NCBI RefSeq assembly: GCF_017086365.1
Contig: NZ_CP070969.1
Location: 248,001 to 312,000 of the forward strand
DNA from: Paenibacillus tianjinensis
Lineage (GTDB): Bacteria; Bacillota; Bacilli; Paenibacillales; Paenibacillaceae
Direction: 5' to 3'
DNA: 64,000 bases
A program made the translations under genes and the position numbers. The notes under the pieces are model-generated. The model was not told where the DNA came from. It searched no databases and saw only the letters and a list, made by a program, of their open reading frames with translations. Below, piece by piece: positions 1-64,000 of the stretch (position 1 is its first letter; every line of letters starts with the position of its first letter).

Positions 1-482
1 GCCAGAAATCCGATCAGGCCATCGCCTGTACAATCGAGGAAGACGGGACTCTCAAAGCGGATTCTCCGCTCCGAGCCCATCATCCAGCCGGTAACCGCTT
101 GGATCTGCCGCGCGTCTTCTTCGCCTCCGGCCTCTACTTCATGCACATCCGTATTGAGGTAGAGTGTAATATTGGGTTCGGCGAGGACAGTTTCCAGAAT
201 CACCAGATCCCACAGATAAGGATTGCCGTCCGGATTGCGGTACTGGTTCTCCACGAACAGCTCGCCCATGATTCCAGTCTCCCGGGCATAGCGGTTCGTG
301 CCGTGGGCGGTTGCCCCGCATACCCATACCCGCACCTCACTGCTGGAATTGCCGCCCAGAACGGGACGGTTCTGAATGAGTGCCACCTTCTTGCCGAGGC
401 GGGCGGCGGCAACGGCGGCACATACCCCTGCCAGTCCTCCGCCCACTACGGTAACGTCACTGCGCACATGCTCCATTTTCAT
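1..482 (-). CDS. FAD-dependent oxidoreductase, N-terminal part (cut by window edge)
   Basis: The reading frame starts at the ATG at 482 and stays open to base 1, so only about the first 160 residues are visible. The start has an AAGGGAG ribosome site 12 bases upstream. Near the N-terminus is a Rossmann dinucleotide motif, VVGGGLAGVCAAVAAARLG, followed by RPVLGGNSSSEVRV, which is typical of the FAD_oxidored family of flavoproteins fused to or found with glycan-use genes. The gene begins 31 bases after the permease stop and reads the same way, so it is probably the last or a late gene of the same operon. A role in oxidising the imported sugar or a derivative is inference; the substrate is unknown. 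The C-terminal part lies outside the window. Confidence 0.8.
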   Translation of the reverse strand, partial: MKMEHVRSDVTVVGGGLAGVCAAVAAARLGKKVALIQNRPVLGGNSSSEVRVWVCGATAHGTNRYARETGIMGELFVENQYRNPDGNPYLWDLVILETVLAEPNITLYLNTDVHEVEAGGEEDARQIQAVTGWMMGSERRIRFESPVFLDCTGDGLIGFL

Positions 483-513
483 AACGGTTTCGTACTCCCT
501 TCATGCAGGTTGA

Positions 514-1341
514 TTAGCCTTTGACTGCCGAGCTTGCCACACCTTCAATAATATATTTCTGGCCGATCAGGAAGACGAGGATCATCGGGATAATACCGGC
601 GGTCGCTGCCGCCATCATTCCGTTGTAGTCCACGTTATTCTCAAGAATGAAATTCTGCAGGCCAAGCGGAACGGTGAACAGATCATGGTCGATCAGAAAG
701 ACGAGCGCATTCTCATAGTCATTCCAGTGCCACGAGAAGTCGATGATCGCCAGGGTAGCCAGCGAAGGCTTCGCCATCGGCAGGATAATCCGCGAGAAGA
801 TCCGGAAATGGCCGGCGCCGTCGATGAAAGCCGCTTCAGAAATTTCCTGGGGTACGGAGAGGAAAAACTGCCGCATCATAAATACCCCGAAGATGGTGAA
901 CATCCCGGGCAGAATAAGCGCCCAGTGAGTGTTGTAAATCCCGGCCCACTCGAACATGATAAATTTGGGCACAAACAGCACCTGAGGGGGAACCATCATC
1001 ATAGATAAATACACTAGGAACATTGGGTTCCGCCCTTTGAACTCTATTCTGGAAAATCCATAGGCGGCTAACGCGGACAGGCAGATAGCGCCTACGGTGC
1101 TGAGCACCGCAACCTTCAGTGAATTCAGGTAATACAGCACAAAGCTGTTGTCCCCCGTCCAGACCTTCACATGATGGCTCCAATTGAAATGAGCGGGAAT
1201 CCACCGGATCGGATACTGGAATACTTCCGCCGGGGTTTTAAAGGAAGTACTGATCATCCACAGAAAAGGTACGATCATCACGATGCTGAAGAACAGCATA
1301 ATCAGCGTGGCGATACTTCTATTGATTACGGTTTTGTTCAA
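514..1341 (-). CDS. Sugar ABC transporter permease, MalG/LacG type (CUT1)
   Basis: This 275-residue inner-membrane protein has about six hydrophobic segments and the permease EAA loop (EAAFIDGAGHFRIF) that docks on the ATPase. It ends in the VASSAVKG-type tail usual for the second permease of CUT1 sugar importers. The start is TTG at 1341, set by AAGGAG nine bases upstream. It follows the first permease by 13 bases and precedes the FAD oxidoreductase by 31, so the three are one transcription unit. No ATP-binding subunit is in the window; CUT1 systems of Firmicutes commonly share one MsmX-like ATPase encoded elsewhere. The transported sugar cannot be read from sequence. The neighbouring YesM/YesN-like pair suggests a plant cell-wall oligosaccharide. 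Confidence 0.9.
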   Translation of the reverse strand: MNKTVINRSIATLIMLFFSIVMIVPFLWMISTSFKTPAEVFQYPIRWIPAHFNWSHHVKVWTGDNSFVLYYLNSLKVAVLSTVGAICLSALAAYGFSRIEFKGRNPMFLVYLSMMMVPPQVLFVPKFIMFEWAGIYNTHWALILPGMFTIFGVFMMRQFFLSVPQEISEAAFIDGAGHFRIFSRIILPMAKPSLATLAIIDFSWHWNDYENALVFLIDHDLFTVPLGLQNFILENNVDYNGMMAAATAGIIPMILVFLIGQKYIIEGVASSAVKG

Positions 1342-1354
1342 TGCTCTCAGCTCC

Positions 1355-2236
1355 TTAGTAGTGAACCCAGCGTTTCTGGCCCAGCCATTGAATGACGGTG
1401 AAAATCATTATAATCAGGAACAGGGCCCAGGATATGGCGGAAGCATAGCCCATTTCGTAATAGCGGAAGGCATTCTGGTAAATGAACAGGGATAACACGG
1501 TCGTGCTGTTCCCCGGTCCGCCCTGGGTGATCGCCTGAATGATCCCGAACTGTTTAATCGTCATAATCAGCCCGGTAATCAGCAGCAGAAACGTCGTTGG
1601 ACTGACCAGCGGCCATAGGATACTGCGGACGGTCTGCCAGGTTCGGGCTCCGTCAATCTTGGCGGCTTCCAATAGTTCGGTGGATACTTCCTGCAGGGCA
1701 GCCAGATAGATGATCATGTTATAGCCGAGCATAAACCAGATCCAGATGATGTCGATGGCATACATTGAGGAATCCATCGTGGATAACCAGCCCGGAGGAT
1801 TCGTTATGCCGATGGAGCGCAATATGCCGTTAATCGGCCCGTTATTCGGCTGAAACAGCAGCATCCAGACGAAGGCTACGGCGACCCCGCTTGTAATGTA
1901 AGGCATGAAGTATAAGGCGCGGAGCAGCTTTTTCAAATACACGGAGCGGTTTAAAATCACGGCCACAATGAACGCCAGCCCGATGGAGACAGGCACAGAG
2001 AGCAGAAACAGCAGCGTATTCTGGATTGCCGTATAAAAGATGTCATCGCCCAGCATTCTTTGAATGTTGGCCATGCCGGTAAATTTGGTATTTGGACTCA
2101 TGAATTTGTAATCCGTGAACATGAGGTAGAACGAATAGACGGCTGGTATTATAAAAAATAAAATCACGCCAATCATATTTGGCCCGATAAAAAGATAGCC
2201 CAGATACTGCTGCCGTTTCATCCAAGATGCCTTCAC
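1355..2236 (-). CDS. Sugar ABC transporter permease, MalF/UgpA type (CUT1)
   Basis: This is the first permease of the importer, with about six membrane segments and the EAA motif EAAKIDGARTWQTV. A frame open from an ATG at 2278 exists, but no ribosome site precedes it. AAAGGAG lies nine bases before a GTG at 2236, which places the start there and gives 293 residues beginning VKASWMKRQQYLG. The second permease follows after 13 bases. The closely linked response regulator upstream is separated by about 400 bases holding a terminator and a repeat, so the permeases probably have their own promoter. Specificity is unknown. Confidence 0.88.
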   Translation of the reverse strand: MKASWMKRQQYLGYLFIGPNMIGVILFFIIPAVYSFYLMFTDYKFMSPNTKFTGMANIQRMLGDDIFYTAIQNTLLFLLSVPVSIGLAFIVAVILNRSVYLKKLLRALYFMPYITSGVAVAFVWMLLFQPNNGPINGILRSIGITNPPGWLSTMDSSMYAIDIIWIWFMLGYNMIIYLAALQEVSTELLEAAKIDGARTWQTVRSILWPLVSPTTFLLLITGLIMTIKQFGIIQAITQGGPGNSTTVLSLFIYQNAFRYYEMGYASAISWALFLIIMIFTVIQWLGQKRWVHY

Positions 2237-2384
2237 ATAGCCCCACTCCTTTTGGTCTTTTGTTTGCACCTCAAGCATATCAAGCGGGCGGAGGAGGGAT
2301 AAGGAACAAAACCAACGACTTCATGCTACAGAAATATACATTTTCCCAAGCAGACAAGCCGTTTCTTCGTAGTTTTGTTCTATG

Positions 2385-2432
2385 CAAAAAGGGATGCCCC
2401 GTTAGGACCGCAACGGCCCCTGGAACATCCCT
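2385..2432 (-). terminator. Intrinsic terminator after the two-component genes
   Basis: On the minus strand AGGGATG pairs with CATCCCT, with an inner CCGTT/AACGG pairing, followed by TTTTTG. It ends transcription of the kinase/response-regulator unit before the permease genes. Another terminator at 17445-17494 shares the GGGATGTTCCAGG-type arm. Confidence 0.65.
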
Positions 2433-2458
2433 ATGGAAGGAGATTTGAAAACTTGAGA

Positions 2459-2612
2459 TAAGGAAAGGAGTGCCGGAGGGGAATTTTGGAACTGTAGGAG
2501 CGTAGCGACCGCCTTTGTCTGCGGATTTCTACCGCTAATAGCGGCTAAAATCAAGAAATCTGCAGACAACAGCGGCCGGAAGTCCAAATATTCTCTGTAG
2601 GTGCGACTGATC
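2459..2612 (+). repeat. Structured intergenic repeat, longer copy
   Basis: The block opens with a conserved stretch, GGAGTGCCGGAGGGG followed by TTTTGGAACTGTAGGAG. It continues into an inverted repeat (2517-2530 with 2554-2567, 13 of 14 bases paired) that encloses a small perfect hairpin, CCGCTaatAGCGG, at 2532-2544. The opening stretch recurs at 28892-28925. No coding sequence or T-run is associated with it, so it looks like a dispersed repeat or structured RNA rather than a terminator. The exact ends are uncertain. Confidence 0.55.
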
Positions 2613-2634
2613 CTTTAATCTAAAAACCTTAAGT

Positions 2635-3441
2635 TCATTCTATATACATACTGATTGGCTGCTGCTTGCCTTTGTTCGCCAGTCTGAACTGGCTTGGCGT
2701 CTGCGAGGTGAGGCGCTTGAATATTTTGATGAAGTAATTATCGTTGACGAATCCGACCCGGTTTCCGATCTCGTATACGGGCATGTCGGAATGAAGAAGA
2801 TACTCTATCGCCTGATTTACGCGGATTTGGTGCAGGTAATGGATCAGGGTCTGCCCGGTTTTCTTTTTGAATAGCGTACTGACATAATTCTCGGCCATCA
2901 TGACATACTGGGACATCGACTTTACGGTAATATCCTGATCATAGTTGGCATGCAGGTACTGCAGAATCTTCTGGATTTCCGGATGAGAGGTGACCTCTTC
3001 AGGAAGCGGGGGCGGCAGCTCAGCGGACATGCTCCGGGTATCCCTGCCGCCGGCCGGACTTGCCTTCGGCAGTTCCTTGCTGATCTTCTGCAGCGTCTCG
3101 CGCAGCGAGTTTACACTCATGGACAGCTTCAAAATATAGTTGGAGGCACCGTACTCCATCGCCTGTCTGACATATTCGAAATCGCTCATACAGGTAAGCA
3201 TCACAAAACGGGAGGTGTAGCCTTCTTCCCGGGTTCTTCGGAGCAGCTCCACACCATCCATTTCCGGCATGATGATATCGCTGATGACCAGGTCAGGCGT
3301 ATCCTGCCGGATCATGCCCAGCGCTTCTGCACCATTTCCTGCTTCTCCGCTGACGGTAAAGCCCAGCTCTTCCCAGGCGATGATCTCCCGTACCGATTCC
3401 CGCACAAATACCTCATCCTCGACCAGCAGTACTTTCCACAT
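2635..3441 (-). CDS. AraC-type response regulator (YesN-like)
   Basis: The protein has 268 residues. Residues 1 to about 120 are a receiver domain starting MWKVLLVEDE, with the phosphoacceptor Asp55 in VISDIIMPEMDG. The last 100 or so residues hold two AraC helix-turn-helix motifs ending YFIKIFKRLTSQTPSQFR. The start is the ATG at 3441, preceded by GGGAGG eight bases upstream; longer in-frame starts lack such a site. It begins 28 bases after the sensor kinase frame ends, so the two form one unit. By analogy with YesN it would activate the adjacent ABC genes on phosphorylation by its partner. That partner is frameshifted here, so signalling may be lost unless another kinase acts. Confidence 0.9.
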   Translation of the reverse strand: MWKVLLVEDEVFVRESVREIIAWEELGFTVSGEAGNGAEALGMIRQDTPDLVISDIIMPEMDGVELLRRTREEGYTSRFVMLTCMSDFEYVRQAMEYGASNYILKLSMSVNSLRETLQKISKELPKASPAGGRDTRSMSAELPPPLPEEVTSHPEIQKILQYLHANYDQDITVKSMSQYVMMAENYVSTLFKKKTGQTLIHYLHQIRVNQAIEYLLHSDMPVYEIGNRVGFVNDNYFIKIFKRLTSQTPSQFRLANKGKQQPISMYIE

Positions 3442-3469
3442 GCAGATAACCTCCCGGGTGTACATAATA

Positions 3470-5243
3470 TTAAGCCGGATGCCCACTTTCATATGGTGTC
3501 GACAACAGAAACGGAATCGTGAACCGGACCATTACGCCTTCACTGGAGGAGAGAACATCAAGCGCCCCTTCCCCGCGGAACAGCAGGCGGAGCCGTTCTT
3601 TAATATTGCTTAATCCGATGCCGGGGCGCTTGCGCGGTGCCCGGTTCTTGCCGGCCTGCTCCATGCCGATTCCGTTGTCCTTAATCTCAACAATCAGTTT
3701 AGGCCCATCGCGCCGTAATGAAATTTGGATGAGCCCGTTACCCGGCAGTGCGGTAACCCCGTGAACAATGGCATTTTCCACGAGAGGCTGGAGACTCAGC
3801 TTGGGCACAAGCGCATACAGGATGTCTTCCTCATAATCATAGGTCACGTCGAATTTATGGCGGTAGCGAAACTGCTGAATATGAACGTAGGCCTGCACCA
3901 GCTCGAGCTCATCCTTCAGATGAATCAGATCCTTGTCAGTATTCAAGCTGGCTTCCAGCAGCCTGCCGAGGGAGAGGGTCATGTTCGTAATGTCCTCATT
4001 ATTCTCGCGGATCGCCATCCATTTGATCGTATTCAGCGTATTCAGCAGAAAATGGGGGTTCGTCTGGGCGAGCAGCATTTGAAAATGCACAGCTTCCTTT
4101 TGGCGTTCCTCCGTCTTCAGCTTCTGAATCAGCAGGTTGGTATCATCAAGCATCGTATTGAAGCTCCGGGTCAAATCGAGAATTTCACCGCTGAATTTAT
4201 GCTCCGGCAGGCGGATTTTCAGGTTTTTTTGCACGGCCGCTTTCATTTTATTCTGTAAATGGGACAAGGGACGGGTAATAGTCGTAGAGATGACCAGGGT
4301 GATCATCAGAAAGATTCCCGTCAGGGCGAAGAAGGTAAGGAAGTACCGCTGTTTCAGCCCTTCGATCTCAACAAACAGCACAGACAGGGGAATGCGGTTG
4401 ACAATATACCAGTCCAGGGACAATCAGGGAATTTGAAGCCTTGTCGATAAAATACTGCTGCCCGGGATGTTCGGTGATCTGGGCCTTGACTTCCTCCGAG
4501 AGCAGGCTGTCCGGGACAGACTGGGAGATATTTTCCCCGGAGCGGGTGATCACGAAGTACTGCTGCTGCAGATCAGACTGCTTGTGAATGGAACGCAGCC
4601 AATAGGAATAGTCGATGCTGATCCGGGCCATTCCGTAGGTCTGATTCTGCGTGTCCTCCAAATAAGCGTAAAGGGACAGCAGATAGGCGCTTGTAGATAC
4701 ATCCCGTAACACATAATTAGCGTCACTCGAAACCCAGTGGTAAGAGCTTGTATTCATCAGGCTTCTGTTAAAGCCGGGATTGTTGCGCAGGTCCTTATAA
4801 ATGAGAGCGTCCTTTGGCGGATAGGAGGTGTATACGCTTTCATTTAGGTCCAGAATCATAAAATACACCGAAGGATTATAGAGAAAGAAGCTGTTGTTCA
4901 AATTTTTGAAGATGTTCTCCATCAGCCGTTTGTTCTCCAGCACATTGCGCTGTTCGGGATGAATCAGCACCGACTTTACCGTGTCGTCCTGCTGCAGAAA
5001 GATGAGGGTTTTAAAAGCGATACTGATCTGATCCTCGAGTGTGCGGTACATCTGCTCCAGCTGGTAATGGCTCTGCTGGCTGATTTTTTTCTGGACCAGG
5101 GTTTCGATGCGCTGGAAATTATACAGATTCAGGGCACCAAAGGGCAGCAGAATCAAGCATACAAAAGCAGTAAACAGACGGTATTTCAACTTCTGAGGAA
5201 CCAGAAAACGGATTAGTCTGGACACCCGGACACGACCCCCCAT
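3470..5243 (-). pseudogene. YesM-like sensor histidine kinase, frameshifted
   Basis: Two overlapping frames together make one sensor kinase. The first, from 5243 to 4368, has a membrane segment near residues 20-40 and most of an extracellular Cache-type sensor. The second, ending at 3470, resumes with LDWYIVNRIPLSVL, then a second membrane helix, HAMP, the His box NPHFLLNTLN, and the ATP-binding motifs PLVENAIVHG, DNGIGM and GIGLSNIKERL. The switch falls at about 4411-4430, where CAGGGA is duplicated 10 bases apart. A few residues of the usual sensor end also seem missing, consistent with a small indel. The second frame has no convincing ribosome site of its own. The start could be GTG at 5225 instead of ATG at 5243. 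It may be a true pseudogene or an assembly error. Confidence 0.8.
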
Positions 5244-5404
5244 GCACTGTAGTGTGATAAACGGTTCAAGGGTATGCTTTGCTTCAAATTATACCATATT
5301 AACAAATCCGTACAGCCGTTATTTAAAATTGCATGGTTTTGTTGCAGAAACGGTTCCCAAACGGAGAAAAAGCAGAGATATGTTCTATCGGTGCGTGTTG
5401 ACAA

Positions 5405-5429
5405 ATAAAAAAAGCGGGCATAGCCCGCT
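5405..5429 (-). terminator. Intrinsic terminator after the solute-binding protein gene
   Basis: On the minus strand AGCGGGCtatGCCCGCT is followed directly by seven T. It lies between the binding-protein gene and the kinase gene, so the binding protein can be made separately and in excess. Confidence 0.85.
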
Positions 5430-5433
5430 CTTC

Positions 5434-6771
5434 TTATTTGTTCTGTTTCAAAAAGTCATTATGCCGGCTTACCATGGCATTAATGGTCTGATCAAGTGAC
5501 TGCGAGCCGAGGAAATATTTCTCATATTCCTGGGAGCGCAGATCCATAACCTCCTGCGGCAGGCTGCGTACATAAGTCGGTGTAGCATTGTCGAACATGA
5601 CGTACATCAGGGAATCAAGATCATAGGTATCGCTTTTTTCACCTAAGAGGCTTTTCAATGCTTCGTCCTGGTTGGCATCCTTGGATGCCGGCAGTCTTCC
5701 GCCCGCGGCCATAGGCGCCATGCCTCCGTCGGCATACCACTTCAGGAATTCCCAGGCGGCTTCCTGATGTTTGGATTTGGCATTGATGGAGATATAGTCA
5801 CCCAGACCCCCGCGGGTCACATAATGGTCGGCATTGTCGGCAAGCCGGGGGACAGGGGCGAAGGCGATTTTGAAATCACGGGGGAAGTCCGTGAAGTTGT
5901 TGGAGCTTCTCAGCAGCCATGCCCCGATGTTGAGCATAGGCACCTCACCGCTTAGAAAGACCTGCTCAACCGGCATTTTAGAAGTTAGTTGCTCGCCGAG
6001 CGGCGGTGTGGTCTTATCGTCCACCATCATCGCATTCAGCGTTTCCAGCCATTTTTTCACGAGGGGATGATCCAGATTGGAGCTGCCGTCCGCCTTGGTG
6101 TAGCCTTCCTGGGACAGCACGGAATCAATAGGATCGACATAAGGCTCCATATTCTGAATGAATCCGTAGCCCGAACCGGTTCGGAGCTTCTTCGCATATT
6201 CGCGCAGCTCATCCCAGGTCCAATCCTTCGGGACCGGCAGATTCGCGGCGTCTAACGCATCTTTGTTGAGTGCAATGAAGTACGAGCTTTTCGTTGTAGG
6301 GACACCGTAGTACTTGCCGTCAATTTTCCAGCTGTCTGCATCCGCACCCATTTTATCATCGATATTGTAATCACTGAATTGGCTCAGATCGAGCGCCAGA
6401 TTGGACTCTACCCGTTTAGCAGCGTGGGAGATGGTATAGTTCACGAATAAATCTACATCCTGCCCCGTAATCATTGCAGTATCGAGCTTGAGGTTCCCGT
6501 CATCATCATTCACGAAGCGGACATATTCCACCTGAATCTCAGGATGCTCCTTGTTCCAATTATCAATAACCTCCTGCGGACCAGACTCCGGCGGCACGCC
6601 GCCCCACATTTTGAGTGTAACCGTATCTTTTGATTTGCCGGAACCGGTGCTGCTGCCAGCGCTTTCATTATTTGAGGCGGATGAATTGCTGCCGTTGCCG
6701 GAACATCCCGCAAGCAGCCCCATGAGCACAACCAGCGATGTGAATCCGGTGAGCCAACGTTTCTTTTTCAT
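5434..6771 (-). CDS. Extracellular sugar-binding lipoprotein (CUT1 ABC)
   Basis: The 445-residue protein starts MKKKRWLTGF at 6771, set by GGGAGG nine bases upstream. A signal peptide ends in the lipobox LMGLLAGC, so the mature protein is anchored to the outer face of the membrane by a lipid on Cys. The remainder is a family 1 binding protein (TLKMWGGVPPESGP near the mature N-terminus, EAAWEFLKWYADGG late). It captures an oligosaccharide and delivers it to the permeases at 1355-2236 and 514-1341. The order binding protein, kinase, regulator, permeases is unusual because the sensory pair sits inside the transporter. A strong terminator follows at 5405-5429. Confidence 0.92.
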   Translation of the reverse strand: MKKKRWLTGFTSLVVLMGLLAGCSGNGSNSSASNNESAGSSTGSGKSKDTVTLKMWGGVPPESGPQEVIDNWNKEHPEIQVEYVRFVNDDDGNLKLDTAMITGQDVDLFVNYTISHAAKRVESNLALDLSQFSDYNIDDKMGADADSWKIDGKYYGVPTTKSSYFIALNKDALDAANLPVPKDWTWDELREYAKKLRTGSGYGFIQNMEPYVDPIDSVLSQEGYTKADGSSNLDHPLVKKWLETLNAMMVDDKTTPPLGEQLTSKMPVEQVFLSGEVPMLNIGAWLLRSSNNFTDFPRDFKIAFAPVPRLADNADHYVTRGGLGDYISINAKSKHQEAAWEFLKWYADGGMAPMAAGGRLPASKDANQDEALKSLLGEKSDTYDLDSLMYVMFDNATPTYVRSLPQEVMDLRSQEYEKYFLGSQSLDQTINAMVSRHNDFLKQNK

Positions 6772-6981
6772 AAGCGACAACCTCCCTGTGCGAACCTTAT
6801 ATTGTCGTTGCAAATCAAGAATAGCAGATCAGGAAAATCGTCAGAAGGAACAAAATAACGGAGAATATGGAACATAACTTTTCAATTTGCAGGCCGGACT
6901 CCGCGGGAATACATTAAAACGTTCTATTTCATCTTCGTCATGCAGAGCCGTGCAGCAAAAATGTAACCGCATACCTGCTTA

Positions 6982-6990
6982 TGCTATAAT
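6982..6990 (+). promoter_or_regulatory. Extended -10 promoter for the small membrane protein
   Basis: TGCTATAAT is a perfect -10 with the extended TG element, 65 bases before the ATG at 7056. No good -35 is seen, as is common with extended -10 promoters. Confidence 0.45.
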
Positions 6991-7055
6991 AACAGTTAAT
7001 AGAGATAGAATGAGCATCCTAAGCTGTGCAAAAATAGACTGGGAGTGTTGCATTA

Positions 7056-7244
7056 ATGAGAGGATATAATATCATGCGGCCGATTATGCTGATTTTGGTC
7101 GCACTGGTGACGAGGACCCTGGTAAATACGATATGCCTTATGTTTGGGATGACGCCGGAATCAGCAGGCAGTGTGGCGATGATCGGGATGATTATTGCTG
7201 CGCTGATTATGTACAACCGGATGATGAAGAGCCGCCGCAAATAA
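7056..7244 (+). CDS. Small membrane protein of unknown function
   Basis: The 62-residue frame has GGGAG upstream of the ATG and a strong terminator 27 bases after its stop, so it looks like a real single-gene unit. It is very hydrophobic, with two membrane segments (about residues 8-28 and 37-55) separated by a short PESAGS turn, and ends in a basic tail, MMKSRRK. That pattern fits a small hairpin membrane protein with its tail in the cytoplasm. I do not recognise the family, and neither neighbour suggests a role. Confidence 0.7.
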   Translation: MRGYNIMRPIMLILVALVTRTLVNTICLMFGMTPESAGSVAMIGMIIAALIMYNRMMKSRRK

Positions 7245-7271
7245 GCGCGTATAGTCTGGATGCCATTTACA

Positions 7272-7300
7272 GGCCCGCTCTCCGAGCGGGCCTTAGCCGG
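7272..7300 (+). terminator. Intrinsic terminator after the small membrane protein
   Basis: GGCCCGCTC pairs with GAGCGGGCC around a three-base loop and is followed by a T-poor TTAGCCGGTTTT tract. Confidence 0.75.
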
Positions 7301-7337
7301 TTTTATGAAGAAACTTTGCAGTAATCCTAGCAAACCT

Positions 7338-7366
7338 TTGATTCTTGTAAGGGGATTCTTTATAGT
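7338..7366 (+). promoter_or_regulatory. Promoter for the GH3 gene
   Basis: TTGATT and TATAGT are separated by 17 bases, about 107 bases before the TTG start at 7473. This is a good vegetative (sigma-A) match. Confidence 0.5.
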
Positions 7367-7472
7367 AGGAGGTATGCATAGGTTCGGGGAAAATTAGAAT
7401 TTTCGGGAGGGCTGTACCGCCTTTCTATAGAACCTGCAATGGATAGCGACATGAGAAACGGGAGGAAGCAAA

Positions 7473-10259
7473 TTGAGCACAGATAAGATTGGAATTCCAT
7501 TAGAAGGCTTTGCTGAGTTTAGCAGAGTAGTCGCTGCAGAAGGCGCAGTCCTGTTGAAAAATGAAGGAAATGTACTGCCGCTTCGCAAGAACGAAACCGC
7601 TTCAGTTTTTGGCAGAACCCAAGTGAACTATTACCGAAGCGGTACCGGATCCGGCGGAAGTGTGCATGTCGCCTATACGACCAATCTGCTGGACGGGCTC
7701 CGCAGTAAAAAGAATATTAAGGTCAATGAGGAGCTGGCGGCGGTCTATGAGCAGTGGATCGGGCAGAATCCGTTTGACAATGGCGGAGGCGGCTGGGCAG
7801 CAGAGCCTTGGCACCAGAAGGAAATGCCGCTGTCTGATGAGCTGGTGCAGCAGGCCAGAAGCCGGTCGGATAAGGCCATCATCGTCATCGGACGCACAGC
7901 CGGAGAAGACCAGGATAATGCCGACGAGCCGGGCAGTTACCAGCTGAACGATGAAGAAAAAGCGATGCTGAAGCAGGTTACGGCGCATTTCGAGCAAACC
8001 ATAGTCGTGCTGAACGTGTCAAACATTATCGATATGAGCTGGCTGAACGATGAAAGCTATGCCAACCCGATTCCTTGTGTTATTTATTCCTGGCAGGGCG
8101 GTATGGAAGGCGGAAATGCGATTGCCGACGTGCTGGCCGGAGACGTTACGCCAAGCGGCAAGCTGACCGATACAATTGCTTATTCCATCGGGGATTATCC
8201 GTCGACGGTTAATTACGGCAATGAGTTCACCAACCTGTATCAGGAAGACATCTATGTGGGCTACCGTTATTTTGAAACGTTCTGCCCGGAGAAGGTTCAA
8301 TATGAATTTGGTTACGGGCTGTCGTACACAACCTTCAGCGTGGAGCCGGAAGAAGCGAAGCTGTCGGCCAAAGACGGTAAGACTTATGCGTCGGTTGACG
8401 TAACCGTAACCAATACCGGCAGTGAGTATGCCGGAAAAGAAGTTGTACAGGTCTATTATGAAGCGCCGCAGGGCAAGCTGGGCCAACCGGTCAAAGCGCT
8501 GGCGGCCTTCGGCAAGACCGGACTGCTTCAGCCGGGCCAATCTGAGCGGCTTACCCTCAGCTTCGACCTCCATTCCATGGCTTCTTATGATGACGCCGGT
8601 GTGACGGGACATCCGTCCGCGTATGTGCTGGAAGCCGGAACCTACCGTCTATATGCGGGAACCAGCGTGAAGAAGGTACAGGCCGTTGCCGTTGAAGGAC
8701 AAGAAGGCTATGTTCTGGAGATGCTTGAAGTGGTGGAGCAGCTGCAGGAGGCAATGGCGCCGACCCAGAGCTTTACAAGAATGATGCCGGGAGCCCGCAA
8801 GGCAGACGGCACGTATGAACTGGCTTATGTGGAAGCGCCGAAGCGGAAGGTCGATATGGCGAAACGCATTGAGACTAATATGCCGCAGACCTTGCCGCAG
8901 ACCGGCGATCAAGGCTATAAGCTGCGCGATGTGCAGGAAGGCAAAGCCAGCATGGAGGCATTCATCGCCCAGCTAAGTGATGAGGATCTGGCTGCGCTGG
9001 TGAGAGGCGAAGGCATGAGCAGTCCGCTCGTTACACCGGGTACGGCCTCGGCCTTCGGCGGCGTGAGCGATCAGCTGTTCAGCTACGGAATTCCGGTGGC
9101 CTGTACGTCGGATGGCCCCTCCGGTATCCGTATGGACAGCGGGCAGAAGGCTACCCAGGTAGCGATCGGTACGCTGCTTGCAGCAACCTGGAATGCGGAG
9201 CTGGTCGAAGAGCTGTACGTCATGGAAGGCCAGGAACTGCTGAGAAACAACATCGACACCCTGCTGGGACCGGGTCTTAACATCCGCCGCAGCCCGCTGA
9301 ACGGGCGGAACTTTGAGTATTTCTCAGAAGATCCGCTAATCTCCGGCGTATTCGCTGCTGCCTGCACCCGCGGGATCCATACAGGAGGCTCCAACGCTAC
9401 ACTGAAGCATTTTGCCTGCAACAACCAGGAAAAATACCGCAGCAAGGTTGATGCGGTGGTGTCTGAACGCGCGCTGCGCGAGATTTATCTGAAGGGCTTC
9501 GAAATCGCCGTCAAAGAGGGCGGCGCGAACTCGATCATGACCTCGTACAACCCGGTGAACGGTCACTGGGCGGCATCCAACTATGACCTCAACACCACGA
9601 TCCTGCGCGGGGAATGGGGCTTCAAAGGCATTGTGATGACCGACTGGTGGGCGGTTATGAACGATGTTGTTCATGGAGGGGCTCCAGACCGCAAGTTTAC
9701 GAACTGGATGGTCCGCGCCCAGAATGACCTGTACATGGTGGTCAGTAACTATGGTGCAGAGACCAATGCCTATGGCGATAATACAATCGAATCCCTGGCG
9801 GACGGTACGCTTACCCGTGGTGAGCTGCAGCGCAATGCCATCAATATCTGCGAGTTTATTATGCAGGCACCGGTGTTCTCCAGAGATCAGGTGATTGAAG
9901 AGACTGTAGAAGCTTTCACCGCTAATCCCGCACTATCAGACGAGCAGGCACAATCAGTGTCCGGGCAAGGACAGATTAAGCTGGCGCCTGAGGGAGTGAC
10001 ACTCATGAAGGTTGAAGAGGCCGGTGTGTACCGGCTCTTCGCCCGCGTGATGTCTCCGGACACGGAGCTGGCGCAGAGCGCCTGCAACGTGACCCTTAAC
10101 GGCCAGGTGCTGACAACCGTTCAAACAAACGGGACGGATGGCAATTGGATTCAGCTGAAGCTCGTTAAGGCTGAGCTGGAAGCAGGCCTGTATGAAATGA
10201 AGTTCGAGCATATTAAGCCGGGTATGCAGATTGAATGGATTGAATTCAAGCAAGTGTAG
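7473..10259 (+). CDS. GH3 glycoside hydrolase with permuted domain order
   Basis: The 928-residue protein starts at TTG 7473 with GGGAGG upstream. Typical GH3 enzymes begin with the TIM barrel. Here the alpha/beta sandwich domain comes first (about 20-270), then a fibronectin-III-like domain (about 285-395), then the barrel (about 500-760) with GPGLNIRRSPLNGRNFEYF, KHFACNN and the nucleophile Asp724 in VMTDWW. A beta-sandwich module of about 120 residues, perhaps carbohydrate-binding, ends the chain. No signal peptide is present, so it acts in the cytoplasm on imported glycosides. It probably removes beta-linked glucose or xylose; the exact sugar is not readable. It is a single-gene unit with its own promoter and a two-way terminator. 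Confidence 0.9.
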   Translation: MSTDKIGIPLEGFAEFSRVVAAEGAVLLKNEGNVLPLRKNETASVFGRTQVNYYRSGTGSGGSVHVAYTTNLLDGLRSKKNIKVNEELAAVYEQWIGQNPFDNGGGGWAAEPWHQKEMPLSDELVQQARSRSDKAIIVIGRTAGEDQDNADEPGSYQLNDEEKAMLKQVTAHFEQTIVVLNVSNIIDMSWLNDESYANPIPCVIYSWQGGMEGGNAIADVLAGDVTPSGKLTDTIAYSIGDYPSTVNYGNEFTNLYQEDIYVGYRYFETFCPEKVQYEFGYGLSYTTFSVEPEEAKLSAKDGKTYASVDVTVTNTGSEYAGKEVVQVYYEAPQGKLGQPVKALAAFGKTGLLQPGQSERLTLSFDLHSMASYDDAGVTGHPSAYVLEAGTYRLYAGTSVKKVQAVAVEGQEGYVLEMLEVVEQLQEAMAPTQSFTRMMPGARKADGTYELAYVEAPKRKVDMAKRIETNMPQTLPQTGDQGYKLRDVQEGKASMEAFIAQLSDEDLAALVRGEGMSSPLVTPGTASAFGGVSDQLFSYGIPVACTSDGPSGIRMDSGQKATQVAIGTLLAATWNAELVEELYVMEGQELLRNNIDTLLGPGLNIRRSPLNGRNFEYFSEDPLISGVFAAACTRGIHTGGSNATLKHFACNNQEKYRSKVDAVVSERALREIYLKGFEIAVKEGGANSIMTSYNPVNGHWAASNYDLNTTILRGEWGFKGIVMTDWWAVMNDVVHGGAPDRKFTNWMVRAQNDLYMVVSNYGAETNAYGDNTIESLADGTLTRGELQRNAINICEFIMQAPVFSRDQVIEETVEAFTANPALSDEQAQSVSGQGQIKLAPEGVTLMKVEEAGVYRLFARVMSPDTELAQSACNVTLNGQVLTTVQTNGTDGNWIQLKLVKAELEAGLYEMKFEHIKPGMQIEWIEFKQV

Positions 10260-10286
10260 GTTAGCATAATAATAACAGTCTCCAAT

Positions 10287-10337
10287 AAAAGGACTGTTCC
10301 AAACCGCCGGTGTCATGGCGGACGGAACAGTCCTTTT
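10287..10337. terminator. Two-way terminator between convergent genes
   Basis: AAAAGGACTGTTCC pairs perfectly with GGAACAGTCCTTTT. The A and T runs on each side let it stop both the GH3 transcript and the opposing gene at 10342-10755. Confidence 0.85.
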
Positions 10338-10341
10338 GATG

Positions 10342-10755
10342 TTATTTACCCATGAGTCCTTTAAGCCCTTCCATAAACGGCCGGATCTGCTTGATCATGC
10401 CGTAGCCCATCTTCACAACAGGCATTGCCCGCTGAATCATCCCGAAGAAGCGCAGCCCGCCGCCCATGATGCCGCCCAGGCCCGCTCCCCCGGCGCCCCC
10501 GGCTCCGCCAGCCCCGCCCAAGCCGCCAAACAGCGGGCCCAGAAGCGGCATAAACGCGGACACTTCCGCCCGCTCTGCGCGGGAGGGTGTTCTTCCCGAT
10601 TTGGAACGGGTACGCGGCACGGCGGAGAGGATCACAGCCTCCTTTTCACATCCGGTTATCCATCCTACGTACGTCTGGCCGTTTTGCAGCGTAATGCAGA
10701 CCTTGCGGCCTTTCAGCTGTTTAGCCTGCTTACGGACTTTTGCTGAATTTCCCAT
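10342..10755 (-). CDS. Gly-rich hypothetical protein with Sm-like N-terminus
   Basis: The 137-residue protein starts at ATG 10755, with GAGGTG eight bases upstream. Residues 10-45 (LKGRKVCITLQNGQTYVGWI) have the strand-turn-strand look of a small Sm-like or YmfK-type barrel. A basic linker follows, then a low-complexity GGAGGAGGAG stretch, and a C-terminal amphipathic segment with FMEGLKGLMGK. It is convergent with the GH3 gene and shares its terminator. I do not recognise a named family. An RNA or membrane association is only a guess from the N-terminal fold and the glycine-rich region. Confidence 0.65.
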   Translation of the reverse strand: MGNSAKVRKQAKQLKGRKVCITLQNGQTYVGWITGCEKEAVILSAVPRTRSKSGRTPSRAERAEVSAFMPLLGPLFGGLGGAGGAGGAGGAGLGGIMGGGLRFFGMIQRAMPVVKMGYGMIKQIRPFMEGLKGLMGK

Positions 10756-10861
10756 CAAGGATCACCTCGCCTTCCTATTTACTTCTATAGTACACAGGGA
10801 ATTGCAGACGGCTTGTGCTATCCGGACTAAAAAATGGATTCGGTCTGTTCACAATTAACAG

Positions 10862-10930
10862 TTGAGAAATAAGCGCAGGATAGGGTAGTATAGCAGTATA
10901 TTATTTATATTTATGAATTGATTTATATTT
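10862..10930 (+). promoter_or_regulatory. Promoter region of the GH51 gene with AT-rich direct repeat
   Basis: TTGAGA (10862) and TAGTAT (10886) are 18 bases apart. Immediately downstream the motif TTTATATTTATG occurs twice in a row, making an AT-rich leader unlike the surroundings. Confidence 0.4.
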
Positions 10931-10960
10931 ATGTTAAATAAATGACAGGGAGAGACCATA

Positions 10961-13900
10961 ATGACGAATTTCCGCGATCAGATCATTGCCCATTACAAGT
11001 TTGAGGATGCAGCACATACCGGTAAAGACAGCTCCGGTCAAGGGCGGGACGGAGTGGCTTCCGGCCAAACGGCACCAGCAGTCTCTGAGGTAAACGGCCG
11101 GATGGCTGTAACGTTTGCGGGAGGGGCCAGCGGTACTTCCTACGTCCAGCTGCCTGCTGATCTGCTTAAGGATGTAAGCGACAACACGGGCGTGACTGTA
11201 GCGGCGTGGGTCCTCTTCGGCAAAGGCGCGAATGTCTGGGAGCGTATTTTTGACTTTGGCAAGGGGGAAGCAGGACCTTATCTGTTCCTGACCCGCAACC
11301 TGCGCGGGACGCTGTCAGCCGGAGGCGATCTGGTTGTTGATCCGGGCAGGGGCTTCGCCGGAGGCGAGTGGATGCATATTGCCCTGTCTGTGCTCGGAAC
11401 TCAAGGCGGCACCTTAAGCAGCGCAGGTCCTGTGGTGTATGTGAACGGGGAAGCGGTAGCCGACGGCTCGATCAGCCAGACTTCCAGCGGCAACTACGCC
11501 CAGCTGCGCAGATGGTTCGAGTCGTTTACGGATGCAGGTAATTATTGCCGGAACTTTATTGGCCGTTCACAGTATGAGGCCGATGCTGATTTTGCCGGAT
11601 CGCTCTCCGATCTGCGGATTTATAAGGCCGGGCTGTCGATGGACGAGGTTATTGAAGTGATGTGCGAATCCCTTACGGATGAAGAGATCGTGAAGCTGGC
11701 CAGAGACAAGTATTTGTCGTTCCCGACCTCAATTGTTACGGAAGACCTGACTTTGCCGTCAGCGCTGATGGGCGGAAAAGTAAACGTAACCTGGGCATCG
11801 AGCCAGCCTGCTGTGTTGTCTAATCAGGGGCAGATTCAGCAGATAGACGCGGCTCAGGCCGTAACCATTACTGCTGGTTTAAGCAGAGGTGCAGTTTCGA
11901 TTGAGAAAAGCTTTGCCGTCTCCGTGCTTCCACAGCATCTGCCGCCTTACACGCTGACCATCCATGGCAATCAGGAAGTGCTGGATGTCAGCGAAGTGAT
12001 GTACGGCCTGTTCTATGAGGATATTAATAATGCGGCGGATGGCGGAATCTATGCAGAGCTGGTGCAGAACCGTTCATTCGAATCCTTTGCCTTCGATACC
12101 TACTCCCATGCCTCCGGCGAATGCGGCTGCTCCACCGGACGGAACCGGGAGCCGCTCTTTGCGTGGTCCGGCGATACAGACAAGATGGCTCCGCAGCATC
12201 ACGGCGGACTAAATGAATTCTTCGGGATTACTGACAAGGACGTCAATTCCTATTATGTGACGGTGGCTGATGGCGCGACGATCCGCAACCGCGGATTTGC
12301 CGATTCCAACCAGCACTGCGCGATGTCGGTCAAGACGGGTGAGAAGTATGATTTCACGATCTGGGCAAAGGCGGAGTCAGCGGGCATCATTACACTCCAG
12401 CTTCAAGATACAGACGGCGCTGCAATCAGTGATTCAGTTACCGTAGAAGTAGAAGGCGGGAACACTTGGAAGAAATACGGGGTAGCGCCGGGGATCGTAT
12501 TAACGGGCTCTTCTACAGTTCTGGGCCAGCTGGCGCTGACCTTCGGCGGTGAGATCTCCATCGATATGGTCTCGCTCATGCCGCGTGATGTATGGGGTGC
12601 AGGGGAAGAACCCCGTTCGCAGTCCGCCCATTCCAACTATCAGGGCAACCCGAACTACAGGCTGAGAAAAGATCTGGTGAACGCGCTTGTCGATATGTAT
12701 CCGAAGTTCCTGCGCTTCCCGGGCGGCTGTATTTCCGAGGGTTCCTTCATCTGGGAGAACGTCTACGACTGGAAGGATTCCATCGGCGACATTGAGCTGC
12801 GTAAGGAGAATTTTAACGTCTGGGGCTACATGATGACCATGGGTCTGGGCTATATGGAATATTTCCAGCTGGCTGAAGACCTGAATGCTACTCCGCTTCC
12901 GGTAATGGCCTGCGGCGTGCTGTGCCAGGCCCGTTCCGACTATGCCCACCCTGCAGGCGGGGAGCTCCGCGATTACTATATCAAAAACTTTACCGATCTG
13001 ATTGATTTCGCCATCAGTATGGACTTTGAGCACAATGAGTGGGCGGCCATGCGCCGGAAAATGGGCCATGAAGCTCCGTTTGACCTGCATTACCTGGGCG
13101 TCGGCAATGAGAACTGGGGGACGGAATTTTTCGCTAACTTCGAAGTATTCAAGACCTCTATTGATGCTTACATGGAACGGAATTATCCGGGCTATACGCT
13201 GCACATTATCTCTACAGTCGGTGCACAGGCGGATGACGATGCCTATCAGCAGGGCTGGAAATTCCTCAGCGGTAATCTGAACGGTTCGGCGGAGGTCGCT
13301 TTTGCCGACGGGCAGAAGGTTATCCAAGAAACGGTGACCTGGTACAAGGATCAGCCGAACTACATGGATACCATTGCAGACGAGCACTATTACCGTTCCA
13401 ATGAGTACCTGCTCAAGAACGCGGACCGGTATAACTACTACTATAGAGCTTATCAGGCAGATGGCAGTCTAGACTGGAAGGAAACCTCCAAGGTATTTGT
13501 CGGAGAATATGCTTCCACGGATAAAAATACGCTGGCCGGCGCAGTCGCCGAGGCTGCGGTCATGACGGGCTTTGAGAATAACGCTGACGTCGTGCTGCTG
13601 GCCGCTTATGCGCCGCTGTTCAACAAAGTGCTGACGGACGGAACGTACCGCTGGACACCGGACTGCATCTGGTTTGATGATGAGACCGTCTGGTTCACGC
13701 CGAACTATTATGTGCAGCAGCTCTACGCCAAATATCTGGGCAATAAAGTACTGGCAACCTCTTTCTCCACGTATAAAAACGGCAAGCCTACAGCGCTGAT
13801 CCCGCACGGCGGGATTGAAATTGCCGCAGGCATTGCTGAGGTGCTGGTGAAACGTGTGACTGTAACCTCTAACAAGGACGGCAGTATACTGCTTGAGCAA

Positions 13901-14701
13901 GACTTCACCCGGGAACTGAATCCGGCTTGGCAGGTCATCCCGGGTTCTGCAGGCAGCTCGCTGCAAGCCGGCGAAGGTCTTGTGCTGAAGGCGCAAAGCG
14001 GCGGCCGGAACGGTCTGTACCTCCTGAACGACAGCTGGAGTGACTATACAGTGGAGGTTGTTGCCTCGAAGGCAGCGGGCGAAGACGGTTTCTACGTAGG
14101 TGTGGGGTTAACGGATATTTCAGCAGAACATAAAAATGTCCTCGAATACGCCATCGGCTACGGCGGCAATGCTACCGGCGTCAAGGTATTCAAGGATGGT
14201 GTAGAGGCTTATACACTCGGGGATTACTCCTCCAGTACGGCGGCGGGCAACCTGAGAGCGGCCAGTTATGAATCGCTCGCAGACAATACAGATTACACGA
14301 TTACTGTGAATTATGGTGGTGTGAACGGGAACAATCTGATCTGTTCATATACAGACGGCAAGTCATCGAGCAAGGTTCTCGATTACAAGCTTGAGGCTTA
14401 CAACAGTGAAGTGTTCCACTCGGTCACCAAGGATGCAGAGCATGTGTACGTGAAGCTGGTTAACCCGGATGCTGTCGCGAAGGCGACGGAGCTGAAGCTT
14501 CAGGAGCTGAACATAGAAGCGGATGCGAAGCTGATTACGTTAACCGGCGAAGCTCCGCTGGTTCATGTACCTAACGTCAATCAGAAGAACAATGAAAGAA
14601 TTGTCCCGCAGGAGCGCGGAATATCACTCGCGAAGGATACAGTCATTCTTAACCTGCCGGCGAACTCAGTCAATGTGCTGGTGCTGGAGTTGAAGGCGTA
14701 A
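10961..14701 (+). CDS. Multidomain alpha-L-arabinofuranosidase (GH51)
   Basis: The 1,246-residue protein has GGGAGA upstream of its ATG. Domains in order are a LamG-like jelly roll (about 1-235, opening IIAHYKFEDAAHTGKDSSGQ), an atrophied bacterial Ig-like domain (about 236-325, VNVTWASSQPAVLSNQG), and a GH51 catalytic barrel (about 330-900). The barrel carries RFPGGCISEG, the acid/base Glu717 in VGNENWG and the nucleophile Glu849 in VGEYAS. A second jelly-roll domain (about 970-1150) is inserted before the C-terminal beta-sandwich strands. The enzyme would release arabinose from arabinan or arabinoxylan fragments. There is no signal peptide, so two binding-type domains sit on a protein predicted to stay in the cytoplasm, which is unusual. 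It is about twice the usual GH51 length and is followed by its own terminator. Confidence 0.9.
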   Translation: MTNFRDQIIAHYKFEDAAHTGKDSSGQGRDGVASGQTAPAVSEVNGRMAVTFAGGASGTSYVQLPADLLKDVSDNTGVTVAAWVLFGKGANVWERIFDFGKGEAGPYLFLTRNLRGTLSAGGDLVVDPGRGFAGGEWMHIALSVLGTQGGTLSSAGPVVYVNGEAVADGSISQTSSGNYAQLRRWFESFTDAGNYCRNFIGRSQYEADADFAGSLSDLRIYKAGLSMDEVIEVMCESLTDEEIVKLARDKYLSFPTSIVTEDLTLPSALMGGKVNVTWASSQPAVLSNQGQIQQIDAAQAVTITAGLSRGAVSIEKSFAVSVLPQHLPPYTLTIHGNQEVLDVSEVMYGLFYEDINNAADGGIYAELVQNRSFESFAFDTYSHASGECGCSTGRNREPLFAWSGDTDKMAPQHHGGLNEFFGITDKDVNSYYVTVADGATIRNRGFADSNQHCAMSVKTGEKYDFTIWAKAESAGIITLQLQDTDGAAISDSVTVEVEGGNTWKKYGVAPGIVLTGSSTVLGQLALTFGGEISIDMVSLMPRDVWGAGEEPRSQSAHSNYQGNPNYRLRKDLVNALVDMYPKFLRFPGGCISEGSFIWENVYDWKDSIGDIELRKENFNVWGYMMTMGLGYMEYFQLAEDLNATPLPVMACGVLCQARSDYAHPAGGELRDYYIKNFTDLIDFAISMDFEHNEWAAMRRKMGHEAPFDLHYLGVGNENWGTEFFANFEVFKTSIDAYMERNYPGYTLHIISTVGAQADDDAYQQGWKFLSGNLNGSAEVAFADGQKVIQETVTWYKDQPNYMDTIADEHYYRSNEYLLKNADRYNYYYRAYQADGSLDWKETSKVFVGEYASTDKNTLAGAVAEAAVMTGFENNADVVLLAAYAPLFNKVLTDGTYRWTPDCIWFDDETVWFTPNYYVQQLYAKYLGNKVLATSFSTYKNGKPTALIPHGGIEIAAGIAEVLVKRVTVTSNKDGSILLEQDFTRELNPAWQVIPGSAGSSLQAGEGLVLKAQSGGRNGLYLLNDSWSDYTVEVVASKAAGEDGFYVGVGLTDISAEHKNVLEYAIGYGGNATGVKVFKDGVEAYTLGDYSSSTAAGNLRAASYESLADNTDYTITVNYGGVNGNNLICSYTDGKSSSKVLDYKLEAYNSEVFHSVTKDAEHVYVKLVNPDAVAKATELKLQELNIEADAKLITLTGEAPLVHVPNVNQKNNERIVPQERGISLAKDTVILNLPANSVNVLVLELKA

Positions 14702-14733
14702 GGCATAAATGATCCATAAGCTTTAGTATATCA

Positions 14734-14760
14734 GGCGGCCTCTTCGGGGCCGCCATTTCT
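14734..14760 (+). terminator. Terminator after the GH51 gene
   Basis: GGCGGCC pairs with GGCCGCC around TCTTCGG and is followed by ATTTCTCTT. The T-run is weak. Confidence 0.6.
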
Positions 14761-14953
14761 CTTAGGTTGGCCCAAAATTTTCCGCCCGTTTCTATGACAA
14801 TGCACATGGAGTTCAGGAGGTTGGCCTGGCATGTGTGTTTATTCCGTTAAATGTCTATACATTCCGGGCGGAATCGTCGATATTAGTAAAGAGAGATATT
14901 ACGCTGCTCGTCAGATTTACTATTTTTGAAATCGACTTCCTAGGAGATTTATC

Positions 14954-17311
14954 ATGAAGCTGCGGACCAAGATTGTACTGTTTATTATAACTATTTCTTT
15001 GCTCGCCCTCGCCTCTACATATGTGATTTCGCAGGAGATTTTTCTGGACCGGTTCACGGAGTTAGACCAGGAAGCGCTGGAAGGGCGCATGTCCGATATC
15101 ATCCAGACCTACGAATCGGAGCTACGGGGTATGAACGAGACGATGCTCAATTATTCGGCATGGGATGAAACCTATGATTATGTCTCCTCCCGAACCTCCG
15201 GGGACCTGCAGAATCCCTATATTCTCAGCAATTATGATGAGGGGACTTTTCAGAGCAACCGGTTTGATCTTATGGCACTGATCAACGGGAGCGGCAGTCC
15301 CGTCTATAGCGGCTTATATGATTACAGCGGGAAGACGATAGCACCGGTAACGCCGGAAATCGTCAGTCTTTTTGGAGATATCCGGGAACAGCTGGATCAT
15401 CTTACGAGGCCAGAGGACCGTTTTGCCGGATTGGTCATCTTGCATGACGGGCCCATGCTGATTACCTTACAGCCCGTTCTCCATAATGATATGACAGGTC
15501 CCGTCGCCGGGATGGCGGTGGCCGGCCGGAAGCTGGACGATACAGAGATCAGCCGGCTCGGAGCCCTTAGTCCGTCCGGTATAACCGTAGAGAAGGCCTC
15601 GGGTGACCTGCTGAAGGAGAGCCAGGGGCAGAACATATGGGTGAGTTATTTACCCGATAACCGGCTGGAGGGCCATGCCGTTATCTACGATCTGTTCGGC
15701 AATCCGGGAATCGTGATTTCCATAGAGCAGCCGCGCCATATTTATGAAGTCGGGGAAAAAGCGATGGCTAATTTCACGCTGTTCTTCGTAATCTCTACCC
15801 TGGGTATATGCGTGCTCAGCCTGCTGTTCGTGAAACGTACCATTCTGTCCCGGATGGCAGCGCTGGTGCGTGGCATCCGGAGTATCGGCAAAAGCCGTGA
15901 TCTGTCGATCCGTCTCGATATCAGGAGACGGGATGAACTCAGTGAGGTAGAAGTGGAGTTCAACCGCATGATTTCCTCGCTCGAAAGCGCACAGGAGGAG
16001 CTGCACCGGCAGGCTATGGTCGACCCGTTAACCCAGCTGCCGAACCGCGCATTCTTTTTTGAGACGCTAAACCGGATTATTCAGAAGGCCGAACTCCAGG
16101 GCCGGCAGATTGTTCTGCTGTTCATCGACCTTGATCACTTCAAAGCAGTCAATGATACCTGGGGGCATGACTTTGGGGATGCGGTCCTCAAGCAGATCGC
16201 CGACCGGCTAGCCGGCGCTGTCGGACCGGATGATCTGGTGTCACGGCTTGGCGGGGATGAGTTCACGATTCTTCTCTCCCGTTTTTCCGGCACAGAGGAT
16301 ATTCAGGCCCGGATCGCCAAAATCCAGCAGGTGCTGGCTGAACCGCATACGCTGAACGGCCAGTTATTTCATAGTACGGCGAGCATCGGAGTCAGCATCT
16401 ATCCGCAGAATGGTGAGGACGCCGAACTACTCGTCAAGGCAGCCGATTTGGCGATGTTCCAGGTCAAGGAGAACGGACGGAACAATATATTCCGCTATTC
16501 GGAAAGGCTGGAAGAGGCCTTTAGCCGCAAAAAAGTGATCGGGAGACAGCTTCGCTCCGCCGTCGACAACGGCGAGCTGGAAATGCATTATCAGCCGATA
16601 CTCTCGGCATCGAAGCTTGATATCGTCAAGGTTGAGGCGTTGCTACGCTGGAAAAACCCAACGTTCGGCCCGGTGTCACCCGCCGAGTTCATTCCGCTGG
16701 CGGAAGCCGGCGGATCGATCCTCGGTATCGGCAACTGGGTGCTCCGCAAGGTCTGTGCAGACCTGCGCAGCTTCCGGGACCAAGGCATTCGGCTGAAGGC
16801 AGCCGTCAATATCTCGGGCCTGCAGCTTATGCAGCCCGGTCTGCCGGAGCAATTGAAGGAGGCGCTGGCAGACAACGGGCTTACAGCAGATAGCCTGGAG
16901 CTGGAAATTACCGAGACGATGCTGATGTCGGACGAATCCATCATCACCTCTCTCGCAAATCTTCGCAGCATGGGCTTTAGCATTTCGCTCGATGATTTTG
17001 GCACCGGCTTCTCGTCGCTGAGCTACCTGCGGACCTTCCCGGTAGATATTATCAAGATTGACCGCTCCTTCGTATCGGGTATTCAGCCAGGGGCTTCCGA
17101 CGATACACTGGTCCGCGCAATCATCGAACTCAGCCACAACCTCGGACTGCGTGTTGTTTCCGAAGGCGTGGAACTGAAGGAACAGTTTGACCTGCTGTGC
17201 AATCTTGGCAGCGATGAGCTTCAAGGCTACTTCATCAGCAGACCGCTGCCGGCCCCGTCCCTGGTAGATTATATTATGAGCTATGCATCAGCTGCCCCCA
17301 CGAGGGAGTGA
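14954..17311 (+). CDS. Membrane diguanylate cyclase/phosphodiesterase (GGDEF-EAL)
   Basis: The 785-residue protein starts at ATG 14954 with AGGAG 9 bases upstream. A membrane helix (about 8-28) leads to an extracellular CHASE4-like sensor (MNETMLNYSAWDETYDYV). A second helix (about 270-290), HAMP, a GGDEF domain with an intact RLGGDEF loop near 432-438, and an EAL domain with KVEALLRW and DDFGTGFSSL follow. Both catalytic signatures are present, so it could make and degrade cyclic di-GMP, with the balance set by the external signal. It stands alone, between the GH51 terminator and one at 17445. The 250 bases before it hold no clear gene or riboswitch. Confidence 0.93.
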   Translation: MKLRTKIVLFIITISLLALASTYVISQEIFLDRFTELDQEALEGRMSDIIQTYESELRGMNETMLNYSAWDETYDYVSSRTSGDLQNPYILSNYDEGTFQSNRFDLMALINGSGSPVYSGLYDYSGKTIAPVTPEIVSLFGDIREQLDHLTRPEDRFAGLVILHDGPMLITLQPVLHNDMTGPVAGMAVAGRKLDDTEISRLGALSPSGITVEKASGDLLKESQGQNIWVSYLPDNRLEGHAVIYDLFGNPGIVISIEQPRHIYEVGEKAMANFTLFFVISTLGICVLSLLFVKRTILSRMAALVRGIRSIGKSRDLSIRLDIRRRDELSEVEVEFNRMISSLESAQEELHRQAMVDPLTQLPNRAFFFETLNRIIQKAELQGRQIVLLFIDLDHFKAVNDTWGHDFGDAVLKQIADRLAGAVGPDDLVSRLGGDEFTILLSRFSGTEDIQARIAKIQQVLAEPHTLNGQLFHSTASIGVSIYPQNGEDAELLVKAADLAMFQVKENGRNNIFRYSERLEEAFSRKKVIGRQLRSAVDNGELEMHYQPILSASKLDIVKVEALLRWKNPTFGPVSPAEFIPLAEAGGSILGIGNWVLRKVCADLRSFRDQGIRLKAAVNISGLQLMQPGLPEQLKEALADNGLTADSLELEITETMLMSDESIITSLANLRSMGFSISLDDFGTGFSSLSYLRTFPVDIIKIDRSFVSGIQPGASDDTLVRAIIELSHNLGLRVVSEGVELKEQFDLLCNLGSDELQGYFISRPLPAPSLVDYIMSYASAAPTRE

Positions 17312-17444
17312 TATATAACAGGGCGGTAGAGGGATTGTAATTGAGATCCAATCTGCGTCCGGTGAAGAAGCCTGGCGCTGGGCAGGAGGAAGCAGCGGGT
17401 TAAGCTTTAAGGGGTTTAGATATGAACTAAATACCGCACAAAGG

Positions 17445-17494
17445 AAAGGGATGTCCCATAAGCCGTAAGATGGCTGCCTGGAACATCCCTTTTG
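17445..17494. terminator. Terminator between convergent genes
   Basis: AAAGGGATGT pairs with ACATCCCTTT, with an inner AGCC/GGCT pairing, followed by TTTTG on the plus strand. It closes the GGDEF-EAL gene and may also serve the opposing XRE gene. Its arm resembles the terminator at 2385-2432. Confidence 0.7.
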
Positions 17495-17617
17495 TCCCGG
17501 AATCTGCTGCACGAAATAAGCAGAAGGTCATTTACCTTGAAATACGGAGCCTTTCTATTGCAGGAAATGCAATCATTAATCGTCCGTCATCTGATATGAA
17601 AGGTACAAGTTTCAAGT

Positions 17618-19417
17618 TCAACCTCTACTATTCTCTTTATACTCCAGCAGCCGCCCGGCCAGCTCATCCCCCCGGCGTTCGAGCGCGGCCACGGTCTGCA
17701 GAAGCTCCGCCTGCTGCTCCCGCTGGCTCTGGTCCCACAGCTGCTTCGGGGAAGCCTGGGCCTGCTGCAGGGCGGCCGGTTCCTTCATATGGCTGAAGAA
17801 ATGATCGAGCAGGGTGTATATCTGTTCATATACGGTGGTCATTTCGCCTAAGATCGCGTAAGCGGCCGGGTTCTGTAAAAGCGGCAGCGAGGCTTGCAAG
17901 TAGGCGGCAGCGCTTCTCCGCGCATCGTTCAGAGCCATCAGGCAGAAGTGATTCACGCTGTAGCGGCGTGTAAACGTATCCGTATCAGCTGCCTGGTACC
18001 AGGCGTGATCAAGAAGGCCCTCCGTCCAGGCTGCCAAAGCGCTGTATCCCAGCCGATAGCCATGATTCTCTCCAGCCTGCATAGAGTCCAGCTTCACCTG
18101 GAGGGAGGCATACAGACTGTCCAGCGCCGACCGGATCGGGCCATGCCTTTCGATATAGAGCAGCTTATAAGGCCAATGGTCTACGTACAAATACCCTTTG
18201 CTGACCTCCATAGCTTCCCGGAATTCCGGATCCTCCTGCAGCTCACTAAAGGTCTCGTCATCAAAATAGCTGCGGCACAGCAGGGTGCTGCCGTTATCGA
18301 GATATCCCGTTATGACTCCCCACTCGGGGGCGACTCTTAGATTTAGGGCAACCGGCAGGTGATGCTTATGGAGGCTCTCCATGATTTGCAGCTTCTCCCG
18401 TCTGCGTTCCTCAGGTGTAAGCCGGTTCGCCCAGCTGGCCTTAAGCCCATAAGCGCTGAAGGCTGGTGCGGCATAGTCATAGGCGACGAGGGCGTCTGCT
18501 GAGCTGTAGTCCCATACCGGGGCAAAAGCCACCCGCCAGCAGGCTCCTGAAACTCCCATAACCTCCTCATAGCGGGTATCTACACCCATAGCGGACAGTG
18601 AGGTATAAAGCGCCCCTGCCCACGAGCAATCCATTCCCTTTCCAAAACCAAGGCGTCCTGCGTTCTCTGCGATGTAATGCTGACGGGAAGACCCGCCCGC
18701 AAAAAGCCTCATCCGGTCAGGGCTGTAGTGGACCTGTTCCCCCTCCATACAGCTGAGCGCATGAATTCCGTCTGCATTCAGGTAGACGAGCAGCAGATAC
18801 TCGTTGCCCTCATGCCCCATTCCGCTAGGGAAAAGCTCCTGATCTATCGTAAAATGCGGCCACTGAAAATAAGCGTAGTGCTTCATCTTCCCCAGCACAT
18901 CCCGGCTGGCATGTTCATTGCCGTAAGCGGCATGAACAATCTCCAGCTCGCTTTTGCCAAGAGTATAGCCTTTCGAATGTACGTCGATCGCCAGGTGCTG
19001 ATCCTTCAGCACGTAGGTGGAGTAGATACCGGCGGGCGTCTCGTATTTGACGATAAGCAGCTTGCAGCGGTCGCTATGAATGGACTGCGGGAAGATCTGA
19101 TCGCTGATGGCCAGAGTCAGTTTACTGCCGGTAATGAATTGGTTAACAAAATGAGTGACATCCTGCTGTTCGTATCCGTCGGTGTACACCGCTGACAGAA
19201 CCGTGAGCTCCTGCGGCAACAGAATGCTGTCGATCGAATGGCCCAGAATGCCGGAGAGCAGCGGCAGGGTAGCCGTTTCAGGCAGCGATTTGCCGGTTTC
19301 CCACTTGGACACCGCCTGGGCACTGACATGCAGCTGCTCCGCTAACTGCTCCTGCGACAATTTCTTTTCCCGGCGGAGCATGGCGATCCGCTTGCCTACT
19401 TTTTCACTGCTGATCAT
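17618..19417 (-). CDS. XRE regulator fused to a cysteine-peptidase-like domain
   Basis: The 599-residue protein starts MISSEKVGKR at 19417, with GGGAG upstream. Residues 1-70 are an XRE helix-turn-helix (KKLSQEQLAEQLHVSAQAVSKWETG). A central region of about 140 residues is unrecognised. Residues from about 260 to 400 resemble the BtrH/C39-like peptidase fold: GMDCSWAGALYTSL has a Cys in the nucleophile position, and EWGVITGYLDNG matches the strand that normally carries the catalytic His, here Glu-Trp instead. The C-terminal 100 residues are probably helical. The fold match is inference from motifs. If correct it is a transcription factor with a dead enzyme domain used as a ligand sensor. It is a single gene, convergent with the GGDEF-EAL gene. 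Confidence 0.75.
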   Translation of the reverse strand: MISSEKVGKRIAMLRREKKLSQEQLAEQLHVSAQAVSKWETGKSLPETATLPLLSGILGHSIDSILLPQELTVLSAVYTDGYEQQDVTHFVNQFITGSKLTLAISDQIFPQSIHSDRCKLLIVKYETPAGIYSTYVLKDQHLAIDVHSKGYTLGKSELEIVHAAYGNEHASRDVLGKMKHYAYFQWPHFTIDQELFPSGMGHEGNEYLLLVYLNADGIHALSCMEGEQVHYSPDRMRLFAGGSSRQHYIAENAGRLGFGKGMDCSWAGALYTSLSAMGVDTRYEEVMGVSGACWRVAFAPVWDYSSADALVAYDYAAPAFSAYGLKASWANRLTPEERRREKLQIMESLHKHHLPVALNLRVAPEWGVITGYLDNGSTLLCRSYFDDETFSELQEDPEFREAMEVSKGYLYVDHWPYKLLYIERHGPIRSALDSLYASLQVKLDSMQAGENHGYRLGYSALAAWTEGLLDHAWYQAADTDTFTRRYSVNHFCLMALNDARRSAAAYLQASLPLLQNPAAYAILGEMTTVYEQIYTLLDHFFSHMKEPAALQQAQASPKQLWDQSQREQQAELLQTVAALERRGDELAGRLLEYKENSRG

Positions 19418-19513
19418 ATTGTTCTTCTCCCGAATTTGAATTCGACGTCGTAATTTCATTATAATTCCATCCGGCAAAATGAACAGCGATTGAAGGAAGG
19501 GGATCTGAGCAGG

Positions 19514-19536
19514 AAATCCAACTGTCAGTTGGATTT
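19514..19536. repeat. Solo palindromic unit at a gene end
   Basis: AAATCCAACT and AGTTGGATTT pair perfectly around GTC, and the minus-strand stop codon of the gene at 19535 lies inside it. There is no T-run. The unit looks like one hairpin of the larger repeats at 26430-26627 and 57729-59350. Confidence 0.5.
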
Positions 19537-19780
19537 AGCGCTGCTGCAGCTCGGCATTAAGCTGCTCCACAATGGCTGAATGCCAAGAATACAGTTCGCC
19601 GGGACGGATGGACATGAACTTGTGCTTATCCACGATAATCCGGTCTCCGCTGACCGAGGTGAAGCGGATAAACGGTTCTGCCGACAGCATGGATAAGCCC
19701 ATTCTGCCGGTCCAAGTTTCCAGCGGAACTGTGTCATGAGCCAGGAGGAGCTCCAGCAGATCGTAAAACGTTTTATGCAT
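19535..19780 (-). CDS. C-terminal part of a nucleotidyltransferase, probably frameshifted
   Basis: This 81-residue frame begins MHKTFYDLLELLLAHDT five bases after the stop of the preceding frame and has no ribosome site. Its frame is open further upstream as MPGYPLNIMHKTF. Restoring one A in GAATGC near 19803 would join the previous protein's YIISQE directly to MPGYPLNIMHKTF without a break. I therefore read it as the tail of the nucleotidyltransferase at 19786-20553 separated by a one-base deletion, although translational coupling of two genes through TAA-N5-ATG is possible. Confidence 0.5.
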   Translation of the reverse strand: MHKTFYDLLELLLAHDTVPLETWTGRMGLSMLSAEPFIRFTSVSGDRIIVDKHKFMSIRPGELYSWHSAIVEQLNAELQQR

Positions 19781-19785
19781 GATGT

Positions 19786-20553
19786 TTAACGGGTAACCGG
19801 GCATTCCTGGCTGATGATATAGGCATCCACTTCGCTCCAATAATGCTCAATGGCGGCTTGCCTTGTAATCAGGCTCTCCCGGGAGCAATCGCCGGTGCTC
19901 ATGATCTGCATCAGTCCTGTTTCCCACCCCGCTGGAGTCCAGGGCAGGGTACGGCTCAGATGAATCAGCCATTTGGCATGAGGCACATATTCGCGGTTTG
20001 CGCTGAATAAAGCCTCAACTAACTGAGTTGCAGCCTTATTCATCATGGCATGGCCCTGCACGATATCTCCACGGTGGAGCCAGATATCCCCGGCCAGCCG
20101 GAAATGCCACCAGCAGTTGAACATCGGGCCTTCCGCCTGCAGCCGCTCCGGCCGCTGTGCCAGCTTTGTGCGCATCAGCTTGGCGATTTGCCCGGAGGGG
20201 TCATACAGAATCCGGGCATAGGACAAGTCCCACAAGGCTACACTGTCCCAAGGCTTCTGCAGCTCTTCATCCAAGCTGGAAATCTTGATATCATAGAGAT
20301 ATTCGCCCCGCTTGGTGATGCCCAGGGAAATAGGGGAGCACCCGTTATTCCACAGCTCGTACTGACCGGCCTCCAGATACAAGACCAGATCGATCTCGGA
20401 TAATTCATCGGCATACCCGCGTGAACATCCTCCGTTCAGAGTAATACCGCAGACCCCATCTAGGGCAGTGAAATCCTGTATCCGGTTATGGAGTTCTTTC
20501 AGTATGGAATCAAGCAGATTGGGGCTGGTTACCGTTACATATGGCCTGCTCAT
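19786..20553 (-). CDS. Nucleotidyltransferase-fold protein, main part
   Basis: The 255-residue frame starts best at ATG 20553, with AGAGG eight bases upstream (an ATG at 20559 is too close to it). It carries the polymerase-beta type signature GGCSRGYADELSEIDLVLY, in which the two acids of the usual D-x-D motif appear as E-I-D. Later motifs are CWWHFRLAGDIWLHRGD and a helical C-terminus. Such proteins transfer nucleotides to small molecules such as aminoglycosides, or are inactive relatives. The frame ends at 19786 in a short CPVTR tail just where the downstream frame continues the likely protein, so a frameshift is suspected. It probably shares transcription with the downstream fragment only. 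Confidence 0.65.
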   Translation of the reverse strand: MSRPYVTVTSPNLLDSILKELHNRIQDFTALDGVCGITLNGGCSRGYADELSEIDLVLYLEAGQYELWNNGCSPISLGITKRGEYLYDIKISSLDEELQKPWDSVALWDLSYARILYDPSGQIAKLMRTKLAQRPERLQAEGPMFNCWWHFRLAGDIWLHRGDIVQGHAMMNKAATQLVEALFSANREYVPHAKWLIHLSRTLPWTPAGWETGLMQIMSTGDCSRESLITRQAAIEHYWSEVDAYIISQECPVTR

Positions 20554-20632
20554 ATACATTCACCTCTCCCCTAATATATAGCAGGGCGGAGGGAGATTCA
20601 TTGGAGAGTTTATTCTGAAAATAAAAAATAGC

Positions 20633-20661
20633 TTGCGTAGTTCCGGAATTCATGATATATT
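20633..20661 (+). promoter_or_regulatory. Promoter of tRNA-Leu
   Basis: TTGCGT and TATATT lie 17 bases apart, ending 30 bases before the tRNA. Confidence 0.6.
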
Positions 20662-20690
20662 AATTCCTGCACTGCAATAAACATTACTTT

Positions 20691-20774
20691 GCGGTCGTGG
20701 CGGAATTGGCAGACGCGCACGGTTCAGGTCCGTGTGGTAGCAATACCGTGGAGGTTCGAGTCCTCTCGACCGCA
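20691..20774 (+). tRNA. tRNA-Leu (anticodon CAG)
   Basis: The 84-base sequence has a 7-base acceptor stem, GCGGTCG with CGACCGC, followed by discriminator A. It has a class II long variable arm and an anticodon loop TTCAGGT between CACGG and CCGTG, giving anticodon CAG for CUG codons. The T arm reads GAGGTTCGAGTCCTC. The CCA end is not encoded and must be added. It stands alone with its own promoter and terminator, and no integrase or attachment duplicate is seen nearby. Confidence 0.95.
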
Positions 20775-20786
20775 TAACAAGAAAGA

Positions 20787-20830
20787 AAGCTTCTGAATTG
20801 CCCTTTGGGCAGCTCGGAAGCTTTTTTTTT
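20787..20830 (+). terminator. Terminator after tRNA-Leu
   Basis: AAAGCTTC...GAAGCTTT with an inner TGCCCTTTGGGCA hairpin is followed by a long T-run. Confidence 0.9.
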
Positions 20831-20861
20831 CAATATCAGAAGCACCTCATTGCTCACTCTG

Positions 20862-21773
20862 TCAGTAAGACAGTGCGGGAGGGGTTGCCCCGGAGGAGGC
20901 CTGCTGCTTGCGGAAGGCAGACGGAGACATACCGCTCTGCTTATTGAAGATGCGGTTGAACTGCGAGAAGCTGTTGAAGCCGCACTGCTCGGCGATGGCG
21001 GAGATCTTGTGCCGGGTGTGAATCAGCAGCTGCTGGGCCTTGCGGACACGGGTCATCTGGATATACTCAGTCAAGGTAAAGCCGGTGACCGCTTTGAACT
21101 GGTGCGACAAATAATAAGGGCTGATATAGAACTCTCTGGAGATCGAATCCAGGGTCAGCTCGCTGCTGTAACGGCTGTGAATGCAGGCAGTGATGGAATA
21201 TATTTTTTGCATGGTTGCGTTCCCGATTTCCTCCAGTACATAGCTGTTCATCTCCCGCTGCTGGGTTAAAGCGCACAGAAACTGCTGGAACAGGCTGTGA
21301 ATCAGCACCGGATTCAGCGGTGAAGCGCTATGGGATACGGTGAAGATGGTGTTAAGAGGAGCGAATACGGCTCTGCGTGGCTCACCCGTTAACCGGTAGA
21401 TCGGGACTTCTTCTCCGAAAGGGAGTAGTATATTTTTGTAAGCGGTTTCGAAACCGGGTGTATTTGTGGGTACGGCAAAGTTGATGATCAGCCGTTTGTG
21501 CGGCGGACCGACGGGATACTGGGTCTTGTGCAGCCGGTACGGACGAAGCAGAACGATGTCATATTGCCGCAGGGCATGCACGTTGCCTTCAATGATATGG
21601 GTAGCCCTGGAGTCGAGCAGAATATGAATTTCGTAGAAATCGTGATCATGCTGAAACTCCATATTGATATTGTGGGACCGCTGGTCATAGTCAAAATAAT
21701 AAAAAAGCGGGTCAGCCGGAGTGTTGATGCGTACGCTATACCCTTGCTCATATAACAGGTCGCTTTCAAGCAT
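20862..21773 (-). CDS. AraC-family transcription regulator with cupin sensor
   Basis: The 303-residue protein starts MLESDLLYEQG at 21773, with GAGGG just upstream; an open frame continues 36 codons further but has no ribosome site. Residues about 20-150 form an AraC-type cupin with HDHDFYEIHILLDSRATHIIEG, which binds the inducing sugar. The last 100 residues carry both helix-turn-helix motifs (LDSISREFYISPYYLSHQFK and ISAIAEQCGFNSFSQFNRIF). It is divergent from the GH38/GH105 pair, 158 bases away, and most likely controls it in response to a mannoside or a rhamnogalacturonan fragment. That link is inference from position. Confidence 0.9.
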   Translation of the reverse strand: MLESDLLYEQGYSVRINTPADPLFYYFDYDQRSHNINMEFQHDHDFYEIHILLDSRATHIIEGNVHALRQYDIVLLRPYRLHKTQYPVGPPHKRLIINFAVPTNTPGFETAYKNILLPFGEEVPIYRLTGEPRRAVFAPLNTIFTVSHSASPLNPVLIHSLFQQFLCALTQQREMNSYVLEEIGNATMQKIYSITACIHSRYSSELTLDSISREFYISPYYLSHQFKAVTGFTLTEYIQMTRVRKAQQLLIHTRHKISAIAEQCGFNSFSQFNRIFNKQSGMSPSAFRKQQASSGATPPALSY

Positions 21774-21904
21774 ATACCCTCGCCGCCTTATTTTATAATT
21801 TACATGTATTATAGGTCCAGAAAAGCAAAAAATGCAATGTATGCGGTTTATTACAGCAATTAATAGATAGTTTTTGAACACGGAGGTTTGCTATAGTGGC
21901 GATG

Positions 21905-21918
21905 TGAAAGCGGATACA
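21905..21918. promoter_or_regulatory. Candidate cre site (CcpA) before GH38
   Basis: TGAAAGCGGATACA matches the cre consensus at every defined position but one (A for T at position 10). It lies 8 bases after a TATAGT -10-like hexamer at 21892-21897 and 14 bases before the GH38 ATG, where CcpA binding would block transcription when preferred sugars are present. Confidence 0.5.
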
Positions 21919-21931
21919 AGGGGTGAGAGGG

Positions 21932-24900
21932 ATGTTTTTGACCGAAGAAAAGCTGATCCGGCGCCAGGCCGAACTCGGAAAGTACAGATACCTCAAGGTT
22001 ATGGAGCTTACAGAACTTGCGCTTGCGGAGGATGAGGACGGGGCCAATGGTGTTTATCCGGGGGCTGTTGTGTTTGATGGCACAATCAGGCTGCATGAAC
22101 ACTGGCGCGGGCGTGACCGTTATGTCTGGCTGCGTGCTGTGGTGGTGCTTCCAGAGAGGAAGGCTGGCTTCAAGATTGCAGGCAGATTTGATTTTGGGAA
22201 GTCGGGGAGCTTCAACAACTCCGGGTTCGAATCGCTGCTGTTTGTGAACGGGGCGCCTTATCAGGGTGTGGATAACAACCATAGGGAAGTTATTTTTGGC
22301 GATGAATTAGGCGGACAGAGTGTGGAATTGGCCTTCCGGCTGTGGTCAGGTCTGGAGGGCGGCGGGCCGCCCGTAATTCAAGAGCACGTGATTAGCGAGG
22401 CGATGCTGGGTTATCTGGATGAGACGGTTGATGATCTGTTCTATATGTCGCAGGCGGCACTGGATACCTTCCGTTATCTGGGCAACGACCAGCCGGAGAA
22501 GCAGTGGCTGAAAAAGGCGCTGAACGACGCATTCAATGAAATTGACTGGTCTGAGCCCGGCTCGGAGGCACATATCCGCTCGCTGTACCGGGCAGATGCC
22601 AGCCTGAACCAGGCGGTTGAGGCCATGCCGCGAACCTTTGATGTGACGATTACGGCTTTGGGCCATACCCATATTGATGTTGCCTGGCTGTGGCGGCTGA
22701 AGCACACCCGCGAGAAAACGGCACGTTCCTTCTCGACCGTGCTCCGGCTGATGGAGGAATTCCCGGAATATCAGTTCCTGCAGACACAGCCGCAATTGTA
22801 CGACTATCTGGAGCGTGATTATCCCGAGCTGTTCGGGCGGATCTCAGAGAAGATCAAGGAAGGCCGCTGGGAGGCGGAAGGGGCCATGTGGCTGGAGGCG
22901 GATTGCAATATCCCGTCCGGCGAGTCGCTGGTCCGCCAGATTCTGACGGGCAAGCGCTACCTTCGTGAACAGTTCGGCATTGAGAGCAAATACCTGTGGC
23001 TGCCGGATGTGTTCGGCTACAGCTGGGCGCTGCCGCAGATTCTGCGGAGGTCGGGCATAGACACATTCATGACGACCAAAATCAGCTGGAACCAGTTCAA
23101 CCGGATGCCGCATGACACCTTCTGGTGGCGGGGGATGGATGGCTCGGAGGTTCTGACGCATTTCATCACAACCTCGGAGAAGAACGGGGATGCGTATACG
23201 TATAACGGCAGGATGACAGCCGCGCTGCTGCGCGGAATCTGGAATTCGTATCAGGATAAGGAGATCAACGATCATCTGCTGTTTGCTTATGGCTGGGGTG
23301 ACGGGGGCGGGGGGCCTACGCGGGGGATGCTGGAGCTAAGACGGCGTTTCGATAAGCTTCCGGGGATACCTAAGCTTCAGACGGGCAGCGCGGGGGAGTA
23401 TTTTGAAGGGCTGCATGAACGTATTGAGAATTCTGAAGCATACGTGCATACATGGAACGGTGAATTATATTTGGAGTGCCACCGGGGGACGTACACTTCG
23501 CAGGCCCGCAACAAAAAATACAATCGGCGCTTGGAATTACTGCTGCGGGATGCAGAGTGGCTCCACACGCTGAACGGTGTGAGACACGGCGATCTGGAAA
23601 CTAGTTATCCTGCGGCGGAACTGCGCGGCATATGGGAGATTCTGCTGCGCAACCAGTTCCATGATATTATCCCCGGCTCGTCGATTAAAGAGGTTTACGA
23701 GGATAGTGACCTTGAGTATGCGGAAGGGGAGGCGCGGTCGCTGGCTTTAATTAACGGCATCAGCGGCGGGGAAGAGGGCGGTTACAGCAGCCCTCAGGGC
23801 AGCAGCTGTAGCGGCGGTTCTGAGGGGGCGAAATACTTCACGCTGCTGAACAGCTCGACCTGGGACCGCCCGCGTTATCTTGAACTGGCGGGCGAAGCGG
23901 ACGGCCCGGCCGTTATTCGGGACCGTGCCGGGAAGCTGCTGGAGCAGCAGCCGACGGCAGACGGCGGAAGACTGGTATATGTTCCTTCTGTGCCTGCGCT
24001 TGGCACAGCTGTGCTTGCATCAGAGCCAGTGGATGCCCGGGCTTCGGAAGGGGGACCGCTCGCGGATATTGCCGGCCGCCGGCTGGCCACACCGCTGGTT
24101 GAGGTGGTCTGGAATGAACAGGGCCATTTCACTTCGATCCGGGACCGGCGTAATGACCGTGAGCTTCTGGTGCCGGGACAGCGCGGCAATGTGCTTCAAG
24201 TGTTCGAAGACAAACCGCTGGATTATGAAGCCTGGGATATCGACATCTTCTATCAGGAGAAGATGACGGAGATCTCGCAGCTTACGGAGTGCCGGGTGAC
24301 CGAGAACGGTCCGCTGCGGGCGGTGCTGCGCATGGCCTGGACGTATCACCGTTCGGTGATTACCCAAGACATCATCTTCTACCGTGATACGTCCAGAATG
24401 GATTTCCGGACCGTCATCGACTGGCAGGGGCATAATCAATTGGTGAAGGCGACTTTCCCGGTTGATATCCATGCGCTGGAAGCGACTTATGATATCCAGT
24501 TCGGGAATGTCAAACGGCCGACTCACTGGAACACGAGCTGGGATTACGCCCGGTTCGAAACGGTAGGCCACCAGTGGGCCGATGTCAGCGAGAAAGGGTA
24601 TGGCGTAGCCCTGCTTAATGACTGCAAATACGGTTATGACATCAAAGATAGTGTACTGCGGCTGACCCTGCTGAAATCGGCCGTTCATCCCGACCCGGAG
24701 CAGGATCAGGGGCGTCACGCCTTTACGTATGCTCTTTATCCGCATACTGGTGATTTTGTAGAAGGCGGAGTGGTCCAGGAGGCCTGGGAGCTGAATAATC
24801 CCCTGCATGCTGTACCGGGACAGCTGGAAGGTGAGCCGCTGTTCTCCATCGGAGGCGGGCATGTGTTGGTCGATGCCGTCAAGTGCTCGGAAGATGGTGC

Positions 24901-25096
24901 CGATATTGTGCTGCGCCTGCATGAATATGCCGGTTCGCGGACTCAGGTGCGTATAGAGAGCGCCTATTCCATCGCATCCTGGCAGGAGTGCAATTTAATG
25001 GAGGAGCCGCAGGGTAAATGGCGGGAGGACGGCTTGTCCTTCCAGATCCGACCTTACGAGATCAGGACGTTTAGAATCAAGCTGCGGCAGGTGTGA
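21932..25096 (+). CDS. Alpha-mannosidase (GH38)
   Basis: The 1,054-residue protein starts MFLTEEKLIRRQ at 21932, with GGGGTG seven bases before the ATG. After an N-terminal beta domain it shows the GH38 zinc-site signature GHTHIDVAWLWRLKHTREK near residue 245, and WLPDVFGYSWALPQIL near 355, whose Asp is the nucleophile. FAYGWGDGGGGPTRGMLE and NQFHDIIPGSS are also typical. The C-terminal half is the usual all-beta region. There is no signal peptide, so it hydrolyses alpha-mannosides in the cytoplasm. Its stop is followed within 20 bases by the GH105 start, so the two are cotranscribed, probably under the divergent AraC regulator. Confidence 0.94.
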   Translation: MFLTEEKLIRRQAELGKYRYLKVMELTELALAEDEDGANGVYPGAVVFDGTIRLHEHWRGRDRYVWLRAVVVLPERKAGFKIAGRFDFGKSGSFNNSGFESLLFVNGAPYQGVDNNHREVIFGDELGGQSVELAFRLWSGLEGGGPPVIQEHVISEAMLGYLDETVDDLFYMSQAALDTFRYLGNDQPEKQWLKKALNDAFNEIDWSEPGSEAHIRSLYRADASLNQAVEAMPRTFDVTITALGHTHIDVAWLWRLKHTREKTARSFSTVLRLMEEFPEYQFLQTQPQLYDYLERDYPELFGRISEKIKEGRWEAEGAMWLEADCNIPSGESLVRQILTGKRYLREQFGIESKYLWLPDVFGYSWALPQILRRSGIDTFMTTKISWNQFNRMPHDTFWWRGMDGSEVLTHFITTSEKNGDAYTYNGRMTAALLRGIWNSYQDKEINDHLLFAYGWGDGGGGPTRGMLELRRRFDKLPGIPKLQTGSAGEYFEGLHERIENSEAYVHTWNGELYLECHRGTYTSQARNKKYNRRLELLLRDAEWLHTLNGVRHGDLETSYPAAELRGIWEILLRNQFHDIIPGSSIKEVYEDSDLEYAEGEARSLALINGISGGEEGGYSSPQGSSCSGGSEGAKYFTLLNSSTWDRPRYLELAGEADGPAVIRDRAGKLLEQQPTADGGRLVYVPSVPALGTAVLASEPVDARASEGGPLADIAGRRLATPLVEVVWNEQGHFTSIRDRRNDRELLVPGQRGNVLQVFEDKPLDYEAWDIDIFYQEKMTEISQLTECRVTENGPLRAVLRMAWTYHRSVITQDIIFYRDTSRMDFRTVIDWQGHNQLVKATFPVDIHALEATYDIQFGNVKRPTHWNTSWDYARFETVGHQWADVSEKGYGVALLNDCKYGYDIKDSVLRLTLLKSAVHPDPEQDQGRHAFTYALYPHTGDFVEGGVVQEAWELNNPLHAVPGQLEGEPLFSIGGGHVLVDAVKCSEDGADIVLRLHEYAGSRTQVRIESAYSIASWQECNLMEEPQGKWREDGLSFQIRPYEIRTFRIKLRQV

Positions 25097-25116
25097 ATAT
25101 GAGAGGAGAGTATGGC

Positions 25117-26259
25117 ATGGCGGGGGCAGGAGAGGGGCAACAGTTAGTGAATAGCCGGGTGAACAAGGACGAGATAATCGGAAAGCTGAATCGTGTAACG
25201 GAAAAGCTGTTAAAGCTTGACCGGCCGGACAACGAAGCTGAATTACAGAACCTGGGGGAGGATGCGGGACGGCGGGGTTATTTTGCCCGTGATTTCGGAA
25301 TGGAGGAATGGGACTGGCCGCAGGGTGTGGGGCTGTACGGTCTGCAAAAGCTTGACCGGCATTTCGGGGACGGCCGGTATACAGCTTATGCCAAGCCATG
25401 GATGGCCCGCCAGCTGGAGAAAGGACTGCCCAGCCGGAACATTAATACGACCGCACCGCTGCTATCACTGATGGAACTGGCGGAGGCTGGGGAGCTGAGT
25501 CTCGAATGGGTAAACTGGCTGATGAATGGCCTGCCCCGCACACTGGAGCAAGGCTATCAGCATGTAACAACAGGAGCGGACAAGAGTGAAATTACACTCC
25601 ATGAGAATGAAATCTGGATTGATACGTTGTTTATGGCGATTCTGTTTACGGCGAAGATGGGGGTGAAGTACGATAATGCCGAGTGGCGGCAAGCATCGCT
25701 GCACCAGCTGCTGCTGCATATCAAATACCTCTATGATAAAAAGACGGGACTGTTCTTCCACGGCTGGCATTTTGGCGGCCGGCATAATTTCAGTGAAGCC
25801 TTCTGGTGCCGCGGCAACGGCTGGTTCACGCTCGGACTGCCGGAGTATCTGGAGCTGATGCGCCCGTATGTGGATAGCGGAGTCTTCACGTATCTTCAGC
25901 AGATTCTGCAGGCACAGGCGGAGGCCTTGCTGGCCTGTCAGAGTGCAGACGGACTGTGGCATACCCTGCTGGACGATCCGGGCAGTTACACCGAAACATC
26001 CGGATCAGCGGCCATCGCAGCTGGCATTCTGCATGGTGTACGGAGGGGGCTGCTGCCGGAGGCCTATGCTGAACCGGCTCTGGGCGCGATTCAGGCTGTG
26101 CTGGACCGGATTGACGATGAGGGCACAGTGCTTGGCGTATCGGGCGGCACGCCGATTGGTGCAGCTAAGGAAGATTATAAGGGAATCATTATTGCCCCCA
26201 TGGCCTACGGTCAGGCGATGGCTCTGGTTGCACTCGGAGAAGCGTTGCAGCACTGTTGA
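25117..26259 (+). CDS. Unsaturated rhamnogalacturonyl hydrolase-like enzyme (GH105)
   Basis: The 380-residue protein is best started at ATG 25117, where AGAGGAGAG sits seven bases upstream. A GTG at 25093 overlaps the GH38 stop and is a weaker choice. It has the alpha/alpha toroid pattern of YteR/YesR, with EIWIDTLFMAILF, the catalytic-region FWCRGNGWFTLGLPEYL, and SGSAAIAAGILHG near the end. Family members remove the unsaturated uronic acid left on pectin fragments after lyase cleavage. It lacks a signal peptide and works in the cytoplasm. Its pairing with a GH38 mannosidase is less common than pairing with pectin genes, so the true substrate may differ. Confidence 0.87.
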   Translation: MAGAGEGQQLVNSRVNKDEIIGKLNRVTEKLLKLDRPDNEAELQNLGEDAGRRGYFARDFGMEEWDWPQGVGLYGLQKLDRHFGDGRYTAYAKPWMARQLEKGLPSRNINTTAPLLSLMELAEAGELSLEWVNWLMNGLPRTLEQGYQHVTTGADKSEITLHENEIWIDTLFMAILFTAKMGVKYDNAEWRQASLHQLLLHIKYLYDKKTGLFFHGWHFGGRHNFSEAFWCRGNGWFTLGLPEYLELMRPYVDSGVFTYLQQILQAQAEALLACQSADGLWHTLLDDPGSYTETSGSAAIAAGILHGVRRGLLPEAYAEPALGAIQAVLDRIDDEGTVLGVSGGTPIGAAKEDYKGIIIAPMAYGQAMALVALGEALQHC

Positions 26260-26363
26260 GGTTTGCGCTGGAGTATGGGTCCTGAATCTACCCGAATAAG
26301 GATAGGAGTATGATGCTTCGGGCGGTGTGCTGCAACATTTCGCTGGAACAGAAGGGAGGAGTC

Positions 26364-26431
26364 TCGTGGCAAGGTATGTCATGAAACAGGAGGGAAAAGT
26401 TTCGTGGTAAGGTATGTCATGGCACAGGAGG
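26364..26431 (+). repeat. Two tandem 30-base repeats, 38-base period
   Basis: TCGTGG(C/T)AAGGTATGTCATG followed by a near-identical ACAGGAGG end occurs at 26364 and again at 26402. Both copies end in AGGAGG-like sequence, but no open frame follows. It directly borders the large hairpin repeat. Confidence 0.55.
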
Positions 26432-26627
26432 CTCCAAAGATTAGTTGGATTTTCTCCAGCTAAATCGACCATTATCCATAATTTATAATGATTAGTTGGA
26501 AAAACTCCATCTATTCCGAATCATAAGCCCTCTATGGGGTGAATTCGGTACAATCAAGTGGAGTTTTTCCAATTAGCCTTCTAATCCTAGCGGTGGAGGG
26601 CAAAAGAGGTGGAGAAATTCCACTTAG
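26430..26627 (-). repeat. Four-hairpin dispersed repeat, intact copy
   Basis: This roughly 200-base intergenic element reads best on the minus strand. It holds four imperfect palindromes of about 20 bases of the form AGTTGGA-A/T-rich-TCCACTT, with a conserved middle containing ACCGAATTC. It aligns along its whole length, from GAAGTGGAATTT-like start to TTTGGAGCC end, with the copy at 57729-59350 on the plus strand. Its ends are inverted relative to each other (about 13 of 17 bases), like a MITE. It contains no open frame. It fills part of the 597-base gap between GH105 and iolG. Confidence 0.75.
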
Positions 26628-26779
26628 CCTGATCAGAAGCATGTGCCTTGCCAAACAATTGTTCATAAAGTTCTGATGAAGAACAGGCCTGCACAAGCAA
26701 AGTGCTGCCATACTACAAGTCTGTGCGGGTCCCTAATTAGCTGTAAATTAAATGCGGTACAACTTGGCGAAAGATTTGC

Positions 26780-26808
26780 TTGTCGCTTCGGGGGACTTGG
26801 AGTATACT
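26780..26808 (+). promoter_or_regulatory. Promoter of iolG-iolB
   Basis: TTGTCG and TATACT are 17 bases apart, and the operator lies 11 bases downstream of the -10. Confidence 0.65.
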
Positions 26809-26819
26809 GATCACGGGAG

Positions 26820-26837
26820 AGGTTAAGCGCTTACCCT
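26820..26837. promoter_or_regulatory. LacI-type operator before iolG
   Basis: AGGTTAAGCGCTTACCCT is built on the AAGCGCTT centre typical of LacI-family sites and covers the early transcribed region. The identical 18 bases recur at 30842-30859 before iolC. The LacI gene lying between the two blocks is the likely binder. Confidence 0.75.
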
Positions 26838-26856
26838 CTGAGGAGGATAAGCGAAT

Positions 26857-27882
26857 ATGGTAAAACCAATCGTAGTTGGCATTATCGGCGCCGGAAGAAT
26901 CGGCCGCCTGCATGCGCATAATCTGCGCGTGATGCCGTCGTTTACACTGAAGTCAATTGCGGAGGCTGTAGTGAGCGAGGATTTGCTGGCCTGGGCGGAG
27001 AGCCGCGGCCTTGGCCCGGTGTTCGTGGAGGCGGAAGACATTCTGAATGATCCGGAGATCGAGGCGGTGTTCATCTGTACACCAACAGATACCCATGCCA
27101 CCTGGATTGAGCGGGCCGCCCGCGCCGGGAAGCATATTTTCTGCGAGAAGCCGATCAGCCTGTCGCCCCAGCAGACCAGCCGGGCGCTGCAGATTGCAGA
27201 GGAAGCGGGTGTGCTGCTTCAGGTCGGCTTCAACCGCCGGATGGACCCGAGCTTCCGTAAGCTCAAGCAGCTGGTCCAGTCAGGAGAGCTGGGCAGTCCG
27301 CATATTGTGAAGATCACTTCACGTGATCCGCAGCCTCCTGGCGAGGCTTATGTCCGCTCTTCCGGCGGAATGTTCATGGATATGACGATCCACGATTTTG
27401 ATATGGCCCGCTACCTGATGGGCGAGGAAGTGGTTGAAGTGTACACCCGGGGCGCCAATCTGGTCGATCCGATGTTCGGACGCTGCGAAGACGTGGACAC
27501 GGCTGTAATTACGCTGACCTTCGCCAGTGGCGCGATCTGCGTGATTGATAACAGCCGGAAGGCGGTCTATGGCTATGATCAGCGGGTCGAGGTGTTCGGC
27601 TCGCTCGGCTCAGCCACTGCCGACAATTGCCGCCCGACGACAGTAGAGGTATCCACTGCAGCATCGGTCACACGTGATCAGCCGCTGCATTTCTTCCTGG
27701 AGCGGTATAACCAGGCCTTCACGGATGAGGTTGCCGCGTTTGCCCAGGCGGTTCGCTTGCAAGAGCCAATCATTTGCAGCGGTATTGACGGGCAGCAGGC
27801 GGAACGCATTGCCGAAGCAGCAAAAGAATCGCACCGCACCGGGCTTCCGGTTAAGTTGCAACATGGTTCGCCGACAGCGTAA
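26857..27882 (+). CDS. iolG: Inositol 2-dehydrogenase (Gfo/Idh/MocA family)
   Basis: The 341-residue protein has AGGAGG upstream of its ATG. The N-terminal Rossmann domain opens VVGIIGAGRIGRLHAHNL. CEKPISL holds the active-site Lys, and GFNRRMDPSF and GGMFMDMTIHDFDMARYL are hallmarks of inositol dehydrogenases. It oxidises myo-inositol to 2-keto-myo-inositol with NAD. It is followed by iolB after about 47 bases, and the other inositol enzymes lie 3 kb downstream, which supports the assignment over other sugar dehydrogenases of the same fold. Expression is controlled from the promoter/operator at 26780-26837. Confidence 0.9.
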   Translation: MVKPIVVGIIGAGRIGRLHAHNLRVMPSFTLKSIAEAVVSEDLLAWAESRGLGPVFVEAEDILNDPEIEAVFICTPTDTHATWIERAARAGKHIFCEKPISLSPQQTSRALQIAEEAGVLLQVGFNRRMDPSFRKLKQLVQSGELGSPHIVKITSRDPQPPGEAYVRSSGGMFMDMTIHDFDMARYLMGEEVVEVYTRGANLVDPMFGRCEDVDTAVITLTFASGAICVIDNSRKAVYGYDQRVEVFGSLGSATADNCRPTTVEVSTAASVTRDQPLHFFLERYNQAFTDEVAAFAQAVRLQEPIICSGIDGQQAERIAEAAKESHRTGLPVKLQHGSPTA

Positions 27883-27929
27883 GTCTTGTAAACGGATGCA
27901 CATTCTAAAGACAGAGGAGACCGGTGAAG

Positions 27930-28760
27930 ATGCCAGATTTAATCGTTAAGGCTGGAGCGCCCGGCAAGGATGGACTTGTGGCGGCCGTGAGCAAGGAGAG
28001 CGCAGGGTGGAAATATGTAGGTTTTGAGGTATACCAGCTGCAGGCTGGGGAGCTGCTTACCCGCAGCGCGGAAGGGAATGAAGTCTGCCTGGTGCTGCTG
28101 TCGGGCAAAGCGGACGTAAAGGTAGATGGTGAAGTTTTCGCTGATATCGGCGAGCGGATGTCTGTATTCGAGGATATGCCGCCGTATGCGGTGTACGTTC
28201 CGGCAGGAGGGCAATATGAAGTTACTGCCCTAACGGAACTGGAGCTGGGTGTCTGTCTTGCTCCGGCAACGGGCAAATATCCTCCGCGGCTGATCACCCC
28301 GTCCGATGCAGTATCCGAGGATCGCGGCTCCGGCAGTATGTCACGGCGGGTGGTCAATATTCTTCCTGAGCAGAGTGAAGCCGAGAGCCTGCTGGTTGTT
28401 GAAGTGCGCACGAGCGGGGGCAACTGGTCCAGCTATCCTCCGCATAAGCATGACCAGGATAATCTGCCGGCAGAATCTTATCTGGAAGAAACGTATTATC
28501 ACCGGGTAAACCCCGCCCACGGCTTTGTGGTGCAGCGGGTATACAGTGACGATAGAAGCCTTGATGAGACGATGGCCGTAACGGATCGCTGCATTGTGCT
28601 CGTTCCGGAAGGCTACCATCCGGTATCCGCCCCGCCGGGCTACGATTCTTATTATCTGAATGTAATGGCAGGTCCGGTCCGTACTTGGGTCTTCCATAAC
28701 GACCCGGAGCATGAGTGGCTATTCGGGGCGCAGCAGCAACGCCCGGACAAACAGGAATAA
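27930..28760 (+). CDS. iolB: 5-deoxy-glucuronate isomerase
   Basis: The 276-residue protein is started at ATG 27930, ten bases after AGGAG; a GTG two codons earlier is possible. It has the double cupin arrangement of IolB, with the metal-binding stretch SSYPPHKHDQDNLPAESYLE, followed by ETYYHRVNPAHGFVVQRVY and VPEGYHPVSAPPGYDSYYLN. It converts 5-deoxy-glucuronate to 2-deoxy-5-keto-gluconate in inositol breakdown, between the IolD and IolC steps. It is cotranscribed with iolG and closed by the terminator at 28775. Confidence 0.94.
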   Translation: MPDLIVKAGAPGKDGLVAAVSKESAGWKYVGFEVYQLQAGELLTRSAEGNEVCLVLLSGKADVKVDGEVFADIGERMSVFEDMPPYAVYVPAGGQYEVTALTELELGVCLAPATGKYPPRLITPSDAVSEDRGSGSMSRRVVNILPEQSEAESLLVVEVRTSGGNWSSYPPHKHDQDNLPAESYLEETYYHRVNPAHGFVVQRVYSDDRSLDETMAVTDRCIVLVPEGYHPVSAPPGYDSYYLNVMAGPVRTWVFHNDPEHEWLFGAQQQRPDKQE

Positions 28761-28774
28761 TCAAGGCAGATCCA

Positions 28775-28808
28775 AGAGGGGCTTCCGGAATGGCGGAGGC
28801 CCCTCTTT
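28775..28808 (+). terminator. Terminator after iolB
   Basis: AGAGGGGCTTCC pairs with GGAGGCCCCTCT and is followed by TTTGC. It separates iolGB from the regulator gene. Confidence 0.75.
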
Positions 28809-28891
28809 GCGTAATCTGATGACGATCTGTGGACAACTGCACGGCTTCATAGACACCGTCTGGCGAGTTCCCTATAATCTATATAAAAGGT

Positions 28892-28925
28892 AGGAGTGCG
28901 GAGGGGGAGTTTGGAACTGGAGGAG
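28892..28925 (+). repeat. Partial copy of the structured repeat at 2459
   Basis: GGAGTGCGGAGGGGGAGTTT and the following GGAACTGGAGGAG match the opening of the 2459-2612 block with few changes. The inverted-repeat half seen there is missing here, so this copy is truncated. It lies about 95 bases before the LacI gene. Confidence 0.55.
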
Positions 28926-29018
28926 CCGCAGTTACGACCAGTACCCTAATATGAAAGTCTAAAGTTCCACTTATAACAGGTATAAGATTGCATGAACGCA
29001 AAGGCGGGCTTACTAACG

Positions 29019-30029
29019 ATGAAACCTACGATATATGATGTGGCACGGGAAGCGGGAGTCTCGATCGCTACGGTGTCCAAGGTATTGAACAAGAGCGGGC
29101 GGATTAGCGACAAGACGCGGGAGAAAGTGGGCCGGGTCATGGAGGAGCTGAATTATCAGCCGAGTCTGGTAGCCTCTGCGCTGACGAGCCGAAGGACAGG
29201 AACGATTGGGCTGATGATTCCGGATATCGCCAATCCATTTTTTGCAGAGGCAGCACGCAGTATTGAAGATTACGCACAGGAACAGGGGAGCGACTTAATC
29301 GTGTGCAGTACGGACCGGAACGACGAGAAGGCGGCCAGATATATCTCGCTGCTCTTGCGCAAGCGGGTGGACGGTCTAATCATTGCTTCCCATACTGGCA
29401 ATCCTGACATGATCCGCCGCCTGCTGGCTGATCATGTGCCGCTAGTGCTGTTCTCGGCGGATATCCGCATGATGGAGAGCAACTCTGTTACGGTGGATGA
29501 TTACAAAGGCGGCTATCAGGCGACAGAATATTTGCTGTCCTTAGGGCATCGCAAACTGGGCATTATATCCGACAATTTGCCGGGGAGCAAGCTGCGTGCT
29601 GAGGGTTTCCTGGATGCGCTGAAGGCGGCGGGTATCCCCTTCGACAATCCGGCGAATATCACGCATACTTCGGCTACGCTTGAGAACGGCCGCAAAGCTG
29701 CCGCCGCAATGCTGGGCCAGACAGAGGCGGAGCGGCCAACAGCAGTGTTCGCCTGCAACGACCTGCTCGCTATCGGGGTATTGAAGGAGGCGCGCAGCGC
29801 GGGTCTGTCCATTCCCCGGGATCTGTCCGTAGTGGGCTTTGACAATACGATGCTGGCAGACATTTGCCATCCCACTTTAACCAGCATTGCCCAGCCCCTG
29901 CGCGAGATGACGGAGCAGGCCATGATTCTGCTGAACCAAGCCATCGACAACCCGGAGATGCCGAGGCGCAAAATCATGCTGATGCCTGAGCTGGTTGTCC
30001 GTCATTCCACGGGTCCGGTACCGGGTTGA
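29019..30029 (+). CDS. LacI-family repressor, probably of the iol genes
   Basis: The 336-residue protein is started at ATG 29019 so that the helix-turn-helix (IYDVAREAGVSIATVSKVLN) begins at residue 4, as is usual. An ATG at 28992 has no ribosome site. The periplasmic-binding-type sensor domain follows (TGTIGLMIPDIANPFFAEAA, VFACNDLLAIGVLKEA, VVGFDN). It lies between iolGB and iolCADE, both of which carry the same operator, so it most likely represses them until an inositol intermediate binds. In Bacillus subtilis this job is done by the DeoR-type IolR, so the regulator type differs. No operator is seen before its own gene. Confidence 0.88.
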   Translation: MKPTIYDVAREAGVSIATVSKVLNKSGRISDKTREKVGRVMEELNYQPSLVASALTSRRTGTIGLMIPDIANPFFAEAARSIEDYAQEQGSDLIVCSTDRNDEKAARYISLLLRKRVDGLIIASHTGNPDMIRRLLADHVPLVLFSADIRMMESNSVTVDDYKGGYQATEYLLSLGHRKLGIISDNLPGSKLRAEGFLDALKAAGIPFDNPANITHTSATLENGRKAAAAMLGQTEAERPTAVFACNDLLAIGVLKEARSAGLSIPRDLSVVGFDNTMLADICHPTLTSIAQPLREMTEQAMILLNQAIDNPEMPRRKIMLMPELVVRHSTGPVPG

Positions 30030-30061
30030 AAGAGAAAGATATCTTAAGGAGTTGGGCGTAG

Positions 30062-30685
30062 GTGTCAATCCATGAGAAGGTACAACAGTGGGAACGGGAA
30101 GAGGGCGTCAGGCTCTTTCAAAATCTCGGTCTGCCCCGTAATGCGGCGATTTTAGATTATGGGTGTGGATTTGGTCATTATTCAATAGCCGCTTCAAGGT
30201 TTCTGGGAGGCAAGGACGGACAGGTATATGCAGTAGATATCAATAAGGATTGCCTGAAACATGTTTCTAAGGTAGCTGATGAGGAAGGTCTGGTAAATAT
30301 TATAGCTGCCGGAGGGAACAAGGATTATAGCTTTAACTTTTCAAATGATTTTTTTGACATGATTATGTTCTATGACCTCTTGCATGGCGATGGATTTCAT
30401 AGATTTACCCTGTATGAAGAGGCTTCAAGAACTCTGAAAAAAGGGGGAATCTTGTCGATTCTGCCGTTCCATCTGTCAAACTTCCGGGATAAGGAAGGAA
30501 AGAAAAAAAGCTACTCCTACCGTAAATTGGTCTTGGAAGCTCAAGAATATGGGTTTACGGAAATCAGCGAAAAGCCGCTGGGCATTCATTTTGAGAAATA
30601 TCACAGCGCATATTATATAAATAAAGGCGGAGTTGAATTCGAGAATTTGGAAAGAGCAGAAATTTTGAATTTGCAAAAAAACTAA
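30062..30685 (+). CDS. SAM-dependent methyltransferase, class I
   Basis: The 207-residue protein starts at GTG 30062, with AAGGAG ten bases upstream. The SAM-binding motif I is ILDYGCGFGHYS, followed by YAVDINKDCL and a later MIMFYDLLHG that replaces the usual motif IV. The substrate is unknown. It begins 32 bases after the LacI gene and so may share its transcript, then ends at its own terminator. Its sequence is visibly richer in A and T than the surrounding iol genes, and it splits the pathway cluster, both of which suggest it was acquired later. No inositol step needs a methyltransferase. Confidence 0.85.
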   Translation: MSIHEKVQQWEREEGVRLFQNLGLPRNAAILDYGCGFGHYSIAASRFLGGKDGQVYAVDINKDCLKHVSKVADEEGLVNIIAAGGNKDYSFNFSNDFFDMIMFYDLLHGDGFHRFTLYEEASRTLKKGGILSILPFHLSNFRDKEGKKKSYSYRKLVLEAQEYGFTEISEKPLGIHFEKYHSAYYINKGGVEFENLERAEILNLQKN

Positions 30686-30716
30686 GGTTCAAGTCCATAA
30701 GCTTGGCACCTGAAAG

Positions 30717-30746
30717 GCCAGTCTAGTACATAGACTGGCTTGTTTG
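30717..30746 (+). terminator. Terminator after the methyltransferase gene
   Basis: GCCAGTCTA pairs perfectly with TAGACTGGC around GTACA, followed by TTGTTTG. Confidence 0.85.
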
Positions 30747-30799
30747 CGTGTCTTGTAGGGCTGTCGTGCAAGTGTGATGATAGCGCTTCAAATTGAGGA

Positions 30800-30828
30800 T
30801 TGCCAAACCTGAACTTCTAAACTATACT
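30800..30828 (+). promoter_or_regulatory. Promoter of iolC-iolA-iolD-iolE
   Basis: TTGCCA and TATACT are separated by 17 bases, a strong vegetative match and nearly the same as the iolG promoter. A half-operator-like TAGCGCTTCA lies just upstream at 30781. Confidence 0.75.
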
Positions 30829-30841
30829 AAAGGGGAAAATC

Positions 30842-30859
30842 AGGTTAAGCGCTTACCCT
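30842..30859. promoter_or_regulatory. LacI-type operator before iolC
   Basis: AGGTTAAGCGCTTACCCT is identical over 18 bases to the operator at 26820 and sits 13 bases past the -10, the same layout as at iolG. Confidence 0.78.
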
Positions 30860-30947
30860 TCCCCGTAATGATTTGTATTGTAATTAAAGAACCGGCTGTA
30901 GTTGTTCCGGTCCCTTTTCTCTGAAGCTTTTTCAAGGAGGCGTCACT

Positions 30948-31955
30948 ATGAACGGTTTACAGTTTGATTCCGCACGGCCGCTGGACTTAATCGCCGTCGG
31001 CCGGCTCTGCATTGACCTCAACGCCAATGAAACCGGCAGACCTATGGAAGAGACCATGACCTTCACCAAATATGTCGGCGGCTCGCCTGCCAATATCGTA
31101 ATCGGCACGGCCCGGCTGGGCCTGCGCACCGGCTTCATCGGCAAACTTGCCGATGACCAGATGGGCCGGTTTATCCGCACCTATCTGCAGAACAATGGCA
31201 TTGATGACAGCCAGGTGAGTGTGGACCGGACCGGTGCGGTGACGGGGCTTGCTTTTACAGAAATTAAGAGTCCGCAGGAATGCAGCATTCTGATGTACCG
31301 GGATCATGTGGCGGATCTGCTGCTGAATACGGGGGAAATCTCGGAGGATTACATCCGGCAGGCCAAGGCGCTGCTGATCTCCGGCACCGCTCTGGCGCAG
31401 AGCCCCTCCCGTGAGGCAGTGTTTCTGGCACTGGAGTTTGCCCGCAAGCATAACGTAACTGTATTTTTTGATCTGGATTACCGCCCGTATACCTGGAAAT
31501 CGGCCGCAGAGACGGCCGTCTACTATAATCTGGCTGCCGAGAAATGCCACTGCATCATCGGTACCCGCGAGGAATTCAATATGATGGAGAGCCTGTACAA
31601 TGTGGCTGACGAAGACGATGAAAGAACGGCCAGCCGCTGGTTCTCGCATCAGGCGAAGCTGGTTGTCATCAAGCATGGCGGCAGCGGCTCGATCTCTTAT
31701 ACAGCAGACGGGCAGAGCCACCGGAGCGGTATTTTTCCGGCCAAGGTACTGAAAACGTTCGGCGCCGGCGATTCTTATGCCTCCGCCTTCATCCACAGCC
31801 TGATGCACGGCGACAGTGTCAGTGAAGCCATGCGACGCGGCAGTGCTTCGGCCTCCATCGTCATCTCCCGCCACAGCTGCTCGGACGCGATGCCGACCCT
31901 GGAGGAATTGGAAGCGTTCTTACTGGCAAATGAGGAGATTACTTCAGGCGCTTAG
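30948..31955 (+). CDS. iolC: 5-dehydro-2-deoxygluconokinase
   Basis: The 335-residue PfkB-family kinase has CAAGGAGG upstream of its ATG. The N-terminal part has AVGRLCIDLNANE and YVGGSPANIVIGTARLG, and the C-terminal signature KTFGAGDSYASAFIHSLM contains the catalytic Asp of GAGD. It phosphorylates 2-deoxy-5-keto-gluconate in inositol catabolism. It is the first gene of the second iol block. The aldolase that would act on its product (IolJ) is not in the window. Confidence 0.93.
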   Translation: MNGLQFDSARPLDLIAVGRLCIDLNANETGRPMEETMTFTKYVGGSPANIVIGTARLGLRTGFIGKLADDQMGRFIRTYLQNNGIDDSQVSVDRTGAVTGLAFTEIKSPQECSILMYRDHVADLLLNTGEISEDYIRQAKALLISGTALAQSPSREAVFLALEFARKHNVTVFFDLDYRPYTWKSAAETAVYYNLAAEKCHCIIGTREEFNMMESLYNVADEDDERTASRWFSHQAKLVVIKHGGSGSISYTADGQSHRSGIFPAKVLKTFGAGDSYASAFIHSLMHGDSVSEAMRRGSASASIVISRHSCSDAMPTLEELEAFLLANEEITSGA

Positions 31956-32090
31956 TGAGAAGGGCGGAAGCCGCGGATGCACCTGAGACAGCGGAAGGAT
32001 CCGAAGCCGCAGGCAAAGTCAATCGTATCGCACAGCGGTGCAGCAATACTTTAGCAGCAGTACATCATTAGAGCCGAGGGAGTGGACAGA

Positions 32091-33551
32091 ATGGCAGAGC
32101 AAACCGTGGAAGTACTGAACAACTATATAGACGGGCAATGGGTAGAGGCGGATACGAAGCTGACAGAGCTGGTATTTAATCCGGCCACTGGTGAGGAGCT
32201 GGCCAGAGTTCCGTTGTCCGGCAGAGCCGATGTTGAACGGGCTGTGGCGGCAGCGAAAGCGGCTTTTGCCGACTGGTCCAAAACGCCGGTGCCGCGCAGA
32301 GCACGGATTTTATTCAAATATCAGCAGCTGCTCGTGAACCATTGGGAGGAACTGGCGGAAACCATTACACTGGAGAACGGAAAAAGCTTCAAAGAAGCCT
32401 ACGGCGAGGTACAGCGCGGCATCGAGTGTGTTGAGTTCGCGGCTGGTGCGCCAACGCTGATGATGGGCCGGCAGCTGCCGGATATTGCGACAGGCATTGA
32501 GTCCGGGATGTACCGCTATCCCATCGGGGTGGTCGGCGGGATTACACCGTTTAATTTTCCGATGATGGTGCCCTGCTGGATGTTCCCGCTGGCTATTGCC
32601 TGCGGCAACACCTTTGTGCTGAAGCCCTCGGAGCGTACCCCGCTGCTGGCGGCGCGCCTAGTTGAACTGCTGGCGGAAGCCGGACTGCCGAAAGGTGTGC
32701 TCAATATCGTTAACGGTGCGCATGAGGTGGTCAACGGGCTGCTGGAGCATCCCGATGTGAAGGCGGTTTCTTTTGTCGGATCGCAGCCGGTGGCTGAATA
32801 TGTCTACCAAAAAGGAACAGCCCACCTGAAGCGGGTTCAGGCGCTGGCCGGGGCAAAGAATCATTCCATCGTCCTGGCAGACGCGAACCTTGAGGCTTCC
32901 GCCAACCAGATTGTGAATGCCGCCTTCGGCTCAGCCGGAGAGCGCTGCATGGCTTGCTCTGTAGTGACGGTGCAGGAGGAGGTTGCCGATGAGCTGATCC
33001 GGGTTCTGCTGCGTGAATGCGATGGTATGACTATCGGTAACGGGCTGGATGAGGATACATTTCTCGGACCGGTCATCCGCCAAGGCCATAAGGACAAAAC
33101 CGCCGCTTACATTGATCAGGGTGTGGCTGAAGGAGCGAAGCTGCTCAGAGATGGCCGGGAAGATGCTGCCGTGCAGGGACAGGGTTATTTTATCGGGCCG
33201 ACGGTGTTTGACGGGGTGACCCGGGAGATGAAGATCTGGCAGGAGGAAATTTTTGCGCCTGTGCTGTCCGTAATACGGGTCAAAAATGTGGAAGAGGCGG
33301 TGGAGATCGCCAATAGCTCGCGTTTTGCCAACGGGGCTTGTATTTTTACGAATGACGGCGGGAAAGTACGCTATTTCCGGGAGCATATCGAGTCAGGTAT
33401 GCTGGGGGTGAATGTCGGGGTACCGGCGCCAATGGCCTTCTTCCCCTTCTCCGGCTGGAAGGATTCCTTCTACGGTGATCTTCATGCGAACGGAAGCGAC
33501 GGGGTTGAATTCTACACACGCAAAAAGGTCGTTACTGCCCGCTGGCAGTAG
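32091..33551 (+). CDS. iolA: (Methyl)malonate-semialdehyde dehydrogenase
   Basis: The 486-residue enzyme starts at ATG 32091, with GGGAG eight bases upstream. It shows the CoA-acylating aldehyde dehydrogenase pattern: [20 protein letters not shown], the catalytic Cys286 in SAGERCMAC, and [19 protein letters not shown], typical of MmsA/IolA. It turns malonate semialdehyde, the end product of inositol breakdown, into acetyl-CoA and carbon dioxide. It lies between iolC and iolD in one transcription unit. The 135 bases before it hold nothing clear. Confidence 0.94.
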
Positions 33552-33574
33552 AACAGGCGAAGGGAGGAAATGAA

Positions 33575-35614
33575 GTGGAGCGAATCCAATTAACAACGGC
33601 GCAGGCGCTGGTAAAATTCCTGGATCAGCAGTATGTGGACTTTGGCAGTGGCCCGGAACGCTTCATCCATGGCATATTCACCCTCTTTGGCCATGGCAAC
33701 GTACTCGGAATGGGGGAGGCGCTGCAGGAAGCGCCGGGCGGGCTGACGGTCTACCAGGGCCGGAACGAGCAGGGGATGGTGCATGCGGCGACCGCATTTG
33801 CCAAGCAGAGCCGCAGGCGGCGGATTATGGCCTGCACCGCTTCCGTAGGGCCGGGTTCAGCAAATATGCTGACGGCTGCCGCGACGGCAACGGCGAATCA
33901 GATTCCTGTTCTGCTGCTTCCCGGTGACACCTTTGCCACCCGCCAGCCTGACCCGGTGCTGCAGCAGATGGAGCATACCTACAATCTCTCGATTACAGTC
34001 AATGACGCCTTCAAGGCGGTGAGCAAATATTGGGATCGGATTTCCCGGCCGGAGCAGCTGATGACGGCACTGCTGAACGCGATGCGTGTGCTGACCGATC
34101 CGGCCGATACCGGGGCGGTTACGATCGCACTGCCGCAGGATGTGCAGGGGGAAGCGTGGGATTATCCGCTGGAGTTCTTCAAGCGGCGGGTCCACCGGGT
34201 CGCTCCGCGGCTGCCCCGCCCGGATGAGATCGCTGCGGCTGTTGAGCTGATTGCGAGCAAACAGCGGCCTTTGCTGATCTGCGGAGGCGGGGTCCGGTAT
34301 AGTGACGCCGGAGCTGAGCTTCGCGCTTTTGCAGAGAAATTCGCCATCCCCTTTGGGGAGACGCAGGCTGGAAAAAGCGCAGTGACCAGCAGCTTTGCCT
34401 ACAATCTCGGCGGCATAGGCGTCACCGGCAATGGCTGTGCCAATATGCTGGCTCAGGAGGCTGATCTGGTAATCGGTGTCGGCACCCGGTTTACGGACTT
34501 CACTACAGGCTCGAAGAGCCTGTTCACACATCCTGAGGTGGAGTTTCTGACGCTCAACGCCTCACCTTACCATGCAGCCAAACTGGATGCGCTGGCTGTG
34601 GTCTGTGACGCTGCAGAAGGCCTGAAAGCATTATCTGCTGCTCTGGAGGAACGTGGGTACCGCTCTGCTTATACGGATGAAATCACCTGGGCAAAGCAGG
34701 CGTGGGAAGCGGAGAGAACCCGTCTGGCTGGCGTGGAGTATACGGGGATAAAGGGTAGTTTGAAGGCGGGGGGCACGAAGGAAGCCGGTGTGTTGGATGG
34801 TGTGAAGGATGCCGGTACGATGGAGGATGGCGTGAAGGAAGCGGACCGCCCGGCGGATTCATTCGTGCCGGAAATTGCCGGACATCTCGATGAAAGGCTA
34901 CCCGAGTATGCGGAAGCGCTGAATACTTCGCTGGCGCAGACTCAGGTGCTCGCAATACTTAATGAATATATCCCTGAGGACGCCATCGTCATCGGAGCAG
35001 CCGGCAGCCTGCCGGGCGATATGCAGCGGATGTGGAATTCGGCTGTGCCGGATACTTACCATATGGAATACGGATTTTCGTGCATGGGGTATGAGATCGC
35101 CGGTGCACTCGGCATCAAATTGGCCGAACCGGAGCGGGAAGTATACGCCCTGGTCGGAGACGGCAGCTATCAGATGCTGCATTCGGAGCTGGTAACGAGT
35201 CTGCAGGAGAACAAGAAGATCAACGTTATCCTGCTCGACAATGCAGGCTTCGGCTGCATCAACAATCTGCAGATGGAACAGGGTCTGGGCAGCATGGCGA
35301 CAGAATTCCGCCACCGCGGCCAAGACGGCCGGCTGAGCGGCGAACTGATGGTCATCGACTATGCTGCCAGTGCTGCCGGTTATGGGGTCAAGACTTTCCG
35401 GGCGGCGACCGTGGAAGAGCTGCGTAATGCTCTGACAGAAGCTCGGGCGGCAGACCGGTCCACGCTGATCGACATCAAGGTGCTGCCTAAGACAATGACA
35501 CACGGTTATGGAGCCTGGTGGCATGTCGGTGTACCGGAAGTGTCGGGCAGCGAAGCCGTGCAGGCTGCCTACGTGCAGAAACAAGGACAGCTGGAGAAGG
35601 CACGCAGTTATTGA
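33575..35614 (+). CDS. iolD: Trihydroxycyclohexane-dione hydrolase (ThDP enzyme)
   Basis: The 679-residue protein starts at GTG 33575, with GGGAGG seven bases upstream. It has the three-domain layout of thiamine-diphosphate enzymes: an N-terminal PYR domain with [14 protein letters not shown], a central domain, and a C-terminal PP domain with [34 protein letters not shown] is typical of IolD. It opens the inositol ring by hydrolysing the dione to 5-deoxy-glucuronate. It is about 40 residues longer than Bacillus IolD. The excess is a low-complexity stretch near residues 393-430 ([18 protein letters not shown] and on), made of degenerate repeats in the linker before the PP domain. Confidence 0.94.
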
Positions 35615-35647
35615 AAGTGTATTAGCACAGAGGGAGGGGTAGTACCG

Positions 35648-36547
35648 ATGATGTTCAAAGAACATGCGGTCAGGCTGGCGATTGCCCCCATCGCCTGGAC
35701 TAATGATGATATGCCTGAACTGGGGCGGAACAATACGTTTGAGCAGTGCATCAGTGAGATGGCCCTGGCCGGATATGAGGGCAGCGAAGTGGGCAACAAA
35801 TATCCGCGTTCTCCGGAGCGGCTGCACCGGGCGCTTGAACTGCGCGGGCTGCAGATTGCCAGCGCCTGGTTCAGTGCCTATCTGACGGCAGGTCCTTATG
35901 AGGAGACGGCGAAAGCTTTTATCGCACACCGTGACTTCCTGCATGAGATGGGAGCCAAAGTAATTGTAGTTTCCGAGCAGGGACGCAGCATCCAAGGGCA
36001 GATGGATACGCCGCTGTTCGCAGCCAAGCCTGTATTTACGGAACGTGAGTGGGCGGTGCTCGCTGAAGGCTTGGGCGGGCTGGGCCGCCTGGCGGCCGAG
36101 AAGGATATGGTGCTTGTCTATCACCATCATATGGGAACCGGAGTGCAGACGGCGGCCGAAATCACCCGGCTGATGGAGCTCACCGATCCCGGCGAGGTAT
36201 CCCTGCTGTTTGATACGGGGCATCTGGCTTTTGCCGGGGAGAATCCTTTGGAGGTGCTGCGCACCCATCTGCCGCGGATTAAGCATGTCCACTTGAAGGA
36301 TGTCCGGCCAGGAGTTGTCCAGCGTGTGATTTCGGATGGGCTCAGCTTCCTGCAGGCGGTAAAAGCAGGAGCGTTCACCGTGCCGGGGGACGGGTGCATT
36401 GCGTTTGCTGAGATTTTTGCCGAGTTGGCAGCGGCATCCTATTCGGGATGGTTTGTGGTGGAAGCGGAGCAGGACCCGGCGCTGGCCGATCCGCTGGAAT
36501 ACGCGATCAAGGCGCGCCGTTATATCCGGGAAGTCAGCGGCTTATAA
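35648..36547 (+). CDS. iolE: Inosose dehydratase
   Basis: The 299-residue TIM-barrel protein has GAGGGG upstream and starts [20 protein letters not shown], where [10 protein letters not shown] is the IolE signature. Further motifs are [38 protein letters not shown] and [13 protein letters not shown], which supply metal ligands. It dehydrates 2-keto-myo-inositol to the diketone used by IolD. It is the last gene of the block, followed by the terminator at 36609. Confidence 0.94.
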
Positions 36548-36608
36548 GCCGCCCGGGCGGTGGAATGGGCGGCTGTGATTTGGCCGGCTTGCCCAGGTGA
36601 ATGTGCAT

Positions 36609-36648
36609 GCGGGGTTGCGCAGCTGCGGCTGTGCTCACCCCGCCTTTT
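36609..36648 (+). terminator. Terminator after iolE
   Basis: GCGGGGT pairs with ACCCCGC, with an inner GCGCAGC/GCTGTGC stem, followed by CTTTTG. The rest of the 403-base gap up to 36950 shows only the promoter below. Confidence 0.7.
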
Positions 36649-36801
36649 GCATTGGTAGGGGCATGTGAACTTCTATCGTTGCGGGGATAAAGGTGTGGAT
36701 TAAGGAGAGAATCTTTGGATTCGGTCCATCCGGATGCTTCATTCGTCAACTCCGGGAACAAGGTTGTTAGGAGAATCCGTCAGCATCCAATATTTTCCCC
36801 G

Positions 36802-36832
36802 TTGGCTGGGCCCAGGGAGCATATGCTATAAT
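36802..36832 (+). promoter_or_regulatory. Promoter of the membrane AraC regulator
   Basis: A perfect extended -10, TGCTATAAT (TATAAT at 36827), has TTGGCT 19 bases before it. It lies about 120 bases before the TTG start at 36951. Confidence 0.5.
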
Positions 36833-36950
36833 GGCAGCAATTCGGACGGGAGCTTCATTTAATTAAGCGAAGCCAAGTTTTTGGGCGGCGTGTGCCTGGA
36901 GCGGCCGGACCGCGGCCTGGTATCCTAACGGTTGTGGAGGGGGTTGTCTA

Positions 36951-39200
36951 TTGTTCCGTACCTGGTATCACCGATTGCTGCTGTCCTATTTCCCTATCTT
37001 TTTGCTAACTGTGACAATCCTGATTTTTGCCTCATTTGTATTTATCAATGACATTTCCCGGATGGAGACCAAAAAGGCGGACCGCATCTCTGCCAGTTAT
37101 CTCATGGATAATGTGGACCGGACGGTCAAAGAGGTCGAACTGTCTGTACTGGAAGCTGCCGAGCGCAGCGATGCCTATAAGCGTTACTTCAATAACCAGG
37201 GTGAAGCAGATACGGGGGCAGTCTATGCTGTAGCCCAGAGTCTGCGCAATCTTATTCATGAATCCTCCTATATTCAATCGATCTATCTATATGACAAAAG
37301 AAATGAAAGCGTTTTAACAGAAACTGGATTGAAGGAGCTTACCGGATTCGTAGACGAAGACTGGATTAGGCATATCACCTCTGGCGTTTTGCCGGAAGGC
37401 TGGCAGCCTGTCAGGGAATATAAATATGAGATCATTCAGCGTACGCCCATACGTGTGCTTACTATAAATAAAGCCATGCCGCTTCCCTTCGGTTCAGGGG
37501 GAGTACTGGTGATCAATATCAAAATGAGCGGAATTGAGCAGCTTGTCGACAGCATGGTCAATCAGCAGCTCTCGTTCCTGACCATTTCCGGCAGCGATGG
37601 GCAGACCGTGTACCGGGCGCATTCGGACAGCGAGGGTTCCATAAGCGGCAAGCTGCTGAACACGCTATATCTGGAGAGGCTCGGCTGGACGTTCTCCAGC
37701 GGAATCAAGGCAGGCAACCTGTTCAGCTGGGTGTCTGTAATTTCCTATCTCTGGGTGGCGATTGCTCTTGGAACCGTCATATGTGCGATTTTTTACCTGG
37801 TCTATGTGACCCGGCGCAATTATAAACCGATCCAGGTCATTATGAACCGGATTGAAGGCCACCAGATTCGCAGGATGGACCAGTCGACGGACCGGCCTGA
37901 CGAAATGATGCTCATTGACGGGGTGCTGGAAGATCTGATCAACAACATGACGGATTATGATAAAAAAAGCAGGGAGAACCTGCTGCTGCAGCGCAGCAAG
38001 CTGTTCACCGATCTGCTGCACAGCGAGCGGCTCGACAATGTCATTCAGCGGCTGGAGGATCTGTCACCGCTTACTGGTGCCGATTCCTCTTCCCGCTTTA
38101 TGGTTGTGCTCAGCGAAATTAACCGCTATGAGCAGGTATTCGAGGACCGCTATACAAGGGGAGATCAGAACACGCTCAAGTTTGCCCTGATGAATGTTTT
38201 TCAGGAATTGGCGCGAAATGCAGAGCTCCAGGGCTGGGCGGAGTGGGTCGGGACGGAGCGGGCAGCGATTCTTTTCCTGGCCACCGGCAGCGATGAGGAA
38301 ATGACCGGCAAGATCCGCCTGTTCGCTGAAGATTGCCGCTCCTGGGTAGAGCAGAATTTGCGGATTTCACTCAGCTTTGGCATCGGCCCGGCTGCAGCCG
38401 GACCGGAGACGATCCGGGAGTCTTATGCAGCAGCCGAACATGTCATGCAGCATAAGCTGCTGATGCATGAGGATATCGCGCTGGCGGAATGCGGGGAAGC
38501 GCGCCAGCCGCTGCTTGAAACGTACAAATATCTGCAGATGATTGCCGAGTTTGTCAAACAGTTCCGGATGTCGAGCGGACAATGGCGGGAGCAGCTGGAG
38601 GGGATTTTTGAAGCGTTTGAACAGGATTTTCTGCAGGATGACGATATCCGTTCACTGATTCAGGCTATGCTGCAGATGCTGAGCCGTGAAGTGGCCGTAA
38701 TGTCGGAGCAGCTGCAGGATGAGCTGTCAGCAGAGAATGCCCGGGTCCGGCTGAAGGGGCTGGAGAAGGCTGACTCCATCGACGAAGTGAAGAGCATTCT
38801 GTTTGAATATTTGACGGAGTTATTCCGTACCTATGTCTCGGCCAGTGAGACCAAGAGCTACCGGGCAATGGTTACCGAGATGAAGAACTATATCGAAGAG
38901 AACTTTGCCAATCCCGATCTGTCCCTGAAGCATTTAAGCGACCGTTTCCAGGTATCCGGCAAGTATGCCAGTTACCTGTTCAAAACCGAATTCAAAATGA
39001 AATTTGTTGATTTCGTTACCGAGCTGCGGATGAAGGAAGCGGAACAGCTGCTGCTGGAGACGGAATCTTCACTGCAGGATATCGCACTCCAGGTGGGCTA
39101 TGCGAATGCGATTACGTTCGGGAGGGTATTTAAACGGGTTGCCGGCATCACGCCGGGCGATTACCGTTCTTTGAAGCGCCGCGGAGCATCCAAGGCCTAA
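36951..39200 (+). CDS. Membrane-anchored AraC-family regulator
   Basis: The 749-residue protein starts at TTG 36951, with GGAGGGGG seven bases upstream. A membrane helix (about 10-32) and another (about 262-285) enclose an extracellular Cache-like sensor. A HAMP-like linker and a cytoplasmic middle region follow, and the last 100 residues carry the AraC double helix-turn-helix (LKHLSDRFQVSGKYASYLFK and LQDIALQVGYANAITFGRVF). This one-protein arrangement senses an external sugar and binds DNA directly. It is common next to LipO-type ABC systems in Paenibacillus relatives, and here it precedes such an operon, its likely target. Confidence 0.9.
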   Translation: MFRTWYHRLLLSYFPIFLLTVTILIFASFVFINDISRMETKKADRISASYLMDNVDRTVKEVELSVLEAAERSDAYKRYFNNQGEADTGAVYAVAQSLRNLIHESSYIQSIYLYDKRNESVLTETGLKELTGFVDEDWIRHITSGVLPEGWQPVREYKYEIIQRTPIRVLTINKAMPLPFGSGGVLVINIKMSGIEQLVDSMVNQQLSFLTISGSDGQTVYRAHSDSEGSISGKLLNTLYLERLGWTFSSGIKAGNLFSWVSVISYLWVAIALGTVICAIFYLVYVTRRNYKPIQVIMNRIEGHQIRRMDQSTDRPDEMMLIDGVLEDLINNMTDYDKKSRENLLLQRSKLFTDLLHSERLDNVIQRLEDLSPLTGADSSSRFMVVLSEINRYEQVFEDRYTRGDQNTLKFALMNVFQELARNAELQGWAEWVGTERAAILFLATGSDEEMTGKIRLFAEDCRSWVEQNLRISLSFGIGPAAAGPETIRESYAAAEHVMQHKLLMHEDIALAECGEARQPLLETYKYLQMIAEFVKQFRMSSGQWREQLEGIFEAFEQDFLQDDDIRSLIQAMLQMLSREVAVMSEQLQDELSAENARVRLKGLEKADSIDEVKSILFEYLTELFRTYVSASETKSYRAMVTEMKNYIEENFANPDLSLKHLSDRFQVSGKYASYLFKTEFKMKFVDFVTELRMKEAEQLLLETESSLQDIALQVGYANAITFGRVFKRVAGITPGDYRSLKRRGASKA

Positions 39201-39288
39201 GGTAAATGTTCTGTTTATGGCTCCATAGCGATACCCGTTCAGCTTGCCGGTCTCGAAAGTGAAACGTCAGGCTCATTCTTTTTAACCA

Positions 39289-39350
39289 AGCCGCATTCCT
39301 GCTAGCAAACCTCCGTCAGGAGCATGCAAACACGGATGCGGCTTCTATTT
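39289..39350 (+). terminator. Terminator after the AraC regulator
   Basis: AGCCGCAT pairs with ATGCGGCT, enclosing a small CTCCgtcaGGAG hairpin, followed by TCTATTTTT. Confidence 0.65.
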
Positions 39351-39360
39351 TTCATGCTTT

Positions 39361-39374
39361 TGAAAGCGGTTTAT
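39361..39374. promoter_or_regulatory. Weak cre-like site
   Basis: TGAAAGCGGTTTAT matches 12 of 14 cre positions, failing at the last two. It lies about 70 bases upstream of the promoter at 39447, so a role is doubtful. Confidence 0.25.
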
Positions 39375-39446
39375 CATACGAAAATAGTTGGTCCGATAAA
39401 CCGGAAGTCCGAATTATTAGCGTTTTTGCAATCGGAAACAGGTTTA

Positions 39447-39476
39447 TTGTCAGGCCTCAGGAGAGTGTGGAATACT
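39447..39476 (+). promoter_or_regulatory. Promoter of the second ABC operon
   Basis: TTGTCA and AATACT are 18 bases apart, leaving a leader of about 145 bases before the ATG at 39631 with no recognised riboswitch. Confidence 0.5.
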
Positions 39477-39630
39477 GTGGTCATCCCGGAACGTTAAGCG
39501 GCCAGGCAGTAAAGGCAGCGTGAGCGTGAAAGCATTCTTTTCTGAAGAAAGGCAGTACGGGAGCTCGGATGTGAGGTTGGGGGATTCATAAAGTCACCAT
39601 TATAGCCGCAGAGGCGAAGGAGATGGCACA

Positions 39631-41244
39631 ATGACAGTGAATGCAAACCAGAAAGTCCTGAAGAAGGTATTGGGAGTCGGATTGAGCGCAGTAATGGGGA
39701 TGTCGCTGCTGGCCGGGTGTTCCTCTAATGCAAACGGAAACGCGAATACCGCGTCAAACGGAGGAACAGCAACTGACGGGGGCAGTAAAGAGCGCGTTAC
39801 GCTGAAGGTGGAAATCTTCGACCGCGGTAACAGCCCTGCGCCTTATACCATTACCAACAACTATCTCTCCAATATGGTGCAGGAACGGTTCGGTGATCCG
39901 AACAACATTGATGTCGAATATGTTCCGGTTCAACGCTCCGAGGAAGTTACGAAGCTGAACGTACTGATGGCCAGCAACACCGATGTGCCTGATATTGTGT
40001 TCACTTATGATTCCAGCGTGTTCTACCGTTACGCCCAGCAGGGCGGTCTGACGGATGTTGGAGCACTGATTGAGGAGCACGGGCCGAATCTGAAAAAATT
40101 CCTCGGTGAGGATACCCTGGCATTCGGGCAGCTCGACGGGAAGCAGATGTCCATTCCGGGTAAGCGGGCGATTACAGGCCGCTACAGCTCCTACATCCGT
40201 CAGGATTGGCTGGATAAGCTGGGCTTGCCGGTGCCGACAACAACAGATGAGCTATACACTACTTTGAAAGCGTTTAAAGATAAAGATCCGGGCGGCCTCG
40301 GCAGCAAAAATATTCCGATGGGCATGGCGCTCGCTCCGGCCCAGTTCGAGACACTCATCTATTCCTTCATCAAACCGATAAAGGGCGATCTGACCTACGG
40401 CCAGCGCTATGAGCTGCCGCTGCATGAAGGCTTCAAGGATGCGATGCAGTTCCTGAACAAGCTCTACAATGAAGGGCTGGTCAGCCAGGACTTCAGCTTG
40501 GATGAAGATAAAACGCAGCTGGCAAAGGATGTCCAGAACGGCAATGTCGGCTACTGGTCTGAAGATGTGGACAATATCTTCTACGCAGAAGGTACACTTG
40601 ATAATCTCTACAAAAATGTACCGGGCAGCAAAGTGACGGCGGCAGACGTCCTGACCAACGCCAATGAGGGCAACAAGCATATTAAATCGCGTTATGCCTC
40701 GAACGGGATGTACATCATGATCCCTAAGAGCAGTAAACGTGCGGTGGAAGCCATTAAATATCTGGACTGGATGGCTTCGGACAATAATCTGATCGATATC
40801 TACAGCGGGGTTGAAGGTGAAAACTATGATCTGGTTGACGGTATACCGGTAGTCAAAGCGGATGTTGCCCAAGAGTTTGCTGACCGTCTGTTCAATGCAG
40901 GCGACATGGCGATCATCTCAAACGGTAAAAACATTGGCGACCAGGCAACCAATGAAAAAGCATGGATCAGCGGCTTCCCTGAACGAAACCAGGAAATGCT
41001 GAAGCAATCCATTGATATTGCCAACACTGATACGGTTGGGCCTATCGTCTTCGGTAAACCGATTGAAGCGGAATCCAAGTACGGGACTACCCTCAATGAC
41101 AAGCTGGCTGTAATTATCGTTAAGACAGCTATGGCTAAGCCAGAGCAGTTCGAAGCGGTTTACGAGCAGGAAATGAAGGACTTCATGTCCCTGGGCGGAA
41201 CCAAGCTGAAAGAAGAGCTGGAAGCAGCACTTAAGGATTTGTAA
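39631..41244 (+). CDS. Sugar-binding lipoprotein, LipO type
   Basis: The 537-residue protein has AAGGAG upstream of the ATG. Its signal peptide ends in the lipobox MSLLAGC, so it is lipid-anchored outside the membrane. It belongs to the large family 1 binding proteins of the LplA/LipO type, longer than the usual 430 residues, with VPDIVFTYDSSVFYRYAQQG and KYLDWMASDNNLIDIYSGVEG. It feeds the permeases at 41329 and 42256. The ligand is unknown; LipO relatives serve complex plant oligosaccharides. A terminator directly after it reduces permease expression. Confidence 0.92.
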   Translation: MTVNANQKVLKKVLGVGLSAVMGMSLLAGCSSNANGNANTASNGGTATDGGSKERVTLKVEIFDRGNSPAPYTITNNYLSNMVQERFGDPNNIDVEYVPVQRSEEVTKLNVLMASNTDVPDIVFTYDSSVFYRYAQQGGLTDVGALIEEHGPNLKKFLGEDTLAFGQLDGKQMSIPGKRAITGRYSSYIRQDWLDKLGLPVPTTTDELYTTLKAFKDKDPGGLGSKNIPMGMALAPAQFETLIYSFIKPIKGDLTYGQRYELPLHEGFKDAMQFLNKLYNEGLVSQDFSLDEDKTQLAKDVQNGNVGYWSEDVDNIFYAEGTLDNLYKNVPGSKVTAADVLTNANEGNKHIKSRYASNGMYIMIPKSSKRAVEAIKYLDWMASDNNLIDIYSGVEGENYDLVDGIPVVKADVAQEFADRLFNAGDMAIISNGKNIGDQATNEKAWISGFPERNQEMLKQSIDIANTDTVGPIVFGKPIEAESKYGTTLNDKLAVIIVKTAMAKPEQFEAVYEQEMKDFMSLGGTKLKEELEAALKDL

Positions 41245-41269
41245 GCATCATAAATAAATATAAAAAGGG

Positions 41270-41307
41270 AACCGGAGGGAGCTGGTACGCCGCTCCGTCC
41301 GGTTTTT
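41270..41307 (+). terminator. Internal terminator within the ABC operon
   Basis: ACCGGAGGGAGC pairs with GCTCCGTCCGGT (one mismatch) and is followed by TTTTT. It lies between the binding-protein and permease genes, so only part of the transcripts would continue. Confidence 0.85.
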
Positions 41308-41328
41308 CTTCCCAAGGAGGGAACCGGC

Positions 41329-42231
41329 TTGAGTAAAGTCAGCTACTTGAAGCGGTATTGGCAAATGTACGCGCTGCTTTCACTGCCACTCATTTACTTC
41401 ATTATCTTCCGTTACGGGCCGATGTACGGTGTGCAGATTGCCTTTAAGGATTTTAATCTGTTTCAGGGAATCGGCGGCAGTGAGTGGATCGGGTTCGACG
41501 CATTCCGCGAAGTGTTTAACATGAGAGAGTTTTACACCTCACTGCGCAACACCTTTATGCTCAATTTTCTGGATCTGGTAGTCTCTTTCCCGGCCCCTAT
41601 TATTCTGGCAATTATGCTGTATGAAATTAAGAGTGCCTGGTTCAAAAAGATTTCGCAAACTATTCTTTACATTCCTCACTTCATCTCCTGGGTTATTATC
41701 GGGGGGATTGTCTATCAGTTGTTCGGCAACCAGTCCGGTATGATTAACGAGGTACTGCAAGGTCTGGGGCTGAACCCGATTCCTTTTCTGACTGAAAAAG
41801 GTCCATGGCTCGTAACTTACCTGTTCACAGGGGTCTGGCAGAGCGCCGGCTGGGGAACAATTCTCTATCTGGCAGCACTAACCGGCGTAAACAGAGAGCT
41901 GTTTGAAGCAGCTGAGGTTGACGGAGCAACACGGATGAAGAAGATCTGGTATATTACGCTGCCAAGCATTAAGCCGACGATCGTTACCTTGCTCATTCTC
42001 AATCTTGGTAAAATGGTCAGCATCGGCTTCGACCGCCCATATGTTATCGGCAATACGGCGGTACGTGAATATTCCGATGTGCTGAGTACCTTTGTATACC
42101 GGATCGGCCTTGAATCCGGCCAGTACACACTGGCTACCGTAGTCGGATTGTTCCAGGCTGTGGTCGGTCTTGTATTCATTCTTGGCTCCAACTATATTTC
42201 GAAAAAAATGACCGGAAACGGTATTATCTGA
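41329..42231 (+). CDS. Sugar ABC transporter permease, LplB type
   Basis: The 300-residue protein starts at TTG 41329, with AAGGAGGG upstream. It has about six membrane helices, the typical opening LPLIYFIIFRYGPMYGVQIAFK, and the EAA loop FEAAEVDGATRMKKIWYITL. It forms the import channel with the next permease for the sugar delivered by the LipO protein. No ATPase gene is in this operon. Confidence 0.92.
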   Translation: MSKVSYLKRYWQMYALLSLPLIYFIIFRYGPMYGVQIAFKDFNLFQGIGGSEWIGFDAFREVFNMREFYTSLRNTFMLNFLDLVVSFPAPIILAIMLYEIKSAWFKKISQTILYIPHFISWVIIGGIVYQLFGNQSGMINEVLQGLGLNPIPFLTEKGPWLVTYLFTGVWQSAGWGTILYLAALTGVNRELFEAAEVDGATRMKKIWYITLPSIKPTIVTLLILNLGKMVSIGFDRPYVIGNTAVREYSDVLSTFVYRIGLESGQYTLATVVGLFQAVVGLVFILGSNYISKKMTGNGII

Positions 42232-42255
42232 TAAAGAAGAAGGAGGCGGAGTACT

Positions 42256-43128
42256 ATGAGTGAACGTACTTCAAACCGGATATTTGAAATTGTCATTGTT
42301 ACCTGTGTAGCCTTGTTCGTTCTGTTCTGCCTGGCTCCGTTCTTGCATGTTATTGCAGTATCACTCAGCTCCAACCGTGCTATTACTTCCGGTGAAGTTA
42401 CGATTTTTCCGATTGAATTGAACTGGAATGCCTATATTCAGGTATTCTCGGATAATGCAATGATCCGCTCCCTGGGCTATACGGTGATACTTACAGCTGC
42501 AACAACTGCACTGTGTATGCTCTTCACCATTGCCGCAGCCTATCCATTGACCAAGGGGTACCTGAAGGGCCGTAAGACATTTATGGTTATTATCATTATT
42601 ACCATGTTCTTCAGCGGAGGGATTATTCCTGAATATTTGCTGATGCGCGACCTGCGCCTGCTCGATTCCACCTGGGCACTTATCCTTCCCGGACTGGTCA
42701 GTCCGTTTAACCTGATTATCCTGATCTCCTTCTTCAACAACATTCCTCAGAGTCTGGAAGAGTCGGCCGAGATCGACGGCAGCTCTTTCTTCCGTACACT
42801 GGTAAGCATCGTCCTGCCGCTGTCCATGCCTGTGCTGGCTACGCTGGCCCTCTTCTATGCAGTCGGCAGATGGAACGGGTTCCAGGATGCGCTGATGTAT
42901 ATCAACAGCCCTGAACTGTACCCGCTGCAGCTCAAGCTGTTCCAGATGGTACAGAACAACATGGTCTCCGAGCTGACACAAATGGAGGGGGCAAGCCGCA
43001 CTGCGCTGACTCCGGAAAGCCTCAAGGCGGCGACGGTTATCTTCGCTACGGTGCCGATTCTGCTTGTCTATCCGTGGCTGCAGAAGTATTTTGTCAGCGG
43101 TGTTATGCTGGGTGCCGTTAAGGGTTAA
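42256..43128 (+). CDS. Sugar ABC transporter permease, YtcP type
   Basis: The 290-residue protein has AGGAGG upstream of its ATG, 25 bases after the first permease. It has six membrane helices, GGIIPEYLLMRDLRLLDS, and the EAA loop ESAEIDGSSFFRTL, and ends VSGVMLGAVKG, the standard terminus of YtcP-like permeases. It pairs with the LplB-type permease. Confidence 0.93.
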   Translation: MSERTSNRIFEIVIVTCVALFVLFCLAPFLHVIAVSLSSNRAITSGEVTIFPIELNWNAYIQVFSDNAMIRSLGYTVILTAATTALCMLFTIAAAYPLTKGYLKGRKTFMVIIIITMFFSGGIIPEYLLMRDLRLLDSTWALILPGLVSPFNLIILISFFNNIPQSLEESAEIDGSSFFRTLVSIVLPLSMPVLATLALFYAVGRWNGFQDALMYINSPELYPLQLKLFQMVQNNMVSELTQMEGASRTALTPESLKAATVIFATVPILLVYPWLQKYFVSGVMLGAVKG

Positions 43129-43172
43129 AGCTAACGGCTGCTCAGGCAAAGAACAGAAAGGAGAACAAGGCT

Positions 43173-44117
43173 GTGGAAGACAAAGGAGCATTCTCATTCT
43201 CAACCTGCTGGAATATTAAGCGGCATACGGAAGGCAGCGGCATGCTGCGGGAAATCCGTGAGCTTGGCTTCCGGCGGGTGGAGCTGAACTATAATGTCAC
43301 CGAAGCAATGCTGACGACGATTGAGCCGATGATCGAGCGGGGGGAAATCGGCATCTCCAGTGTTCACAACACCTTCCCTCACGTTCCCGATCCTGATTAC
43401 GGTACGGATTCCGTGCTGCTGGGCTTCGGGGATGAGACGAAGCGGCAGCGGGCGGTGGAGCTGCTGGTCCGTTCGGCTGAGTACGCCCAGCGCTACGGCG
43501 GTGAGGCCGTGGTGGTGCATCCCGGCGAAGTGCCTTTTCCGAATGATATCGCCAAGGAGCTGGAGCAGCTCTACAGCGGACAAGGCAGGGATTCGGAGGC
43601 GTACCGCAGCAAGTGGGCGGAGCTGCTGGAACGGCGGGAGGCTTATAGCGCCAGCTATGTGCAGACAATTATCCGCAGCCTGGATGAAGTATGCAACCGC
43701 GCGGCCTCCAAGGGCTTAAACGTCCGCTTTGGAATCGAGACACGCTCCCGGCCGCAGCAGATTCCAACGCTCGCAGAAGCCAAAACAATAATAAGCGCGT
43801 TAAAGGGTGCACCTGTCGGCATCTGGTATGACACCGGACACGCCATCATGATGGACCGGATGGGCTTGTACGACAGTATAGGAGAGATGGAAGGACTGAT
43901 GGATGATATTGTGGGCGTTCACGTCCATGAGACCATTGGCCTCTCCGACCACTGGTGTCCCTATGTGAACAGCGGGAATATGGATTTCTATGATGCCTAT
44001 TTGCCGATGATTGAGCGGGCGCAGGTCAAGGTGTATGAGCTGAAGGCGGCCTGCCGGCCGGAGGATATCCATGAGAGCCACCGCCTGCTTACGGCTAAGC
44101 TGGCGGGCAGGGGGTAG
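43173..44117 (+). CDS. Sugar isomerase/epimerase-like TIM barrel protein
   Basis: The 314-residue protein starts at GTG 43173, with AAAGGAG nine bases upstream. The xylose-isomerase-like fold is indicated by RRVELNYNVTE, VVVHPGEVPF, FGIETRSRPQQIPT, GIWYDTGHAIMM and IVGVHVHETIGLSDHWCP, which supply acidic and His metal ligands at the usual strand ends. It probably isomerises or epimerises the sugar taken up by the ABC system before it, 44 bases upstream in the same operon. The exact reaction cannot be told. Confidence 0.82.
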   Translation: MEDKGAFSFSTCWNIKRHTEGSGMLREIRELGFRRVELNYNVTEAMLTTIEPMIERGEIGISSVHNTFPHVPDPDYGTDSVLLGFGDETKRQRAVELLVRSAEYAQRYGGEAVVVHPGEVPFPNDIAKELEQLYSGQGRDSEAYRSKWAELLERREAYSASYVQTIIRSLDEVCNRAASKGLNVRFGIETRSRPQQIPTLAEAKTIISALKGAPVGIWYDTGHAIMMDRMGLYDSIGEMEGLMDDIVGVHVHETIGLSDHWCPYVNSGNMDFYDAYLPMIERAQVKVYELKAACRPEDIHESHRLLTAKLAGRG

Positions 44118-44163
44118 GCGGCATGCTGAGGCGGAGGATAAGCTGAGTGAGGAAGACTGGATT

Positions 44164-44450
44164 ATGAGCGATGAAGACCGCAAGCTGGCTATCCGGTATG
44201 CCCCGTGCTTATGGTTTGACCGGAACGAGCCGTTTTTCCCGGCCCGCTTCGGCGTAACGGTACTACGGGAGGACGGGGAGTCCCCCTCCTTCCGGCGCAG
44301 CCTGAACGTGAGCCGTCCCAAAGTGAAGGCGTGGAATACGCGATATATTACGATTATGATATCCAGCAGTCCCGGACGTATCCGCAGGGAGCTGGACCGG
44401 CTGTAGATAAGTATACGAGGTCCAGTTATGATACAAGAAATGATTCTTAA
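44164..44450 (+). pseudogene. Decayed remnant of a conserved hypothetical gene
   Basis: An ATG at 44164, with GAGGA upstream, opens MSDEDRKLAIRYAPCLWFDR and continues NEPFFPARFGVTVLREDGES PSFRR. Around 44310-44330 sense moves to another frame, which reads VEYAIYYDYDIQ before turning into low-sense sequence and stopping at 44450. The two halves look like the start of one larger protein, so it has a frameshift and has lost its 3-prime part. I recall proteins with similar FDRNEPF and YAIYWDWDIQ motifs but cannot name a function. It lies inside the ABC operon and appears dead. Confidence 0.55.
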
Positions 44451-44464
44451 TGGAGGGAACCATC

Positions 44465-46213
44465 ATGTATAAGCAACTGGTAGCCAGCAATGATCTGGCG
44501 GTAGAGAGCGGATTATCCCGGCAGGTGCTTGATCCGGAGAGCCGTTATTACGGAGGCACCATTGATCCCGGCACGGGCGTGGCTTGGGTCAATCACACTA
44601 CCGGCACACCGACCGAGATGTGCTATTGGGGGGCCGCCCTGGTAAACCCCGATTCCAAGTACTACCGGAACGAAGAGCTGCTGGACCGGCTGCGGCTGGC
44701 AACGGAGTTCGTGCTGCGCGCCCAGCATGAGGACGGTTCCATTTCCCCAGGCTGGACGAACTATCATTCCCCGCCGGACACGGCCTTTGTCATCGTCGGC
44801 TATGCCCAGCTCTATCAGCTGCTGGCGCAGCAGCAATGGCAGCCGCTCCAGCCCGTGCTGGACAATATGAGGCTGTTTCTTGAGCGGACGCTGCCGGTCA
44901 TGCTTACGGGCGGCGTCCATACCCCGAACCACCGCTGGGTCATCTGTGCTGCGCTTGGATTTCTGCATGAACTATTCAGGCTGGAAGAGCTTGTGCAGCG
45001 GGCGGATCAGTGGCTGGCAGAGGGAATGGACATTACCCCGGACGGAGAATGGACGGAGCGGAGCAACGGCATTTACAGTGCAGTCAGCGACATCATGCTG
45101 ATTCATGCCGCCCGCCTGCTGGACCGGCCGCAGCTGCTGGAACCGGTCCGTCTGAATCTGCGGATGATGGTCTATCTGGTCCATCCTTCGGGCGAGGTCG
45201 TGACCGATTATTCCGGGCGGCAGGATCTGGGGAGTGTCCATGATCTCTCCCCGTACTATTTGCCCTACGCCATTCTGGCGCGTGCAGACAACAATGCGCA
45301 GTTCGCAGCCATGGCGGAATGGGCCGGGCGGGCGCTCAGCCACCCGGGCGTCTGCTCGGCCAATGTGCTGGTGAGGATGCTGCTTGAGCCGGAGCTTCAG
45401 CAGTCTTTCGGGGCAGTGGCAGAGCTTCCCTTGAAGTATGAGACGCTACTGAACGGGGATTTCCTGCGGCATAGCTATCTGCAGGACATGGAGGCCGCCG
45501 GTCATCAGGGGCGGATTTTCCACAGCCGGCTGCATACCGATTTCGGGGCACCCGTTGCCCGCTTTAGGGATGGAGATACCAGTGTAACGCTGATCACGGA
45601 GACACCGTCTTTCTTCGCGCTGCGCCATGGTGCTGTGCGGCTGCTGGCCGTGCAATTGGCGTCTTATTTCAATCCGGGGTTCGTCCCGATGCAGGAAATG
45701 ACGAAGCTGTCCGCCGGATATCGCCTCGCGGGCGAGCAAAAGAAAGGGTATTATGGTCCAGTCGAAGAAGCCCTTCTTCCGCCGACTGCCGCAGCAGCGG
45801 TCAGCCCCTGGTATCTGCTCCCGCACCAGAGCCGTCCGCTCACGCATGAGCAGGCGTTTCGCGTGGAGACGGAGGTGCAGCGCACAGACACGGGCTGGAC
45901 GATTCGGGTGCATGCCGAGGAGCCGGGAGAGGTTATGACCCAGCTGTCCTTTGTTTTTGGCCGGGAAGGCAGCTTCACTTCTGGCGAGCTGCAGGCGGTA
46001 GAAGAGGATTGCTACCTCTGGAGCGGAGGCGTTCTCCGCTATACCAGCGGCGAAGACTGGGTGGAACTGACGGGGGGAGAGCTTGGTCATCTGGCGAGTG
46101 CGGTACGTGAAGCGAAGCTGCAGAACAACTGCAAGGCAGTGCTGGTCAACGTGATGACCCCGTTCGATAAGACATTCACCCTGACGCTCTCTCCTTCTAT
46201 GAGAAGTGTCTAA
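44465..46213 (+). CDS. Putative alpha/alpha-toroid glycan-active enzyme, unknown family
   Basis: The 582-residue protein starts MYKQLVASNDLAVESG at 44465, with GGAGGG eight bases upstream; an ATG at 44450 overlaps that site. The first 330 residues are rich in paired helices with aromatic and acidic residues (GWTNYHSPPDTAFVIVGYAQ, HTPNHRWVICAALGFLHEL, ERSNGIYSAVSDIMLIHAAR), as in toroid hydrolases and lyases of the heparinase II type. The remainder is beta-rich (FGAPVARFRDGDTSVTLI). There is no signal peptide. I do not recognise a named family. Its place as the last gene of the operon suggests it breaks the imported oligosaccharide. Confidence 0.75.
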   Translation: MYKQLVASNDLAVESGLSRQVLDPESRYYGGTIDPGTGVAWVNHTTGTPTEMCYWGAALVNPDSKYYRNEELLDRLRLATEFVLRAQHEDGSISPGWTNYHSPPDTAFVIVGYAQLYQLLAQQQWQPLQPVLDNMRLFLERTLPVMLTGGVHTPNHRWVICAALGFLHELFRLEELVQRADQWLAEGMDITPDGEWTERSNGIYSAVSDIMLIHAARLLDRPQLLEPVRLNLRMMVYLVHPSGEVVTDYSGRQDLGSVHDLSPYYLPYAILARADNNAQFAAMAEWAGRALSHPGVCSANVLVRMLLEPELQQSFGAVAELPLKYETLLNGDFLRHSYLQDMEAAGHQGRIFHSRLHTDFGAPVARFRDGDTSVTLITETPSFFALRHGAVRLLAVQLASYFNPGFVPMQEMTKLSAGYRLAGEQKKGYYGPVEEALLPPTAAAAVSPWYLLPHQSRPLTHEQAFRVETEVQRTDTGWTIRVHAEEPGEVMTQLSFVFGREGSFTSGELQAVEEDCYLWSGGVLRYTSGEDWVELTGGELGHLASAVREAKLQNNCKAVLVNVMTPFDKTFTLTLSPSMRSV

Positions 46214-46237
46214 TCTCTGAGAGGATCGGCGGATTCC

Positions 46238-46285
46238 TTGACTTCTTAAGCTCATATGTTAGAATTACGAGGCCTAAAATTCTAA
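46238..46285 (+). promoter_or_regulatory. MATE promoter with overlapping inverted repeat
   Basis: TTGACT and TAGAAT lie 16 bases apart. The -10 is part of an inverted repeat, TTAGAATT (46259) with AATTCTAA (46278), 11 bases between arms, a likely site for a dimeric repressor of MarR or TetR type. Confidence 0.6.
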
Positions 46286-46302
46286 TATAAAGAAGTGAAG
46301 TT

Positions 46303-47694
46303 ATGCTAGAGCTCAAGGTAAAGGGGAAACGGGGCAGCCTGATCCTCGACAAGTATTTTTCCGGAGAATCCATAGATTACCGCCAGATGATAGCGTTATT
46401 TATACCGCTTCTGGTTGATCAAGCCTTTATTGTCGGTCTGAATCTAGTGAATACGGCGATGATCAGCTCGTCCGGTGTGGCGGCGATCAGCGCCGTTAAT
46501 ATGATCGATTCACTTAATATTTTTCTGATTAGTGTGTTCATTGCAGTTTCCACTGGTGGGACCGTCGTTGTCGCCCAGTACAAAGGGAGCGGGAATGACC
46601 TAATGGTCTCCAAAGCTACAGCCGGTGCAGTCTCATCAGTCTCTTTGATGGCGCTATGCATCGGCTTGTTCGGGATTGTGTTCCATGGTCCGCTGCTGAA
46701 CCTGCTGTTTGGCGCGGCTTCGCCTGAGGTAATGTCCAATGCCCGGACATATCTGATCGGCAGCAGCCTGTCCTATCTGGGTATCGCTGTTGTAGAAGCG
46801 GTCTGCGGCGCATTGCGCGGAATCGGCAGGACCCGGGCTTCACTCGTGCTGTCCCTGATCATGAACCTGATCTATGTTCTGCTGAATTTTGTATTCATCA
46901 ACGGTCTGCATATGGGTGTGTTCGGTATGACCATTGCCATCAACATATCCAGATATCTGGCTGCTGTCTGTGCGCTTATCTATCTGTTCCGGATGGACAA
47001 TACGCTGCATGTGAAGATCCGCGACCTGCTGGTCTTGAACTGGTCAATGCTCAAACGAATTATGAATATCGGCCTGCCGTTTGCTGCAGAACAGATGTTT
47101 TTTAACGGCGGAAAGATTCTGACCCAAGTGTTCATCGTCAGCCTGGGCACCTATGCGATTGCCACGAATGCCATCACGTCCACCCTGGCCGGAGTCATGC
47201 AGATTCCTGCGAATGCCTTGTCCCTGACGCTCATTACAGTGGTAGGCCAATGCATGGGCAGCAGAAATGTGAAGGATGCCCGGAAATTCGTCAAATCGTT
47301 TCTTTGGCTGTCATCCGCTTCCTTTGTGCTGATGGCGCTGCTGATTTTCCCGTTTTACCATCCGCTGGTGTCCTTGTTCCATCCTCCGGCTGAAATTATC
47401 GATGACATTTTCCTGGTCTTCCTGATCAATTCCATTGCCCAGATTCCGCTGTGGTCCATCAGCTTCATTACACCATCAGCACTCCGGGCCGCGGGTGATT
47501 CCAAATATACATCGATGGTCTCGATGCTGTCGATGTGGCTGTTCCGCGTCGTGCTGGGATACCTGCTCGGCATCCAGTTCGGGATGGGCATTGTCGGCGT
47601 ATGGCTGGCGATGAACTGCGAGTGGGGCGTGCGGGGCTTCATCTTCCTGCGGCGGTTCCTTGGAGAGAAATGGGTTCAGCATAAGGTAATCTAA
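46303..47694 (+). CDS. MATE-family multidrug efflux transporter
   Basis: The 463-residue protein has about twelve membrane helices in two related halves. MIALFIPLLVDQAFIVGLNL opens the first bundle, and GLPFAAEQMFFNGGKILTQV opens the second, as in MATE exporters, which expel cationic drugs or metabolites in exchange for sodium or protons. The ribosome site (GAAGTGAAG) is modest. It is a single gene with its own regulated promoter and a very strong terminator. The substrate is unknown. Confidence 0.9.
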   Translation: MLELKVKGKRGSLILDKYFSGESIDYRQMIALFIPLLVDQAFIVGLNLVNTAMISSSGVAAISAVNMIDSLNIFLISVFIAVSTGGTVVVAQYKGSGNDLMVSKATAGAVSSVSLMALCIGLFGIVFHGPLLNLLFGAASPEVMSNARTYLIGSSLSYLGIAVVEAVCGALRGIGRTRASLVLSLIMNLIYVLLNFVFINGLHMGVFGMTIAINISRYLAAVCALIYLFRMDNTLHVKIRDLLVLNWSMLKRIMNIGLPFAAEQMFFNGGKILTQVFIVSLGTYAIATNAITSTLAGVMQIPANALSLTLITVVGQCMGSRNVKDARKFVKSFLWLSSASFVLMALLIFPFYHPLVSLFHPPAEIIDDIFLVFLINSIAQIPLWSISFITPSALRAAGDSKYTSMVSMLSMWLFRVVLGYLLGIQFGMGIVGVWLAMNCEWGVRGFIFLRRFLGEKWVQHKVI

Positions 47695-47771
47695 TCCAGG
47701 GTCGGAGCTGGATGTTATATATATGAATTCTGTACAGCCTCATTTGGGGTAAAACAGATCTGGTACGGGGG

Positions 47772-47798
47772 CCGCTTTCAAGAGAAAGCGGTTTTTTT
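47772..47798 (+). terminator. Terminator after the MATE gene
   Basis: CCGCTTTC and GAAAGCGG pair around AAGA and are followed by seven T. Confidence 0.93.
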
Positions 47799-47901
47799 GG
47801 TGCGATTTAGTCTGCGCGGATCACGTTTTATCCGAATAAATGACAATAAACCTACTAATATTTCCTTTTTTACTATGAGTTGAATCACGCAATTACCCCA
47901 A

Positions 47902-47930
47902 TTTACAGCAAAAATACTACAGATTATAGT
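47902..47930 (+). promoter_or_regulatory. Promoter of the surface protease
   Basis: TTTACA and TATAGT are separated by 17 bases, 84 bases before the ATG at 48015. Confidence 0.6.
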
Positions 47931-48014
47931 AAGTAAAAAAATTGGGCCCAAGCACCTTTGCAGTACGTCTGTTGATCTACCAATCTATTAACTTTGAGGT
48001 CATGGAGGAATCTA

Positions 48015-51000
48015 ATGAAGCGCAGAACAATGAATCGCTTATTTTCCGGCACAATCGCAGGGGGAATGCTGGTTTCTACTTTGCTGGCCCCTGCCGCTTT
48101 TGCGGCGCCTTCCGCCGGCAGCAAGATCACGTCGGAACAGGCGGCAGCTATTCTTAAGGGATTGACCCCGGCACAAAGACAGGCACTGGAACAGATCAGT
48201 GTAAGTTCCGGACCGGTTATTTCGCCCGAAATTAACACGGAGAGCACAGATCTTGTCAACGTTATCGTCCAGTTTATCCCTGAACCGGCGGCAGTAGCCG
48301 GACTGGCAGACTCCGGAAAAATGCGGAAGTTTTCTATGGCCTCCGCGGAAGACCAGGTAGAGCAGTCCCATAAGGAATTCAAGGCTTTTATCGGTAAACT
48401 GAAGATCAACAAACTGGAGAGCGGCCGCAGCGCATTCGCGTATAATCCGTCGGAAATTTCAATTTATCAGGAGTACCGCGAAGCTTTTAACGGTGTGGCT
48501 GTAACCTTGCCGGGCACTGCTGTGCAGGATTTGGCGAGTTCCGGTCTGGTCAAAAAGATCTGGAATGATACTACAGTTCAATTGCCGGGGGATACGGTTG
48601 TTCCTACTGATCTTACAGGGGAAGACAACGCCGCTGATTTAACTGCAGGAGAAGAGGCTGCCGACACCAGCAAGCTGATGATGGAGAGCTTTCCGGTCAT
48701 TGGAGTGGACAAGCTGCATGACGAGAACATTACCGGTAAAGGCATTAAGGTAGGTATTCTGGATACCGGGATTGATTATAATCACCCCGACTTAACCAGC
48801 GTTTATCACGGATACCGTAAGACCGAAGGTGAAGATCTGGCAGCTGTCGATCCGGCTACCGTTAAGGGCTGGGACTTTATCGGCAATGATGCCGATCCGA
48901 TGGAGACCACCTACAATGATTGGGTAGCAGCCGGTGAGCCGGAATCTGAATCGGAGTATTTCACGGCCCACGGTACGCATGTAGCCGGGACCATTGCCGG
49001 GCAGCAGGCCAATGATGTCGATTATGCCGCCCTGGGCGTTGCGCCTGATGTCGAGCTTTATTCCTACCGTGTCCTTGGACCTTATGGATCAGGCGCGAAC
49101 AGCGGCATCATCGCCGGGATTGACAAGGCCGTTCAGGACGGCATGGATGTTATCAACCTGTCACTTGGTTCGAAGTTAAATGATCCGCTCGATCCGACGT
49201 CCATAGCCATTAACAACGCTATGCTGGCCGGAGTTGTCAGCGTAATTGCTGCAGGCAACGACGGCCCGGCAGCAGGCACGCTCGGAACACCAGGGGCAAG
49301 TGCACTGGGTATAACGATCGGTGCCTCCAGCGTGCCGATCGCCATTCCTACGGTTACGGCTTCCGTATATGATGCGGCCGTTCCGGCAGCCGCAGGTGAA
49401 GAGTCTGCTGCTGTTACGGATACGGTCTACCAGTCGCTGAACATGAAGCTGTTCGGTGAAGAGTTCAACTATGAACCTGCCGGCATCGTCGGCACAGAGC
49501 AGGAGCTCGTATATGCAGGTCTTGGTAAGGCTGGTGATTTTGCAGGCATTGATGTGGCTGGCAAAGTTGCCCTTATCGCACGCGGAGAGATCGGCCTGAA
49601 CATCAAAATCAAGAATGCCGCCAAAGCCGGTGCAATCGCGGCCATTATCTATAATAATACAACCGGTTATATCGATAATTATCTGGGTGAGGCTTCCGGA
49701 TATATTCCTACCTTCCAGATTGAGCAGGCGGCAGGCGAGAGCCTGAAGAAGATGGTCAAGCCTTATATCAGCTTTACGGATGTAAGCGACGCGGTGTCGC
49801 AGGGCGATCTGCTGGCTGATTTCAGCTCGCGGGGGCCCGTGTCGGGAACAGATGACATCAAGCCTGACCTTGTAGCTCCGGGTGTGGCGGTATTCTCCAC
49901 CTATCCGGTATATATGAATGATCCGGTCAACCAGAGCAACTATGATATCGCCTATACGCGGATGTCAGGTACTTCCATGGCGACTCCGCATGTCACCGGC
50001 ATCGCCGCCCTGATTCTGCAGAAGCATCCGGACTATACGCCTTTCGATGTAAAGGCTGCGCTTATGAATACCAGCGTTGACTTAAATAAGGACTATTCGA
50101 TCTATGAAGTTGGCGCAGGACGAGTAGATGCTTATCGTGCAGTTCATGCGGATACGACCGTTAAGGTGCTGGATACAACCACCAGCGTTTCCGCTGACAA
50201 TGAGTATGTTGAGATTGCCGATATTACCGGCTCCCTGAACTACGGAAGTGTGTATACCGAAGAAGGGAAGACCACTTCAGCCAGCAAGACGCTGGAGCTG
50301 GATAACGGGGGGGAGAACGCCAAGACCTATCACCTGGAGCTGGAGCTGCCTTCGAGCGCCCCGATTACACTAAGCAGAGACGAGGTATCCGTACCTGCAG
50401 AATCCAGCACAACCTTCAGTGCCCAGCTGCTGGTAAATGATTCGGTGCCGAACGGAACCTATGAAGGATATATTCATGTAATCAACGAAGCAGATGCTGC
50501 GGACGTTTACCAATTGCCGCTGCTCATCCGGGTATCAGACAAAGGCCTCGATTACCTGGAAATGGATCCGCCCGCAATTTCCAATAACTATGTGATGCAT
50601 TCCTATTCCAACTGGGTTACAACTGCCTTTTTCTCTATGAAGAGCCCGATGGAGACTATGGATGTCTATCTTAAGGATTACAAGACCGGAGAGGTATTAG
50701 GATTCCTGGGCACTGTGAATACTGCAGATCTAGCTGTAGGTAAAGACCTCATGCTGCTCAATATGTTCAAAGGTTATGTCTATCCATTTACAGAAGACGG
50801 CGGCATCTCGAAAGTCTCCCGCTTTGTTCCAGAGGGCGAATATGCGCTCGAGGCGTTCTCCATAGATGCGGGAGGTGAAACCTATCAGGTGGAATCCCCG
50901 ATGACGCTGGTAGATAATACATCGCCGGAACTTTCACTCAAGTCTACGAATGCTGCCGGAGATACGGCTTCGCTGACTCCGCAGGTCTTTGAAGTGGATG

Positions 51001-53726
51001 ATTCGATGTTCACGACAGAAACGTATGACGGTAAAGATATTTCCGCTATCTGGGTACACGGGAACATTACGGACAGCAGTGTGAAGCCGCTGCAAGAGGC
51101 GGGATATTCCTATGATCAAAGCGACAATAAGGTAGCCTTTTATGAATACGGCAGCCCGTTCATGTCCGGTTACTTTAAGGCGGATAAGAACGGGGACTTC
51201 CGTTACGGGATTACGAAGGAAGACTTCGCATTGGAACCGTATGAACTGCGGCTCTTCGGCTGGGACCCTGCAACGGTAGGGACGACCTGGCTGGGCAATA
51301 AATATGTGTATCTGACCCCTGATACCACTTATGCGCTGACCGAGCTGGATAAGAAATCGGTGCAGGTGGGCGATACCTTCACTGCTACAATGAACATGAA
51401 TAATCTGAAGGCGTTCACCGGAGCAGAGTTTACCCTGCAGGAAATCACAGGTGCCTTCGAACTGGAGTCCATCGGGGCAACGGACGAGGTCAAAGCGCTT
51501 GCGGCGAAGCAAGGGGCTGCGGTTGACGTTCAGCAGGATGTATTTAATGAATTCTACAGCAGTGTAAAAGTGAACCTGCAAGGTGAAAACCTCGCGGGGA
51601 TCGACGGTGATGTGCCGCTGCTGACCCTTAAATATAAGGTAGCCGACGATGCGTATTATAATAAGGTGGCTACCATTCTCGCGACCGACCTTTACGTGAC
51701 TCAAGCCGGAGCGGAGGAAGCTGTATATACACCATCTTACACAACCGATTATATGGCTTTTGTATCCCACACTTCGCGCCTTTATGGATACGTAAGTCCG
51801 GAAGCCTTTATGGTAAATGGCGAATTCCTGCAATTCGGTAAGGATTACAGCAAGATGAACTTCAACGTGTATGCAGAGACCGAATCAGGTAAAAAATACA
51901 CGGCAACAATTGACAAGAATGCCCAATACAACATCAAATCCATTCCTGCAACGGATGAGGTAATTAAAGTAACCTTCAAATCACCGGGACATACTTCCCT
52001 CAGCTATTCGATGACTGATTATAAGCTTGAGAATGGCAAGGTGATCGGTGCACAGCAGCTGTTGTCCCTGAATGGCGCGCTGGCCGGGGATGTCAACGGC
52101 GATGAAGTTATTGACATTCTTGATTTGCAGCAGGCTGGATTGGCTTACAAGACCAGTGATCCCAAGTCTGATATCAACCAGGACGGAACCGTGGATGATA
52201 CAGATATCCAGTTCATCGTGAACAACTTCCTGAAGCTTGGCCAGAGTGCCGCAGTCGATGCGGTGGCTAAGGACAGCACCGGAGGTGTTGGCTTGGATGA
52301 GATGCTGGAGCAGATCAAGAACGGTACGCTTGGTAACGGCGGCGGCACTGACAATGGCGGCGGCACTGACAACGGCGGCGGCACTGACAATGGCGGCGGC
52401 ACTGACAATGGCGGCGGCACTGACAATGGCGGCGGCACTGACAATGGCGGCGGTACTGACAACGGCGGCGGCACTGACAACGGCGGCGGCACCGACAACG
52501 GCGGCGGCACCGACAATGGCGGCGGCACCGACAACGGCGGCGGCACCGACAATGGCGGCGGCACTGATAGTGGCGGCACTGGAACGGGCAGTAGTAACAC
52601 GGGCAGCGTTAACACTGCGGCCGCGGTTACTGAGCAAACCGTTTCGGCCTCCGATTTGGCTGCTGCAGCTAACGGTGTAGTCACAATTGAAGGTAAACCG
52701 GGTGTTCCGGTGAAACTTCCGGCCAATGCCGGAGAATTGCTCAAGAGCAATGGTTTGGCTGTGCGGACGGATGCTGCAACAGTAACCCTCCCGGCTGAAG
52801 TACTGCAGGCATTAGCAGCACAAGCTAATGATAATAATCAGGGCAATATCTACTTGACTGTTACAGCCAAGGCGGCAACACCTGAATCTTCCGAAGCGGG
52901 TGTAACGCTGTCATCGGGTGGAGTTTATGATTTCAATCTGTCCTACAAAAAGGCAGACGGGGAAGAGCTCCGGCTTACAGCCTTCCCTAAAGACGTGCAG
53001 CTGACGCTGTCTTACAGCAACAGTCTGAATGCCGATCTGGCAGGCATCTACTATCTGAACGATAAGGCCTCCGCTTGGGAATATGTGGGCGGCAAGGTCA
53101 ATACAGCACAGCATACCATCACCGCAAATGTAAGTCACTTCAGTACTTACGGTGTACTGGCTTACGATAAGAGCTTCACCGATCTTTCCGCTTCGCACTG
53201 GGCTGTGGGAGCCGTTAAGGCATTGTCCGCGAAGCACATCGTAACCGGACAGTCGGAAACGCTGTTCGCTCCGAATGCGAAGACAACACGCGCAGAATTC
53301 GTAGCAATGATCGTACGGGCGCTGGGACTGAATACGGAAGCTGCTGATAAGGCATACTTCAGCGATGTTCCGGCTGAGGCCTGGTATTCAGATGAAGTTG
53401 CTTCGGCGCATGCAGCCGGTCTGGTTAACGGAATGACACAGACGGCATTTGCGCCTAATCAGAGCATTACCCGTGAAGAAATGGCTGTTATTGCGATGAA
53501 TGCTTACGCATATGCAGCAGCGAAGCAGGCTGGTGCTTCTGCCCATACTAAGGAGTACAAGGACCAATCATCCATTTCATCCTGGGCACAAGAAAGTATC
53601 GGCCAGGCTGCAGGCTTAGGAATTATGTCCGGGCTTGACAGCGGCCTGTTCGCTCCAAAAACAGCGGCAAGCCGCGCGGAAACGGCACAAACTATTTATA
53701 ACCTGTTGACTGCAGCAGGCGAGTAA
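48015..53726 (+). CDS. SLH-anchored subtilase with cohesin- and dockerin-like domains
   Basis: The 1,903-residue protein starts MKRRTMNRLF at 48015, with AGGAG seven bases upstream. Order: a signal peptide (1-31, cut after APAAFA), an I9-type propeptide, and an S8 catalytic domain with Asp in ILDTGIDYNHPDL (about 250), His in AHGTHVAGTIAG (about 319) and Ser in SGTSMATPHVTG (about 653). A PA domain is inserted, as in Vpr proteases. Fn3-like regions follow, then a cohesin-like domain (about 1107-1225), a dockerin-like pair of calcium loops (GDVNGDEVID and DINQDGTVDD, about 1358-1405), thirteen GGGTDN-type repeats (1442-1519), a beta domain and three SLH repeats (about 1720-1903) that hold it to the cell wall. 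It would digest proteins at the surface. It is a single-gene unit. Confidence 0.93.
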   Translation: MKRRTMNRLFSGTIAGGMLVSTLLAPAAFAAPSAGSKITSEQAAAILKGLTPAQRQALEQISVSSGPVISPEINTESTDLVNVIVQFIPEPAAVAGLADSGKMRKFSMASAEDQVEQSHKEFKAFIGKLKINKLESGRSAFAYNPSEISIYQEYREAFNGVAVTLPGTAVQDLASSGLVKKIWNDTTVQLPGDTVVPTDLTGEDNAADLTAGEEAADTSKLMMESFPVIGVDKLHDENITGKGIKVGILDTGIDYNHPDLTSVYHGYRKTEGEDLAAVDPATVKGWDFIGNDADPMETTYNDWVAAGEPESESEYFTAHGTHVAGTIAGQQANDVDYAALGVAPDVELYSYRVLGPYGSGANSGIIAGIDKAVQDGMDVINLSLGSKLNDPLDPTSIAINNAMLAGVVSVIAAGNDGPAAGTLGTPGASALGITIGASSVPIAIPTVTASVYDAAVPAAAGEESAAVTDTVYQSLNMKLFGEEFNYEPAGIVGTEQELVYAGLGKAGDFAGIDVAGKVALIARGEIGLNIKIKNAAKAGAIAAIIYNNTTGYIDNYLGEASGYIPTFQIEQAAGESLKKMVKPYISFTDVSDAVSQGDLLADFSSRGPVSGTDDIKPDLVAPGVAVFSTYPVYMNDPVNQSNYDIAYTRMSGTSMATPHVTGIAALILQKHPDYTPFDVKAALMNTSVDLNKDYSIYEVGAGRVDAYRAVHADTTVKVLDTTTSVSADNEYVEIADITGSLNYGSVYTEEGKTTSASKTLELDNGGENAKTYHLELELPSSAPITLSRDEVSVPAESSTTFSAQLLVNDSVPNGTYEGYIHVINEADAADVYQLPLLIRVSDKGLDYLEMDPPAISNNYVMHSYSNWVTTAFFSMKSPMETMDVYLKDYKTGEVLGFLGTVNTADLAVGKDLMLLNMFKGYVYPFTEDGGISKVSRFVPEGEYALEAFSIDAGGETYQVESPMTLVDNTSPELSLKSTNAAGDTASLTPQVFEVDDSMFTTETYDGKDISAIWVHGNITDSSVKPLQEAGYSYDQSDNKVAFYEYGSPFMSGYFKADKNGDFRYGITKEDFALEPYELRLFGWDPATVGTTWLGNKYVYLTPDTTYALTELDKKSVQVGDTFTATMNMNNLKAFTGAEFTLQEITGAFELESIGATDEVKALAAKQGAAVDVQQDVFNEFYSSVKVNLQGENLAGIDGDVPLLTLKYKVADDAYYNKVATILATDLYVTQAGAEEAVYTPSYTTDYMAFVSHTSRLYGYVSPEAFMVNGEFLQFGKDYSKMNFNVYAETESGKKYTATIDKNAQYNIKSIPATDEVIKVTFKSPGHTSLSYSMTDYKLENGKVIGAQQLLSLNGALAGDVNGDEVIDILDLQQAGLAYKTSDPKSDINQDGTVDDTDIQFIVNNFLKLGQSAAVDAVAKDSTGGVGLDEMLEQIKNGTLGNGGGTDNGGGTDNGGGTDNGGGTDNGGGTDNGGGTDNGGGTDNGGGTDNGGGTDNGGGTDNGGGTDNGGGTDNGGGTDSGGTGTGSSNTGSVNTAAAVTEQTVSASDLAAAANGVVTIEGKPGVPVKLPANAGELLKSNGLAVRTDAATVTLPAEVLQALAAQANDNNQGNIYLTVTAKAATPESSEAGVTLSSGGVYDFNLSYKKADGEELRLTAFPKDVQLTLSYSNSLNADLAGIYYLNDKASAWEYVGGKVNTAQHTITANVSHFSTYGVLAYDKSFTDLSASHWAVGAVKALSAKHIVTGQSETLFAPNAKTTRAEFVAMIVRALGLNTEAADKAYFSDVPAEAWYSDEVASAHAAGLVNGMTQTAFAPNQSITREEMAVIAMNAYAYAAAKQAGASAHTKEYKDQSSISSWAQESIGQAAGLGIMSGLDSGLFAPKTAASRAETAQTIYNLLTAAGE
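52338..52571 (+). repeat. Coding minisatellite, 13 units of 18 bases
   Basis: Twelve units encoding GGGTDN and a thirteenth encoding GGGTDS follow without interruption. Units differ only at silent third positions (ACT/ACC, AAT/AAC, GGC/GGT). The array makes a flexible spacer between protease and wall anchor, and its unit number is likely to vary between strains. Confidence 0.95.
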
Positions 53727-53777
53727 TATCAATGTTACACAGATGAAATAAGGATGCAGCTACAGTGATTTGGAATA

Positions 53778-53823
53778 GCCGGGAGGATTACCGTTGCAGA
53801 AGCGGTAACCTCCCGGCTTTTTT
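53778..53823 (+). terminator. Terminator after the protease gene
   Basis: GCCGGGAGG pairs with CCTCCCGGC, with inner TACCG/CGGTA pairing, followed by TTTTTT. Confidence 0.9.
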
Positions 53824-53908
53824 AGATGGAATGACTCGTGGATCCGTCTTTTCCTTGTATAATAAAGGGAGCTTACTGCTGTACTTTAACGGAAAAGAGG
53901 ACTGAAGA

Positions 53909-55156
53909 ATGACTGAGGGGAAAATCATCAAGCACTACCGGGAGAAGCAGCAATTAACCCAGCGGGAGCTTGGTCAGGGGATTTGCTCAGTGACTCATTT
54001 AAGCAAAATAGAGCGGGGCATAACCGAGTATTCCCCGGAAATCATTGATTTGTTATGCGAGCGTCTTCAGATTAATATGGCAACAGAGGTGGAACGTTTT
54101 CATAAGACCCAGCGCAAATTAAACGAATGGCATGGTGCGATGGTGATGCAGCGGACGGAGGAAGCGGAAACCCTGAAAGCACAAATCGAGCAGGAACCGC
54201 TTAAGGATCTGCCGGACTACAAGATTCCATACCCTCTGCTGTTAATCCGTTCCCATCTTTACAATAATGATTTGAAGCCGGCCGCCCGGCTTATTAGAGA
54301 TATTCAGAAGGATGAATATGCTTCGCTCTATGTGCGCAACTATTTCAAACATCTTCAGGGAATCTATTATTTTCTATCCGGGCAATTTCTGGATTGTATC
54401 GGCGTTTTGACGGAGATCGACGAGTCAGAGTATACCGAACAGGAGTATTACTATCATCTGGCGCTTGCTTACCACTCGATTCATTCCAGTATTATCGCCT
54501 ATTATTATGCTGAAAAAGCGCTGCAATATTTCCGCAAGACGCTTAACCTGGTGCGGATTATTGATACAGAGACCCTTATGCTGATCCAGCTCAGCGTGAA
54601 TGAACCGCATCATTTTGCGGTAGCCAAGCAGTCCTATGAGAATTTAATTAAAGCCTGTGAGCTTTGCGGGTCTATGGACCGTAAGTACAAGCTGCTGCAT
54701 AATCTCGCCTATGAGCATCTGCGGCGGGGATTGTATGGGGAAGCAGCTGATCTCTTCGAGCAGGTGATGGAGCTGCTGAGCGGTCCGGACCATTCGTTCT
54801 ACCTGACCGTGCTGGACTGCTATATCACTTCCTGCATGGGTGCAAAGCGCCTTCCGGTATCCGAACTGCTGGCCTTAACGTATCAGGGACTGACGCTGGC
54901 GCGCGACCGCAAAGACAGCCGGGCAATTAACTTTAACTTACTGATCCTGTCACTGAAAGAGGATTGGGGACCCTATTACCGATACATCGAGGAGGAAGCT
55001 CTGCCCTATTTCCGCAGCAATGGCGATACTTACACGATCGAGCGGTATGAGCGCAAGCTGCTGTCCTACTACCTCAAGAGCGGAGAACGCGATAAAGCAC
55101 TGGAGCTTTCGCTTACAATGATTAGCGGCATGAGCAGCGGCTTGGAGGATTATTGA
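53909..55156 (+). CDS. XRE-TPR regulator, RNPP-like
   Basis: The 415-residue protein has AAGAGGAC upstream of the ATG, and a TATAAT at 53858 may be its -10. Residues 1-65 are an XRE helix-turn-helix (LTQRELGQGICSVTHLSKIE). The rest is helical, with repeated paired helices of the TPR kind (ARLIRDIQKDEYASLYVRNY, YHLALAYHSIHSSIIAYYYA, LAYEHLRRGLYGEAADLFEQ). This is the build of Rgg, PlcR and NprR, which bind short secreted peptides in the TPR groove. NprR controls extracellular proteases, and this gene directly follows one. No obvious signal-peptide gene lies beside it, so peptide sensing is an inference. Confidence 0.85.
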   Translation: MTEGKIIKHYREKQQLTQRELGQGICSVTHLSKIERGITEYSPEIIDLLCERLQINMATEVERFHKTQRKLNEWHGAMVMQRTEEAETLKAQIEQEPLKDLPDYKIPYPLLLIRSHLYNNDLKPAARLIRDIQKDEYASLYVRNYFKHLQGIYYFLSGQFLDCIGVLTEIDESEYTEQEYYYHLALAYHSIHSSIIAYYYAEKALQYFRKTLNLVRIIDTETLMLIQLSVNEPHHFAVAKQSYENLIKACELCGSMDRKYKLLHNLAYEHLRRGLYGEAADLFEQVMELLSGPDHSFYLTVLDCYITSCMGAKRLPVSELLALTYQGLTLARDRKDSRAINFNLLILSLKEDWGPYYRYIEEEALPYFRSNGDTYTIERYERKLLSYYLKSGERDKALELSLTMISGMSSGLEDY

Positions 55157-55199
55157 TAACTTCGTGCGGGATGAAATGAAGAGAGGGTTCGGATATCAA

Positions 55200-55255
55200 A
55201 AGAGAGACTGCTCTACAAGCAGAGTATAATCTGCAAGAGGGAGTCTCTCTTATTT
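55200..55255. terminator. Terminator between convergent genes
   Basis: AAGAGAGACT pairs perfectly with AGTCTCTCTT across 32 bases, followed by ATTTTG on the plus strand. It may also stop the opposing GH4 transcript. Confidence 0.75.
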
Positions 55256-55262
55256 TGTGATG

Positions 55263-56600
55263 TTATTCTGCAGCGGCCGAAGCCGATTCTTTACCGGCAA
55301 AAAAGTTCGGCAGATACTCCCTGTTCGCCTCCAGCATCTCATCCAGCATAGCGATAGCCACCTCTACGGAAGGTACGAGTGGATGATGGGCGAGCGCCTG
55401 GACCGCCAGGCTGCGGTCGCCGGTAACGGCTGCGTCAATCGCCAGCTGCTCATACGTCTTCACGGCATGGATCAGCCCCTTAGCCATCGGCGGAATCTTA
55501 GTCAGCGGCAGCGGCAGCGGTCCCGTCTTGGTCACGACACAGTTGACCTCAATGCTGGCATCCTCCGGCAAAAAGCTGAGAATGCCGCGGTTCGCCACGT
55601 TCAGCGTCTGGATATCATTCGTGCCATTGTGCAGTGAACGCATCAGGTTGACGGCCGCTTCGGAATAAAAGGCGCCGCCGCGCTGCTCCAGCTGCTTCGG
55701 CTTCTCCTTCAGCTCCTGGTTGCTGTAGATTTCGAACAGCTCTTCCTCAACACGTTTGACTACTTCGGCGCGGTTTGCGCCTTGCTTGGCGGAGGCCAGC
55801 TGCTCTTCGAGCATGGCATCGGTCATGTAGAAATATTTCAAATAATAAGAGGGCAGGGCACGCAGCGACTGCAAGAATTCCGGATTCCATTCCCGGGCTG
55901 GGACGTTCTTTGCACTGTATCCGGCCGTATCGTCCAGCATGTCGTCCAGCTTGTCTTCCCCCTCGACATCAATCCTTGTAATCCAGTGCAGATGATTCAG
56001 CCCTACAAACTCAGCGTATATCCGGTCTGGGGCAGCATTGTATTTTGCTGACACCTGCTTAATTAGCCCGATGGGCGCATTACAGAGGCCGATGCTCTTC
56101 ACCTTCGAGTATCTCAGCACCGCTTCGGTCACCATTCCCGCAGGATTGGTGAAGTTCAGCAGCCAGGCGTCAGGGGCGAGTTCTTCGATATCCCGGCAGA
56201 TATCCAGAATGACCGGAATGGTGCGCAGCGCTTTCATCATTCCGCCCGGGCCGGTCGTTTCCTGGCCGATGACGCCGTATTTGAGCGGAATAGACTCATC
56301 GCGGGCGCGGGCGGCCAGCATGCCGACACGGATCTGGGTGCTGACGAAGTCGGCACCGGCAATCGCCTCGCGGCGGTCAGTTGTCAGATGGACTGTAATC
56401 GGCAGTCCGGATTCCTGCACCATCCGCTTAGCCAGACTGCCGACGATGTTCAGCTTATGCAGTCCGGGTTCAATATCCACGAGCCACAGCTCAGTCACAG
56501 GAAGCTCCTTGTGATGGAGAATGAAACCTTCGATTAGTTCAGGTGTATAGGAAGAGCCGCCGCCGATCACGGCGATCTTGAGTCCTTGGTTAGCTGCCAA
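55263..56600 (-). CDS. 6-phospho-glycosidase, NAD-dependent (GH4)
   Basis: The 445-residue protein starts at TTG 56600, with AGGAG upstream. The NAD-binding start KIAVIGGGSSYTPELIEGF, NFTNPAGM, the metal-site Cys in GLCNAPIG and the His in FVGLNHLHW are GH4 hallmarks of the CelF/LicH 6-phospho-beta-glucosidase branch. These enzymes need NAD and a divalent metal and cleave phosphorylated disaccharides by oxidation and elimination. Usually the phosphate comes from PTS uptake. Here no PTS is near, and the preceding gene six bases away is a sugar kinase, so the kinase probably supplies the phosphate. Confidence 0.9.
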   Translation of the reverse strand: MAANQGLKIAVIGGGSSYTPELIEGFILHHKELPVTELWLVDIEPGLHKLNIVGSLAKRMVQESGLPITVHLTTDRREAIAGADFVSTQIRVGMLAARARDESIPLKYGVIGQETTGPGGMMKALRTIPVILDICRDIEELAPDAWLLNFTNPAGMVTEAVLRYSKVKSIGLCNAPIGLIKQVSAKYNAAPDRIYAEFVGLNHLHWITRIDVEGEDKLDDMLDDTAGYSAKNVPAREWNPEFLQSLRALPSYYLKYFYMTDAMLEEQLASAKQGANRAEVVKRVEEELFEIYSNQELKEKPKQLEQRGGAFYSEAAVNLMRSLHNGTNDIQTLNVANRGILSFLPEDASIEVNCVVTKTGPLPLPLTKIPPMAKGLIHAVKTYEQLAIDAAVTGDRSLAVQALAHHPLVPSVEVAIAMLDEMLEANREYLPNFFAGKESASAAAE

Positions 56601-56606
56601 GATGAA

Positions 56607-57602
56607 TCACTCCTGTCTGGTTGTTATCGGAATGGGTTCGAATTCCTGAAAGGTACGCATTTTATCATAGATTTCACTGGTGATGCTGAGGCCGTCACTT
56701 TCGAGCGCAGACCATACCGCACCGACCACAGGCTCTGTGGTCAAGGTAACAACTGAGGCGTGCGGCGCGGCTTCGCGCACAGCCTGTTCAATCGGCCCGC
56801 GGATCCAGCCGCGGTCCCCCCGGGTCAGCAGGCTGCCGGCCAGCACGACGTCGAAGACGTCATGCTCCATGCCCAGCCTGCGGATCACGGCCGCTGCCGA
56901 CTTGCCCAGCTCGGCACCCTGCCGGTGCAGGATGGCGAGCGCTGGGGCATCGCCCGCCGCTGCCGCCGGGAACAGCAGGCGCGCCGCATCCAGCGGCACG
57001 GATTTGCCATGGTCGAGGAAGTCGTTGTACATGTCCTCGACCGACCTATAGCCCAGCAGCTCCAGCAGCGCTGCGGTCAGCAGGGTCGGTGCCTCGCGCC
57101 CGTCCCAGGCGCGGATCACGGTGCGGAACACCTCGACATTCAGCGCGCCGCCGCCGCCGAAGTCACCATACATATAATCGAAGCCGCCGCACTGGAAGTG
57201 CCGGCCTTCACGGTTGCGTCCTGCGGCATTGGTGCCGGTGCCGCAGATCAGGGCGACCCCGTACGGGCGGTTCGTGCCCGCCCGGAGGCCGATCATCGTG
57301 TCACCGCCAATCGTATAGCTGCTAAATCCGAGGCTGCGGATCAGCGGATGGAGGATGTCATAGTCCGCCTTGCGGTCGGCTCCGGCGAGTCCGAGATAGG
57401 TATGCCTAACATCCTCAAGCCGGAGCCCGGCCTCCGCCAGTGCGGCAAACGCCGCCGCCCGGATATTTGCGGCGGCTTCCTCCAGGCCGGTCTGGTGATT
57501 GCCGTTGCCGCTCCTGCCTTTGCCGAGCACATTGCCCGCGGCATCGGTCAGCAGGGCATAGGTTTTACTTCCGCCCCCATCGATCCCCATATAGTAAGCC
57601 AA
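56607..57602 (-). CDS. BadF/BadG-family sugar kinase (N-acetylglucosamine kinase-like)
   Basis: The 331-residue protein starts at TTG 57602, with AGGAG upstream. The ATP-binding motifs are YMGIDGGGSKTYALLTD (phosphate 1), LICGTGTNAAG and VLAGSLLTRGDRG. FQCGGFDYMYGDFGGGGALN matches the sugar-binding part of N-acetylglucosamine kinases. It is six bases from the GH4 gene, so they are translated together. The likely role is to phosphorylate an imported sugar or disaccharide at carbon 6. Its leader contains a 28-base duplication (57620-57710), and an IS element separates it from the regulator and transporter upstream. Confidence 0.88.
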   Translation of the reverse strand: MAYYMGIDGGGSKTYALLTDAAGNVLGKGRSGNGNHQTGLEEAAANIRAAAFAALAEAGLRLEDVRHTYLGLAGADRKADYDILHPLIRSLGFSSYTIGGDTMIGLRAGTNRPYGVALICGTGTNAAGRNREGRHFQCGGFDYMYGDFGGGGALNVEVFRTVIRAWDGREAPTLLTAALLELLGYRSVEDMYNDFLDHGKSVPLDAARLLFPAAAAGDAPALAILHRQGAELGKSAAAVIRRLGMEHDVFDVVLAGSLLTRGDRGWIRGPIEQAVREAAPHASVVTLTTEPVVGAVWSALESDGLSITSEIYDKMRTFQEFEPIPITTRQE

Positions 57603-57619
57603 TGGTCGTCACTCCTAAA

Positions 57620-57710
57620 AGTTTTGTGAGCAATCCTTCATTGATGTCTCTTCGTACAAAACTGCTTCGAAAGCATATGCTTAGTTTTGTGAGCAATCCT
57701 TCATTGATGT
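57620..57710 (-). repeat. Duplicated 28-base leader sequence before the kinase
   Basis: An identical 28-base stretch occurs at 57620-57647 and 57683-57710, 63 bases apart. On the minus strand each contains an ATG with a tiny frame encoding MKDCSQN. In the copy next to the kinase the frame ends in TAG overlapping the kinase ribosome site (TTTTAGGAG). Confidence 0.8.
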
Positions 57711-57931
57711 GCGTGTGCTAATTAAAATGAAGTGGAATTTTCCCATTTATTTCTCCATCAAACACTGGGATTAGGATGCTAGTGGGAAAAACTCCACTTA
57801 ATCGAACCGAATTCGCCCCCAAAGGATGGCGTAAAGTAAGTTGTGTACCAAGATTTGGAGCCTAGTCAGGCAACAAAAAAGTAGGGTATTCTCGGGATTG
57901 TCGAAGTCCACCAAGAAAGGAACCCTACTCG

Positions 57932-59122
57932 ATGACTATTCTACCCGAAAACATGTTAAATAATCTATTTGAAAATCTTGTCACCCAATTTGTAAAAGAT
58001 AATCTAGAGTCCATTATGAAAGCGGAAATCCAGCAATTCATGACCAGTGAAGAAGCCGGGAACCACAACAGCCGCAACGGATACTACACCCGGGATCTAC
58101 ACACGAAATACGGAAATGTAGAGGATCTGGCCGTTCCTAGGGACCGTCAAGGAGCCTTCCAAACGCAGTTGTTCGAGCCCTACCAGCGGCGAGATGGATG
58201 GCTAGAGGAGGCTGTCATCCAGATGTACAAAAGTGGTATGGGAACGCGAGATGTGGCCCGGTTCATTGAAAGTATGTTCGGCAGCCACTATTCACCCACG
58301 ACCGTTAGCAACATTACAGCTACGGTACTTGACGACATTCATCAGTGGCAGAAGCGCCCGTTAAACAAACGCTACTCCGTGATCTACCTGGATGGCCTAT
58401 ATGTGAAACTCAAGCGCAGCACCGTTAGCGGAGAAGTCGTTTATTTCGCCATGGGGATCGACGAAGACGGTCACCGCCAGATCCTTGGCTTTTACGTAGG
58501 CGGCCAGGAGAGCGCAAACGGCTGGCGCGAGGTGCTCAAAGACCTCTACGACCGTGGTGTCCAGGAAGTCTTGCTGGGCGTGTTTGATGGGCTTCCGGGA
58601 CTCGATGCAGCGTTCCGTGAAACTTATCCGAAGGCGGATGTGCAGCATTGTATCGTCCACAAAGTGCGTTCGACCTTCCCGAAAATTCGGATTCAGCACA
58701 AAACGGAAGTCATTGAAGATCTGAAGACGATCTACACGGCTGCAGACCACGATCTGGCTCGGGCTGCGTTTGACACGGTGAAGGCCAAATGGGGCAAGCT
58801 CTACCCGAAAGAAATGCGGTCTTGGGAAGAACAGTTGCCAACGCTGCTGACCTTTTACAAGTATCCTGCGCTCATAAAGGAAGCCATCTACACGTCCAAT
58901 CCAATTGAACGAATGAACAAGGAAATCCGAAAGCGTCTGAAACCCATGAATAGCCTCACGAATATGGATGCAGCAGAGAAAATTGTCTACCTGGACGTCA
59001 TCGATTACAACGAACGTTTTAGCGAACGGGTCATTCGCGGCTTCGGCGATCTGGAAGTAAAGAAGAAACTAAATGAGATGTTTGAAGCGCGATATTCAGC
59101 GCAGGCAGAGCAAGAGAAGTAA
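57932..59122 (+). CDS. IS256-family transposase, intact
   Basis: The 396-residue protein has AAGAAAGGA upstream of its ATG. The DDE catalytic core is visible: the first Asp in SVIYLDGLYVKLK, the second in GVFDGLPGLDAAF, and the Glu in TSNPIERMNKEIRKR, with the C-terminal domain complete. The zinc-free mutator-type motif DVQHCIVHKVRSTFP lies between them. There is no frameshift or stop, so the element may still move. It is oriented opposite to the sugar genes around it. Confidence 0.96.
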   Translation: MTILPENMLNNLFENLVTQFVKDNLESIMKAEIQQFMTSEEAGNHNSRNGYYTRDLHTKYGNVEDLAVPRDRQGAFQTQLFEPYQRRDGWLEEAVIQMYKSGMGTRDVARFIESMFGSHYSPTTVSNITATVLDDIHQWQKRPLNKRYSVIYLDGLYVKLKRSTVSGEVVYFAMGIDEDGHRQILGFYVGGQESANGWREVLKDLYDRGVQEVLLGVFDGLPGLDAAFRETYPKADVQHCIVHKVRSTFPKIRIQHKTEVIEDLKTIYTAADHDLARAAFDTVKAKWGKLYPKEMRSWEEQLPTLLTFYKYPALIKEAIYTSNPIERMNKEIRKRLKPMNSLTNMDAAEKIVYLDVIDYNERFSERVIRGFGDLEVKKKLNEMFEARYSAQAEQEK

Positions 59123-59135
59123 CTCAAAATCCCTT

Positions 59136-59169
59136 GTTCTTTGGGGCGGGTCCCCCCGCCCCAAAGAAC
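59136..59169. terminator. GC-rich perfect hairpin after the transposase gene
   Basis: GTTCTTTGGGGCGGG pairs perfectly with CCCGCCCCAAAGAAC around TCCC. It has no good T-run, but could block transcription across the IS in either direction. Confidence 0.6.
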
Positions 59170-59332
59170 ATCTGCACTTACCAACGAACACCCGAGAAGT
59201 TACATTCTGCTCTTTTACACAAACTTCTTGACGCTACCCCCCAAAGGGATGGATGATGCGAAATAGGTGGAGGTTTTCCAACTAATCATAGTAAATTATC
59301 AAAAACGATGGAATTAGATGGAGGAAATCCAA

Positions 59333-60400
59333 CTAAGTAAGTTTGGAGCCGCCTTTCTGAAACATAATCAGCTGTGTCCCTGAATCGCGTTCTGAGAGGT
59401 TGCACTGCACCCTACTCCCGGAAGTCGATTCCCGCACAATCAGCTCCGGATCAATCCGGATGCTGGCGCCCCGCTTCATATTGCCGTTAATCCGCCGCAG
59501 CAGCATATCGGCTGCGGCCAGCCCTATCTTGTCGGCAGGCTGGCGCAGCGTAGTCAGATGCGGGCGGAGCTGTGAAGCAATATAGTGGTCGTCATAGCCG
59601 ACCACGGCCACCTCTTGCGGCACGCGGACACCGGCCTCCATCAGCGCATTGATCAGGCCGAGTGCGATGTTGTCGTCGCCCGCGAACACTGCCGTGGGCA
59701 GCTTCCCCTCCCGGAGCCAGCGTTTGCCCGTGTCATAACCCATGCCGATATCGAAATCTCCGTGTACAATTTCGAACGGCTCCAGCCCTTTCTCCTGCAG
59801 TGCCTGCAGGAAGCCGCTGCGCCGCTCGCGCGTGCTGCGGAACATCTCCTGCCCGCAGAGATGGGCGATGGAGGTATGCCCCAGCTCCAGCAGATGGCTG
59901 GCTGCGGCATAGCCGCCTTTGACATTGTCGATGGTAACCGAGTAGGCGTCATTACTCTCCTGCTGATTATCGATCAGCACATAGGGAATGCCCCGGCGCT
60001 TCAGCTCCACGAGATAATTGTCTTCCTCCATCGGCGATAGCAGAATCAGTCCGTCTACCCGGTCCTCCTGGATCAGATAATGATTGTCGCCGCCTTCCAT
60101 ACCTGTAGAGATGGAGATGGCCAGGAAATACCCGTGCAGCGCAAGCACCTCGTTCAGCTCTTTGACCACTGCATCGAAGAAGGAATCCTGCAGTGTCGTT
60201 ACGATCAGGCCGATAATTCCGGTCTTGCCGCTGGCCAGACTGCGGGCAGCTGCGCTCGGCCGGTAGTCCAGCTCCCTGATCGCATCGAGCACCTTCTGCC
60301 GGTTGTTTTCCCGCACGGATCCGGCGCCGTTTAGTACGCGGGATACGGTAACAACGGACAATCCCGATTTTTTGGCTACATCAAATATACTTACTTTCAT
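59333..60400 (-). CDS. LacI-family repressor of the third sugar operon
   Basis: The 355-residue protein starts MKVSIFDVAKKSGLSVVTVS with the helix-turn-helix at the very N-terminus; CAAGGAGCGC is upstream. The sensor domain has TGIIGLIVTTLQDSFFDAVV, VFAGDDNIALGLINALMEAG and VVGYDDHY. Family proteins normally end near IVRESTSG. Here about 25 extra residues follow, the last five (GSKLT) and the stop coming from the hairpin repeat. The palindromic operators at 63722-63819 before the permease genes are the likely targets. The gene follows the binding-protein gene, reading in the same direction. Confidence 0.9.
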   Translation of the reverse strand: MKVSIFDVAKKSGLSVVTVSRVLNGAGSVRENNRQKVLDAIRELDYRPSAAARSLASGKTGIIGLIVTTLQDSFFDAVVKELNEVLALHGYFLAISISTGMEGGDNHYLIQEDRVDGLILLSPMEEDNYLVELKRRGIPYVLIDNQQESNDAYSVTIDNVKGGYAAASHLLELGHTSIAHLCGQEMFRSTRERRSGFLQALQEKGLEPFEIVHGDFDIGMGYDTGKRWLREGKLPTAVFAGDDNIALGLINALMEAGVRVPQEVAVVGYDDHYIASQLRPHLTTLRQPADKIGLAAADMLLRRINGNMKRGASIRIDPELIVRESTSGSRVQCNLSERDSGTQLIMFQKGGSKLT

Positions 60401-60482
60401 CTCCAGCGCTCCTTGCGGTGATTTTCCGAAGCTATAATACTACCTCCAGTATACAGGGTCGGGAGATGTTCCGCTAAAGGTG

Positions 60483-61871
60483 TTACCGCTTGATAATCTC
60501 GGTGACCTTGTTCTGAATGACCGGCATCACTTCCTCAAGTGTCTTGTGGCCGGTCTCGACCGGCTGGAGCTCATTGATGAACATGTCGTTGATCTGCGAA
60601 TAGTTGGTGATCAGATGGTTGTAGGATTCATAGCCGTATTTGACCGCACCTTCGTACACCTTCTTCACATCGGCCGGATCAATGCCGTCAAAATGCTTAT
60701 AGTATGCTTCCGCAGCCTCGGTGTTCACCGGCGGATTGCCGCCGCTCAGCTCGATGGATTTCTCCTGAACCTCGGTCGTCATCAGGAACTTAATCCATTC
60801 AAAGGCTTCCTTCGGATGCTTCGAGCCTTTTAGAATCAGCAGCGGGTCAACATACAAGGTGCTGCGCACTTTATCATTACCGCCCCATGGGACTGCGGCT
60901 ACGCCGATTTTGAACGGAAAATCATTCGCGCCAGCCAGATTCCAGGAGCCGCCGATCGACATGCCGATTTTGCCGGCTACGAACGGGTCGCCGTTCTGGC
61001 CCGCTACACTTTTACTCCATTCGGAGGTTGGTGAAACCTTATCCTTGAAGACCAGATCGAACAGCTTCTGGTAGGCGGAGATGACCTCGGGTGAGTCAAA
61101 ATACGTCTCAGAAGGTACGCCCCCGTTAGTCCACGTATCCTCAGAGTACGGCTCAGCCCCGAAGTACAGCGGGCGCATGTCGCGTTCAGCCCAGGTAAAG
61201 TCAACGCCGTATTGGGTTTTGGCGATATCGTCCGACACTACGGTCATCTTTTTGGCCTCTTCAACCATTTTCTCAAACGTCCAGCTCTTGTCCTCGTAGT
61301 CACTTGGCGGATAGGAGAGCTTCGCCGCATCGAACATATCCTTGTTGTACAGCATAAGCGTGACGTACATATTCACCGGGATGCCGTAGGTATGGTTGTT
61401 GACCGTATATATTTTCATCAGATTGTCCGGGATATGGTAATCCTCGGCTTTGAACCCGTCTTCGGTGATCAGGTCGGTCAGATCAAGCAGCATGTCTTTG
61501 TTGTAATATTCGGCGAAACCGCCGTATCCGTAGTGGCTGGTGACATCGGGCGATTTGCCTCCGGCAATCAGGGTCTGCAGCTTGCTGTCGAACTGCTCGT
61601 AGGGCGCTTTTTCCACTTTGACCTTGATGTTCGGGTGCTCCTTCTCAAAATCAGGAATCAGCTTCTCGATGAAGGTGCGGTCCTCGGAATCAATGGTATA
61701 ATGCGTAATCGTCACTTGTTCGTCAGAGCCACCGCTGTTACCGGTGTTTCCGCTGCCTGTCGCCACATTGCCCGCCGATTTGCCCCCGCCGCAGCCGGAC
61801 AAAGCCGCCGTTGTGGTCAACAATGCGGCTAGCAGCAGTGCGGACCGTTTCCTCAAGGTGTTCTTATTCAT
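60483..61871 (-). CDS. Sugar-binding lipoprotein (CUT1 ABC), third system
   Basis: The 462-residue protein starts MNKNTLRKRSALLL at 61871, set by GGAGGG seven bases upstream; earlier in-frame starts have none. The signal peptide ends in the lipobox AALSGC. The mature part is a family 1 sugar-binding protein (FIEKLIPDFEKEHPNIKVKV, KEAFEWIKFLMTTEVQEKS). It serves the two permeases just upstream in the operon. With GH4 and a kinase in the locus, the ligand is likely a disaccharide such as a beta-glucoside or chitobiose, which is inference. Confidence 0.92.
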   Translation of the reverse strand: MNKNTLRKRSALLLAALLTTTAALSGCGGGKSAGNVATGSGNTGNSGGSDEQVTITHYTIDSEDRTFIEKLIPDFEKEHPNIKVKVEKAPYEQFDSKLQTLIAGGKSPDVTSHYGYGGFAEYYNKDMLLDLTDLITEDGFKAEDYHIPDNLMKIYTVNNHTYGIPVNMYVTLMLYNKDMFDAAKLSYPPSDYEDKSWTFEKMVEEAKKMTVVSDDIAKTQYGVDFTWAERDMRPLYFGAEPYSEDTWTNGGVPSETYFDSPEVISAYQKLFDLVFKDKVSPTSEWSKSVAGQNGDPFVAGKIGMSIGGSWNLAGANDFPFKIGVAAVPWGGNDKVRSTLYVDPLLILKGSKHPKEAFEWIKFLMTTEVQEKSIELSGGNPPVNTEAAEAYYKHFDGIDPADVKKVYEGAVKYGYESYNHLITNYSQINDMFINELQPVETGHKTLEEVMPVIQNKVTEIIKR

Positions 61872-61926
61872 CCATAATCCCTCCATCATTTCAAGTGTAT
61901 TGGGCCGCTCGCAAGAGCAGCGGAGA

Positions 61927-62808
61927 TTACTTGATGCCTGTAAGTACAATGCCTTCCACGAACTGCTTCTGGGCGATGGCGAACAGGGTGACAATCGGTA
62001 CCATCGCCAGCACGGAAGCGACCATTAAGAGATGCCACGGCGGAATGCGGAACCGTGAGGAGGTGAGTGAGGCCATGCCGACCGGAAGTGTGAATTTGTC
62101 CGAGGAGCTTAAGTAAAGCACCGGGGTCAAGAGATCATTCCAGCTGTAGATAAAAGCAAAGATCGCCACGGTTGCCAGCGCCGGAGCTGATAGCGGCAGT
62201 GCGATGGTCCGCCACATCCGCAGCTCGCCGCAGCCGTCGATCCTTCCGGCATCGAACAGCTCCTCCGGCAGTGTGGAGAAGAACTGGCGCAGCAGAAAAA
62301 TGTTATACGCCGAGCCGAAGAAGGCCGGTACGACCAGCGGCAGGAAGGTGTCGATCCACTGCATTTTGGAGAAGAGCACGAATTGCGGAATCATGATCGC
62401 CGGATAAGGCAGCATCATGGTGCTCAGCAGCAGAATGAACCAGAGCTGGTTACCCCGGCCGCGGTATCTGGCGAAGCCGTAAGCGACCAGCGCCGAGGAC
62501 AGCAGCGTGCCGATGACGGTGAGCACCCCGATAATCAGGCTGTTCTTGTACAGCGTGCCGAATTGCAGCTTGTCAAAAATCTCTGTGTAATTGCTCCAGG
62601 CCCAGCTCTCCGGGAGAAAAGTCGGCGGAAATTTCAGCATTTCGCGCTTCGATTTCAGTGAAGTGGAGACCATGAAGAACAGCGGCAGCAGCATCAGGAA
62701 GGTTGTAACCAGCAGGGCAGTGAAGCTGGCGATTTTGACCGGGTCAGCCTTCCGGCGGTGCGACCGGGAAGAAGGGACCCGGGTGCTGGCAGCTTTGACG
62801 ATACTCAT
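61927..62808 (-). CDS. Sugar ABC transporter permease, MalG type, third system
   Basis: The 293-residue protein has AAGGAGG nine bases before the ATG at 62808, which overlaps the stop of the preceding permease as ATGA, so translation is coupled. It has six membrane helices and the EAA-loop equivalent FDAGRIDGCGELRMWRTIAL, and ends FVEGIVLTGIK, as MalG-type permeases do. Confidence 0.92.
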   Translation of the reverse strand: MSIVKAASTRVPSSRSHRRKADPVKIASFTALLVTTFLMLLPLFFMVSTSLKSKREMLKFPPTFLPESWAWSNYTEIFDKLQFGTLYKNSLIIGVLTVIGTLLSSALVAYGFARYRGRGNQLWFILLLSTMMLPYPAIMIPQFVLFSKMQWIDTFLPLVVPAFFGSAYNIFLLRQFFSTLPEELFDAGRIDGCGELRMWRTIALPLSAPALATVAIFAFIYSWNDLLTPVLYLSSSDKFTLPVGMASLTSSRFRIPPWHLLMVASVLAMVPIVTLFAIAQKQFVEGIVLTGIK

Positions 62809-63704
62809 CGGCGTCCGCCTCCTTCATAGTGAACATAGCGGTTTGACAGCTTCATAATAATGGCCGTGAACAGCATAACGACGATCAGCAGCACCCAGGC
62901 CAGTGCAGAAGAGTAGCCGGCGCGGTATTCCTTGAAGGCGCTGGTGTACAGATTGTAGACGTAGAACCAGGTGGAGTAATTGGGACCGCCCTGTGTCATG
63001 ACAAATGCCTGGGTAAAGACCTGGAAGGAGTCGATCAGGCCCATAATCAGCTGGAACAGCAGGACCGGGGAGATCATCGGCAGGGTAATATTTACAAAAA
63101 TCCGCAAGCGTCCCGCCCCGTCGAGCTTGGCGGCCTCAATGAGGCTGGCCGGCACACCCTGAAGTCCGGCCAGGAAGAGGATCATCCCTGCTCCGGCGGT
63201 CCAGAAGGACATGATAATGAGCGCATATAATGCGGTGTCCGGACTCATCAGCCAGGCTGGACCCGGAATGCCGAACCAGGAGAGCATATAATTGAAGAGG
63301 CCGATCTGCGGGTTAAATATCCAGTACCAGAGCAGTGACATCGCCACCCCCGAGACCATGCTGGGAAAATACATCGCGGTCCGGAAGAACCCGCGCAGGG
63401 GAAGGGTCTGATTCAGCAGCAGCGCGAAGCCGAGGGACAGCAGCAGCTGTACAGGTACACTAATGAAGGTGTATTTCAGCGTGACCGTTACAGACTTCCA
63501 GAACAGCTCACTGCCGAACATCTCAGTGTAGTTGGCCAAGCCGATGAACCTGGGCGGATGGATAATGTCATAATCAGTGAAGCTGTAGTAGAGTGAAGAC
63601 AAGATGGGGTAAAGGGCGAAGACAAGGAAGCCGATGAGCCACGGCGATATGAACATGTACATGTAAAACGTCTGCCGCCGGCTTTCACTCTTAATCACGG
63701 TCAC
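62805..63704 (-). CDS. Sugar ABC transporter permease, MalF type, third system
   Basis: The 299-residue protein starts at GTG 63704, with AAAGG five bases upstream. It has six membrane helices, the opening ISPWLIGFLVFALYPILSSL, and the EAA loop IEAAKLDGAGRLRIFVNITL. It is the first gene of the operon and lies directly downstream of the double operator, so it is under the tightest control in the locus. Confidence 0.92.
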   Translation of the reverse strand: MTVIKSESRRQTFYMYMFISPWLIGFLVFALYPILSSLYYSFTDYDIIHPPRFIGLANYTEMFGSELFWKSVTVTLKYTFISVPVQLLLSLGFALLLNQTLPLRGFFRTAMYFPSMVSGVAMSLLWYWIFNPQIGLFNYMLSWFGIPGPAWLMSPDTALYALIIMSFWTAGAGMILFLAGLQGVPASLIEAAKLDGAGRLRIFVNITLPMISPVLLFQLIMGLIDSFQVFTQAFVMTQGGPNYSTWFYVYNLYTSAFKEYRAGYSSALAWVLLIVVMLFTAIIMKLSNRYVHYEGGGRR

Positions 63705-63721
63705 ACCAACCTTTCATCAAT

Positions 63722-63743
63722 AAAGTTTAAGCGCTTTAACTTT
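63722..63743. promoter_or_regulatory. LacI-type operator O1 of the third ABC operon
   Basis: AAAGTTTAAGCGCTTTAACT and the next TT form a palindrome with one mismatched pair about the AAGCGCTT centre (63732/63733). It lies between the promoter and the permease start, in the early transcribed region. Confidence 0.8.
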
Positions 63744-63759
63744 TAGGGCGAATAAAAAT

Positions 63760-63788
63760 CGTATAAGCTCTGTGCCTGCTGGAATCAA
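63760..63788 (-). promoter_or_regulatory. Promoter of the third ABC operon
   Basis: On the minus strand TTGATT (63788-63783) and TATACG (63765-63760) are 17 bases apart, between the two operators. Confidence 0.6.
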
Positions 63789-63793
63789 AAAAT

Positions 63794-63819
63794 ATAAAGT
63801 TTAAGCGCTTAAACTTTAT
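63794..63819. promoter_or_regulatory. LacI-type operator O2, perfect 26-base palindrome
   Basis: Each half reads ATAAAGTTTAAGC from the outside to the centre at 63806/63807, and all 13 pairs match. It sits just upstream of the -35. Its centre is 74 bases, about seven helical turns, from that of O1. The remaining 180 bases to the window end show no gene. Confidence 0.85.
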
Positions 63820-64000
63820 TATCGTCCTGATGACAATATCATAGAGGATGGGCCGGGAATAATCAACAGTTATTTTAGATAATAAAGCGCTACCAGTCAA
63901 TAAATATTACGCAAACCTATGTTTTTTACGATTATTGGTCTAATAAGCCGATATGATTATCTTCTGTGTTAATTATAATGACATCAAACTAGCGTAGAAG

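What the first reader, a model, noticed from the sequence alone, without database searches (positions are those of the whole stretch)
26430..59350. A roughly 200-base, four-hairpin repeat present twice in opposite orientation
The element at 26430-26627 (minus) and the element at 57729-59350 (plus, after removing the IS) have nearly equal length, about 198 and 200 bases. They align end to end: each contains four imperfect palindromes of about 20 bases (TGGA...TCCA), a shared ACCGAATTC centre and a TTTGGAGCC end. The outer ends are inverted relative to each other, like a MITE. A single unit of the same kind lies at 19514-19536. It encodes nothing, so it may be a non-autonomous mobile element or a structured RNA or processing site. 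I know of no named family for it.
Basis: seen in the sequence. Interest (0 to 1): 0.72.

Follow-up and report, generated by a model that had tools for sequence, protein, structure and literature searches.

The report
Four-site DNA repeat with fixed spacing
A 187-base stretch of non-coding DNA, scattered many times through the chromosomes of soil spore-formers, carries four mirror-image sites at almost unvarying distances although the DNA between them changes freely, so it looks like a docking platform for a protein that has not been identified.

Summary
Both window copies are a 187-bp element of four palindromic sites (core GGAnnnnnTCC) whose starts lie 51, 62 and 51 bp apart. Copy 2 is split by a 1,413-bp Mutator-type IS with a 9-bp duplication; subtracting it restores 62 exactly. 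The geometry occurs at 16 places in this Paenibacillus genome, in 22 of 60 genomes including its own, and in records named as eight Bacillales genera. Reversed-pattern control: none.
Sites 1-2 and 3-4 point outward in opposite directions. The two arms of one 'hairpin' match no better than arms of other sites of the element; orthologues show 3 pair-keeping against 69 pair-breaking or pair-making changes. This argues for DNA half-sites rather than RNA hairpins. No clear target duplication and no linked transposase were found.
The 51-bp step, and a few loci where the element runs into 51-bp arrays, tie it to the unexplained 51-53-nt repeats of Bacillus and Paenibacillus (PMC8161180). I read it as the compact, mirror-symmetric form of that class, bound by an unknown protein that co-evolves with each species' site.

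The parts
26441..26463 (-). copy 1, first site in window order (TTAGTTGGATTTTCTCCAGCTAA)
   Evidence: 16/16 consensus positions
26492..26514 (-). copy 1, second site, +51
   Evidence: 15/16
26554..26576 (-). copy 1, third site, +62
   Evidence: 12/16
26605..26627 (-). copy 1, fourth site, +51
   Evidence: 12/16; whole element 24/24 core bases (G000:C1:274447-274621)
57728..57750 (+). copy 2, site 1
   Evidence: 11/16
57779..57801 (+). copy 2, site 2, +51
   Evidence: 13/16
57817..57825 (+). about 9-bp target duplication of the IS, left copy (CCCCAAAGG)
   Evidence: uninterrupted orthologue L061 aligned
57826..59238 (+). IS of Mutator (Transposase_mut) type inserted in the centre of copy 2; not part of the element
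   Evidence: PF00872, E 5.8e-104, ORF 57932-59122; ends and duplication
59239..59247 (+). target duplication of the IS, right copy
59263..59285 (+). copy 2, site 3 (62 from site 2 after subtracting 1,422 bp)
   Evidence: 15/16
59314..59336 (+). copy 2, site 4, +51
   Evidence: 16/16

Best explanation
The element is a ready-made platform of four protein-binding DNA sites. Each site is an inverted pair of half-sites (consensus, in one direction: TA-nnn-GGA-G-n-www-TCC-nnn-TA). The four sites sit 51, 62 and 51 bp apart, about 5, 6 and 5 helical turns, so that bound dimers would lie on nearly one face and form one mirror-symmetric complex. The half-site sequence differs between species but is shared by the arms and copies within a genome, as expected if one cellular protein reads them and co-evolves with them. 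The element is the compact 2+2 form of the unexplained 51-53-nt repeats of Bacillales; at a few loci arrays continue outward from it in 51-bp steps. Most likely the complex bends, wraps or bridges chromosomal DNA (a nucleoid role, first suggested for the tandem repeats in PMC8161180). SHOWN: sites, distances, polarity, coherence within genomes, lack of hairpin-specific pairing, intergenic position, spread to new loci. INFERRED: that a protein binds, that the sites share a face, and the cellular role.
For: Spacing tested without presupposing it: with the gap between two like-oriented sites left free over 31 values, 102 of 132 hits in three genomes step exactly 51, 6 step 50, 1 steps 52, and 23 have other steps (counted by hand from the coordinates; reversed control 3 hits). 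Outward-facing neighbouring half-elements within 300 bp have a centre of 62 (40) or 61 (8), 48 of 48, from 182 half hits in six genomes. Polarity: sites 1-2 point left in 303 of 324 decided cases, sites 3-4 point right in 305 of 328; 160 of 812 sites are undecided (203 elements). Arm agreement: same site 0.636, other sites of the element 0.647, different elements 0.489; hairpin minus non-mirror other-site difference -0.004, 95% interval -0.018 to 0.009 (153 non-redundant elements). Orthologue substitutions: outer arm bases 59/800, linkers 297/2375, just outside 36/200 (these arm bases are not in the search pattern). Bases 5-7 of the site are 95-99% A/T. Register with 51-bp arrays: L119, L166, L263; L008, where three of four centres of a different palindrome fall on the same 51-bp grid. 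Tandem arrays of another GGGA..TCCC palindrome: 16 of 16 steps are 51 although 34-64 was allowed.
Against: No binding protein was identified, and no known nucleoid protein was tested. Seventeen of 36 same-genus relatives show no element at this stringency, so it is dispensable or its core diverges. In-genome copying also fits a selfish element. Extension into arrays is uncommon: by a strict test none of 203 elements has a further exact site 50-52 bp beyond either end, and three exact tandem GGAG sites were found in 1 of 200 Bacilli genomes while the reversed control hit 4. Chromosome-position bias is weak: in the three genomes whose contig starts at dnaA the half nearer the origin holds 17/22, 19/27 and 13/21 loci. 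Core conservation in orthologues (10/600) is partly built in by the search pattern.
Confidence: 0.55

Rival explanations
1. Non-autonomous transposable element: each end carries two transposase-binding sites (outer and inner) and a transposase encoded elsewhere moves it; the fixed spacing is that of the transposition complex.
For: Mirror symmetry with conservation falling to background outside sites 1 and 4 (88 elements); near-identical copies at different loci of one genome, e.g. 95% L101/L102 and 92% L105/L109, with flank identity near background within about 20-40 bases on at least one side; species-specific ends shared by the copies of a genome (list cut in the middle); mirror arms agree slightly more than other arms, +0.020 (0.007-0.034). 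A short agreement that overlaps the element ends (first three bases against bases 4 to 2 from the end: 54 real, 36 permuted; a 4-mer 17 against 8) could hide a small duplication, though the single permutation was not kept within species.
Against: No target duplication outside the ends in 202 elements against permutations. Y1 transposase absent from G001, G011, G012, G026, which hold 19-28 copies. No neighbouring left and right half-elements between 300 bp and 10 kb apart among 182 half hits, so no larger element with these ends (by inspection). No recurring neighbour gene: the largest family, an ABC transporter ATPase by its longest member, is in 12 groups of loci. Does not explain 51-bp arrays in register, nor slower change of arm bases in orthologues.
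Confidence: 0.27
2. Structured RNA or RNA processing site with four hairpins.
For: Copy 1 folds far better than shuffles as RNA, z -6.1; 52-nt repeats of B. coagulans are reported as transcribed (PMC8161180); linker 1 shows a slight excess of self-complementarity, 0.315 against 0.287.
Against: Palindromic DNA always folds well; the minimum-energy fold pairs site 2 with 3 and 1 with 4, not the four hairpins. Arm pairing is not site-specific; among orthologues 3 changed pairs stay paired, 69 are paired on one side only, 36 unpaired in both; G-T 222 against A-C 250. Linker 3, the centre, and linker 1 against 3 show no pairing above expectation. No Rfam match (one search gave only a chance-level hit far below its cut-off).
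Confidence: 0.08
3. REP/BIME-like or terminator-like palindromes with no function beyond chance retention at gene ends.
For: Intergenic; divergent gene pairs are avoided: 11 of 159 placed elements against 45 of 263 background gaps of 190 bp or more.
Against: Exact multi-site geometry across genera is not a property of terminators or REP; Y1 does not co-occur.
Confidence: 0.05

Closest known systems
[quoted passage not shown] PMC8161180, whole main text read; their J Bacteriol 2020 paper is not held)
   Same: Constant period (51 here) with species-specific sequence; short signals present together with their reverse; non-coding; several families per genome. Of the 27 Table 1 consensus units, 15 hold a palindrome that beats 60 shuffles at p of 0.03 or less, 10 of these with a centre of 5-9 bases. 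A few arrays of our own site step 51 and continue the element.
   Different: The paper counts arrays of at least four repeats. Here the usual form is two sites facing left and two facing right about a 61-62-bp centre. The paper's main text reports no inverted 2+2 form and no centre spacing; its supplements were not seen.
MITEs
   Same: Short, non-coding, mirror-symmetric ends, many dispersed copies
   Different: No clear target duplication, no cognate transposase found, constant internal spacing, occasional continuation into tandem arrays
REP/BIME and RAYT (Y1) systems (features recalled; one abstract seen in the listing)
   Same: Dispersed intergenic palindromes, species-specific
   Different: Four sites in fixed geometry; Y1_Tnp does not track copy number
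Chromosome-wide palindromic sites such as the Noc-binding sites of B. subtilis (PMC8429893 and PMC4331003, abstracts in the search listing only)
   Same: Short sites scattered over the chromosome
   Different: The abstract gives Noc sites as single 16-bp sites; no sequence comparison was made

Membership tests
51-53-nt constant-length repeats | Constant repeat length 51-53 with variable sequence | tested here: met
   102 of 132 exactly 51, 6 at 50, 1 at 52; TRF on 1.55 Mb of fetched loci, mostly chosen for holding the element: 13 rows (about ten arrays) at 51, 1 at 50, 0 at 52-59
51-53-nt constant-length repeats | Species-specific signals found with their reverse | tested here: met
51-53-nt constant-length repeats | At least four repeats in tandem | tested here: not met
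   Usual form is 2+2 inverted; 0 of 203 have a further exact site 50-52 bp outside; longer arrays at a few loci only
51-53-nt constant-length repeats | Non-coding, Firmicutes hosts | tested here: met
MITE | Terminal inverted repeats, no ORF | tested here: met
MITE | Target-site duplication | tested here: not met
   202 elements, no excess outside the ends; weak agreement overlapping the ends left open
MITE | Cognate autonomous element | tested here: inconclusive
   Y1 does not track; no larger element with these ends among 182 half hits; other transposase families not surveyed
MITE | Empty sites | tested here: inconclusive
   One locus: G011 lacks the element plus about 84 bp of flank, not a precise empty site; the second locus tried is occupied in G009
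REP/BIME-RAYT | Y1 tyrosine transposase in the genome | tested here: not met
Structured RNA | Compensatory change specific to paired arms | tested here: not met
Structured RNA | Match to a curated family | tested here: not met
Nucleoid or chromosome-positioning site | Bound in the cell by a specific protein | not testable with these tools
   needs ChIP-seq or pull-down

The most novel reading that the evidence does not exclude
Bacillales carry an undiscovered nucleoid-organising protein that reads a 51-bp ruler in DNA: a mirror-symmetric 2+2 site nucleates the complex, arrays extend it in either direction, and the site and protein co-evolve rapidly between species, a bacterial parallel to fast-evolving satellite DNA and its binding proteins.
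Probability: 0.3. Interest if true: 0.88.

Novelty: new variant of a known kind. Interest (0 to 1): 0.7.

Why it matters
The 52-nt repeats have been an open puzzle: constant length, no shared sequence, no known function (PMC8161180). The four-site element supplies an anatomy (site, half-site, polarity, centre) and a compact 187-bp probe that can be used to fish for the protein. The distance rule makes clear predictions that one gel-shift series could test.

Tried and rejected
RAYT/Y1 transposase as partner: rejected, absent from several element-rich genomes. Target duplications: none outside the ends; a weak agreement overlapping the ends is left open. Flanking inverted repeats: not above permutation. 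Hairpin covariation: strong between genera but equal between arms of different sites, so it reflects a shared half-site. Linker hairpins, which some copies suggest by eye: slight excess in linker 1 (0.315 against 0.287), none in linker 3 or the centre. Virus origin: 0 exact matches to the element in viral contigs; the IS transposase also has no confirmed relative there. Linked gene: 884 ORFs in 198 loci, largest family in 12 groups. Depletion of copies near the terminus: suggestive in G000, G001 and G012, not in G007 or G033, and G007 and G012 do not start at dnaA, so treated as weak; the 22 positions typed for G000 leave out the fragments at 794162 and 5373634. Indel avoidance in orthologues not used, because loci were chosen by exact spacing and weak pairs passed as orthologues. 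Rows dropped: of 203 elements one failed the flank or letter filter (202; 19 of 202 had an uncertain orientation), 153 remained after removing those 75% or more identical; 159 of 203 had genes placed on both sides; of 48 candidate pairs, 27 had flank identity of 0.77 or more, and 25 were used because the two pairs of L014 (50-bp step) are out of register. Papers: PMC8161180 main text read whole; all others seen only in search listings. Searches for an earlier description; no title or abstract shown there describes the 2+2 form; supplements and the J Bacteriol 2020 paper were not seen.
Full report
What is there. The window lies at 248001-312000 of a 6.27-Mb single-contig genome. Two relatives used for comparison, G011 and G009, are by their contig lengths Paenibacillus auburnensis and P. 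ihuae. Each has four 23-bp imperfect palindromes with cores GGAnnnnnTCC. Copy 1 starts are 26441, 26492, 26554, 26605; copy 2 starts are 57728, 57779, 59263, 59314. Spacings are 51, 62, 51. Copy 2 holds an IS with a Transposase_mut protein, flanked by CCCCAAAGG on both sides; IS plus one duplication is 1,422 bp, and 1,484 minus 1,422 is 62. The orthologous element in G011 (L061) is uninterrupted. The palindrome at 19514-19536 is not of this kind.

How far it reaches. blastn with copy 1 gave 24 matches in the genome. Of the 16 loci fetched from these, 10 carry four scored sites at exactly 51/62/51, a rule the search had not asked for. The others: L015 has three scored sites in register, L014 steps 50/62/51, L006 lacks a scored third site and is one base longer, L008 and L016 are fragments, and L012 I take for a chance hit. 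A pattern fixing only the 24 core bases then gave 16 places (10 perfect; reversed control 0) and matches in 22 of 60 genomes: its own, 19 of 36 same-genus relatives and 2 of 23 same-order ones, up to 30 copies per genome, control 0 in all 60. Viral contigs gave 0 exact matches.

Is the spacing real or put in by the pattern? Two tests left it free. With two like-oriented sites 36-66 bp apart, 102 of 132 hits in G000, G001 and G009 step exactly 51, six step 50, one steps 52, and 23 have other steps, two of these inside elements (counted by hand; reversed control 3 hits). Neighbouring outward-facing half-elements within 300 bp have a centre of 62 (40) or 61 (8), 48 of 48, from 182 half hits in six genomes (reversed control 2 hits in all). 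Linkers meanwhile are weakly conserved.

What the sites are. Pooled over 153 non-redundant elements the site reads TA-nnn-GGA-G-n-www-TCC-nnn-TA, with G at 75% and A/T at 95-99% in the three www positions, none of which the pattern fixed. The off-centre G gives a direction: sites 1-2 point left 303 to 21, sites 3-4 point right 305 to 23, undecided 160 of 812; 99 of 203 elements read left-left-right-right in full. Outer arms differ by genome, e.g. TTAGnTGGA here, TTAGGGA in G001, TATGCGGGA in G045, but are shared by the copies of a genome (the printed list was cut in the middle).

DNA or RNA. If the palindromes worked as hairpins, the two arms of one site should match better than arms of different sites. 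They do not: 0.636 against 0.647, and 0.489 between elements. Among 25 orthologous pairs 3 changed arm pairs stay paired, 69 are paired in one species only, and 36 are unpaired in both. G-T mismatches (222) are no commoner than A-C (250). The low folding energy (z -6.1) is what any palindromic DNA gives. In orthologues the outer arm bases change less (59/800) than linkers (297/2375) or the bases just outside (36/200), so the half-site sequence itself appears to be held by selection; the pairs overlap in species and locus, so I give no p value. I conclude that double-stranded half-sites are the functional unit.

Link to a known puzzle. Tandem Repeats Finder on 1.55 Mb of fetched loci, mostly chosen for holding the element, showed a spike at period 51: 13 rows, about ten distinct arrays, against one at 50 and none at 52-59. 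Some continue a four-site element with the sites pointing outward: L119, with further sites out to 1560, L166, and L263 with five sites. In L008, in this genome, a half element is followed by about four copies of a different palindrome; three of their centres fall on the element's 51-bp grid to within half a base, the fourth was scored six bases off. In G009 and G011 arrays of a related palindrome step 51 in 16 of 16 cases though 34-64 was allowed; G000 had none of that exact form. Extension is uncommon: by a strict test 0 of 203 elements have a further exact site 50-52 bp outside, and three exact tandem GGAG sites occur in 1 of 200 Bacilli genomes, where the reversed control hit 4. Subirana and Messeguer (PMC8161180, main text read in full) describe 51-53-nt repeats of constant length and unrelated sequence in about 30% of the Bacillus species studied, particularly abundant in Paenibacillus, with short signals and often their reverse in one repeat, and suggest nucleoid proteins or small RNAs. 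Of their 27 Table 1 units 15 hold a palindrome better than shuffles at p of 0.03 or less, 10 with a centre of 5-9 bases. I therefore place the element beside that class as its compact inverted form. As the class is counted from four or more tandem repeats, that feature is not met by the usual copy; hence 'variant', not 'member'.

Spread. Within G045, L101, L102, L099 and L032 are 86-95% identical pairwise, with flanks unrelated on at least one side, and within G001 L105 and L109 are 92% identical. So copies do reach new loci. No duplication outside the ends marks insertion. The one candidate empty site (G011 against L003) lacks about 84 bp of flank as well and cannot be read as insertion. Elements avoid divergent gene pairs, 11 of 159 against 45 of 263. 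In the three genomes that start at dnaA, 49 of 70 loci lie in the origin half, strongest here (17/22), weak in G033 (13/21).

Mechanism. With 51, 62 and 51 bp close to 5, 6 and 5 turns of the helix, four dimers would sit on about one face in a mirror-symmetric complex; this is inference from distance alone. A symmetric, outward-polar nucleus to which further sites can be added at 51-bp steps fits a DNA-wrapping or bridging protein best. A transposition complex is the main rival and I give it about half the weight.

Noticed in passing
L096:2961-3144 (G000:C1 about 5124960-5125143): A second, unrelated dispersed repeat of about 160 bp (contains GGACTTCCGGCCGCTGCCC) lies just before a four-site element; by my count it accounts for 37 of 43 matches in G009 and 38 of 44 in G011, at 77-93% identity. 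A like sequence stands beside L002. Only a chance-level Rfam hit elsewhere in the stretch.
   Followed up: partly
L016:491-620 (G000:C1 about 794090-794220): A second IS end with the same terminal bases (119 of 200 bases identical without gaps to the window IS end) sits next to a site of another element, so this IS type may have hit the family twice in this genome.
   Followed up: partly
window 52338-52577: 18-bp repeat, 13.3 copies (GGCGGCGGCACTGACAAT), inside the 1910-aa ORF 47994-53726; it would encode a six-residue repeat.
   Followed up: no
window 26347-26431: 38-bp direct repeat, 2.2 copies, ending next to copy 1.
   Followed up: no
window 19514-19536: Perfect palindrome AAATCCAACTG-T-CAGTTGGATTT, the half-sites turned inside out; perhaps a terminator or operator.
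   Followed up: no
G009:C1:602350, 1025839; G009:C8:132562; G011:C1:2060577: Arrays of ACGGGAnnnnTCCCGT on a strict 51-bp step: a second palindrome type on the same ruler.
   Followed up: partly
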